Shown: piece by piece, positions 1 to 37,757 of the stretch
How the letters are laid out: each line of letters opens with the position of its first letter
Numbering within the stretch: the first letter of the stretch is position 1
Source of the DNA: an uncultured Bacteroidales bacterium
GTDB lineage: Bacteria > Bacteroidota > Bacteroidia > Bacteroidales > FEN-979
NCBI GenBank assembly: GCA_903828645.1
Contig: CAIKNA010000207.1
Span: 1-37,757 of the forward strand
Length of the DNA: 37,757 bases
Direction: 5' to 3'
The notes under the pieces: generated by a model
The model's database searches: none
Told to the model about the DNA's origin: nothing
Seen by the model: only the letters and a program-made list of their open reading frames with translations
Made by a program: the position numbers and the translations under genes

Positions 1-1135
1 CTGTAAAGGCATCTGCTTCATAATAGCAGGCCATATAGCTATATGTATTGCTGGTCTCCAGTTGCCAGCCGAGGTTCCCTGGAGTGCCCTGCGTGCTGCT
101 CCAATAGGTGCCTGCTGAGCCGCGGTCGAGCAGCAAACCTGCACTGTAATCCAGGAACCCGGCAGCATGGAGTTTTAATCCGGAAGCATACGTGTCGTTA
201 TAGCTGTTCCAGTTTCCGGCTGCATCCACATTGTACCATTCGCTATACGTTGGAAGCCGCCATCCATTTGCAATCTCAAGGACACAAGGGTCATTGGCCG
301 TCTGCCAGTCATTGGGTGCGGTTATAGAGGTTATCCAGGTGGTGTTAGGCGTTCTCGTAATGCCATCGTGCTGATAACCCTGTTTGAGGTTATACTGCCA
401 GTACCAGCCTGCCGCGGGCTCGGTAGCATCATTACCGGCGGATGGCTGCTGTGTTGCACCTAAGTTTTTGGTAATCCAGCATTTCGAAGGTTCGCCCGGT
501 ACATTTGCAACCGTCCCGTATGAAACCGTTTTAGTTACCGGCGCTACTGCTCCTGCCACATGATTTATGGTGAAGGAAGAACCGCAGGAAAAACAAGCCA
601 GGGTTGCCTTTGTCAATGATACCGGTGCGGAATTCCCGCAAATATTATATGCCCAGGCATATCGTGTATAGGTTGTATTGCAGATCAGGCCTGTTTCGGA
701 TTTTGTTGTAACCATCCCCATATCGGTCGCCATAGCGTAATTATTCGTCGTACTCCATTTATATCCGGTAGCTCCGGTTACAGTATTCCAGTTCCAAACA
801 ATCTGTGCCGGTAAAGGAACATGACCACCGGCTGCAGGAGCAGCAGGTAAAGGACATGCAAGGCAGTGGATTGTTTCCCAAACAGACGTCATTGAATTAT
901 AAGCTTCAAAGCACCGCGTAGTGGTGTTGAAAATCATCAGACTAACTGCAGGCGTGGCAATGGCATCGCGTTCAGCAGTTGTCATGCGGGGTATGAGCAT
1001 ACCCATCATTGTGGATTTTACATCGAGCATTGCCGATGGGTCAGGTTGACTGTTGTCGGTGTTGATGCCCACCTGTGAAAACAGAAAACTACTATTCACC
1101 AGAATGATAGCGACAAGAAAGGAAAGTTTTTTCAT
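1..1135 (-). CDS. Secreted FISUMP-domain surface protein (3' end missing)
   Basis: The frame is open from an ATG at 1133-1135 to the window edge, giving 378 visible residues. Residues 1-21 form a signal peptide ([13 protein letters not shown], ending FLFSQ). Residues 22-60 carry the Bacteroidota surface-protein motif [20 protein letters not shown] followed by [14 protein letters not shown], also seen in phage tail-fibre-like proteins. A fibronectin-III-like stretch follows (about 85-175, with [17 protein letters not shown]). The C-terminal part is a FISUMP domain (Fibrobacter succinogenes major paralogous domain): [18 protein letters not shown] and YWSS are its hallmarks. The last 20-40 residues lie outside the window. 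Such proteins are exported and probably surface-exposed; the ligand is unknown. No canonical promoter box is visible upstream. Confidence 0.85.
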
Positions 1136-1371
1136 AAATCAAAGTTTAAGTTGTTGTATAACAGAAAATTGTCGATTCTTTATAAAGGGCAACATTTTCA
1201 GAAACATAACTTATTAACGGCAAATAGTTTATATATCAAGACGGTAACCATTATGCCGTAACAAAAACCATCGATTTCCTGTAATATAATGATTTTAATG
1301 GTCAAAGTCAAGTATTTGAGCGTATTTTATGACAGAACTGAAGCGACTTCAGGAAGTGGCATATAATTCAC

Positions 1372-1379
1372 TATTTTTG
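1372..1379 (+). promoter_or_regulatory. Bacteroidota -7 box for the sugar symporter
   Basis: TATTTTTG fits the TAnnTTTG consensus of the Bacteroidota primary sigma factor and ends 41 bp before the ATG at 1421. No TTTG -33 element is seen at the usual distance. The rest of the 285-bp gap (1136-1420) shows nothing else recognisable. Confidence 0.45.
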
Positions 1380-1420
1380 CCGGGAACGATCCAAAAGAAA
1401 TCTTTACGAATATTATCTCC

Positions 1421-2779
1421 ATGGCACACGATGCGGGATTACCGCCCTCCAACCGGTCGAAGGGAAATTACATCCTTTCAATCACGATCATCGGCATTTT
1501 TTTCTTTATCTTCGGGTTTGTGACCTGGCTTAATTCTGTGCTGATTCCCTTCCTGAAAATTGCCTGTGAAAAAAATAATTTTGAATCCTATTTCGTCGCC
1601 TTTGCCTTTTACATCTCCTATTTTGTGATGGCCATCCCTTCATCGTTCGTGTTGCGGAAAACAGGGTTTAAAAACGGCATGTCGCTGGGGCTGGTCTTAA
1701 TGGCCATCGGCGCCCTGATCTTTATCCCGGCAGCCTATTCGAGGATGTTCGGGCTTTTCCTCACCGGTCTTTTCGTGCAGGGAACGGGGCTGGCAGTCCT
1801 CCAAACCGCTTCCAACCCCTACGTGACCATCCTGGGCCCGCTCGAAAGTGCTGCCAAACGCATCAGCATCATGGGGATCTGCAATAAAATTGCCGGGGTG
1901 ATCAGTCCGCTGATCCTGGGAGCCATTGTTTTAAAAGGGATGGACCGATTTGATAAAACCCTGCTTGGCACCATGGACGAACTGCAAAAGAACACGGTGC
2001 TCAACGAACTGGCCGGACGGATCATCCTGCCATACATCATCATGGCGGTCGTGCTGGTCATCCTGGCGGTGTTGCTGCGCTTTTCGGCGCTTCCCGACAT
2101 AGATACCGACAAGGAAGACGAAACAACTTCATCTGCCAACATTTCTAAAACAAGCATCTTCCAGTTTCCCCAGCTTGTTTTGGGGGTGATCGCCATCTTT
2201 GTGTATGTCGGGGTAGAGGTGATCGCGGTCGATACCATCATCAATTATGGCAAAGCCCAGGGATTTTCTTTCGAACTGGCGAGGTATTTTGCTTCCTATA
2301 CGCTGGCCGCGATGGTCCTGGGATATATCATCGGCATCATCACCATTCCAAAATACCTGAAACAGGAGAAGGCACTGATGATTTCGGCCTTGCTTGGCAT
2401 TGGTTTCGGGATGCTGGCCATCTTTTCAGCCGGGATCCATGGCCAGACCACCTTCTCAATAACCCTCACAGGATGGTCACTGGTGCTGCCTTTTGATTTA
2501 TCGGTGTTCTTTATCGCACTGCTGGGGCTTGCAAATGCCATCATGTGGCCGGCAATCTGGCCTTTGGCCATCGACGGACTCGGGCGGTTTACTAAAATAG
2601 GTTCATCGCTGCTCATCATGGCCATTGCAGGCGGTGCTGTATTACCACTGCTGTATGGCAGGATGGTTGACCTTTTCAGCCCCCAGCAGGCATATTGGAT
2701 ACTGATTCCCTGTTATGTGTATATTTTTTACTATGCGTTTTCGGGGTATAAGATACGTTATTGGAATAAACAAAATTAA
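1421..2779 (+). CDS. FucP/GluP-type sugar:H+ symporter (MFS, FHS family)
   Basis: This 452-residue inner-membrane protein has about 12 hydrophobic segments and belongs to the fucose/galactose/glucose:H+ symporter family of the major facilitator superfamily. The family-specific blocks are FGFVTWLN (31-38, first helix), LQTASNPYVTILGP (127-140) and AKRISIMGICNKIAG (145-159). It probably imports a hexose or fucose with protons; the exact sugar cannot be read from sequence. The start at 1421 lies just upstream of the first helix and downstream of a TAnnTTTG box. The next gene encodes a sugar-phosphate nucleotidyltransferase-like protein, which fits a carbohydrate context, but an inverted repeat separates them and they may be transcribed separately. 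Confidence 0.9.
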   Translation: MAHDAGLPPSNRSKGNYILSITIIGIFFFIFGFVTWLNSVLIPFLKIACEKNNFESYFVAFAFYISYFVMAIPSSFVLRKTGFKNGMSLGLVLMAIGALIFIPAAYSRMFGLFLTGLFVQGTGLAVLQTASNPYVTILGPLESAAKRISIMGICNKIAGVISPLILGAIVLKGMDRFDKTLLGTMDELQKNTVLNELAGRIILPYIIMAVVLVILAVLLRFSALPDIDTDKEDETTSSANISKTSIFQFPQLVLGVIAIFVYVGVEVIAVDTIINYGKAQGFSFELARYFASYTLAAMVLGYIIGIITIPKYLKQEKALMISALLGIGFGMLAIFSAGIHGQTTFSITLTGWSLVLPFDLSVFFIALLGLANAIMWPAIWPLAIDGLGRFTKIGSSLLIMAIAGGAVLPLLYGRMVDLFSPQQAYWILIPCYVYIFYYAFSGYKIRYWNKQN

Positions 2780-2789
2780 ACACAGTAGA

Positions 2790-2861
2790 CACATTAGGGC
2801 ACAGAAGAAAATCACAATAGTTAAACATTTTATCATGTGTTTTCTAATGTGCCCTAATGTG
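2790..2861. repeat. Inverted repeat between symporter and nucleotidyltransferase genes
   Basis: CACATTAGGGCACA (2790-2803) is repeated as its exact reverse complement at 2848-2861. Pairing continues inward imperfectly through AGAAAA/TTTTCT, giving an arm of about 25 nt with a loop of about 18 nt. It starts 10 bp after the symporter stop and could serve as a transcription end or mRNA 3'-end hairpin. It is not followed by a classical U-tract. Confidence 0.75.
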
Positions 2862-2913
2862 CCTGGTGCGGTGAAAAAAGGATAAATTTCCCATCACGGT
2901 AAAAAAAAAGATT

Positions 2914-3822
2914 ATGAAACCGACCCTTTTAATCCTTGCTGCCGGGATGGGCAGCCGTTACGGGGGGCTTAAACAGCTCGACCAGGTTGGCCCATCGGGC
3001 GAAACCATCATTGACTATTCAATATATGATGCCATCCGTGCCGGGTTTGGCAAGGTGGTCTTCATCATTAAAGAGGTCATTGAAAATGATTTCAAGGAGG
3101 TGTTTGTTGAGCGGCTGAAGGATAAAATTGCCATCGACTATGTATTCCAGGAGACCTGGATGGTGCCGGAAGGCATTGTCATTCCCGACAACCGCAGCAA
3201 ACCCTGGGGAACCGGCCACGCGGTGATGATGGCCGACGGCAGGGTGAAAGGTCCGTTTGCCGTGATCAATGCCGATGATTTTTATGGTCGCGGGGCTTTC
3301 GAAGCGCTGGCAGATTATTACAGGGAGTGGACTCCTGCAAGTGGCAACGACTATTGCATGGTTGGTTACCGTCTGGCTAACACGCTGTCGGAATTCGGAG
3401 CCGTGTCGCGCGGGATTTGCCGGCCCGATCCGGAATCTTTCCTGGTCGATGTGGTAGAACGAACGCATATTGAACGGACAGGGACCGGAATTGCATACAC
3501 CAACGAAAAGGAAGAGCAGGTGCCCATTTCCGGTGGCAGCATTGTGTCTATGAATTTCTGGGGATTTACCCCATCGCTGTTCGGTTTTCTGAACAGGGAA
3601 TTCGAAACATTCATCCGGAAAAATGCGGAAAACCTGAAATCTGAATTTTTCATCCCAAGTGTGGTCAATGAGCTCATCAAATCGCAGGAAGCCACTGTGA
3701 AAATACTCCAATGCGATGAGAAATGGTTTGGGATGACCTACAAGGAAGACCGCGAGATGGTGGTGAAAAGCATCCGCGAACTGGTACGGAACGGGGTTTA
3801 CCCGGAAAACTTATGGGGCTGA
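2914..3822 (+). CDS. Sugar-phosphate nucleotidyltransferase-like protein
   Basis: This 302-residue cytosolic protein has the nucleotidyltransferase Rossmann-like fold. LAAGMGSRYGGLKQ (8-21) is the nucleotide-binding signature loop (LxxGxGxR), PWGTGHA (97-103) is the base/phosphate-contact block, and NADDFYG (119-125) holds the acidic pair that binds Mg2+. Enzymes of this fold join an NTP to a sugar phosphate or to a similar phospho-alcohol, releasing pyrophosphate. The C-terminal half lacks a left-handed beta-helix acyltransferase domain. The substrate is unknown; Bacteroidota genomes often carry this stand-alone type next to carbohydrate genes. The start fits the family's usual N-terminus, only seven residues before the glycine-rich loop. 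Confidence 0.82.
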   Translation: MKPTLLILAAGMGSRYGGLKQLDQVGPSGETIIDYSIYDAIRAGFGKVVFIIKEVIENDFKEVFVERLKDKIAIDYVFQETWMVPEGIVIPDNRSKPWGTGHAVMMADGRVKGPFAVINADDFYGRGAFEALADYYREWTPASGNDYCMVGYRLANTLSEFGAVSRGICRPDPESFLVDVVERTHIERTGTGIAYTNEKEEQVPISGGSIVSMNFWGFTPSLFGFLNREFETFIRKNAENLKSEFFIPSVVNELIKSQEATVKILQCDEKWFGMTYKEDREMVVKSIRELVRNGVYPENLWG

Positions 3823-3867
3823 ACCAATTTTCCGCCATTTTGATCGTTATCTAGCCTGTTAAATGGT

Positions 3868-3875
3868 TACTTTTG
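3868..3875 (+). promoter_or_regulatory. -7 box for the beta-barrel protein gene
   Basis: TACTTTTG matches TAnnTTTG. It lies inside the longer reading frame that begins at 3863, so a transcript from it starts after 3863. This supports the ATG at 3896 as the true start. A TTTG at 3839-3842 is 25 nt upstream, longer than the usual 19-21. Confidence 0.5.
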
Positions 3876-3895
3876 TAACCGGAAAAATTTATTAT

Positions 3896-4591
3896 ATGAA
3901 AAGCATACAAAAAACCCTGTTCACCCTTGCTGCCGCTTTGCTGTGCATTGCATTCCTTCTTCCCCGCTCCGGGATGGCCCAGGTCGTGAAGCCCTCAACC
4001 AAAAAGCGCATCAGCATTGGTGTCGGATTGTACACCGATATCTGGATGAATACCCCGGATGGCATGAAAGCCCGCACAATCAACCAGGGAGTACAGGTGT
4101 TTGGCACCTACAACATGCCATTTGGCAAAGGCCCTTTCAGTTTCGCCATCGGCCTGGGTCTCAGCATCCATAACCTCTATTGGAATTACAGGTACCAGGG
4201 AGACAGTCTCAATTTTCAATTTGTCAAAATTGAGGATACCCTGAAATACAAACGCAGCAAAATATGCCTGCCCTTTCTTGAGATCCCGCTTGAATTCCGT
4301 TTAAAGACCAAAAGCAAAGTCTCCGTCGGTGTGGGGTTTAAGGTCGGGTATATGATTTACGCTCACTCAAAATGGGTTGGAGATGATTACCTTTTTAACT
4401 CGACCAACGCACTGAAGGCCTCGTTCAAGGATATCAAGAACCTGGAAAAATTCGCCTACGGCCCCACCTTGCGGGTCGGATACAAGTGGTTTAACGTGAA
4501 TGCCTATTATTCGCTTGCCAGTGTTTTTCAGAAGGGGACTGGCATCGATATTTACCCGATATCGGTTGGTTTCATCCTGATGCCCTTCTGA
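3896..4591 (+). CDS. Outer-membrane beta-barrel protein, PorT-like
   Basis: The 231-residue product begins with a signal peptide (MKSIQKTLFTLAAALLCIAF, ending SGMAQ). The mature part alternates polar and hydrophobic residues with many aromatics, as expected of an eight- to ten-stranded outer-membrane barrel (for example ISIGVGLYTDIWM, FAIGLGLSIHNLYWNYR, VSVGVGFKVGYMIYA, and a terminal strand GIDIYPISVGFILMPF). It resembles small Bacteroidota barrels of the PorT/outer-membrane beta-barrel group; no specific function can be assigned. The start at 3896 is preferred over 3863 because it gives a clean signal peptide and follows the -7 box. Its stop codon abuts the stop of the convergent gene: TGATCA at 4589-4594 holds both. 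Confidence 0.75.
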   Translation: MKSIQKTLFTLAAALLCIAFLLPRSGMAQVVKPSTKKRISIGVGLYTDIWMNTPDGMKARTINQGVQVFGTYNMPFGKGPFSFAIGLGLSIHNLYWNYRYQGDSLNFQFVKIEDTLKYKRSKICLPFLEIPLEFRLKTKSKVSVGVGFKVGYMIYAHSKWVGDDYLFNSTNALKASFKDIKNLEKFAYGPTLRVGYKWFNVNAYYSLASVFQKGTGIDIYPISVGFILMPF

Positions 4592-5206
4592 TCAGAGGAG
4601 AATCATTAAGGCCGCCATTACCAAAACTCCCATTGCAAAGCCGGAATATATTTCGGCCGGCTGATGGGAGTTTGATTTTAAACGGGCATACCCGATGATG
4701 CCCCCAATCAGGATGCCTGAGAAGATTTCCGTATTCAGGTTGATCCCGAAATTCAGCGAAAGTCCGAGAAACAGGCCTGTGAAACTTCCGATGGCAACCG
4801 CATGAAGGCTTATTTTCCGGTAAAAGTTCACCACCAGCGACAGGATGGCCAGCAGGGTGGCTCCCAGCATGTAATAGCTGAAAATGGTGGAAATGTGAAT
4901 TCCCCGCAGGAGAAAGTAGGTCAGATAATAGAAAACCGAAATGGCCAGGATCGGGTAGATCCGTTCTTCCTTACTGTTCATGAAAAGAGAGGAGATGATT
5001 TTCAGGCGGTAAAATATCCAGGTAAGCAACAGTGGAAAAAGTACGGTGGTTAAAAACACTACCCCGACCAGCGATATTTTGTAGGCCGGCGGAAGGGAGA
5101 GGGAGAGCAGGGTGTTCAGGTTCAGCAGGAGCAGCAGGATATACGAAGGCATCAGCAGGGGATGAAAAACATACGAGATCACCCTGGAAAGTTTATTCTC
5201 AATCAT
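4592..5206 (-). CDS. PAP2-like integral membrane protein
   Basis: This 204-residue protein has six to seven hydrophobic segments. It resembles short PAP2-superfamily proteins (lipid phosphatase/phosphotransferase fold). Candidate remnants of the three catalytic motifs are SKEERIYP (about 77-84), SLHA (about 133-136) and SNSHQPAEIYSG (about 178-189). The canonical Lys/Arg-Pro, PSGH and His-Asp residues are not all present (Glu stands where Asp is usual), so activity on lipid phosphates is uncertain. It lies 9 bp downstream of rpoN and is probably co-transcribed with it. Confidence 0.6.
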   Translation of the reverse strand: MIENKLSRVISYVFHPLLMPSYILLLLLNLNTLLSLSLPPAYKISLVGVVFLTTVLFPLLLTWIFYRLKIISSLFMNSKEERIYPILAISVFYYLTYFLLRGIHISTIFSYYMLGATLLAILSLVVNFYRKISLHAVAIGSFTGLFLGLSLNFGINLNTEIFSGILIGGIIGYARLKSNSHQPAEIYSGFAMGVLVMAALMILL

Positions 5207-5215
5207 CTTGAATGG

Positions 5216-6703
5216 TTATAGTTCTTTTCTGAGACGGGCAACCGGGATGTTCAGCTGTTTGCGGTACTTTGCAATGGTGCGGCGCGCTATGTTGTACCCT
5301 TTCTCCTTCAGCAGGTCGACAAGTTCATCATCTGTGAGCGGTTTCGACTTGGCTTCGGCATCGATCGTATCGGAGAGGATTTTTTTGATTTCCCTCGTCG
5401 AAACTTCCTCGCCTTCGGTATTCAGCATCGATTCGCTGAAAAAACTCTTCAGCAGCAGGGTACCGAAGGGTGTTTGCACATATTTGCTGTTGGCCACCCG
5501 GGAGATGGTGGAGATGTCGAGGTTGACAATGGTTGCGATGTCTTTGAGGATCATGGGCCTAAGCCGGGTATCGTCGCCGGTAAGGAAGTATTCGTACTGG
5601 TAATCCATGATGGCCTTCATGGTGGTAAAGAGGGTTTCCTGCCGCTGTTTGATGGCATCAATGAATCCGCGGGCTGAATCGAGTTTTTGCTTGATGAAGG
5701 TCAGCGCATCTTTTTCCGCCGGCTTTCGTCTGGCGCCTCCATATTCATGCAGCATGCTGAGGTAATCGCGGTTCAGGGACAATTCGCGGGTATAACGGGT
5801 GTTGAGGGTCAGTTCAAGGATGCCGTCGTTGTTGGAGATGAGGAAGTCGGGAACGACATACTGGTTGTCGCGGGCCACCTCGGAAATGGTGTTGCCCGGT
5901 TTTGGGTTCAGGGTTTGAATTTCGGCAATCGCCTCCCTGAGTTCTTCTTCGGAGATGTTTCCCTTCTGAAGGATTTTATCATAGTGTTTCTTGCTGAATT
6001 CATCGAAGTAGAACCGCAGGATGATGGTGGCAAGATCGGTTGCATAGGTGCGGTCGGGCTTGTGTTCAAGCTGGATAAGGAGACACTCCTGCAGGCTGCG
6101 CGCTGCAATACCGGGCGGATCGAACGATTGCACGGCTTTCAGCACCCCGAGGATCTCTTCATGGGTGGCCTCGATGGCCTGGTTGAAGGCAAGGTCGTCG
6201 GCCAGGGCCGGAATCTCCCGGCAAAGGTATCCCGATTCGTCGAGGTTGCCGATGATGGTTGCCGCAATGATGTACTGTTTATCGGTGAACTGATGCAAGC
6301 CGATCTGGCTGATCAGGAAATCCTGGAAACTGATCCCTGATATGATGGGGATTTCATGGGTAACGTCGTCCGGGCTTTTGTTGTTGGCAACCAGCCTGTA
6401 TTCGGGAATCTCCTCCTCGTCCACATAATCTTCAAAAGTAAACTCATCGTCGGCGGAGACCGGCGGTTCGGTTTCCGTGAATTCATCCTCGTCTGAGTCA
6501 ATGGAATCGGTTGTGGTCTCCTCGTCAAGATTGTCAACCTCTTCCTCTTCCATGCTGGCTTCCTCCAGGGCAGGGTTTTCTTCGATCTCCTGTTTTATCC
6601 GCTGGTCGAGCGAGAGAATGGGCTCCTGCAACAAACGCATCACCAGCACCTGCTGGGGTGAGAGTTTTTGTATCTGGCTTTGCTGTAATTTCTGGTTCAA
6701 CAT
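5216..6703 (-). CDS. rpoN: RNA polymerase sigma-54 factor RpoN
   Basis: Sigma-54 directs RNA polymerase to -24/-12 promoters and needs AAA+ activators. Region I is glutamine-rich at the N-terminus (MLNQKLQQSQIQKLSPQQ). It is followed by a strongly acidic region II (about residues 50-110), the core-binding domain, the helix-turn-helix domain (TISRVANSKYVQTPFGTLLLKSFF) and the RpoN box ARRTIAKYRK (473-482), which reads the -24 element. The product is 495 residues from the ATG at 6701-6703. A TTG six codons upstream is rejected because region I begins at MLNQKL. A -7 box overlaps the codons just upstream, so the mRNA leader may be almost absent. Confidence 0.96.
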   Translation of the reverse strand: MLNQKLQQSQIQKLSPQQVLVMRLLQEPILSLDQRIKQEIEENPALEEASMEEEEVDNLDEETTTDSIDSDEDEFTETEPPVSADDEFTFEDYVDEEEIPEYRLVANNKSPDDVTHEIPIISGISFQDFLISQIGLHQFTDKQYIIAATIIGNLDESGYLCREIPALADDLAFNQAIEATHEEILGVLKAVQSFDPPGIAARSLQECLLIQLEHKPDRTYATDLATIILRFYFDEFSKKHYDKILQKGNISEEELREAIAEIQTLNPKPGNTISEVARDNQYVVPDFLISNNDGILELTLNTRYTRELSLNRDYLSMLHEYGGARRKPAEKDALTFIKQKLDSARGFIDAIKQRQETLFTTMKAIMDYQYEYFLTGDDTRLRPMILKDIATIVNLDISTISRVANSKYVQTPFGTLLLKSFFSESMLNTEGEEVSTREIKKILSDTIDAEAKSKPLTDDELVDLLKEKGYNIARRTIAKYRKQLNIPVARLRKEL

Positions 6704-6709
6704 CGAGGA

Positions 6710-6717
6710 CAAATATA
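6710..6717 (-). promoter_or_regulatory. -7 box of rpoN, almost adjoining the ATG
   Basis: Read on the minus strand the site is TATATTTG, matching TAnnTTTG, and it ends 6 nt before the ATG (6701-6703). If used, transcription would start at or within a few bases of the start codon, making a leaderless or near-leaderless mRNA. No -33 TTTG is found 19 nt upstream. Confidence 0.4.
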
Positions 6718-6851
6718 ACAATTTATCTTTCCCGCTGTTTTTCCTTATCGGTGAAAAAATCTTTCCGATCGTTAAAATTGCATGGACTGTCTATTTTGTT
6801 GAAAAGATCAGGCAGAATTGAATAATTTCGCCAAAAAAGAGTCATTCATCC

Positions 6852-7880
6852 ATGGAAGAAATTCCCGGTCTTCGTTCAAAATCCTATACCATCCTGATCC
6901 ATATACTGGTGTGGGTTGCATTTTTGCTGGTACCCCTGGTTTTTATTGAATCGGCAACCGGAAGGGAGCGGTTCATGATGATGGGATGGTTTCAGCAATT
7001 GCTCATGGCTGCTTATTTTTATTATAACTTTTTATACCTGATCCCCTTTTTTTTACTGAGAAAAAAGATAGGACGCTATTTTCTGATGTTGCTCCTTGGG
7101 TTGGTCGCCATAAGTGGCTTCAATGTTATTTTCGCCCTTGCCACTTCCGGTTTGATCGAGCACCATCATCCCTTCAATTTCTGGCGCACGGCCACCTTCC
7201 CTTTTTACCCGGCGGTAATGGCTTTTGCATTAAGCACTTCGGTGCGCATTACCATGGAGTGGTTTAAAAACGAGCGTCAGAAAAAAGAGATGGAGGCAGA
7301 GAAACTCTCGTCAGAGCTGGCATTTTTAAAATCACAGGTAAACCCCCATTTTCTTTTCAACATCCTCAACAACATCTGTTCGCTGGCGCGCAAGAAATCG
7401 GACGAAACGGAAAATGCCATCATCAAACTCTCGCAGATCATGCGCTACATGCTGCAGGATTCGAAAGATGAAAAGGTGAGCCTGGAAAAGGAGTTGGAAT
7501 ACCTTCAGAGCTATATTGAACTTCAGAGGCTGCGACTGCCCGAATCGGTGAAAATTGATTTTGCAACGGAGGGGCGCCCCGAACTTTTCTCAATCGAGCC
7601 CCTGCTTCTTATCCCTTTTGTCGAAAATGCCTTCAAACACGGGGTGAGCTACCAGGAATCTTCTGAAATTGCGATCCGCCTGGTTTGCCGGGGACAAGCA
7701 CTTCTATTTTCCGTGGTGAACCACATCGCAAAACACAGGAGTGACACCATGGAACAAGGTTCGGGGATCGGACTGAAAAATGTCATGCGCCGGCTTGAAT
7801 TGTTATATCCCGGCAAACATCTGCTGAAGATCAGCGACGATGACAATCAATACAAAGTGGAACTTGAAATTCAATTTTAA
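6852..7880 (+). CDS. LytS/YehU-type sensor histidine kinase
   Basis: This 342-residue inner-membrane kinase has four hydrophobic helices (about 12-32, 45-70, 75-100 and 113-133), a coiled coil (138-160) and a His_kinase domain. NPHFLFNILNN (164-174) holds the phosphorylated His166. PFVENAFKHG (255-264) and GSGIGLKN (303-310) are the ATP-binding N and G boxes. There is no periplasmic sensor domain, so the signal is probably sensed in or near the membrane. It ends with TAA at 7878-7880 and the regulator gene begins at the very next base, so the two are a coupled pair. A weak TAATTTCG (6823-6830, one mismatch to TAnnTTTG) may be the promoter box. Confidence 0.95.
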   Translation: MEEIPGLRSKSYTILIHILVWVAFLLVPLVFIESATGRERFMMMGWFQQLLMAAYFYYNFLYLIPFFLLRKKIGRYFLMLLLGLVAISGFNVIFALATSGLIEHHHPFNFWRTATFPFYPAVMAFALSTSVRITMEWFKNERQKKEMEAEKLSSELAFLKSQVNPHFLFNILNNICSLARKKSDETENAIIKLSQIMRYMLQDSKDEKVSLEKELEYLQSYIELQRLRLPESVKIDFATEGRPELFSIEPLLLIPFVENAFKHGVSYQESSEIAIRLVCRGQALLFSVVNHIAKHRSDTMEQGSGIGLKNVMRRLELLYPGKHLLKISDDDNQYKVELEIQF

Positions 7881-8612
7881 ATGGTAATCCGCTGCCTGGC
7901 CATTGATGATGAGATGCTTGCCCTCGACCTGCTTGAGGACAACATTAAAAAAATCCCGTTCCTGGAACTGGTTCAGCGATGCAGGAGTGCCATGGAGGCC
8001 ATGGAAATATTGCGCAATGAGCCTGTCGACCTCATTTTTCTCGATATCCAGATGCCCGATATTTCAGGCCTCCAGTTGCTGCGCAGCCTGCATCACAAGC
8101 CATTGGTTATTTTTACCACGGCCTACTCAAAGTATGCCACAGAGGGTTTTGATCTCGATGCGATGGATTACCTGTTGAAACCATACTCATTCGAGCGTTT
8201 CCTGAAAGCGGTCAATAAAGTATATGAATACATGGACCTGCACGACAGGGCCGCCACTCAAACCAATGCCAGGGATATTGTCTCCTCTCCGAATTTTTTA
8301 TTTGTCAAGGCCGATTACAAACTCTATAAAATAAACCTGAAGGATATCCTTTATGTGGAGGGACTAAAGGATTATGTCAAGATTTATACCGGTGAAAAGC
8401 CGATCGTGACCCAGATCAGCATGAAGGCGCTGGAAGAAAAACTGCCTGTGCACGATTTTATCCGGGTTCACCGTTCGTTCATCGTGGCGTTCAATAAAAT
8501 CGACTTCATTCAAAAGCACATGCTTACCATCGGGAATAAGGAAATCCCGATCAGTGAACATTACCGCGACGAGATTTTTAAGATCATCAACAACGAAAAA
8601 CCACTGGAATAG
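7881..8612 (+). CDS. LytTR-family response regulator
   Basis: This 243-residue cytosolic regulator has a receiver domain (1-120) with the acidic pair D9/D10, phospho-acceptor D55 in LIFLDIQMPD, the conserved Thr in FTTAYSKYA and Lys in YLLKPYSFERF. A LytTR DNA-binding domain follows (about 140-238; KINLKDILYVEGLKDYVKIY, DFIRVHRSFIV). Such regulators bind direct repeats in promoters. It is directly coupled to the kinase gene and followed after 6 bp by tolC-like, macA-like and macB-like genes. The likely target is this export operon or a cell-envelope function, by inference from context. Confidence 0.95.
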   Translation: MVIRCLAIDDEMLALDLLEDNIKKIPFLELVQRCRSAMEAMEILRNEPVDLIFLDIQMPDISGLQLLRSLHHKPLVIFTTAYSKYATEGFDLDAMDYLLKPYSFERFLKAVNKVYEYMDLHDRAATQTNARDIVSSPNFLFVKADYKLYKINLKDILYVEGLKDYVKIYTGEKPIVTQISMKALEEKLPVHDFIRVHRSFIVAFNKIDFIQKHMLTIGNKEIPISEHYRDEIFKIINNEKPLE

Positions 8613-8618
8613 CAACAA

Positions 8619-9962
8619 ATGAAACCAAAAAGTTTTCTTTTTATCATCCTGCTCCTCTTGTCAGGACTGGCCAAGGCCCAGACCAAACCCTGGACTTTCA
8701 GACAATGCCTGGACACGGCCCTTCAGCGAAACATCTCTGTCAATCAAAGCCGCATGAGCAATGAACTTGAAAAGGTGAACCTGGAGCAGTCGAAAGCCAA
8801 CCGGATCCCAAGTTTGAGTGCCAACGCCAGCGAAGCGCTGAATGTGGGAAAGAGTATAAACCCCACCACCAATTCTTTTGTTACGGAGAGTTACCATTCG
8901 ACGAACCTGGGCGTCAGCAGCAGTTATAACCTTTTCAACGGACTGCAAAATGCCAACTCCATCCGGCAAAACCGGTTAAATGTGCAGGCCGGGCAGTACG
9001 ACATCGAAAAAGCGAAAAATGATGTAACCCTCAACATCACGACAGGGTACCTCCAGGTCTTATTTGTGTACGAAATTTTATCGGCGGCAAAAAGCCAGGA
9101 AGCGGCCACGCTGGCCCAGGTTGACCGGACGGAGAAAATGGTGAATGCGGGAAAGTCGCCTGAAAGCGACCTGCTGCAGATTAAATCACAGCTGGCTACC
9201 GATAATCTTGCAGTCATCACTGCACAAAACAACCTTGATCTCGCCAAAGTAACCCTGATGCAGCTCATGGAAATCCCCATCACCGATAATTTCGAAATAG
9301 AGGTTCCTGTGATGGACGAGCCTTCGGCAGTGGTGTTGCAGACCAACGCAGAGATTTATCAGAAATCACTGGCGGTTCAGCCGCAAATCACCAGCGCCTC
9401 CCTGAAAACGAATTCCGCTGAAATGGGACTGAAAATTTCGGAAGGTGCGCGATGGCCCCATGTAAACCTTGGCGCAAACCTGAACACCAATTATGCCTCA
9501 AGCCGCAAAAAAGGTACCAGCGTCAACCCGGAGGGCTATCCTTTTTACGAGCAGATTTGGGATAACATCGGACAGTCATTCTCGATGGGAATTTCGATCC
9601 CGATATACAGCAACAGGCAGATTAAAAGCGGCATCGACATGGCCAAAATCAACCTGATCACCACCAAACTCAATGAACAGAATACGAAAAACATCCTGAG
9701 GAAAAGTGTCGAGCAGACCTACACCGACCTGAAATCCGCCATCAAGAAATACGAAGCGACCAAACAGCAGCTGGCCGCGGTTGAATCCGTTTATAAAAAT
9801 GCAGAGAAAAAATACACGGTCGGGGTGATGAGTGCGACCGATTTCTTAATCCAGAAGAATAATTTCACCCAGTCGCAATCCGGCCTCATCCAGGCGAAAT
9901 ACGATTATATTTTTAAAAGCAAGATCCTTGATTTTTACCAGGGGATGGCGATACAATTCTAA
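8619..9962 (+). CDS. TolC-family outer-membrane efflux protein
   Basis: The 447-residue precursor has a signal peptide (MKPKSFLFIILLLLSGLAKAQ) and two OEP repeats of long amphipathic helices. TWTFRQC-like WTFRQCLDTALQRN opens the first repeat; the second runs from about 245 to 440. Trimers of TolC proteins form the outer-membrane channel and periplasmic tunnel of tripartite exporters. The genes for adaptor and ABC pump follow in the same direction, so it very probably serves that pump. The 72-bp gap to macA carries a heptad array. Confidence 0.93.
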   Translation: MKPKSFLFIILLLLSGLAKAQTKPWTFRQCLDTALQRNISVNQSRMSNELEKVNLEQSKANRIPSLSANASEALNVGKSINPTTNSFVTESYHSTNLGVSSSYNLFNGLQNANSIRQNRLNVQAGQYDIEKAKNDVTLNITTGYLQVLFVYEILSAAKSQEAATLAQVDRTEKMVNAGKSPESDLLQIKSQLATDNLAVITAQNNLDLAKVTLMQLMEIPITDNFEIEVPVMDEPSAVVLQTNAEIYQKSLAVQPQITSASLKTNSAEMGLKISEGARWPHVNLGANLNTNYASSRKKGTSVNPEGYPFYEQIWDNIGQSFSMGISIPIYSNRQIKSGIDMAKINLITTKLNEQNTKNILRKSVEQTYTDLKSAIKKYEATKQQLAAVESVYKNAEKKYTVGVMSATDFLIQKNNFTQSQSGLIQAKYDYIFKSKILDFYQGMAIQF

Positions 9963-10011
9963 TTTACGATTTACGATTTACGATTTACGATTTACGATTT
10001 TGGATTTAAGT
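9963..10011. repeat. TTTACGA heptad array (tolC-macA gap)
   Basis: Five perfect tandem copies of TTTACGA occupy 9963-9997, followed by the degenerate copies TTTTGGA (9998-10004) and TTTAAGT (10005-10011). The array begins at the base after the tolC stop codon and ends 23 bp before the macA start. The period is exactly 7 bp. Confidence 0.95.
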
Positions 10012-10034
10012 TAATTGATAACAAGGTTGAGATT

Positions 10035-11351
10035 ATGAAAAAGGCATATTGGATTATCATTGCGGTGGTGGTGGTCGCAGCGGCGGTTACGGTTTGGATG
10101 TTTGTCGGCAAGAAAAAGGCTGCGGCGGTCGAATACCGCACAGCCAAAATAGAAAAGGGCGACATCCAGGTCACGGTGAGGGCCAGCGGCACACTCAGCG
10201 CGGATACCACCGTCCAGGTGGGGACGCAGGTTTCGGGAATTATCAATAAAATCAATGTTGACTTCAACTCGGTTGTGAAAAAGGGGCAGGTCATTGCGAT
10301 CCTTGATACCACGTTCCTGGCCCAGGCTGTGGATGATGCAAGGGCTTCGCTCAAACGATCGGAGATACAGGTGAACCAGTCAAAGCGGGATTTCGACCGG
10401 ACGAAAATACTCTTTGATCAGAAGGTGCTGGCCCAGGCTGACTATGACCTGGCGCTTTCGACCTATGAAACGGCAGTGACCAATGCCTCTTCGGCACAGG
10501 CAGCGCTGAACCGTGCAAAGATCAACCTTCGTTATTCCACCATCATCGCCCCGATCTCAGGCGTTGTGGTTTCCAGGGCTGTGGATGTCGGGCAGACGGT
10601 GGCTGCAAGTTTCAGCACCCCTACGCTCTTCACCATTGCCAATGATCTGACCAAGATGCAGGTGCAGGCGAATATCGATGAAGGCGACATCGGGAAGATC
10701 AAGGTGGGGCTGGATGTGAAATTCACGGTAGATGCCTACCCCGAACTGACTTTTAACGGAACCGTGCGGCAGGTGCGGTTGCTGCCGGTGGTGACCCAGA
10801 ATGTGGTGAATTATACTGTCATCATTGATGTTCCTAATCCCGACCTGAAGTTGTTGCCCGGGATGACAGCAAACATCACCGTGCTGGTGCAGGAGGTGAA
10901 AGATATACTCAGGGTGCCATCTACCGCCCTTCGTTTTTCACCACCCCAGGAATATCTCGATGCGCTGGAAAAGAACCTTCCCGATTCGATTAAGAAAAAA
11001 CGCGCCATGTGGGCCTCAGGAGGCGGTCGATCCGGAGGTCCAGGCAGCAGTGCGGGCAGGAGCGGTACGGGTGGCATGCAGGGCAATTCAGGTGGCGGAG
11101 AAAACCGCAGGCGCAGCAACTTCGGCATGCTTTGGGTCAAGGTTGGCGATTCGCTCAAACCGCGCAGGGTTCATACCGGCCTAAGCGATGGGCTCAATAC
11201 CGAAATCACCGGGAAAATAAAGGAGGGGGAAGAAATAGTCCTGGGTTCAACTGCACCTCAGGGCACACAAACAGGGCAGCAGCAACAACAGAATCCTTTT
11301 GCACCGCAGATGCAAAGAGGCGGCCCTGGTGGCGGCAGGGGAGGACGATAA
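10035..11351 (+). CDS. MacA/HlyD-type periplasmic adaptor protein
   Basis: This 438-residue membrane-fusion protein links the inner-membrane ABC pump to TolC. It has an N-terminal membrane anchor (5-24), a split lipoyl/barrel-sandwich domain (about 58-95 and 170-205; VSGIINKINVDFNSVVKKGQ and IIAPISGVVVSRAVDVGQ) and an alpha-hairpin (about 98-165). A beta-barrel (205-290) and membrane-proximal domain complete it. It is unusual in having a glycine/serine/arginine-rich insert (328-360) inside the membrane-proximal domain and a Q-run plus Gly-rich tail (404-438); both are low-complexity and likely flexible. The ATPase gene starts 1 bp after its stop. Confidence 0.93.
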   Translation: MKKAYWIIIAVVVVAAAVTVWMFVGKKKAAAVEYRTAKIEKGDIQVTVRASGTLSADTTVQVGTQVSGIINKINVDFNSVVKKGQVIAILDTTFLAQAVDDARASLKRSEIQVNQSKRDFDRTKILFDQKVLAQADYDLALSTYETAVTNASSAQAALNRAKINLRYSTIIAPISGVVVSRAVDVGQTVAASFSTPTLFTIANDLTKMQVQANIDEGDIGKIKVGLDVKFTVDAYPELTFNGTVRQVRLLPVVTQNVVNYTVIIDVPNPDLKLLPGMTANITVLVQEVKDILRVPSTALRFSPPQEYLDALEKNLPDSIKKKRAMWASGGGRSGGPGSSAGRSGTGGMQGNSGGGENRRRSNFGMLWVKVGDSLKPRRVHTGLSDGLNTEITGKIKEGEEIVLGSTAPQGTQTGQQQQQNPFAPQMQRGGPGGGRGGR

Positions 11352-11352
11352 C

Positions 11353-12108
11353 ATGAACGAAACGATCATTTCAGTTAAAAGCCTGGTTAAGACTTACAAA
11401 ATGGGCGATGTAGAGGTTCACGCCCTGAGGGGAGTCAACCTCGACATCATGAAAGAGGATTTTGTAGCCATCATGGGTAAAAGCGGTTCCGGCAAGTCCA
11501 CCTTCATGAACATCCTCGGATGCCTTGATATTCCTACACGGGGAGAGTACCTGCTCGACGGGGTGGACGTGAGCAGCCTCAGCAAGGACCAGCTTGCCAA
11601 CCTGAGAAACCGTAAAATCGGGTTTGTTTTTCAGTCGTTCAACCTGTTATCCCGCACTTCCGCCCTCGAAAATGTTGAACTGCCATTGATGTACAACAAA
11701 AAGATCACCTCCAGGGAGATGCACGAGCGCTCGCTGAATGCACTCGAGGCTGTTGGACTTGCCGACCGTGCTCATCACTTTCCGAACCAGCTTTCGGGAG
11801 GTGAGCAGCAACGGGTAGCCATCGCGCGTTCACTTGTAAACGATCCCGTGGTGATCCTGGCCGATGAGCCAACCGGGAACCTTGACACCCGCACCAGCAT
11901 TGACGTGATGGGCATTTTCCAGAAACTGAACCAGAAGGGAATCACCATCGTGATTGTAACCCATGAGACCGACATTGCGGCTTTTACCAAACGAAATATC
12001 ACCTTTGGCGATGGCAAGATCATCAGGGCCGTTGTCGTGGATAAACCCAGGAATGCCACGGAAGAACTGGCGAACATGCCTTTAACGGCAGAGGAGGATG
12101 AGCTATGA
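11353..12108 (+). CDS. MacB-type ABC transporter ATP-binding protein
   Basis: This 251-residue ATPase belongs to the LolD/MacB/FtsE-type group. It has Walker [10 protein letters not shown] (42-50), Q-loop FVFQSFNLL (91-99), signature LSGGEQQR (147-154), Walker B VVILADEP (166-173), D-loop and switch His in VTHE. The start is set at 11353, where [15 protein letters not shown] gives the normal family N-terminus; an in-frame ATG 54 bp upstream lies inside macA and is rejected. Here ATPase and permease are separate polypeptides, unlike the fused E. coli MacB. Its stop overlaps the permease start (ATGA at 12105-12108), indicating translational coupling. Confidence 0.96.
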
Positions 12109-13325
12109 AGCTGAAAAATCTTTTGATGGCGGCATTGCGTTCGCTTGGTAAAAATAAAATGCGGACTTTTCTCACGATGCTTGGCATCATCATCGGGGTA
12201 GCCTCTGTGATCGCCATGCTTGCCATCGGCCAGGGATCGAAGCAGAGCATCCAGGCGCAGATCTCCACACTCGGGACCAACGTGCTGATGATTTTCCCGC
12301 AGGCAAGCACAACCGGAGGGGTAAGGATGGAAGCAGGGTCGTCGCAGAAAATGACCCTTGATGATGTGGCAGCCATCGTTGCCCGTTGTCCGTCGGTGGC
12401 CTACATCACGCCACAGGTGCGTACCAGCGGGCAACTGGTGGCAGGAACCATGAACTGGCGTACTTCGGTATACGGGGTCTATCCGAACTATTTTGACATT
12501 CGCAACCTGAAGCTTACAAGTGGTAACCTTTTCACCATGACCGACGACCGCAGCGCCACCAAGGTGTGTGTTGTCGGGCAAACCGTCGTGACAAACCTGT
12601 TTGGAGCCGGCGCCGACCCCGTTGGGAGCTATATCCGCATCAACAAAATTCCGTTCAAGATTATCGGGATCACCGAGAAAAAAGGGCAGAATGCCTTCGG
12701 GCAGGACCAGGATGACATGGTGATCGCCCCGTTTTCGACTGTCCAGAAAAGGATGCTGGCCATTACCTACATCCAGAACATGCTGGGGTCGGCATTAACG
12801 GAACCCCTGATCCCGGTTGCTTCGCAGGAGATCACCGATGTGCTTAAGGCCAAACACAACCTCGGCGTTTCAGAGGAAGCCGATTTTACCATCCGTACGC
12901 AGACGGATATTGCCGCTGCCGCAACCGCAACTTCCGGGATACTTACCATCCTGCTTGCCACCATTGCAAGCATCTCCCTGCTGGTAGGCGGTATCGGGAT
13001 CATGAACATCATGCTGGTTTCGGTGACGGAGCGCACCCGGGAGATCGGGATCCGCATGAGTGTAGGAGCCCGCGGCCGGGACGTGCTGCTTCAGTTCCTC
13101 ATCGAAGCGTTGCTGATCAGCCTGCTTGGCGGTTTCATCGGGGTGACACTCGGCGTGCTGGTATCACAACTGATCGCCAACATTCTCAGCTGGCCTGTAA
13201 CGATCACCATTCCCTCTATCCTCATGTCGTTCATCTTCTCTTCAGCCATCGGGATCTTTTTCGGCTGGTACCCGGCGAGGAAGGCTGCCGGGTTGAACCC
13301 GATAGATGCGCTACGGTACGAGTAG
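12105..13325 (+). CDS. MacB/FtsX-type ABC transporter permease
   Basis: This 406-residue permease has one N-terminal transmembrane helix (about 20-42), a periplasmic MacB_PCD domain (about 50-240) and three C-terminal helices forming the FtsX domain (about 270-400). The conserved cytoplasmic coupling loop [20 protein letters not shown] is present, as is the terminal block [17 protein letters not shown]. MacB-type proteins are mechanotransducers that move substrates in the periplasm to the TolC tunnel rather than across the inner membrane. Substrates are often peptides, lipopeptides or macrolides; here unknown. Its last 15 bp overlap the convergent tmk gene. Confidence 0.96.
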
Positions 13326-13937
13326 TGAAATTTCATGCCATATATCTGCAGCAATTGTTTCCGGTGAACGGTTTCCGTCTGTGATAAAAATTTTCTCCGA
13401 CAGTTTCAGTTTTTCCATCGCTTCAAAATATTTCTCACGCACCTTTAACTGGTTTTCCATGTTCTCAAAAAGTTCCAGCGAACTTCTTCCCCTGGTAAGC
13501 CGCGCCATGCTGATCTCCGGCAAAATATCGATGTAAATGTTCATGTCGGGGCGAAGCAGGTCTGCACTTAAGGCATTTGCCCCGATCACCCAGTCGAGCG
13601 ACATGTGTGCGCCATGATAGGCGTAGGAGGAAAAATAATACCGGTCGGTGATAACAGTATACCCTTCCTCCAGTTTTTTCAGGATTCCATTGGTCTTGCC
13701 CAGCAGATGATCAAGCCGGTCTGCAACAAAAAGTCCGGCAATGGTCCGGTGGTCTGCTTCGGTTTTGTGGGTGAAAATGTCCCTGATAATTGATCCGATC
13801 ACGCTGTTGGTAGGCTCCACCGTGGTATAGACCCGGTGACCTGCTTTAACCAGGTTTTCGGACAGCAATTTTACCTGCGTGCTTTTTCCGCTGCCGTCAA
13901 TGCCTTCAAAGGCGATAAACAGATTTTTTTTCGTCAT
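13311..13937 (-). CDS. tmk: Thymidylate kinase
   Basis: The 208-residue enzyme phosphorylates dTMP to dTDP with ATP, an essential step in DNA precursor synthesis. P-loop FEGIDGSGKSTQ lies at 10-21, the dTMP-binding block VEPTNS at 40-45, TDRYYFSSYAYHGA (97-110) carries the DRY/H-type motif, and a LID region with ARLTRGRSSLELFE follows. Length and motif spacing are normal. The gene is convergent with the macB permease and the two 3' ends overlap by 15 bp, leaving no room for a terminator between them. Confidence 0.96.
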   Translation of the reverse strand: MTKKNLFIAFEGIDGSGKSTQVKLLSENLVKAGHRVYTTVEPTNSVIGSIIRDIFTHKTEADHRTIAGLFVADRLDHLLGKTNGILKKLEEGYTVITDRYYFSSYAYHGAHMSLDWVIGANALSADLLRPDMNIYIDILPEISMARLTRGRSSLELFENMENQLKVREKYFEAMEKLKLSEKIFITDGNRSPETIAADIWHEISLLVP

Positions 13938-13993
13938 AATTTTCTCCTTTCCGGCAGGAAATCGGGCTGAAACCGGGCTCCTTTTTTATTAAA

Positions 13994-14001
13994 CAAAAAT
14001 A
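13994..14001 (-). promoter_or_regulatory. -7 box of tmk
   Basis: On the minus strand the site reads TATTTTTG, a match to TAnnTTTG, 56 bp upstream of the tmk ATG. No -33 TTTG at the standard spacing. Confidence 0.45.
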
Positions 14002-14291
14002 GGATTAATTGTTAAGAATCTGAGTTAATCCTCATCCTTGGTTGACGTTCCATTGCATAAGGTTGATTTGCAAAGGTTTCCCGGAGTCGGGAAACCGGTA
14101 AAGGATAACTGTTAACCGGTTATTCCTGCAAAGATCAGGCAACTATGTTGCCAATATGAAAAATTTGCAGGAACAAATGATTAAGAAAATGCAGGGTTTG
14201 TATAAGGAAGTGATGAAAACCTTTCATTATTCCTGCACAACCAACCACATATATTTTTAATATCCTGATGGTTGCTTCTTTTCGCCAGCCC
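14002..14291. other. Intergenic region with a perfect 9-bp stem-loop
   Basis: GGTTTCCCG (14075-14083), a GAGT loop and CGGGAAACC (14088-14096) form a perfect hairpin; on the minus strand it is followed by TTTG only, so it is at best a weak terminator for the small gene at 14292-14705. TGCAGGAA/TTCCTGCA occurs three times in alternating orientation (near 14123, 14166 and 14230). A 34-codon frame (14156-14260, +) begins MKNLQEQMIKKMQG but has no supporting evidence. Nothing else is recognised. Confidence 0.5.
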
Positions 14292-14705
14292 CTAATTATA
14301 ATTTACCAAAATGGTATATGGGCTCGCTGCAAGGTAGGTACCATGTCCGACAACCTCTTTGAACAAAACGTTTAACCGGATATTGGTAATGGCAATGGAT
14401 GCGGATGTCTTTTGCACGACATCCAGTTTATAACAGACTTCGTTTTCCCCGTTTTTCCCGGTCAGGGAAAGCGGCAATCCGGCAATACTCAGGTCAAAAC
14501 AACTATAAATCCCGCTCGACAGCATAAATAGGGTGCCGTCTTCAGAAGTTAATGACAGCCTCGCCATGTTGTCAGGCAAGACGATGGAAGTACTTGCACT
14601 TGCCGATGAGCTTTGCTGTGCGACCATTGGAATGGCCAAAAAAATCAACCAGAACAGGACTATTAATGAACGAATGCAGATCACTTTTTTCTCTTTTGAA
14701 TGCAT
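14292..14705 (-). CDS. Small secreted protein of unknown function
   Basis: The 137-residue product starts with a signal peptide (hydrophobic core IRSLIVLFWLIFLAIPM, then VAQQ). The mature part (about 110 residues) begins with a Ser/Ala run and is predicted all-beta by its alternating pattern, with two cysteines (FDL-preceding C and VCYKL) that could form a disulphide. The ending GTYLAASPYTILVNYN recalls the terminal strand of the small DUF4402-type beta proteins of Bacteroidota, but this is a weak resemblance. It is monocistronic, with intergenic DNA on both sides. Confidence 0.5.
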   Translation of the reverse strand: MHSKEKKVICIRSLIVLFWLIFLAIPMVAQQSSSASASTSIVLPDNMARLSLTSEDGTLFMLSSGIYSCFDLSIAGLPLSLTGKNGENEVCYKLDVVQKTSASIAITNIRLNVLFKEVVGHGTYLAASPYTILVNYN

Positions 14706-14910
14706 GAGCCCGGAGCAATAAAACGAATCCGGCCTAAACCAGGTCCGATGCCGTTAAACCCTGTATGAAAAAATCAGGCCAAAAAAATGACCGAAGCTAA
14801 TAATCAGATTATCAAAATATTAATCTTGACAGATCAAAGTTGGGTGTCTGTAATCCGGAGATAATTCTCATTATTGGAAAACAGAGCGGCAGCAATCCAC
14901 ATCACTGATT

Positions 14911-14982
14911 CTTCCATTCCAGCATTCCGGCATTCCAGCATTCCTGCATTGTTGCATTGTTGCATTGTTGCATTGTTGCATT
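14911..14982. repeat. Octad array NNNGCATT upstream of the nuo promoter
   Basis: Nine tandem 8-mers: CTTCCATT, CCAGCATT, CCGGCATT, CCAGCATT, CCTGCATT and four perfect GTTGCATT. The left half is diverged and the right half homogeneous, suggesting recent expansion at one end. The array ends 38 bp before the -7 box at 15021, so unit-number changes would alter what lies upstream of the nuo promoter. The remainder of the gap 14706-15047 shows no other feature. Confidence 0.95.
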
Positions 14983-15020
14983 TCTTTGTGAAGATTATAA
15001 CGGTATTTGAAAATTTTATC

Positions 15021-15028
15021 TATCTTTG
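15021..15028 (+). promoter_or_regulatory. -7 box of the nuo operon
   Basis: TATCTTTG matches TAnnTTTG and ends 19 bp before the nuoA ATG. No TTTG is present exactly 19-21 nt upstream; TTTG occurs at 14985-14988 and 15006-15009. It is the only good box in the 342-bp gap, so it is the likely main promoter for the 13-kb operon. Confidence 0.55.
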
Positions 15029-15047
15029 TCAAGAATAATTCTAAATA

Positions 15048-15437
15048 ATGGACACGGCTTTTTTCCCTTCAGACTACGTTCCTGTGCTGGTTCAGTCGGT
15101 GGTAGCATTTGGTTTTGTGGCGGCGACAATGTTTGCAACGCATTACATTGGCGGAAAACGCAAAAAGTTTCATACGATCCGCAAGGACCAGAATTTTGAA
15201 TGTGGCATCGAAGTGAAAGGAAATGCGCGCTTCCCTTTCTCCGTAAAATATTTTTTAATCGCCATCCTTTTCGTGCTGTTTGATGTCGAAATCATTTTTT
15301 TCTACCCATGGGCCATTAATTTCAAGGAGTTTGGCTGGGATGGATTTTGGGAAATGCTCCTGTTCCTGGGATTTTTACTATTCGGATTCTGGTACATCAT
15401 AAAGAAAGGGGCATTGAATTGGGAAGACCAGAAATAA
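15048..15437 (+). CDS. nuoA: NADH-quinone oxidoreductase subunit A
   Basis: The 129-residue membrane subunit has three transmembrane helices (about 10-32, 65-88 and 98-118). The loop [21 protein letters not shown] carries the conserved cysteine near the quinone cavity, and [16 protein letters not shown] is the acidic second helix. NuoA sits with NuoH, J and K at the junction between the hydrophilic arm and the proton-pumping arm. It is the first gene of a complete nuoA-N operon; nuoB follows after 5 bp. Confidence 0.96.
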
Positions 15438-15442
15438 GTCAC

Positions 15443-16000
15443 ATGGATACCAGGATGCCAGCATATACAAAGGCCGACCCGCCCGACGGTTATTCCGCCC
15501 CGGGATTTTTTGCCACCACCCTCGACAAGGTGATCGGGCTGGCGAGAAAGAACTCCATCTGGCCATTGCCCTTTGCTACCTCCTGTTGCGGCATTGAGTT
15601 CATGGCAACCATGGGTGCACATTATGATCTGGGACGGTTTGGCGCCGAACGGCTGAGCTTCAGCCCGAGGCAGGCCGATCTGCTGATGGTGATGGGAACA
15701 ATAGCAAAAAAAATGGCCCCGGTCATTCAACAGGTTTATATCCAGATGGCAGAACCCCGGTGGGTGCTTGCAGTGGGAGCCTGTGCGTCGAGCGGTGGAA
15801 TCTTCGACACCTACAGTGTGCTGCAGGGTATCGATCGTGTGGTTCCCGTGGATGTATATGTGCCGGGCTGTCCGCCGCGGCCTGAGCAGATCATCGATGG
15901 TTTTATGAAGGTGCAGGAGCTTGTTGCCAATGAATCTTTGCGGCGCCGGTATTCGGAAGAGTACAAGGAGATGCTGAAGGGTTACGGAATATTGAAATAG
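15443..16000 (+). CDS. nuoB: NADH-quinone oxidoreductase subunit B
   Basis: The 185-residue subunit carries the terminal [4Fe-4S] cluster N2, which hands electrons to quinone. Its ligands are the tandem C48-C49 ([10 protein letters not shown]), C114 (VGACASSGG) and C143 (VPGCPPRPE). The start at 15443 is 5 bp after nuoA; a longer frame from 15347 lies inside nuoA and is rejected. Another candidate is Met5, 12 bp on. Confidence 0.97.
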
Positions 16001-16053
16001 CAAGTTCAAAATGTAAATTCAAAATTCAAAATGCAGAGTCAAAATTCAAAATA
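16001..16053. repeat. CAAAATG/CAAAGT heptad array (nuoB-nuoC gap)
   Basis: The gap between the nuoB stop and the nuoC start is filled by units CAAGTT, CAAAATG, TAAATT, CAAAATT, CAAAATG, CAGAGT, CAAAATT, CAAAATA. Seven-bp units alternate with 6-bp units, the same pattern as in the other nuo gaps, here more diverged. Confidence 0.9.
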
Positions 16054-16057
16054 AATA

Positions 16058-16552
16058 ATGGAGAATTCGTTTATCATCGACAAGTTGTACAAGGCTTTTG
16101 GCCAGGATATCCTGAAGATGGACACCTCTTCTGACATCCTTGCCTTCACGGTCGCCTGTCCGGTTATCCATGAAGTCATCTGCTTTTTGAAGGAGAATGA
16201 AAATATGAACTTTAATTTTCTGACTGATCTGTGCGGCATCCATTATCCCGATCGCGGTTTGCCGCTTGGAGTGGTTTACCACCTGCACAACATGGCAGAA
16301 AATAAACGCCTTCGCATCAAAACCTTCGTTACGCTGAATGATCCGAACATCCCCACAGTTACCGACCTGTTTTCATCAGCCAACTGGATGGAACGGGAAA
16401 CTTACGATTTTTACGGGATTGTCTTTACCGGGCATCCCAATCTGAAACGGATTTTAAACGTCGAATACATGGACTTTTTCCCGATGCGAAAGGAATATCC
16501 TTTGGAAGATCCGACGCGGGAAGACAAAGATGATCGCTACTTTGGAAGATAA
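16058..16552 (+). CDS. nuoC: NADH-quinone oxidoreductase subunit C
   Basis: The 164-residue subunit is of the 30-kDa family. It has no cofactor and joins NuoB and NuoD in the quinone-reducing module. The family signature NWMERETYDFYGI (109-121) followed by FTGHPNLKRIL is intact, as is the terminal FPMRKEYPLEDPTRED. It overlaps nuoD by 23 bp, so the two are translationally coupled. NuoC and NuoD are separate polypeptides, unlike the fused NuoCD of E. coli. Confidence 0.97.
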   Translation: MENSFIIDKLYKAFGQDILKMDTSSDILAFTVACPVIHEVICFLKENENMNFNFLTDLCGIHYPDRGLPLGVVYHLHNMAENKRLRIKTFVTLNDPNIPTVTDLFSSANWMERETYDFYGIVFTGHPNLKRILNVEYMDFFPMRKEYPLEDPTREDKDDRYFGR

Positions 16553-17714
16553 GCAATATACCACACTCAATCTTGGCCCGACCCATCCGGCCACGCACGG
16601 CATTTTCCAGAATGTGCTCACCCTGGATGGCGAGCAGATCATCGATGCCGAACAAACCATCGGTTACATTCACCGCGCTTTTGAAAAGATTGCCGAACAC
16701 CGCCCTTTTTACCAGATAACCCCGCTTACCGACCGGCTGAATTATTGTTCTTCTCCCATTAACAACATCGGCTGGCACATGACCGTCGAGAAGCTGCTGG
16801 GAGTCAAAACTTCCAAACGCGTCGATTACATGCGCATCATCCTGATGGAACTGGCTCGCATCACCGACCACCTGGTATGCAACAGCGTGATCGGGGTCGA
16901 CAGCGGCGCCCTCACCGGCTTTATCTATGTTTTCCAGGAACGTGAAAAGGTGTACGAGATTTATGAAGAGGTTTCGGGTGCGCGCCTTACAACCAACATG
17001 GGACGCATCGGCGGCTTTGAGCGCGACCTCTCTCCCAAAGCGGTAAAAAAGATCAGGGAATTCCTCGATCATCTGCCCAAAGTTCTGCATGAGTTTGAAA
17101 AACTTTTAATGCGCAACCGCATCTTCATGGACCGGACCATCGGTGTAGGCCCCATCAGCGGGGAGCGTGCACTGAACTATGGCTTTACCGGGCCGAACCT
17201 GCGTGCGGCAGGGGTCGATTACGATGTTCGCGTGATGACGCCCTACAGCAGTTATGACGATTTTGAATTTACCATTCCGGTTGGCACGCAGGGCGACACA
17301 TACGACCGGTTCTGCGTGAGACAACAGGAGATATGGGAGAGTGTCAAACTGGTCCGCAATGCCCTCGAAAACCTGCCGGAGGGAAATTTTCACGTGGATG
17401 TCCCGCAGTTTTTCCTGCCGCCCAAGGAGGAGGTCTATTCAAAAATGGAGGCTTTGATCTGGCATTTCAAGATCGTCATGGGTGAAATCGAAGTGCCGGT
17501 TGGAGAGGTATACCATTCGGTGGAGGGGGGCAATGGCGAATTGGGATTCTACCTGGTAAGCGATGGAGGAAGAACCCCATATCGGCTGCATTTCCGCCGG
17601 CCTGGATTCATCTACTACCAGGCATACCCGGAGATGATCCGGGGAGGGGTGCTTTCGGATGCCATCCTGACCATGAGCAGCATGAACGTGATTGCAGGAG
17701 AATTGGATGCATAG
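16530..17714 (+). CDS. nuoD: NADH-quinone oxidoreductase subunit D
   Basis: The 394-residue 49-kDa-family subunit forms most of the quinone head-group site. H19 and H23 in LGPTHPATHG and Y72 in DRLNYCSSP correspond to the known quinone-contacting His loop and Tyr. VDYMRIILMELARITDHL and GRIGGFERDL are conserved, and it ends VIAGELDA rather than the GEVDR seen in many Proteobacteria. The start lies inside nuoC (23-bp overlap), eight codons before the conserved beta-strand. Confidence 0.97.
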   Translation: MIATLEDKQYTTLNLGPTHPATHGIFQNVLTLDGEQIIDAEQTIGYIHRAFEKIAEHRPFYQITPLTDRLNYCSSPINNIGWHMTVEKLLGVKTSKRVDYMRIILMELARITDHLVCNSVIGVDSGALTGFIYVFQEREKVYEIYEEVSGARLTTNMGRIGGFERDLSPKAVKKIREFLDHLPKVLHEFEKLLMRNRIFMDRTIGVGPISGERALNYGFTGPNLRAAGVDYDVRVMTPYSSYDDFEFTIPVGTQGDTYDRFCVRQQEIWESVKLVRNALENLPEGNFHVDVPQFFLPPKEEVYSKMEALIWHFKIVMGEIEVPVGEVYHSVEGGNGELGFYLVSDGGRTPYRLHFRRPGFIYYQAYPEMIRGGVLSDAILTMSSMNVIAGELDA

Positions 17715-17716
17715 AA

Positions 17717-17756
17717 AAAATGCAAAATGCAAAATGCAAAGTCAAAATGCAAAATA
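17717..17756. repeat. CAAAATG/CAAAGT heptad array containing the nuoE start
   Basis: Units AAAATG, CAAAATG, CAAAATG, CAAAGT, CAAAATG, CAAAATA run from 2 bp after the nuoD stop into the 5' end of nuoE. Four units end in ATG; because the period is 7, these ATGs fall in different frames. Two of them (17720 and 17747) are in frame with nuoE. Confidence 0.95.
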
Positions 17757-18328
17757 ATGTAATCAGTCACCCGCAGTTTACAAGGGAAGGTAAAAAAGTT
17801 GCCTTTACCCCTGAAGTGCTGGAAAAGGTGCATTGCCTGATGGAGAGGTATCCCGAAGGCCGGCAAAAATCGGCTTTATTGCCGGTTTTGCATATTGCGC
17901 AGGAGGAACTGGGTGGCTATCTTTCGGTTGACATCATGGATTATGTGGCGTCATTGCTTGACATCCAGCCGATCGAGGTGTATGAGGTGGCCACATTTTA
18001 TTCAATGTTTTATCTTGGCAAAATGGGAACATATGTGATAGAAGTCTGCCGTACCGGCCCTTGCGCCATTTCGGGAGGCGAACAGATACTGGCGCACCTT
18101 CAGGATGTCCTGGAGATCAAACCGGGGGAAACCACACCCGACGGGATCTTTACCCTCAAAGAGGTGGAATGTCTCGGTTCGTGCGGAACCGGACCTGTGA
18201 TGCAGGTCAACACCGAATATTACGAAAAGCTGACTCCCGGCAAGGTGGATAAGCTGCTTGAAGACCTGAAAGAGTATGCCGATAGAAACAAACCTGGCGA
18301 ATCGACATGGATGGAAAAATTCTGCTAG
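17720..18328 (+). CDS. nuoE: NADH-quinone oxidoreductase subunit E
   Basis: The 24-kDa-family subunit of the NADH-dehydrogenase module has a thioredoxin-like fold holding [2Fe-2S] cluster N1a through C110, C115, C151 and C155 (VCRTGPC and ECLGSC). Two starts are possible, Met1 at 17720 (202 residues) and Met10 at 17747 (193 residues). Both lie inside a heptad repeat, and no ATG, GTG or TTG occurs between Met10 and the conserved block VAFTPEVLEKV. So the start codon and at least the first three to twelve residues (MQNAKCKVKMQN) derive from the repeat. nuoF overlaps by 22 bp. Confidence 0.95.
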   Translation: MQNAKCKVKMQNNVISHPQFTREGKKVAFTPEVLEKVHCLMERYPEGRQKSALLPVLHIAQEELGGYLSVDIMDYVASLLDIQPIEVYEVATFYSMFYLGKMGTYVIEVCRTGPCAISGGEQILAHLQDVLEIKPGETTPDGIFTLKEVECLGSCGTGPVMQVNTEYYEKLTPGKVDKLLEDLKEYADRNKPGESTWMEKFC

Positions 18329-19638
18329 CAAACATTGACATTCCGGGCATCCGGGGATTCGACGTTTACCGCACACACGGTGGTTATGCTGCCGTTGAAA
18401 AAGCATTGCGGCACCTGTCGGTTCAGGAAGTAATTGCGGAAGTTAACCGTTCGGGGTTGCGGGGCAGGGGAGGTGCAGGTTTTCCGACGGGACTCAAGTG
18501 GAGTTTTCTCGACCGGAAAACGGATAAGCCACGTTATCTTGTCTGCAATGCCGATGAAAGCGAGCCTGGAACATTCAAGGACCGTTATCTGATGCACCAT
18601 CTGCCTCACCTGCTCATCGAAGGACTCATCATTTCCAGCTATGCGCTTGGTGTAAATACCTGTTACATATACATTCGCGGAGAATTCAAATACATGGTAG
18701 GCATTCTCGAAAATGCCATCCGGGAGGCCCGGCAACATGGTTTCCTCGGGGAGCGCATCTTAGGAACCGATTTCTCCCTGGAGATTTATGTACATCCGGG
18801 AGCCGGCGCCTACATCTGCGGTGAGGAGACTGCCCTGCTCGAATCGCTGGAGGGCAAACGCGGCAATCCGCGCATCAAACCGCCATTCCCTGCCTTCAAG
18901 GGGTTGTACGGTTGTCCGACTGTCGTCAACAACGTGGAAACACTGGCCACTGTCGGCCCGATCATCAGCATGGGCGGGGAAGCCTATTCGAAGATCGGGC
19001 GGGGTAAGAGTACCGGAACCAAATTGATCTCGGCCTGCGGGAACATAAACAAGCCCGGTGTTTACGAAATTGAGATGGGACTTCCTGTGGAGGATTTTAT
19101 CTATTCCCCCGGTTACTGCGGGGGAATTTCCGGGAATAAATATTTAAAAGCGGTGATTCCCGGGGGATCTTCGGTTCCTATTCTCCCGGCAGACCTGATT
19201 TTGAATACGGCCCGGGGAGAAAAGCGGCTGATGACCTACGAATCGCTCGCCGACGGAGACTTTGAAACCGGCACCATGCTTGGCTCGGGGGGATTCATCG
19301 TGTATGACGAAGATGCCTGCATTGTGCGAAACACCTGGAACCTGACCCGTTTTTACCACCACGAATCATGCGGTCAGTGTTCCCCTTGCCGCGAAGGTAC
19401 CGGCTGGATGGAGAAGATTTTATACAGGATAGAACACGGGCAGGGCAAAATGTCTGACATCGACCTGCTGGTCAGGGTGGCGAAAAACATTGAAGGCCAT
19501 ACGATTTGCCCGCTGGGCGATGCTGCAGCCTGGCCAGTGGCCAGTGCCATCAGACATTTCAGAAAGGAGTTTGAAGATCATGTGCTTCACCCGGCAGAAG
19601 TTTTGTCGAAGGAACGCAGCCTGTTGAAAGTATTTTGA
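18307..19638 (+). CDS. nuoF: NADH-quinone oxidoreductase subunit F
   Basis: The 443-residue 51-kDa-family subunit oxidises NADH and carries FMN and [4Fe-4S] cluster N3. GLRGRGGAGFPTG (50-62) binds NADH/FMN, and GAGAYICGEETALLESLEG (165-183) is the FMN/NADH site. N3 ligands are C355, C358, C361 (ESCGQCSPCREG) and C401 (HTICPLGD). Its presence with NuoE and NuoG means this complex I takes electrons from NADH, unlike the ferredoxin-type 11-subunit forms. The start overlaps nuoE by 22 bp; its stop codon is overlapped by the first unit of a GAATAYC array. Confidence 0.97.
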   Translation: MDGKILLANIDIPGIRGFDVYRTHGGYAAVEKALRHLSVQEVIAEVNRSGLRGRGGAGFPTGLKWSFLDRKTDKPRYLVCNADESEPGTFKDRYLMHHLPHLLIEGLIISSYALGVNTCYIYIRGEFKYMVGILENAIREARQHGFLGERILGTDFSLEIYVHPGAGAYICGEETALLESLEGKRGNPRIKPPFPAFKGLYGCPTVVNNVETLATVGPIISMGGEAYSKIGRGKSTGTKLISACGNINKPGVYEIEMGLPVEDFIYSPGYCGGISGNKYLKAVIPGGSSVPILPADLILNTARGEKRLMTYESLADGDFETGTMLGSGGFIVYDEDACIVRNTWNLTRFYHHESCGQCSPCREGTGWMEKILYRIEHGQGKMSDIDLLVRVAKNIEGHTICPLGDAAAWPVASAIRHFRKEFEDHVLHPAEVLSKERSLLKVF

Positions 19639-19705
19639 ATATCGAATACCGAATACCGAATATCGAATAATGAATTTCGAATTTTTGTGACCTGCATTTT
19701 GCATT
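19637..19705. repeat. GAATAYC heptad array plus TGCATTT units (nuoF-nuoG gap)
   Basis: Seven consecutive 7-mers (GAATATC, GAATACC, GAATACC, GAATATC, GAATAAT, GAATTTC, GAATTTT) run from 19637 to 19685; the first begins inside the nuoF stop TGA (19636-19638). TGCATTTTGCATT at 19693-19705 belongs to the CAAAATG family in the opposite orientation. Confidence 0.9.
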
Positions 19706-19724
19706 ATAAAAGCATTAACCAACA

Positions 19725-20693
19725 ATGCCTAAAGTAACTATAGACAACATTACCATCGACGTAGAGGAAGGCACAACCATCCTGAACGCGGCGCGGAAGA
19801 TCGGAGGCAGGATCGTTCCCCCGGCCATGTGCTACTATTCGAAGCTGAAGGGCTCAGGGGGGAAATGCCGGACCTGCCTGGTGAAGGTGGCGCAATCTTC
19901 TGCAAAGGATCCGCGTCCCATGCCAAAGCTGGTAGCTTCGTGCAGTACCCCGGTCCAGGATGGAATGGTGGTGCAGAACCTCACCTCTCCCGAAGTGGCG
20001 GAGGCGCGGAAAGGCATTGTCGAATTCCTGCTGCTCAACCATCCGCTCGATTGCCCGGTGTGCGATCAGGCGGGCGAATGCGACCTGCAGGACCTGAGCT
20101 TTGGTTACGGAATGGAGGAAACGGCGACAGAAGATGACCGGCGCGAGTTCCCGGTGATCGACATCGGGGATAAGATAAAGTTGCATATGAACCGCTGTAT
20201 CCTTTGCTACCGCTGTGTTTATGTGGCTGACCAGCTTACGGACAAGCGGCTGCACGGCATTCTTTACCGGGGAGATGTTTCGGAAATCAGTACCTTTATC
20301 GGGAATGCCGTGACGAACGATTTTTCGGGAAATATGATCGATGTCTGCCCTGTTGGTGCACTCACCGATAAAACCGCACGTTTTAAAAGCCGCGTATGGT
20401 TTCTGAAACCGATGGACGCCCATCGCGCTTGCGGAAAATGCCCCGGCAAGGTGGCCATATGGATGTTCGGGAACGAAATTTATCGTGTAACCGGGCGCAA
20501 GGACCAATTTGGGGAAGTGGAAGAGTTCATCTGCAACGAATGCCGCTTTGAAAAGAAAGAACCAGGGGATTGGGTCATTGAAGGTCCGCGCCACATCAAA
20601 CGACAGTCGGTCATTTCGGCCAACCATTATGAAGAGATGAAGAAACAGTCGATAATAGACCCGATTGCAGGGGAAATGAACAAACAGGAATAA
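19725..20693 (+). CDS. nuoG: NADH-quinone oxidoreductase subunit G, short form
   Basis: The 322-residue protein keeps only the iron-sulphur part of NuoG (75-kDa family, usually 700-900 residues). N1b [2Fe-2S] ligands are C36, C48, C51 and C73. N5 uses H106, C110, C113 and C119 (HPLDCPVCDQAGEC), and N4 uses C158, C161, C164 and C208. A further four cysteines, C236, C239, C270 and C273, form a CxxC...CxxC pair that may hold an extra cluster or Zn. The long molybdopterin-oxidoreductase-like domain is absent; the stop at 20691-20693 is followed at once by nuoH, so this is a natural short form, common in Bacteroidota, and not a frameshift. Confidence 0.94.
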   Translation: MPKVTIDNITIDVEEGTTILNAARKIGGRIVPPAMCYYSKLKGSGGKCRTCLVKVAQSSAKDPRPMPKLVASCSTPVQDGMVVQNLTSPEVAEARKGIVEFLLLNHPLDCPVCDQAGECDLQDLSFGYGMEETATEDDRREFPVIDIGDKIKLHMNRCILCYRCVYVADQLTDKRLHGILYRGDVSEISTFIGNAVTNDFSGNMIDVCPVGALTDKTARFKSRVWFLKPMDAHRACGKCPGKVAIWMFGNEIYRVTGRKDQFGEVEEFICNECRFEKKEPGDWVIEGPRHIKRQSVISANHYEEMKKQSIIDPIAGEMNKQE

Positions 20694-20710
20694 GCTGCAT
20701 TATTACAGAA

Positions 20711-21733
20711 ATGGTGACACAGATCATATACAAAACACTGCTTGCCAGTTTTATTCTGGTCCTCAGCCTGCTCGTTGCGATGTACTCGACCCTCATCGAA
20801 CGCAAGGTAGCCGGGTGGTTTCAGGACCGTCATGGCCCGAACCGGGCCGGTCCGTGGGGGTTGCTTCAACCTCTGGCCGATGGCGTCAAACTCTTTTTCA
20901 AGGAGGAGTTCATGCCGGGTTCAGCCGATAAGCTTCTGTACATCCTGGGCCCTTCCCTCACCATGTTTGTGGCACTCCTTACGAGCGCGGTCATTCCCTG
21001 GGGTCCCGACCTGGTGATCAACGGCACAGCTTATCCGATGCAGGTTGCAGATGTGAACATCGGGATCCTCTTTGTTTTCGCCATCCTCTCCATCGGTGTG
21101 TACGGCATCATGATCGGCGGGTGGGCCTCCAACAACAAATACGCGCTGCTTGGCGCGGTGCGGGCCTCCTCACAGATGATCAGCTACGAACTTGCCATGA
21201 GCCTGTCGATCATCACCATCGTGATGATGACGGGGTCGCTCAGCATGAGGGAAATCGTGGCGCAACAGCAGGGTTTCAGCTGGAACATTTTTTACCAGCC
21301 TCTTGGATTCCTCATCTTTCTCATCTGTGCTTTTGCCGAAACCAACCGTTCGCCGTTCGATTTACCCGAATGTGAAACCGAACTGGTGGGAGGATATCAT
21401 ACCGAATACAGCAGCATGAAACTTGGTTTTTATCTCTTTGCCGAATACATCAACATGTTCATCTCGGGTGCCGTGATGGCAACACTGTTCCTTGGCGGGT
21501 ATCATTTCCCGGGACTCGATAAACTCGGACTCTCTCCGAATGTTTTTGCCTTTGTAAGTTTCATGGTGCTTTTCACAAAGATTACCTTTTTTGGCTTCAT
21601 CTATATGTGGATCCGCTGGACACTCCCGCGTTTCCGCTATGACCAGCTGATGAAACTCGGATGGAAAAGCCTGATACCGCTGGCGATATTAAATGTGGTG
21701 ATAACAGGTGTTGTAATATTATTAAACCAGTAG
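20711..21733 (+). CDS. nuoH: NADH-quinone oxidoreductase subunit H
   Basis: The 340-residue subunit has eight transmembrane helices and forms the membrane end of the quinone chamber. ERKVAGWFQDRHGPNRAGPW is the family signature, LQPLADGVKLFFKEE follows it, and CAFAETNRSPFDLPECETELVGGY is the acidic cytoplasmic loop that lines the E-channel. The start is 17 bp after nuoG. Length and motifs are normal. Confidence 0.97.
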   Translation: MVTQIIYKTLLASFILVLSLLVAMYSTLIERKVAGWFQDRHGPNRAGPWGLLQPLADGVKLFFKEEFMPGSADKLLYILGPSLTMFVALLTSAVIPWGPDLVINGTAYPMQVADVNIGILFVFAILSIGVYGIMIGGWASNNKYALLGAVRASSQMISYELAMSLSIITIVMMTGSLSMREIVAQQQGFSWNIFYQPLGFLIFLICAFAETNRSPFDLPECETELVGGYHTEYSSMKLGFYLFAEYINMFISGAVMATLFLGGYHFPGLDKLGLSPNVFAFVSFMVLFTKITFFGFIYMWIRWTLPRFRYDQLMKLGWKSLIPLAILNVVITGVVILLNQ

Positions 21734-21739
21734 AAAAAA

Positions 21740-21838
21740 TTTAAAATGCAAAATGCAAAGTCAAATATCAAATTTGATGGTCGCTGGAGTGGTCCTTGTT
21801 CTTTGCATTTTGACTTTGCATTTCGCATTTTGAATTGT
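21740..21838. repeat. Inverted pair of CAAAATG arrays forming a hairpin (nuoH-nuoI gap)
   Basis: The left arm 21740-21765 and right arm 21809-21834 are reverse complements at 24 of 26 positions; both arms are built from CAAAATG and CAAAGT units. The loop is about 43 nt. The hairpin fills the gap and ends 9 bp before the nuoI ATG. It could mark an mRNA processing or stabilising site within the operon. Confidence 0.9.
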
Positions 21839-21843
21839 AAAAA

Positions 21844-22419
21844 ATGAAGAGCCTTACCAACAGATCCAAGGTGGTTTCCAACAAACAGATGACATTCTGG
21901 GAGAGGATCTATTTTCCTGCCATTCTGAATGGAATGCGCATTACCTTTGGCCACTTGTTCCGGAGAAAGGCAACGGTACAATACCCGGAAGCAACCCGTG
22001 AATTTTCAGATATCTATCGTGGGAAACATGTGTTGAAGCGGGATGATGAAGGTCGTGAACGCTGCACCTCCTGCGGGCTCTGTGCGGTAGCCTGCCCGGC
22101 CGAGGCGATCACCATGGTGTCGGCCGAGCGTAAACCCGGCGAAGAACACCTCTACCGGGAGGAGAAATATGCCGCGGTTTACGAGATCAACATGCTGCGA
22201 TGCATTTTCTGCGGCGATTGCGAAGAAGCCTGCCCGAAGGAGGCCATCTTCCTGACGAAGGAACTTGTAAAGTCGGAGTATCAGCGCGAAAAATTCATCT
22301 ATGGCAAAGATGAGTTGGTCGAATCGCCAGATCCTGCAAAACGGGTGGATGTTTCAAAGCGGCAAACAAAGGAAGTGCTTGAATTCAAGAAAGATAAAAG
22401 ATATAAACACAATAAATAA
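21844..22419 (+). CDS. nuoI: NADH-quinone oxidoreductase subunit I
   Basis: The 191-residue subunit has two ferredoxin-type [4Fe-4S] clusters, N6a and N6b, that pass electrons from NuoG to NuoB. Cysteines are C74, C77, C80 and C84 in CTSCGLCAVACPAEAI, and C120, C123, C126 and C130 in CIFCGDCEEACPKEAI; in each motif the fourth Cys serves the other cluster. An amphipathic N-terminal helix (about 18-45) rests on NuoH. The C-terminus is a lysine-rich tail ending DKRYKHNK. Confidence 0.97.
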   Translation: MKSLTNRSKVVSNKQMTFWERIYFPAILNGMRITFGHLFRRKATVQYPEATREFSDIYRGKHVLKRDDEGRERCTSCGLCAVACPAEAITMVSAERKPGEEHLYREEKYAAVYEINMLRCIFCGDCEEACPKEAIFLTKELVKSEYQREKFIYGKDELVESPDPAKRVDVSKRQTKEVLEFKKDKRYKHNK

Positions 22420-22523
22420 GTCAAAGTGCAGATTGTAAAATCAAAATGCAAAAAGTTCCGTGATTCGCTATCGATTCACCCTGTTTTGACCTTTGACTTT
22501 GCTCTTTGCATTTTGCATTTTTA
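22420..22523. repeat. Inverted CAAAATG-family arrays (nuoI-nuoJ gap)
   Basis: Forward units (GTCAAAGTGCA and CAAAATGCAAAA, 22420-22454) face reverse units (TTTGACCTTTGACTTTGC and TTTGCATTTTGCATTTTT, 22486-22522). AAAATGCAAAA pairs with TTTTGCATTTT; the rest of the arms pair imperfectly. The arrays occupy nearly the whole 108-bp gap. Confidence 0.85.
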
Positions 22524-22527
22524 AAAC

Positions 22528-23028
22528 ATGTTCACACAATATATTTTTCACTTCCTTTCCGTCATGGCCCTTTTTTCAGCGGTCATGATGCTTGCATCGA
22601 AAAAGCCGATCCATTCGGTTCTGTTTCTGACGCTTACATTTTTTGCCATTGCCGGTCATTATGTTTTGCTGAATGCCCAGTTCCTTGCTGTAGTGCATGT
22701 AATTGTTTACGCCGGTGCCATCATGGTGCTTTTCCTGTTTACCGTGATGCTGCTGAACCTCAACAAGGATGAACGGTCGCCAAAGCCCATGTGGGTCAAT
22801 ATCATGGCATTTATCGCCGGAGGAATGCTGATGCTCACCCTGATCGGCATTTTCCGCGGGTATGAGATCCGCTCGCTGCAGGACCCGATGACCACCCAGA
22901 TCGGGCTGGTTAAAAATCTTGGTAAAGTGCTATACCACGACTACCTGGTTCCGTTCGAACTATCATCGGTGCTTTTTTTAACGGCCATGGTCGGCGCGGT
23001 GTTGCTGGGGAAGAAGGAGCAGCTTTAA
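22528..23028 (+). CDS. nuoJ: NADH-quinone oxidoreductase subunit J
   Basis: The 166-residue subunit has five transmembrane helices. Its third helix HVIVYAGAIMVLFLFTVMLL is the conserved segment whose pi-bulge switches during turnover. It joins NuoA, H and K at the base of the pumping arm. Length is typical. Confidence 0.95.
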   Translation: MFTQYIFHFLSVMALFSAVMMLASKKPIHSVLFLTLTFFAIAGHYVLLNAQFLAVVHVIVYAGAIMVLFLFTVMLLNLNKDERSPKPMWVNIMAFIAGGMLMLTLIGIFRGYEIRSLQDPMTTQIGLVKNLGKVLYHDYLVPFELSSVLFLTAMVGAVLLGKKEQL

Positions 23029-23033
23029 AGGAA

Positions 23034-23054
23034 TATTCAATATTCGGTATTCAA
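23034..23054. repeat. TATTCRR heptads, GAATAYC family inverted (nuoJ-nuoK gap)
   Basis: TATTCAA, TATTCGG and TATTCAA are tandem 7-mers and the reverse complement of the GAATAYC family found after nuoF. The array fills half of the 40-bp gap. Confidence 0.8.
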
Positions 23055-23068
23055 TAAACATTTGTTCA

Positions 23069-23386
23069 ATGAATAGCTTTAATTCAATCCCGATCAACTA
23101 CTACCTCGTCTTTTGCTCGATGCTTTTCAGTATCGGAGTGATCGGCGTGCTCATCAAACGCAATGCCCTGGTGATACTAATGTCGATAGAGTTGATGATC
23201 AATTCCATCAACCTGCTGCTGGCGGCTTTTTCCGCCTATTCCAACGATCCGGCGGGGCAGATTTTCGTATTTTTCATCATGGTCGTGGCCGCAGCAGAAG
23301 TAGCCATCGGTCTTGCAATTGTCGTGCTGATTTACAGGACAACGCATTCGATAGATATAAACGTGCTGAATAAATTGAAATGGTAG
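23069..23386 (+). CDS. nuoK: NADH-quinone oxidoreductase subunit K
   Basis: The 105-residue subunit has three transmembrane helices, homologous to MrpC. The two conserved intramembrane glutamates of the proton path are E41 (MSIELMINSINLL) and E77 (VVAAAEVAIGLAIVV). The start at 23069 gives MNSFNSIPINYYLV, a normal N-terminus. Confidence 0.96.
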   Translation: MNSFNSIPINYYLVFCSMLFSIGVIGVLIKRNALVILMSIELMINSINLLLAAFSAYSNDPAGQIFVFFIMVVAAAEVAIGLAIVVLIYRTTHSIDINVLNKLKW

Positions 23387-23408
23387 ATAATCAAATTAAA
23401 AATATAAA

Positions 23409-23497
23409 TGCAAAGTCAAAGTGCAAAATTATCGATCTGGCTGACGAAGCACAAAATAGTTGCATTTTGACTTTGCAATCTGCATTTTGCATTTATT
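23409..23497. repeat. Inverted CAAAATG-family arrays forming a hairpin (nuoK-nuoL gap)
   Basis: The left arm 23409-23426 and the right arm 23460-23477 pair over 18 positions with one G-T (G-U in RNA) wobble. More reverse units (TGCATTTTGCATTTATTT) follow to 23497. The loop is about 33 nt. The array occupies most of the 126-bp gap. Confidence 0.9.
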
Positions 23498-23512
23498 TTT
23501 ACTAAAAAGAAA

Positions 23513-25417
23513 ATGACACTATTAATAACACTCATCCCTCTGTTCCCGCTTCTCGGATTCCTGGTCCTTGGTTTGGGTTTTCGTTCTGTCCCTAAAAAGC
23601 TCACCTCCCTCATTGGTCCCGGCACCATCCTTTTATCATTCATCCTGTCGCTGATCATTTTTTTTAATTTTCGCCAGTTCGCCGGATCCCCGGTTCAGCA
23701 TCTGTTTTCCTGGCTGCGCATCGGCCCGCTCGACATTCCCTTCGCCTTTCTCATTGATCCCTTGTCGCTGCTGATGCTGCTTGTTGTCACCGGAGTTGGT
23801 TTTCTTATCCACCTCTATTCCGTGGGCTACATGAAAGATGACCCTGGATACAACCGGTTCTTTGCATACATGAACCTCTTTGTCTTTTTCATGCTTTTGC
23901 TGGTGCTCGGTGCCAACTACCTCATCATGTTCATCGGCTGGGAAGGAGTGGGACTGTGTTCATACCTGCTTATCGGGTTCTGGTTCAAAAACCAGGCATT
24001 TAACAATGCCGCAAAAAAAGCCTTTATCATGAACCGCATCGGCGACCTGGGATTTCTCCTTGGGATGTTCCTGCTTTTCACAACATTTGACTCGCTGTCG
24101 TTCGACCGTGTTTTTACCCTGGCAAAGTCCATGCCTGTCGGAAACCCGGTCATAGTGGCCATTACCATGCTTCTGTTTATCGGGGCCATCGGCAAGAGTG
24201 CACAGATTCCGCTCTACACATGGCTGCCCGACGCCATGGCAGGTCCGACGCCTGTTTCGGCGCTCATCCATGCGGCCACCATGGTCACGGCAGGGGTTTA
24301 CATGATCGCCCGGTCGAACATCCTCTATGTGCTGGCCCCGGCAACCATGGCAGTTATCGGTATAACCGGGCTGGCCACGGCCCTGTTTGCAGCTTCCATC
24401 GCGATTTTTCAGAATGACATCAAGAAAATCCTCGCTTACTCTACCATCAGCCAGCTGGGCTACATGTTTGTCGGGCTGAGTGTGGGTGCCTTCACAGGGG
24501 CGATGTTCCATCTCACGACCCATGCTTTTTTCAAGGCGCTCCTGTTCCTGGGCGCAGGCAGCGTGATCCATGCCCTCGGCGGGGAACAGGATATCCGCAA
24601 CATGGGCGGGCTGCGTACAAGGTTGCCAAAAACATACTGGACCTTTCTCATCGGCACCATTGCCATCGCTGGAATTCCACCGCTGTCGGGATTTTTCTCC
24701 AAGGATGAAATCCTGCTGCACCTCTTCGGACATTCATTTCCCATGTGGCTCCTTGCCGTCATTGGATCTCTGATGACCGCCTTTTACATGTTCCGCCTCC
24801 TCTACCTCACTTTTTTCAGGAATTTCAGGGGAACGGAGGATCAAATTCATCACCTGCACGAATCACCCCCGGTGATGACCACGCCGCTGATCATCCTGGC
24901 TGCACTCGCTGCTTTGGGCGGTCTGCTCAACATCCCGGAAATTTTCAACGGAGGAAGCTGGCTTTCGGTTTTCCTGGCTCCGGTGTTTGCCGATGCTGCC
25001 TCACTTGCGGCACCCCCTGTTACGATATCACCGGGGGCCGAATGGCTGCTCATGGCAGTTACCCTTACCGGGGTGATCGTGATGGTTTTTTGGGCCTGGA
25101 CCCGGTTTGTAAAACGACAGCCGGAACTGCTGCCTGATTCTGCCAAACGACCGTTCCTGGTGAATCTTCTTTCAAAAAAATACTACATCGATGAACTCTA
25201 TGATCATATCATTGTAAAACCAATCCTCTGGCTTTCAAGATTCTTCCATGAAGTCGTGGAAATTCGTTTCATCGACCGTTTCGTGAACGGCGTTGGCAAC
25301 ATGGTCGTGTGGACCGGCAATACCGTGCGGTATATCCAGACAGGGAATGTTGGTTTTTATATGTTTATGATGATTTTAGGGGTTATCCTCATCCTTTTCC
25401 TCAATATCCTGATCTGA
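23513..25417 (+). CDS. nuoL: NADH-quinone oxidoreductase subunit L
   Basis: The 634-residue antiporter-like (MrpA-type) subunit at the distal end of the membrane arm has about 16 helices including the long lateral helix at the C-terminus. E144 (GWEGVGLCSYLLIGFW), K228 (GAIGKSAQIPLYTWLPDAM) and H253 (SALIHAATMVTAGVY) are the conserved charged residues of the proton path. Length is close to the family's 610-670. nuoM starts 3 bp after its stop. Confidence 0.97.
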   Translation: MTLLITLIPLFPLLGFLVLGLGFRSVPKKLTSLIGPGTILLSFILSLIIFFNFRQFAGSPVQHLFSWLRIGPLDIPFAFLIDPLSLLMLLVVTGVGFLIHLYSVGYMKDDPGYNRFFAYMNLFVFFMLLLVLGANYLIMFIGWEGVGLCSYLLIGFWFKNQAFNNAAKKAFIMNRIGDLGFLLGMFLLFTTFDSLSFDRVFTLAKSMPVGNPVIVAITMLLFIGAIGKSAQIPLYTWLPDAMAGPTPVSALIHAATMVTAGVYMIARSNILYVLAPATMAVIGITGLATALFAASIAIFQNDIKKILAYSTISQLGYMFVGLSVGAFTGAMFHLTTHAFFKALLFLGAGSVIHALGGEQDIRNMGGLRTRLPKTYWTFLIGTIAIAGIPPLSGFFSKDEILLHLFGHSFPMWLLAVIGSLMTAFYMFRLLYLTFFRNFRGTEDQIHHLHESPPVMTTPLIILAALAALGGLLNIPEIFNGGSWLSVFLAPVFADAASLAAPPVTISPGAEWLLMAVTLTGVIVMVFWAWTRFVKRQPELLPDSAKRPFLVNLLSKKYYIDELYDHIIVKPILWLSRFFHEVVEIRFIDRFVNGVGNMVVWTGNTVRYIQTGNVGFYMFMMILGVILILFLNILI

Positions 25418-25420
25418 CCG

Positions 25421-26869
25421 ATGCTGACCGTAATTCTCATATTGTTTCCGCTTGCGCTCTCGCTGATCCTCCTTGCGATCAGGCAGGAAAAAGCCATCCG
25501 ACAATTTGCCCTGGCAGGTTCGCTGATCGAATTTGGTGTTGCCGTGGCAGCCTTTATCCAATATAAAACCTCGTGCCATTGTAACCTTCTTTTTTCGGCC
25601 GACTGGCTTGCAACCCTTGGAGTGAGCCTCAGGTTTGGCATGGATGGCATCAGCCTGCTGATGGTGATGCTGACCACCTTCCTGGTTCCGGTCATCATTC
25701 TCTCCTCCTTCAACCATGCCTATGAGAGGCCGTCTGCCTTTTACAGTTTGATTCTCCTGATGGAAATGGCCCTGGTCGGCGTATTCGTCGCGTTCGACGG
25801 GTTGATTTTCTACATCTTCTGGGAACTGGCCCTGATCCCGGCCTACTTCATCTGCGCGGTATGGGGCGGCAACGACCGCATCCGGATCACTTTTAAGTTC
25901 TTCATCTTCACTTTCGTGGGAAGTCTCTTCATGCTCGTAGCCCTGATTTATCTCTATTTCAGGACCCCTTTTCCACACTCCTTTGATTTTCAGTCGCTCT
26001 ATTCGGCCACTCTCACCCCGGTAGAACAAGCATGGATATTTGCAGCGTTTTTCCTGGCATTTGCCATCAAAATCCCGATTTTCCCGCTCCACACCTGGCA
26101 GCCAGACACATACACCGTTGCACCTGCCGCAGGGAGCATGCTGCTTGCCGGGATCATGCTGAAGATGGGCATCTACGGGATGATCCGCTGGATGATCCCC
26201 ATCTGCCACCAGGCGGTACAGCAGTTTGCCCCGGTGGTGATTATCCTCTCCATCACCGGGATCATATATGCCTCAGTCATTGCTATCCGCCAAAGCGACA
26301 TGAAAAGACTGGTAGCCTATTCCTCCATTGCCCACGTGGGGCTCATTGCCGCCGGCGTATTTGCCCTCACACCCTGGGCCATGGAGGGTGCCGTGATTCA
26401 AATGGTATCTCACGGAATTAACATCGTGGGTCTCTTTATCGTGATCGATCTCATCGAACAACGCACGGGGAGCCGCACCATCGGCGAACTGGGCGGCATC
26501 GCCCTGAAAGCGCCAAGGCTCGCTGCCGTGTTCATGATCATCCTGCTTGGAAGCATTGCACTGCCGCTCACCAATGGATTTACGGGCGAATTCCTGCTGC
26601 TGCTCGGATTGTTTGAATATTCCAAAATTTTTGCCGCCATTGCCGGTGTTACCATCATTTTCAGCGCGGTATACATGCTGTGGATGTACCAGCGCACCAT
26701 GCTCGGAAAAACAAGTGAAGCCACTGAAAAGATATCAGACCTGAGCCTGGCCGAAACTGTCATTTTCATTCCCCTTGTCATCATGATCTTCTGGATCGGG
26801 ATTTTCCCGGGTCTTTTCCTGGATATTGCCTTGCCGGATGTGATGCAGATACTGAATTTTATAAAATAA
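25421..26869 (+). CDS. nuoM: NADH-quinone oxidoreductase subunit M
   Basis: The 482-residue second antiporter-like subunit (MrpD-type) has about 14 helices. E135 (YIFWELALIPAYF) and K217 (AFAIKIPIFPLHTWQPDTY) are the conserved intramembrane charges, followed by APAAGSMLLAGIMLKMG. The start is 3 bp from nuoL, implying translational coupling. Confidence 0.97.
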   Translation: MLTVILILFPLALSLILLAIRQEKAIRQFALAGSLIEFGVAVAAFIQYKTSCHCNLLFSADWLATLGVSLRFGMDGISLLMVMLTTFLVPVIILSSFNHAYERPSAFYSLILLMEMALVGVFVAFDGLIFYIFWELALIPAYFICAVWGGNDRIRITFKFFIFTFVGSLFMLVALIYLYFRTPFPHSFDFQSLYSATLTPVEQAWIFAAFFLAFAIKIPIFPLHTWQPDTYTVAPAAGSMLLAGIMLKMGIYGMIRWMIPICHQAVQQFAPVVIILSITGIIYASVIAIRQSDMKRLVAYSSIAHVGLIAAGVFALTPWAMEGAVIQMVSHGINIVGLFIVIDLIEQRTGSRTIGELGGIALKAPRLAAVFMIILLGSIALPLTNGFTGEFLLLLGLFEYSKIFAAIAGVTIIFSAVYMLWMYQRTMLGKTSEATEKISDLSLAETVIFIPLVIMIFWIGIFPGLFLDIALPDVMQILNFIK

Positions 26870-26873
26870 GGCA

Positions 26874-26904
26874 CAATGCAAAATGCAAATTCAAATATCA
26901 AAAA
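26874..26904. repeat. CAAAATG-family heptads (nuoM-nuoN gap)
   Basis: Units CAATG, CAAAATG, CAAATT, CAAATAT and CAAAAAG start 5 bp after the nuoM stop and end 22 bp before the nuoN ATG. Confidence 0.85.
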
Positions 26905-26926
26905 GCTGTAATCCTTACTTTTTTCA

Positions 26927-28303
26927 ATGACTACAATCATTTCATTAACCATCCTCGGCATATTCGTTCTCTTCCTGGGAATCATGAAGAAGCAATCATG
27001 GCTGCTGCCGGTAATCCTCCTGGGGCTGGTGGTCTCCATGGTGCTCACCATGAGGGACTGGAATACAGTGAGTCACTATTATCATGACATGATCATCGTA
27101 GACAATGTGTCGGTTGCCTTCAGCACAGTATTGATTTTCTCTGCCTTCCTTATCTTTTCGCTGGCGGCGCATTATTACCGGGGTGTTCAGCGGCCGCTTG
27201 ACGACATTTACGGGGTAATGATCTTTGCCCTGACCGGGGCCGTGATGATGACCTCCTACGGCAATCTCATCATGCTTTTCCTGGGGATTGAAACACTCTC
27301 CATTGCCCTTTACGTGTTGGCTGGCAGTCACAAGGAGGCGATCACTTCCAATGAAGCGACGCTTAAGTATTTCCTGCTAGGGTCCTTTCTTTCAGGGTTC
27401 CTGCTTTTCGGGATCGCCCTGATTTATGGTTCCAGTGGCTCGTTCGACCTGGAGCGTATCTCCGTTTATGTAGCCACTTGTGCAGGCAACTATCCACCTA
27501 TGTTCCTGGCCGGGCTTTTCCTGCTTATCATCGGGCTTGCCTTTAAAATTGCCATCGTACCATTCCATTTCTGGGCCCCCGATGTTTACGAGGGAACCCC
27601 AACCCTGCTTACAGCCTTCATGGCTACCGTGGTGAAGACTGCCTCCATTATTGCGATGTTCCGGTTTTTTTCACACACTTTTCATGGCATTCATGGCGTC
27701 TGGGAAACGACAATCTGGGTCATGGCGGCATTCACCATCCTGCTGGGAAACCTCACAGGGGTTTACCAGCCCAACCTCAAGAGAATGCTGGCTTATTCGA
27801 GCATCAGCCATTCCGGCTACATGCTGCTGGCAGTGGTGGCATTCAGCGCCATGTCGAACAGCGCCCTGCTGCTTTATACCCTCTCATATTCCATCGCCAC
27901 CATCTCGGCATTCGGGATACTGATCCTCATCAGGGAAGCCCATGGAAATGACTATTTCAGTTCACTGAACGGGCTGGGAAAGACCAACCCGCTGGAGGCT
28001 TTCTGCCTCACCATCGCCATGCTTTCGCTTGCAGGGATCCCTCCCCTGGCAGGCTTCATGGCAAAATATTACCTCTTTACCACAGCCCTGGAAAAAGGGT
28101 TGGTTTGGCTGGTGATTGTGGCCGTTGCAGGTTCAGCCATCAGCGTGGCCTACTATTTCAAACCCATCATCGCGATGTACCTGAAAAACTCAAACGGAGT
28201 GACACTCAGGGTGGAGACACCCTACAAGGTGCACCTGCTTTTTATGACAATGCTGGTCATCCTCATCGGGCTCATGCCATTCCTGCTGATCGGGTTGCTA
28301 TAA
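26927..28303 (+). CDS. nuoN: NADH-quinone oxidoreductase subunit N
   Basis: The 458-residue third antiporter-like subunit has about 14 helices. The acidic residue in FLGIETLSIALYVL and the lysine in GLAFKIAIVPFHFWAPDVYEG match the proton-path Glu and Lys of NuoN; YSSISHSGYMLL is also conserved. It completes the 14-subunit set A-N in the standard order with no missing subunit. A K+ channel gene begins 9 bp after its stop. Confidence 0.97.
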   Translation: MTTIISLTILGIFVLFLGIMKKQSWLLPVILLGLVVSMVLTMRDWNTVSHYYHDMIIVDNVSVAFSTVLIFSAFLIFSLAAHYYRGVQRPLDDIYGVMIFALTGAVMMTSYGNLIMLFLGIETLSIALYVLAGSHKEAITSNEATLKYFLLGSFLSGFLLFGIALIYGSSGSFDLERISVYVATCAGNYPPMFLAGLFLLIIGLAFKIAIVPFHFWAPDVYEGTPTLLTAFMATVVKTASIIAMFRFFSHTFHGIHGVWETTIWVMAAFTILLGNLTGVYQPNLKRMLAYSSISHSGYMLLAVVAFSAMSNSALLLYTLSYSIATISAFGILILIREAHGNDYFSSLNGLGKTNPLEAFCLTIAMLSLAGIPPLAGFMAKYYLFTTALEKGLVWLVIVAVAGSAISVAYYFKPIIAMYLKNSNGVTLRVETPYKVHLLFMTMLVILIGLMPFLLIGLL

Positions 28304-28312
28304 AGGATCAAA

Positions 28313-29155
28313 ATGAACTTTCGTTTTAAAACCCGCGAAGTAATCCTATTCATCCTGATATCACTGTGTGTTTACATGGTGCTCATCTTTGGCTTCGCCT
28401 GGATATATTATTTCACGAACAGCATTGAAATGACTCCCTATGCCACGCCATACAACCACCCGGGCCCGGCATCGGGTTCAGATAAAATCAATTTTGAAAA
28501 GGCAGTATATTTCAGCATCGTATCGTTTCATACCATTGGTTTTGGCGACATACACCCGGTTACGCAGGTCGGCCGGCAGATCGTCATGATCCAGTCGGCC
28601 ATTTCGATGTTTTTCACCTCGATTTTTTCAGGATTCCTGGTCTATTTCGTGATCAAACGCCCCCAGGATGTTTTTACCACGAAAAAGGTTTACATCCGTT
28701 TCCGGAAAGACCACTACTTTTTATCCCTGCGGCTCGGGAACAAAGGCCGCGATATCATTGATCTGAAAAGCAAGTTTGAAGCCTGGACCATTGAGAACAA
28801 CACGCGGATCAGGGTTTTCCGGATAGAGGAGGAGTTGCCCGATCTTGAAAAGATTCTCTATTATGACCTAAGCCTGGACGATCCGGCCAATCACACCCTC
28901 AGGGCCGCCATCGCCGATGCGCTCGTCAATGGAACACTGCTTCATATGAAGTTTTCGTTCATCGGCAACGACATCAAAACCGGGGAACAGGTGGCCTACG
29001 CGAAATATTACGATTCACGCCATCTCAGTTTCGGCAAGATGTTCCTCAATGTCTACTCATGGGATCCTAACGGAAGAAGGAAGAACTTCAAATGGGCCAA
29101 TTTTGAACGGATTGAACCGATGGATAAGTTGAGAATGGATGGTTTCTTTGCCTGA
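28313..29155 (+). CDS. Inward-rectifier-like (KirBac-type) potassium channel
   Basis: The 280-residue protein has an outer helix (about 9-34), a pore helix and selectivity filter TIGFGD (74-79), an inner helix (about 86-114) and a soluble C-terminal half. The C-terminal half resembles the immunoglobulin-like cytoplasmic domain of KirBac channels: YFLSLRLGNKGRDII, then GTLLHMKFSFIGNDIKTGEQ with VAYAKYYDS, and finally KNFKWANFERIEP. The tetramer would let K+ flow across the inner membrane. Filter Phe replaces the usual Tyr, as in some two-pore and other K+ channels. Its start 9 bp after nuoN suggests co-transcription with complex I, where it could offset charge moved by proton pumping; this role is an inference. 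A 12-bp palindrome AACTAATTAGTT (29159-29170) follows the stop. Confidence 0.87.
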   Translation: MNFRFKTREVILFILISLCVYMVLIFGFAWIYYFTNSIEMTPYATPYNHPGPASGSDKINFEKAVYFSIVSFHTIGFGDIHPVTQVGRQIVMIQSAISMFFTSIFSGFLVYFVIKRPQDVFTTKKVYIRFRKDHYFLSLRLGNKGRDIIDLKSKFEAWTIENNTRIRVFRIEEELPDLEKILYYDLSLDDPANHTLRAAIADALVNGTLLHMKFSFIGNDIKTGEQVAYAKYYDSRHLSFGKMFLNVYSWDPNGRRKNFKWANFERIEPMDKLRMDGFFA

Positions 29156-29193
29156 GTAAACTAATTAGTTCTCAAGTCCCCGCATCCTCAAAT

Positions 29194-30156
29194 TCAAAAC
29201 CGTTTCACGTACCCGTGGCAATAGGGCGCCGTGCCTTTGTGATCATAATAGTCCTGATGATAATCCTCGGCCTTCCAGAAGGTTTTGGCAGGGATTACTT
29301 CGGTTACGACCTTGAATCCATTTGCTTTCAACCGGGCGATGAGTTTTTGGGCAATCTCTTTCTGCGCTTCATCCCGGTAAAAAACGGCCGACCTGTATTG
29401 TTCACCCCAATCCGGACCCTGGTGGTTCCATTCTGTGGGATCGTGGGTTTCAAAAAACATTTTCGCCACCTCTTCGTAGGAGGTCTGTCCGGGATTAAAA
29501 ACCACCTCAATAGCCTCATAATGGCCTGTATTGCCGGCGCAAACCTCCTTGTAAGTCGGATGGTCCTTTTTCCCCCCGGTGTACCCGACTTCGGTCGAAA
29601 CAACTCCCTTGATCTTTTTCATGTAATATTCGACCCCCCAGAAGCAACCTCCGGCAAAGATGGCCGTGTCGGTTGCGGCGGATTTCACGGCCGCGGCCGC
29701 CGGAATAAATTCCAGTGAAAGGGAGTTGACGCAGTGACGGGTGTCTTTCGGGGTTAGTTCCTCCCCGAGGAAAACATGGCCAAGGTGTGCGCCGCACTTT
29801 GCACACTCAATCTCGGTGCGCATGCCATCGGCATCAGGGATCCGTTTGACAGCCCCCTTGATTTCATCATCAAAGGCGGGCCATCCGCAACGGGCATCAA
29901 ATTTATCCGATGACCGGTAGAGCGGCGCACCGCATCTTTTACATACATAGGTTCCGTTCTCACTGAAGTTGTCATATTTGCCCGTGAAAGGAGCTTCCGT
30001 TCCTTTATGGACGATCACCCGGGTCTCTTCGGGAGTCAATTGCTTGAAATTCATAGACTGTTGAGTTTTTTCGACAGGTTGATTTTGATTCTGCGTACAT
30101 CCGGCAATCGCCAGGAGCGAAAATACGAGGATAAAGATACTGTTTTTTACCGGCAT
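29194..30156 (-). CDS. MsrB-MsrA fusion methionine sulphoxide reductase, lipoprotein
   Basis: The 320-residue enzyme repairs oxidised methionine. It starts with a lipoprotein signal (hydrophobic stretch and lipobox LAIAGC, Cys20), so it is anchored in the cell envelope. The N-terminal MsrB domain (about 36-150) has Zn ligands C72/C75 and C118/C121 and catalytic C142 (RHCVNSLSLEF); it reduces Met-R-oxide. The C-terminal MsrA domain (about 163-315) has catalytic C171 (AGGCFWGVEYY) and reduces Met-S-oxide. The order is B-A, the reverse of the A-B order in PilB-type fusions. It is convergent with the K+ channel gene. No canonical promoter is visible upstream. Confidence 0.94.
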   Translation of the reverse strand: MPVKNSIFILVFSLLAIAGCTQNQNQPVEKTQQSMNFKQLTPEETRVIVHKGTEAPFTGKYDNFSENGTYVCKRCGAPLYRSSDKFDARCGWPAFDDEIKGAVKRIPDADGMRTEIECAKCGAHLGHVFLGEELTPKDTRHCVNSLSLEFIPAAAAVKSAATDTAIFAGGCFWGVEYYMKKIKGVVSTEVGYTGGKKDHPTYKEVCAGNTGHYEAIEVVFNPGQTSYEEVAKMFFETHDPTEWNHQGPDWGEQYRSAVFYRDEAQKEIAQKLIARLKANGFKVVTEVIPAKTFWKAEDYHQDYYDHKGTAPYCHGYVKRF

Positions 30157-30223
30157 ATTGTTGTAATTTAGACTTAATAAATACGACGGAAAGGGGGATT
30201 TATTACATGGGGGTGGAAAAATC

Positions 30224-30314
30224 GTGACGGGGGACGGGTGACACGTGACGGGGGACGGATGACACGTGACTGGGGACGGGTGACACGTGAAGGGTGATGG
30301 GTGAGTCGAGATGG
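30224..30314. repeat. GTGACGG heptad array with 21-bp higher-order unit
   Basis: Thirteen uninterrupted 7-mers occupy 91 bp. The first nine form three copies of the 21-bp triplet GTGACGG-GGGACGG-GTGACAC (with single changes), and the last four (GTGAAGG, GTGATGG, GTGAGTC, GAGATGG) are diverged. It lies in the 368-bp gap between divergent msrBA and the adenosine kinase gene, 38 bp upstream of the -33 element of the latter. Confidence 0.95.
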
Positions 30315-30351
30315 GTGTATGTTGATCAATTTTCGGGACGCACTGGTTCTG

Positions 30352-30382
30352 TTTGTCCGCCAGAAATTAAATTGTAATTTTG
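30352..30382 (+). promoter_or_regulatory. Promoter of the adenosine kinase-like gene
   Basis: TTTG (30352-30355), a 19-nt spacer and TAATTTTG (30375-30382) match the full Bacteroidota TTTG/TAnnTTTG promoter. Transcription would start near 30388, leaving a leader of about 135 nt that consists largely of the TTTGCATTTTGAC repeat array. Confidence 0.65.
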
Positions 30383-30430
30383 CACGCTGGATTCCAGTCC
30401 CCTAAAAGTTCCGGTTTCCGGAAACATTTT

Positions 30431-30510
30431 TTTTGCAATTTGACTTTGCATTTTGCATTTTGACTTCTCTTTTTGCATTTTGACTTTGCATTTTGCAATT
30501 TGACTTTTTC
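30431..30510. repeat. CAAAATG-family array, reverse orientation, in the kinase leader
   Basis: Units TTTTGCAATTTGACTT, TGCATTTTGCATTTTGACTT, TTTTGCATTTTGACTT and TGCATTTTGCAATTTGACTT occur as two blocks separated by CTCT. It is the same family as in the nuo gaps (reverse complement of CAAAGTCAAAATG), here all in one orientation, giving a very U-rich 5' leader. Confidence 0.92.
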
Positions 30511-30524
30511 TTCAATTTTGACCT

Positions 30525-31565
30525 ATGAAAAAAATCCTCGGAATGGGCAATGCCCTTGTTGACATCATGATCCCGCTCGAAAGCGACAACATTCTTGAAC
30601 TCCTGGCATTGCCCAAGGGGAGCATGCAGCTGGTTGACATGGAGCGCAGCAATGCCGTGCTTTCGGCCTTGAAAGGCTATGATAAAAGCCATTCGGCGGG
30701 GGGCTCAGCCGCAAACACCATTCACGGGCTCGCAATGCTTGGAGCTCAAACCGGTTATATCGGCGTGGTGGGGGAGGACGAACTTGGAGGTTTCTTCGTG
30801 CGCGACCTCATCAAGGCGGGCGTCGACCCTCATATGATCCACAGCAACATGGAGACAGGCAGGGCCGTTGCGCTGGTCACACCCGATTCGGAACGAACCT
30901 TTGCGACTTTCCTTGGTGCGGCGATCGAACTTTCGGCAGAGCACCTGGCACCTCCCCTGAACCCTCCTCTTCAGGGTAAGGGAGCAGGTAATGAATCTGT
31001 GATGCATTTTTCAGGAAAAAGCATCTTCAGCGGGTACTCCTATTTTCACATCGAGGGATACCTGGTCCAGAACCATAAGTTGATCCGCCGGGCAGTAGAA
31101 CTGGCGCAGGAACATGGGCTCATCGTCTCCCTCGACATGGCCAGCTACAACGTGGTGGAGGCCAACAAGGATTTCCTTTTGTCAATCATTGCCGAATATG
31201 TGGATATCGTTTTTGCCAATGAGGATGAGGCACGGGCTCTTACCGGGCTGGAACCCGAAGAGGCGTTGCAAGAATTGAGCAAACTGTCGGAAATCGCCGT
31301 GGTTAAAACAGGAAGTAACGGTTCGCTGGTGAAATCGGGGAAAGATCAATATGCCATCGGTGTGATCGAAGTAACACCCATTGATACAACAGGTGCAGGT
31401 GATCTGTATGCATCCGGGTTCCTGTACGGACTTTCCACCGGCCTGCCCCTCCAGAAATGCGGCGAACTCGGTGCTATGCTGGCCGGAAATGTCATTGAAT
31501 TCATGGGAGCAAAAATGCCGGAGGATCGCTGGCAAAAAATCAAGTCGGAGATCAACCACAATTAA
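30525..31565 (+). CDS. Adenosine kinase-like PfkB-family sugar kinase
   Basis: The 346-residue cytosolic kinase is of the ribokinase/PfkB fold. GGSAANTIHGLAMLG (59-73) is the PfkB signature 1 region, and DTTGAGDLYASGFLYG (287-302) is signature 2 with catalytic base D293. The closest groups are adenosine kinase and related nucleoside kinases (ATP + adenosine to AMP); ribose or other sugars cannot be excluded. A segment of about 25 residues (142-166, beginning APPLNPPLQGKGAG) interrupts the usual link between IELSAEHL and SIFSGYSYFHIEGYL. It looks like an in-frame insertion of a palindromic element. All catalytic motifs remain intact, so the enzyme may be functional. Confidence 0.88.
   Translation: MKKILGMGNALVDIMIPLESDNILELLALPKGSMQLVDMERSNAVLSALKGYDKSHSAGGSAANTIHGLAMLGAQTGYIGVVGEDELGGFFVRDLIKAGVDPHMIHSNMETGRAVALVTPDSERTFATFLGAAIELSAEHLAPPLNPPLQGKGAGNESVMHFSGKSIFSGYSYFHIEGYLVQNHKLIRRAVELAQEHGLIVSLDMASYNVVEANKDFLLSIIAEYVDIVFANEDEARALTGLEPEEALQELSKLSEIAVVKTGSNGSLVKSGKDQYAIGVIEVTPIDTTGAGDLYASGFLYGLSTGLPLQKCGELGAMLAGNVIEFMGAKMPEDRWQKIKSEINHN
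30950..30991. repeat. Palindromic element inserted in frame in the kinase gene
   Basis: CCCTGAA (30956-30962) and TTCAGGG (30970-30976) form a hairpin within CTCCCCTGAACCCTCCTCTT and the following CAGGGTAAGGGAG; the outer CTCCC and GGGAG also pair imperfectly. The encoded peptide PPLNPPLQGKG is not expected in a PfkB kinase. Boundaries are approximate. Confidence 0.6.
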
Positions 31566-31635
31566 CCCCTGTTGTTATCCACATAATAGATTGATTCTTA
31601 ATTCCTGATTCGCAGTTTATTATTGTATTGGGGGC

Positions 31636-31666
31636 TTTGTTTTTTCCATAAAAAGTTCTAATTTTG
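31636..31666 (+). promoter_or_regulatory. Promoter of the EF-G2-like gene
   Basis: TTTG (31636-31639), a 19-nt spacer and TAATTTTG (31659-31666) match the Bacteroidota consensus, with the same spacing and identical -7 box as the kinase promoter upstream. A start near 31672 leaves a leader of about 50 nt. Confidence 0.65.
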
Positions 31667-31721
31667 TCGCCCTTTCACGAGAATAATAGTTTTCAGTCAC
31701 TTATATAATTACTTAGCTGCC

Positions 31722-33857
31722 ATGAAGGTATATCAAACCAACGAAATCCGCAACATCGCCCTCATCGGGGGTGCAAAATCAGGTAAAACGACCTTAGCCG
31801 AAGCAATGCTGTTTGAAGGAGGGGTAATCAGCCGCAGGGGATCAGTGGAAGACAAGAATACGGTTTCCGACTATCGTCCCATTGAACTGGAGCGTCAAAA
31901 CTCTGTTTCAGCTACCATTCTTTATACCTTGTATGACAATAAAAAAATAAACATCATTGATACTCCGGGTTTTGATGATTTTTGCGGGGAGGTGATTTCT
32001 GCACTTCGCGTGGTTGACACCGCTGTAATGCTGGTCAACGGGCAGAACGGAGTGGAAGTTGGTACGGAGATCACATGGAGGTATTCCACACGTGCCAACA
32101 AGCCGGTTATCTTCGTGATGAATCACCTGGACCAGGAGAATGCAAATTTCGATGAAACCCTTCGCCAGATGAAGGCCCAGTTTGGCAAAAATGTCACCCT
32201 GATGCAGTATCCCGTCAATGCAGGATCAGGTTTCAATACTGTTATCGACCTATTGAAAATGAAGCAGTTGAAATTTGCTTCCGGGGGTGGAAAACCTGAA
32301 ATATCCGATATTCCTGCCAGTGAAAAAGATAAGGCCGAGGAGATGTATGCCGTATTGATGGAAGAACTGGCCTCGAAGGATGAAGCCCTGATGGAGATTT
32401 TCTTTGATAAGGGCACCCTTACCGAAGAGCAGATGCTGCAGGCCCTGAAAACCGGTTTGATCAACCGCACGATTTTCCCGGTGCTTTGCACTTGCGCCAG
32501 GCAGGATATGGGTGTTGCCCGCCTGCTCGAATTTATCACCGGGAGTGTTCCTGCACCAAACGAAATGCCGGGACAGAAGACCCAGGATGGCAAAATTCTG
32601 ACCTGCAAATCAACGGATCCCGCTTCGGCTTTTATTTTCAAAACAGCCATTGAACAGCATCTCGGCGAAATTTCCTATTTCAAGGTTTATGCAGGCGAAA
32701 TTACGGAAGCCATGGATATGGTGAACCCCATTCGCCAGTCAAAAGAGCGGCTTTCCCAGCTTTTTGTGATCAACGGGAAGAACCGTGAAAAGGTCGAGAA
32801 AATGGTTGCCGGCGATATTGGAGCAACGATCAAACTGAAAAATTCCTTTACGAACAACACCCTGAATTCACTGAAGAATCCCGATGATGTGATTGAACAG
32901 ATCACCTTTCCCGATCCCAAGTTCAGAACGGCTGTGAGGGCAAAGAGCAACACCGATGATGAAAAGATCAACATCGTGCTTCACGAACTTGCCAAGATGG
33001 ACCCAACCCTCATTATGGGATATTCACGCGAACTGAAACAGATGATCCTGCAGGGGCAGGGCGAACTTCACCTGAACCTTGCCAAATGGCATGTTGAGGT
33101 GTTGGAAAAGATTCCAATGGAATTTTACGCTCCCCGCATCCCCTATCGTGAAACCATCACCAAACCGGCCAAGTCGATGTACCGTCATAAGAAACAGTCG
33201 GGTGGTTCGGGACAGTTCGGTGAAGTACATATGTCCATCCAGCCTTACAAGGAGGGGATGGCTGATCAGACTGAATTTCCCATTCGCGGACGCGATGTGG
33301 TTGAACTCGACTGGGGCGGACGCCTGCAGATGAATAACTGCATTGTCGGCGGCGCCATCGATGCAAGGTTTTTACCCGCAATCATGAAGGGGCTGATGGA
33401 GAAGATGGAAGAAGGACCTCTTACCGGCTCCTATGCCCGCGACATTGTCGTGAATGTTTATGACGGGAAGATGCACCCGGTCGACTCCAATGAAATCTCG
33501 TTCAAACTGGCCGGCCGCAATGCATTCCGTGAAGCCTTTAAAAATGCGGGACCGAAAATCATGGAGCCGATCTATGACGTGGAAGTGATTGTTCCTGAAG
33601 ACAAAATGGGAGAAGTCATGACCGACCTGCAGGGGCGCCGTGCCGTCATCATGGGCATGGACAGTGAAGGAAACTATCAGAAAATCATGGCCAGAGTGCC
33701 ACTGGCAGAGTTGAACCGCTATTCTACGGCACTCAGTTCCATCACCAGCGGCCGTGCAACCTACAACATGAAATTTACCGAATATGCGCAGGTTCCCGGC
33801 GATATCCAGGATAAGTTGCTCAAGGCATACGAAGACCAGGAAAAGGAAGAGGAATAG
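31722..33857 (+). CDS. Elongation factor G-like GTPase (EF-G2 type)
   Basis: The 711-residue translational GTPase has the EF-G domain order: G domain (1-270), domain II (about 305-390), III, IV and V. P-loop GGAKSGKT lies at 16-23 and switch II DTPGFDD at 80-86; the NKxD motif appears as NHLD (134-137). In standard EF-G the switch II is DTPGHVD, and its His triggers GTP hydrolysis; Phe84 stands there here. This fits the EF-G2/FusA2 paralogue group, in which the His is also replaced, rather than the housekeeping FusA. It may act on ribosomes slowly or under stress; the function is not established. The MFS gene follows after 2 bp. Confidence 0.9.
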   Translation: MKVYQTNEIRNIALIGGAKSGKTTLAEAMLFEGGVISRRGSVEDKNTVSDYRPIELERQNSVSATILYTLYDNKKINIIDTPGFDDFCGEVISALRVVDTAVMLVNGQNGVEVGTEITWRYSTRANKPVIFVMNHLDQENANFDETLRQMKAQFGKNVTLMQYPVNAGSGFNTVIDLLKMKQLKFASGGGKPEISDIPASEKDKAEEMYAVLMEELASKDEALMEIFFDKGTLTEEQMLQALKTGLINRTIFPVLCTCARQDMGVARLLEFITGSVPAPNEMPGQKTQDGKILTCKSTDPASAFIFKTAIEQHLGEISYFKVYAGEITEAMDMVNPIRQSKERLSQLFVINGKNREKVEKMVAGDIGATIKLKNSFTNNTLNSLKNPDDVIEQITFPDPKFRTAVRAKSNTDDEKINIVLHELAKMDPTLIMGYSRELKQMILQGQGELHLNLAKWHVEVLEKIPMEFYAPRIPYRETITKPAKSMYRHKKQSGGSGQFGEVHMSIQPYKEGMADQTEFPIRGRDVVELDWGGRLQMNNCIVGGAIDARFLPAIMKGLMEKMEEGPLTGSYARDIVVNVYDGKMHPVDSNEISFKLAGRNAFREAFKNAGPKIMEPIYDVEVIVPEDKMGEVMTDLQGRRAVIMGMDSEGNYQKIMARVPLAELNRYSTALSSITSGRATYNMKFTEYAQVPGDIQDKLLKAYEDQEKEEE

Positions 33858-33859
33858 CC

Positions 33860-35122
33860 TTGCCAATCGGATCTGTTCCCCCGGGCAAACATGATGCCTA
33901 TGCTGTTTTGAAGGTAGGCGATTTCCGGTCGTTTCTCACATTCCGGTTTTTTACCACGCTGGCATTCCAGATGCAGGGGCTCGTTGTGGGCTGGCAAATG
34001 TATGAACTCACCAAAGATCCGCTGGCACTGGGATTGATCGGTCTCGCGGAGGCGTTGCCGAATATCGTCGTCGCCCTCTATGCAGGCCACGCTGCCGACC
34101 GTTACAACCGGAAACACATCATCGTGTGGTTCACCCTGCTTTTCCTGGTGGGGACCATGCTGCTGTTTTTGTTTTCCGTTAAATCGCTTGGCCTTATTGC
34201 CTTGTTCGGGGTTTTTCCGATATACCTGGTGGTGATGATTTCAGGGGTGGCAAGGGCATTCCTCTATCCTTCCATCATCGCCATGATGTCGCAAATCATC
34301 CCGAGGCAGCTTTATGGCAATGCATCATCGTGGAGCAGCACCATGTGGCAGCTTGCCGCCATAACCGGACCGGCACTGGGGGGAATGATCTACGGGTTTT
34401 TCGGGGTACGCATCGCATACCTGAGTGTTCTTTTCTTTTTACTGGTTGCCATGGTCATGCTTGGTTTGGTGAAAAATCGCCCGCTTCCGCAGTTTGTGGA
34501 GGGAGAAACCCTTTATCAACGGTTATCATCCGGGCTTAAATTTGTCTTAAACAACCAGGTTTTACTCGGGGCCATGTCGCTCGACATGTTCGCAGTCCTT
34601 TTTGGCGGGGCGGTTGCCATGTTGCCGATCTTCGCTGCGGAGGTGCTGATGGTTGGTCCCCAGGGTCTGGGATTTTTACGGGCCGCCCCGATGCTGGGTG
34701 CGGTGGCGATGTCGCTGGTCATGGCCCACAGGCCTCCAATGATTCATGCCGGCAGGTACCTGATGATCGGCGTGGCAGGTTTCGGGTTGAGCATTATCTG
34801 TTTCGCCATCTCCAGGAATTTTTATCTTTCCCTTGGATTGCTCATGCTGAGCGGCATGTTCGACAACATCAGCGTGGTGATCCGCGCCACGGCCATGCAA
34901 CTGCTCACCCCCGACGAAATGCGCGGACGCGTCGCCTCGGTCAACGCCATCTTCATCGGCTCCTCCAATGAAATCGGCTCATTCGAATCAGGGGTAGCGG
35001 CAAAACTCATCGGACTGATCCCCTCGGTGATCTTCGGAGGAATCATGACCCTGGGTATCGTGGGATTCACGTCGAAATTTGCGCCAAGGCTCCGGAAACT
35101 CAATCTCAGGGAAATGAGCTGA
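33860..35122 (+). CDS. MFS transporter, EntS/MFS_3-like exporter
   Basis: The 420-residue inner-membrane protein has about 12 helices. Family blocks include FRFFTTLAFQMQGLVVGWQMYELT split across the first helix, GLAEALPNIVVALYAGHAADRYNRK (loop 2-3 motif A region) and LSGMFDNISVVIRATAMQLLTPDEMRGRVASV. These point to the MFS_3 group, which includes the enterobactin exporter EntS; the substrate is unknown. The start is TTG at 33860, 2 bp after the EF-G2 stop, since no ATG lies before the conserved DAYAVLKVGDFR. AAGGAAGAGG just upstream may help initiation. It is probably co-transcribed with the EF-G2 gene. The stop lies 5 bp from that of the convergent T9SS gene. Confidence 0.87.
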   Translation: MPIGSVPPGKHDAYAVLKVGDFRSFLTFRFFTTLAFQMQGLVVGWQMYELTKDPLALGLIGLAEALPNIVVALYAGHAADRYNRKHIIVWFTLLFLVGTMLLFLFSVKSLGLIALFGVFPIYLVVMISGVARAFLYPSIIAMMSQIIPRQLYGNASSWSSTMWQLAAITGPALGGMIYGFFGVRIAYLSVLFFLLVAMVMLGLVKNRPLPQFVEGETLYQRLSSGLKFVLNNQVLLGAMSLDMFAVLFGGAVAMLPIFAAEVLMVGPQGLGFLRAAPMLGAVAMSLVMAHRPPMIHAGRYLMIGVAGFGLSIICFAISRNFYLSLGLLMLSGMFDNISVVIRATAMQLLTPDEMRGRVASVNAIFIGSSNEIGSFESGVAAKLIGLIPSVIFGGIMTLGIVGFTSKFAPRLRKLNLREMS

Positions 35123-35127
35123 GCCCC

Positions 35128-37757
35128 TTATCTCAAAACTGTTACCGAGCCATTTGCATGGTAGGTTTCACCGGATGATTCGGTCAACTGGTACGTGGCA
35201 ATGAACTTGTAAACACCATCAGAACACAATCTCCCTCCAAATGTGCCATCCCAGCCCGGCTCGATGGAATCTGACTCAAAAACCTTCTTTCCCCACCGGT
35301 TAAAAATGATGATGTTATATTGGAGAACCCCTTTTCCGACCGGATGAAATGTATCGTTCACCCCGTCTCCGTTGGGGGTGAATACATTCGGGAACCAAAG
35401 GGGTGAAACACATTCCCTTATCCGGATGCTGTCGCGGGCGTTGCAACCCTCTTTTTGAACGATCACCCAGTAGATTCCAGGCTGTAAAACCGTGAACGTG
35501 GAATCTGTCGAACCATCCTGCCACTGGTAGCCGGTTGCATGAATACCCGTATGAAGTACAATCGGCCGGCCGTCGCAAAACAAGGTGTCTTTCCCCAGCG
35601 AAACCGGGATCGCAGGCTTGTATCTAAGGGTTGTCTGAACAACGCTGTCACAGTTTCCGGTAACATGGATCGTGTCATGAAAGATTCCCGGGCTGGTTTG
35701 CCATGCCCCGCCGGCATGCCAGGGTGTGCCATGGCAAAGAGTTGTATCCACATTCAAGAGCGTTGGTTTGTCCTTCACCACGATCGTTTTACAAAGGTCC
35801 GACTGGTCTGGCATCCCTTCATTTACCAGCAGGCGGATACTGTAAGTGCCGGGCTTATCATAATGATATGCCGGTGGATTCATAAGATTGGACGACGGAG
35901 GGATTGCATTGTTACAGGATGAAAATGCAAGAAGGGTTCGTGTGCCATTTCCCCTGTTGGAGGCATAAACATACAGAGTGTCATTTTGTCTGAAAAGTTC
36001 TGAAAAAAGTGAAGGTCGTTCCAATTCTCCGATATTTCCAAGACTTTGGGATTCAATGGGCCCGGTTATCCCGGCCGGGAAATTGATCTTCCAGAGCAAT
36101 TTACCAGAGGCATTTGTATAAAGGTATCTTGTCATTAAACCATGAATCGATCCGCAGTCGCGCAAGAGGGTAATCCCCATGGCGGACGTACCGCAAACGG
36201 GGCCCAGGTTTACCCCTGATGGAATATTTTTTATCGATTTGCCGAAATCAAGGCGGGATACCGTGCTGTTCATCAGGTTGACGACAAAGATATAATTGTT
36301 CCCTCCTTCGATAATATGTGCCATCTGTCCGGGTGCATTCAGATTCCCGACCGTGCCCAGATCCTCAAAAGTCGGGGCATTCAGAAGGCTGGTCCCAAAA
36401 TGCAGCCTCACCAGGCGATTCCCGATGGAACAGGTGATTAACCCGATCCATTCACCGTTTTCATTGATAAGCAGGAAACCATGAGCCATAACCAATTCAG
36501 GAACAGGACCAATAACGCTCATGTAAGGTGCATTTTTCAGGGAGGAACCGAAATTCATACGTACCAGCTGGTTGTCATTGCATACAAACCCCAGCCAGTT
36601 TCCGCCTTCCTTTTTGACCTGGATTCCTTCCACGTTGGCCGACAGCACACCGAATATGCCTAGATCAACCTGGTTCACCGGAGGGTTGGCAAAACTGCTT
36701 CCGTGATCGTATCTGATTACGCTCTGGCTTCCCTGGTTGGTGATAAAGGAGAAACACTCACCGTTGTCGGTCACCAGGGTTGAATAGGTCGGAACATCCA
36801 GTAAATTGCCAGGATTCCCGGTATTTTTCCCTGTCGGATCATTGTTCAGGTTCCCTGAGCAGAAATTCCAGTACCATGTACTACCCCCGACCGATTGGTT
36901 TACAATATTCACATTAGCCCCGGGGCACACCGTATCGGGGGAGGAGAAGGCCACTGTAATGTTGGCGGGAGGAGGGATTACGACAATGGTTCTGCACAGG
37001 GAGGTCTGGCCGGGCAACCCTTCGTTCACGATCAGCCGGATGTTGTAAATGCCGGGCTGATTATAGGAATATACGGGAGGGTTGAACAGTACCGAAGAGG
37101 GTACCGAGGCATTTGCGCATGGCAGGAATCGCAGCCGGGTAAGGGTGAAATCCTGGCGGTTCGAATTATACAGAAACAGGGTATCTCCCACACGAAAGAG
37201 TTCTGAAAACTGGTTTGGCCGGCTCATGGCCCCGATATTGCCAAGTGAGGACCCGGTTACCGGCCCGGTAATCCCGGAAGGAAAACTTAGCCGCCAGATC
37301 AGGTCGGACGACGAAGTCGAATAATTTAGCTGGAAACCCGTTGTGGTTTCACAATCCCGGATCAGCGCTATACCGGCAGAATTGATGGATGGACAGACAA
37401 CACCAAGGTTTACCCCGGAGGGTATGTTGAACAGGGAAGTGCCAAATGTCAGACGGGTCATTGTGCTGTTTGCGAAGTTACCAACCAGGGCGTACCAAAT
37501 GCTGTTTTCGCAGATGAAGCGGAAGGAGGTCGGGATGTTCAGCGATCCTGGTCGTCCAAGGTCTGTAAGCACAGGAGCATTCAGGAGGCTGTTGCCGAAA
37601 TCAAGCCGCACCAGTTTATTCCCCCAGGAACAGGTAAGGAATCCGACCCAGGCCGCTCCTTCCTTGAAAATATCGAGGCAATGAGCTGTGTACAACATCG
37701 GGTATGGTCCCAGCAATGTTGCAACAGGCATGTTAGCAAGGGAGGTGCCGAAATTCA
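35128..37757 (-). CDS. Large T9SS cargo protein with propeller/PKD repeats (5' end missing)
   Basis: The frame is open to the window edge, giving 875 visible C-terminal residues; the Met at 37729-37731 is internal. Two tandem modules of about 400 residues are visible. Each has blade-like units of 51-52 residues marked LVRLxFGxSLxNAP, then GVNLGxVC, xPxGITGP, SLGNIG and a PKD-like ending (NPPxYxYxxPGxYxIRLxVNEG). A linker (NVDTTLCHG to TTLRYKP) and an Ig-like domain (LGKDTLFCDG to DSIRIREC) follow. The C-terminus is a type B T9SS sorting domain: FPNVFTPNGDGVNDTFHP, IIFNRWGKKVFES, GWDGTFGG and SDGVYKFIATY. The protein is exported by the type IX system and surface-attached or secreted; ligand unknown. 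Confidence 0.93.
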   Translation of the reverse strand, partial: NFGTSLANMPVATLLGPYPMLYTAHCLDIFKEGAAWVGFLTCSWGNKLVRLDFGNSLLNAPVLTDLGRPGSLNIPTSFRFICENSIWYALVGNFANSTMTRLTFGTSLFNIPSGVNLGVVCPSINSAGIALIRDCETTTGFQLNYSTSSSDLIWRLSFPSGITGPVTGSSLGNIGAMSRPNQFSELFRVGDTLFLYNSNRQDFTLTRLRFLPCANASVPSSVLFNPPVYSYNQPGIYNIRLIVNEGLPGQTSLCRTIVVIPPPANITVAFSSPDTVCPGANVNIVNQSVGGSTWYWNFCSGNLNNDPTGKNTGNPGNLLDVPTYSTLVTDNGECFSFITNQGSQSVIRYDHGSSFANPPVNQVDLGIFGVLSANVEGIQVKKEGGNWLGFVCNDNQLVRMNFGSSLKNAPYMSVIGPVPELVMAHGFLLINENGEWIGLITCSIGNRLVRLHFGTSLLNAPTFEDLGTVGNLNAPGQMAHIIEGGNNYIFVVNLMNSTVSRLDFGKSIKNIPSGVNLGPVCGTSAMGITLLRDCGSIHGLMTRYLYTNASGKLLWKINFPAGITGPIESQSLGNIGELERPSLFSELFRQNDTLYVYASNRGNGTRTLLAFSSCNNAIPPSSNLMNPPAYHYDKPGTYSIRLLVNEGMPDQSDLCKTIVVKDKPTLLNVDTTLCHGTPWHAGGAWQTSPGIFHDTIHVTGNCDSVVQTTLRYKPAIPVSLGKDTLFCDGRPIVLHTGIHATGYQWQDGSTDSTFTVLQPGIYWVIVQKEGCNARDSIRIRECVSPLWFPNVFTPNGDGVNDTFHPVGKGVLQYNIIIFNRWGKKVFESDSIEPGWDGTFGGRLCSDGVYKFIATYQLTESSGETYHANGSVTVLR

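Follow-up and report, generated by a model that had tools for sequence, protein, structure and literature searches.

Many intergenic gaps of contig CAIKNA010000207.1 from an uncultured Bacteroidales bacterium (37,757 bp; this whole stretch is called the window here) hold short tandem arrays, mostly with a unit of 7 bp, which raises the question of what these arrays are and how the same short units came to stand in so many gaps.

Tandem arrays in the window and their period

The arrays were recovered with Tandem Repeats Finder (TRF) and are located as follows.

9962..10008, + strand: solo (TTTACGA)n array (ATTTACG by TRF), which fills the gap between tolC-like and hlyD-like genes
14915..14982, no strand assigned: 8-bp arrays GCATTCCA / TGCATTGT (TRF: CATTCCAG/TGCATTGT), upstream of nuoA
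16005..16052, + strand: CAAAATG/CAAATTC-type array, which fills the nuoB-nuoC gap
17717..17755, + strand: CAAAATG array immediately past the nuoD stop; the longest nuoE ORF begins inside it (17720)
19637..19682, + strand: GAATAYC array (GAATATC), a 5'-type arm in the nuoF-nuoG gap
21738..21836, + strand: inverted CAAAATG arm pair with a unique loop in the nuoH-nuoI gap; RNA hairpin of -38.6 kcal/mol, z -6.45; TRF reports a CAAAATG-type array at 21743-21759 within the pair
22418..22520, + strand: inverted CAAAATG arm pair in the nuoI-nuoJ gap, with another loop than the nuoH-nuoI pair; z -4.51; CAAAATG-type array at 22505-22521 by TRF
23029..23068, no strand assigned: remnant 3'-type arm AATATTC in the nuoJ-nuoK gap (TRF: 23032-23056)
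23409..23494, + strand: inverted CAAAATG-type arm pair in the nuoK-nuoL gap; z -4.09; CAAAATG-type array at 23460-23494 by TRF
26871..26889, + strand: short CAAAATG array in the nuoM-nuoN gap
30223..30304, no strand assigned: GTGACGG/GGGACGG array with a 21-bp higher order, between msrA/B-like and pfkB-like genes
30430..30507, - strand: CAAAATG/CAAAGT array with periods of 7+7+6 bp, upstream of the pfkB-like gene

The three inverted CAAAATG pairs, which fold as hairpins, were absent from an earlier sequence-only reading of this DNA. For their coordinates, and for these alone, we drew on a minimum-free-energy scan of gaps, which proved unspecific, with 137 hairpins for 198 gaps.

Repeat runs were counted by lag in the window and 20 further stretches of its own genome, 8 of which had been picked for holding CAAAATG arrays. 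In the 21.8 kb of non-coding DNA, 29 runs have lag 7, while any other lag from 2 to 13 gives at most 5 and one dinucleotide shuffle gives none; the 234.7 kb of ORF-called DNA has 11 lag-7 runs and its shuffle has 1. Together with the recovery by TRF, this bears out the heptamer arrays of the sequence-only reading and shows that they exceed chance. We also tallied arrays with periods of 5-12 bp in 344 kb, which comprise the window and own-genome stretches not picked for the pattern, with ORFs as crude calls of at least 100 aa. It turned out that the 7-bp period makes up 18 of 22 non-coding arrays vs 2 of 9 in ORFs, so in this genome the unit lengths are neither spread evenly over 5-12 bp nor equally common in coding DNA. 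The period had been called strict, and 7 bp does dominate non-coding DNA, but 6-bp CAAAGT units, 8- and 9-bp families and 20- and 21-bp composites occur too. Likewise the arrays, held to be intergenic only, lie mostly in gaps, but some run into ORF ends, as in nuoE. In one relative (G018), period 7 accounts for just 2 of 7 non-coding arrays.

IVP genes between inverted arrays

The genes for IVP (the 23S rRNA "intervening-sequence protein", PF05635), a four-helix bundle, are flanked by inverted tandem arrays in the genus and the class, and the units of the two arms agree within one element and differ between elements. Of 99 genomes sampled from the class, the own genome among them, 79 have IVP genes, with up to 23 matches per genome, and the protein matches the solved chain 2rld. 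For each locus, the inverted score of its own arms was compared with the 95th percentile of cross-locus pairs, which was exceeded by 22 of 30 loci in the first IVP set, 36 of 40 in a further set that holds the own-genome loci and 21 of 30 class-wide loci. At the 99th percentile, which is inflated by orthologous pairs, no locus passed (0 of 30 in the first set, 0 of 26 GxxExxY loci and 0 of 30 class-wide). In the pooled test, which takes in a third set and has a threshold of 13.5, 108 of 137 IVP loci scored above it vs none of 45 control ORFs, and the inverted orientation beat the direct one in 123 of the 137. The 29 loci that fall short include a 142-147-aa type without arrays (L194-L196). This flank test was used instead of an early inverted-pair scan with a periodicity filter and greedy choice, which kept 10 pairs. 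The junction motif GTTRATAACTT was seen at no more than 16 of the 110 IVP loci from relatives and at 0 of 30 class-wide loci (GxxExxY, 2 of 26; controls, 0 of 45), and is therefore no general mark of IVP loci.

No IVP gene lies in the window itself; the cognate elements are elsewhere in its genome. The TTTACGA and CAAAATG families of the window are the arms of two such elements, and the array at 9962..10008 belongs to the family of the own-genome element beside recQ (recQ-IVP; arms L235, G000:C80). Besides, GTGACGG/GGGACGG units make up the arms of IVP elements that relatives carry (L179, L201). The 8-bp arrays upstream of nuoA are akin to AATGCARRC arms of ~9 bp in further IVP elements (L238, L251, L255), a weak link.

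The neighbours were identified at two IVP loci, the nuoJ-nuoK gap and the gap before recQ, neither of which is a 23S rRNA gene. Where the window has a remnant arm, the nuoJ-nuoK gap of relatives contains a whole IVP element with arms of the same GAATAYC family (nuo gaps were taken in on both strands; 20 loci, 9 on the minus strand). The IVP is full-length in G001, G011, G014, G018 and G019 and broken or cut in G017, G015 and G006, and the two arms co-vary among these orthologs. The nuoF-nuoG gap of KR_bin-2728, read by eye, has inverted GAATATT-type arrays.

The IVP might also be a mere passenger between two arrays which are copied in trans by another enzyme, be it a REP-type HUH transposase, a reverse transcriptase or the recombination machinery of the host. 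Most own-genome arrays indeed have no IVP between arms, and a GxxExxY gene can sit in the same slot as an IVP, often with matching inverted arms (13 of 26 loci above a threshold of 16.5). The genome G008, with GxxExxY in its recQ slot, keeps 137 dispersed array matches. We nevertheless consider a passenger role unlikely, because the arm unit goes with the lineage of the IVP protein and not with the species tree, and G016 and G017, which lack the recQ-IVP, have near-zero arrays of the scored families.

Arm units, genome dialects and orthologous gaps

The recQ-IVP is retained in 9 of 15 genus genomes in which both neighbours were read. Its arm unit varies by species, and for the most part the arrays across a genome are of the same dialect as the arms. 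For example, TTTACGA has 330, 145, 131, 56 and 54 matches in the five genomes with TTTACGA recQ-IVP arms, against 0-53 in the other 11 scored genomes (exact p 2.3e-4), and GGACGAR has 185 matches in G015, whose IVP L247 has a GGACGAR arm, and 0-1 in the other 18 genomes; the TGACAAR association on its own is weak (p 0.041). Array totals of three families are 28-368 in nine genomes with the recQ-IVP and 0, 0, 0, 0, 3, 4 and 137 in seven without (p 0.003). Several genomes depart from this rule besides G008: G003 has 106 matches, and the recQ locus was not found there; G018 has more TGACAAR (112) than its own arm unit TTTACGA (54); G007 has TGACCAA/TTACCAA arms and TGACGAR as the counted unit. 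Only three phylogenetically independent contrasts fall on supported branches, all concordant or tied (sign test p 0.25), and the IVP-presence contrast is not significant once the tree is allowed for. In general, the association between IVP and arrays is fairly strong, with only three such contrasts.

The protein tree of the recQ-IVP splits by arm unit (support 99/97, all 200 bootstrap trees; 73/95 and 98% with two outgroups). The species tree needs four arm-unit changes, and p-AU is 7.7e-5 against a species group. The IVP shows signs of purifying selection, with dN/dS of 0.07-0.24 in those 18 of the 28 pairs for which dS is finite; dS is saturated or high.

These counts bear on plain replication slippage, in which 7 bp is the slip unit of the polymerase, arrays arise and drift gap by gap, and genes are spared since 7 is not divisible by 3. 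Among long simple repeats, heptanucleotides prevail in many bacteria (PMC4679880, citing Mrazek 2007), the arrays lie mostly in gaps, and their units grade stepwise at one orthologous gap. However, one heptamer occurs at many unlinked places of a genome, while sister genomes have few copies of it or none (reversed-pattern controls gave 0), the arrays on both sides of an IVP share their unit in inverted orientation, and slippage lengthens arrays but cannot carry a unit to other loci. As the sole cause it is hard to hold, and we regard it as improbable. The sequence-only reading rightly preferred a common mechanism to one common binding sequence, but the generator is not a pure one like slippage, as unit families go with IVP genes and genomes have dialects; nor are its families wholly unrelated, since ACGA-type heptamers intergrade at one orthologous gap.

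Orthologous sites provide natural experiments: the IVP is absent in G016 and G017, the unit has changed in G014, and G015 has another unit and another IVP. The tolC-hlyD gap carries the unit of its genome (permutation p 0.022, 7 genomes), with a mismatch in G011, where the array is TGACGAA and the arms are TTTACGA. When tolC-hlyD and recQ gaps with and without an insert were set side by side by eye, they proved too diverged to call a target-site duplication of the kind expected for transposase-mobilised MITEs. We also considered the arrays as brackets or cargo ends of host genes, as TTTACGA arrays flank a decarboxylase and a mechanosensitive channel in the own genome, and rejected this; relatives' gaps and IVP loci indicate that the gap, not the gene, is the unit.

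The arrays that fill nuo operon gaps fold strongly, and for TAACTGA repeats MacGregor put forward roles in translation (PMC4679880), so the arrays and hairpins might be selected as attenuators, stabilisers or translation enhancers, with the repeat form as a by-product. Against this, relatives have a different family or no array at all at the corresponding places, and therefore no gap needs arrays; both orientations occur, and conservation of unit and position in all relatives was not seen. A regulatory or mRNA-structural origin is thus very improbable.

A proposed REPIN-RAYT-like system of IVP elements

We consider it fairly probable (roughly 0.6) that IVP elements and arrays work like REPIN-RAYT, the arrays being dispersed, mostly ORF-less copies or remnants of IVP arms. 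An IVP element is a small PF05635 gene with a tandem array of 7-9 bp units on either side, the two in inverted orientation, and the unit is particular to each IVP lineage. An IVP that has long been resident, in this case the one beside recQ, would help its unit to spread into many intergenic gaps and to become uniform there, as a RAYT does for REPINs. The IVP protein may act on the arrays, with copying perhaps through a hairpin RNA or single-stranded DNA intermediate and copy number altered by slippage. In part the 7-bp period would be inherited, since slippage shifts units as a whole; in part it may reflect spacing on an IVP multimer. Paired arms might leave the expression of the operon undisturbed, comparable to the trimming of rRNA intervening sequences (IVSs) by RNase III.

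In REPIN-RAYT systems, short inverted repeats surround a single-copy, vertically kept gene and have many extragenic copies, including pairs with diverse loops and solo remnants; copies are more numerous where the gene is present, and the repeat type follows the gene (PMC3116915, PMC8049555). The recQ-IVP, too, has long been retained in one place with its repeat on both sides. Here, however, the associated gene is an IVP rather than a HUH (Y1) transposase, the units are tandem and vary between species while REP is a fixed palindrome, and inverted doublets are not the rule: of 85 own-genome arrays just 11 lie within 220 bp of an inverted partner, and of 16 TTTACGA arrays just 1 does.

The 23S rRNA IVSs also encode a PF05635 protein between complementary ends, and the IVS of Coxiella has 2-3 strain-variable tandem heptamers near its 5' end (PMC4990558). 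Unlike these, the present elements lie in protein-gene gaps (nuo, recQ and others) and have long tandem arrays as arms, with related arrays scattered over the genome. IVP and Avd of diversity-generating retroelements are alike and thought homologous (PMC10053308).

In form, the arrays resemble known heptanucleotide repeats, as the sequence-only reading said, which are intergenic and lineage-restricted and include TAACTGA arrays in five Bacteroidetes (PMC4679880); since these are in print, its claim that a Bacteroidota counterpart is not characterised was too strong. The likeness to the STRR of cyanobacteria, another host group than Bacteroidales, is one of form. No gene family is reported with such repeats in the sections of PMC4679880 considered here, whereas here they are tied to IVP elements and dialects. 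Five array sequences, searched as strings, gave plant and aphid titles among the literature matches listed, and a link between heptamer arrays and IVP genes did not come up among the papers listed by the wider literature searches. Overall, the earlier interpretation is partly supported.

The arrays look like copied arms, and relatives without the matching gene are mostly without the matching repeats; therefore a selfish gene may seed repeats across whole genomes. More tentatively, the IVP might be a ring-shaped RNA/DNA binder that reads the period and a slowly changing unit, copies its own arm unit genome-wide and homogenises it, so that protein and dialect co-evolve; IVP is not known to have any enzyme of mobility. 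If true, this doubtful possibility would give the IVP family a function and bacteria a new mode of DNA dispersal, possible in most genomes of the class.

IVP/S23p genes have been described as without known function (PMC4990558). The present system would join the origin of heptamer repeats with the function of IVP, because the resident IVP predicts which repeat a genome carries, and this gives a testable cause for both. Since IVP genes are so widespread in the class, the system, if real, shapes the intergenic DNA of a large group.

Heptamer arrays in non-coding DNA

The window belongs to a draft genome (G000) of 5.1 Mb in 409 contigs, and its closest named relative in the collection searched is the uncultured Bacteroidales MAG KR_bin-2728 (NuoF, 83%). 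Its arrays lie in the gaps of an efflux cluster (tolC-like, hlyD-like) and of the nuoA-N operon, and TRF recovered the array coordinates of the sequence-only reading. The prevalence of a 7-bp period in non-coding DNA, which that reading had proposed, was confirmed: in the window and own-genome stretches, selected in part for CAAAATG, there are 29 lag-7 runs and at most 5 at other lags from 2 to 13 (12 at lag 14; 0 lag-7 runs in one shuffle). ORF-called DNA, about 11 times the non-coding DNA in size, holds 11 lag-7 runs. In the window and stretches unselected for pattern, period 7 accounts for 18 of 22 non-coding arrays (period 5-12) and 2 of 9 in ORFs. About 100 kb from each of four relatives gave 4/6, 5/7 and 5/5 non-coding arrays with period 7, G018 being the exception (2/7). 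The abundance of heptamers is already in print (PMC4679880).

Individual repeat sites (locus; position; content)
Window; 17720-17760; CAAAATG array within which the longest ORF of nuoE opens
KR_bin-2728 (L041); 8155-8191; 8-bp GAAATAGC array in the nuoC-nuoD gap
KR_bin-2728 (L041); 9396-9432; 8-bp GAAATAGC array in the nuoD-nuoE gap, at the position of the window's CAAAATG array
Own genome (L037); 4222-4449 and 6158-6353; tandem repeats of 48 bp, and 28/31-bp repeats that form an inverted pair with a long stem, different in kind from heptamer arrays
Own genome (L132); 8311-8447; CRCAGAG/CACGAAG-style hairpin without an ORF

Since similarity of nuoE to KR_bin-2728 begins only at residue 23, its true start is probably downstream of the longest-ORF start.

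Inverted arms at IVP genes

The 23S rRNA intervening-sequence protein (IVP) family, PF05635, was found in 22 of 25 genomes (own and relatives) and in none of 14 control genomes; across the class, 79 of 99 genomes have it, the own among them. IVP genes are associated with arrays in a common anatomy, the IVP element, where the gene lies between two inverted tandem arrays (arms). Scores measure how well the left 450-bp flank of a locus matches the reverse-complemented right one; pairs drawn from different loci form the null. In set 1 (best 30 loci), 22 exceed the cross-pair 95th percentile and 0 the 99th, which is raised by near-identical orthologous pairs; in set 2 (40 loci; 39 of 1,560 cross pairs dropped as homologous), the median is 28.5 versus 10.0, with 36 above 95% and 26 above 99%. 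For set 3 (40 loci), 26 of the 37 with both flanks usable exceed 13.5, the maximum of control ORFs, and among 30 class-wide loci 21 exceed 95% and 0 the inflated 99th percentile. Pooled, 108 of 137 loci, not all independent because some are orthologs of one another, exceed 13.5 (own-genome control ORFs, 0/45), and the inverted match beats the direct one in 123 of 137. The 7-bp period is the commonest in these arms (46 of 104 callable runs) but not a strict one: a period of 14 bp was called in 18 runs, 8 bp in 28, 9 bp in 6 and others in 6.

The five PF05635 matches of the own genome (locus; arms)
L235; (ATTTACG)n
L236; CAAAATG/CAAAGT
L238, partial IVP match; 9-bp AATGCAGGC
L237; weak
L195; none

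From the units of L235 and L236, the two main families of the window therefore belong to the arms of IVP elements resident in its genome. The GAATAYC family makes up the arms of an IVP element in the nuoJ-nuoK gap, of which the own genome keeps only a remnant, and GTGACGG those of L179 and L201 in relatives; the 8-bp GCATT arrays resemble AATGCA arms only loosely. An armless IVP type of 142-147 aa (L194, L195, L196) is possibly a domesticated form.

GxxExxY genes carry inverted arms of a different style, CRCAGAG-like (11 of 26 exceed 95%). This CRCAGAG/CACGAAG style, frequent in flanks L205-L234, makes a second array-arm class. A GxxExxY (PF13366) ORF takes the IVP slot at the G008 recQ locus (L393) and in the G012 nuoJ-nuoK gap (L148), with a similar junction or enclosed by the outer arms found around the IVP, as though either small gene could serve as cargo in place of the other.

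Genome dialects and the recQ locus

Genomes differ in their prevailing array unit, or dialect. Counts of three-copy patterns cover 19 genomes of the genus, the reversed pattern giving 0 everywhere; because matches overlap inside arrays, they should not be read as numbers of arrays.

Pattern matches per genome (pattern = unit; matches)
ACGATTT = TTTACGA; G000 330, G006 145, G012 131, G011 56, G018 54, G008 53, G003 52, other 12 0-4
GACAART = TGACAAR; G014 162, G018 112, G008 64, G000 36, G002 29, G013 10, G003 5, others 0-1
GACGART = TGACGAR; G007 97, G003 49, G014 49, G011 29, G008 20, G013 17, G018 3, G000 2, others 0-1
GACGARG = GGACGAR; G015 185, G012 1, others 0

Phylum-wide, ACGATTT is scarce (9 of 197 other genomes, 1-3 matches apiece).

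One IVP locus, beside recQ, is orthologous among L235, L272, L348, L345, L268, L273, L267 and L358. It is bordered by a gene 94-96% identical to the left neighbour of L235 and by recQ (77-89%), and its IVPs (L358 left out) are 54-69% identical, below the conservation of the neighbours. Across the genus, nine genomes have this recQ-IVP, with arms of TTTACGA (G000, G018, G011), TTTACGA and ACGATAT (G012, G006), TGACAAR (G002, G013, G014) or TGACCAA/TTACCAA (G007). Elsewhere the gap is 21-30 bp (G005, G010, G009), 141 bp without an array (G017) or 34 bp with a solo TGACAAR stretch (G016); G008 has the GxxExxY gene (PF13366 match, similar junction), in G001 the left neighbour differs and no IVP matched, the G015 locus is incomplete, and no ortholog was recovered in G003 and G004.

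TTTACGA counts are 54-330 in the five genomes with TTTACGA arms versus 0-53 in the 11 others scored (exact p 2.3e-4), a narrow margin (54 vs 53) set by G008; counts for G006, G011 and G018 preceded inspection of their arms. TGACAAR-arm genomes rank 1, 5 and 6 of 16 (p 0.041), and three-family totals are 28-368 with recQ-IVP and 0, 0, 0, 0, 3, 4 and 137 (G008) without (p 0.003). Outside these tests stand G003 (total 106), G004 (0) and G015 (1; 185 of its own unit). The tests do not remove relatedness among genomes; tree-based contrasts on supported branches number 3, concordant or tied (p 0.25).

In a tree of the nine recQ-IVPs, the TTTACGA and TGACNAR types separate (99/97; 200 of 200 bootstrap trees; 73/95 and 98% with two distant outgroups), while the same labels require 4 changes on a five-gene species tree. 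Forcing together G000, G018, G012, G002 and G013, all inside a species-tree group of 100/96 support, was rejected for IVP (p-AU 7.7e-5), as were G012 with G013 (0.014) and G018 with G002 (0.0007), groups picked post hoc from trees already seen, where two species trees disagree in places. Either element and arms are replaced jointly, or IVP protein and unit co-adapt. The dN/dS of recQ-IVP is 0.07-0.24 in 18 of 28 pairs, which is only a sign of purifying selection because 10 pairs have saturated dS and the others high dS.

In the tolC-hlyD gap, a heptamer-type array lies at the tolC stop or within about 25 bp in 10 of 18 orthologs including the own (units TTTACGA, TTACGAR, TGACGAR, TGACAAR, GGACGAR or a form with CGGGAC). 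Five orthologs lack an array, and the repeats in G001, G002 and G016 are weak or of other kinds. The unit is closer to the recQ-IVP arm of its own genome than to those of others (7 genomes, permutation p 0.022), the match being imperfect in G011 and G007.

Gaps of the nuo operon and a possible mechanism

Compared with the window, the nuo gaps of 20 related genomes and KR_bin-2728 are occupied by different arrays, by hairpins or by insertions, or are empty of them. Inverted pairs of CAAAATG type, their loops unlike, were also recognised by eye in G001, G002, G013, G016, G017 and G018, in varying gaps. In the nuoI-nuoJ gap, which holds CAAAATG pairs in other genomes, G015 (L158) has an additional family, a GAACCTT heptamer array. 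In the nuoH-nuoI gap, where the window has a hairpin, L150, L154 and L155 carry insertions of about 1 kb, which in L150 and L155 include an ORF whose product, by eye, resembles a secreted protein of lectin type that has a T9SS-like tail.

The nuoJ-nuoK gap was surveyed in 20 genomes including the own (G008 unreadable), its ORFs being typed as PF05635 (23S_rRNA_IVP) and PF13366. An intact IVP ORF between inverted GAATATT-type arrays exists in G001, G011, G014, G018 and G019, full-length IVPs being 61-82% identical to that of G001 (Pfam cut-off: G001 and G014 above, G011 below). The IVP is split over two frames in G017 and truncated in G015 and G006; inside the same type of arms, the GxxExxY ORF of G012 (L148) is broken, and G002 carries 403 bp of inserted DNA with no IVP match. 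Remnants persist in the own genome (AATATTC, 40 bp), G004 and G013 (short), and G016 has a different array. GAATATT-type arms were not seen in G005, G007, G009, G010, G020 and G022. Private variants are common to both arms of these orthologs: GAACACT units only in L149, and GATCAACGAA in L148 and L153.

One S23p/IVP forms a homopentamer, and RNase III cleaves the stems of IVSs (PMC4990558). IVP is similar to Avd, a protein of DGRs (PMC10053308). A match of the recQ-IVP to a solved structure is chain 2rld (E 5e-15), from an entry with five chains. Tandem-array arms on IVP genes were not reported among the matches listed from open-licence literature, which excludes preprints and most subscription papers. 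The nearest system in logic is REPIN-RAYT (PMC3116915, PMC8049555). Beyond the anatomy, dialects and association observed here, we propose that IVP may bind the arrays, paired or single-stranded, and aid their copying, that slippage would set the copy number, and that dialects might arise from homogenisation through copying in trans.
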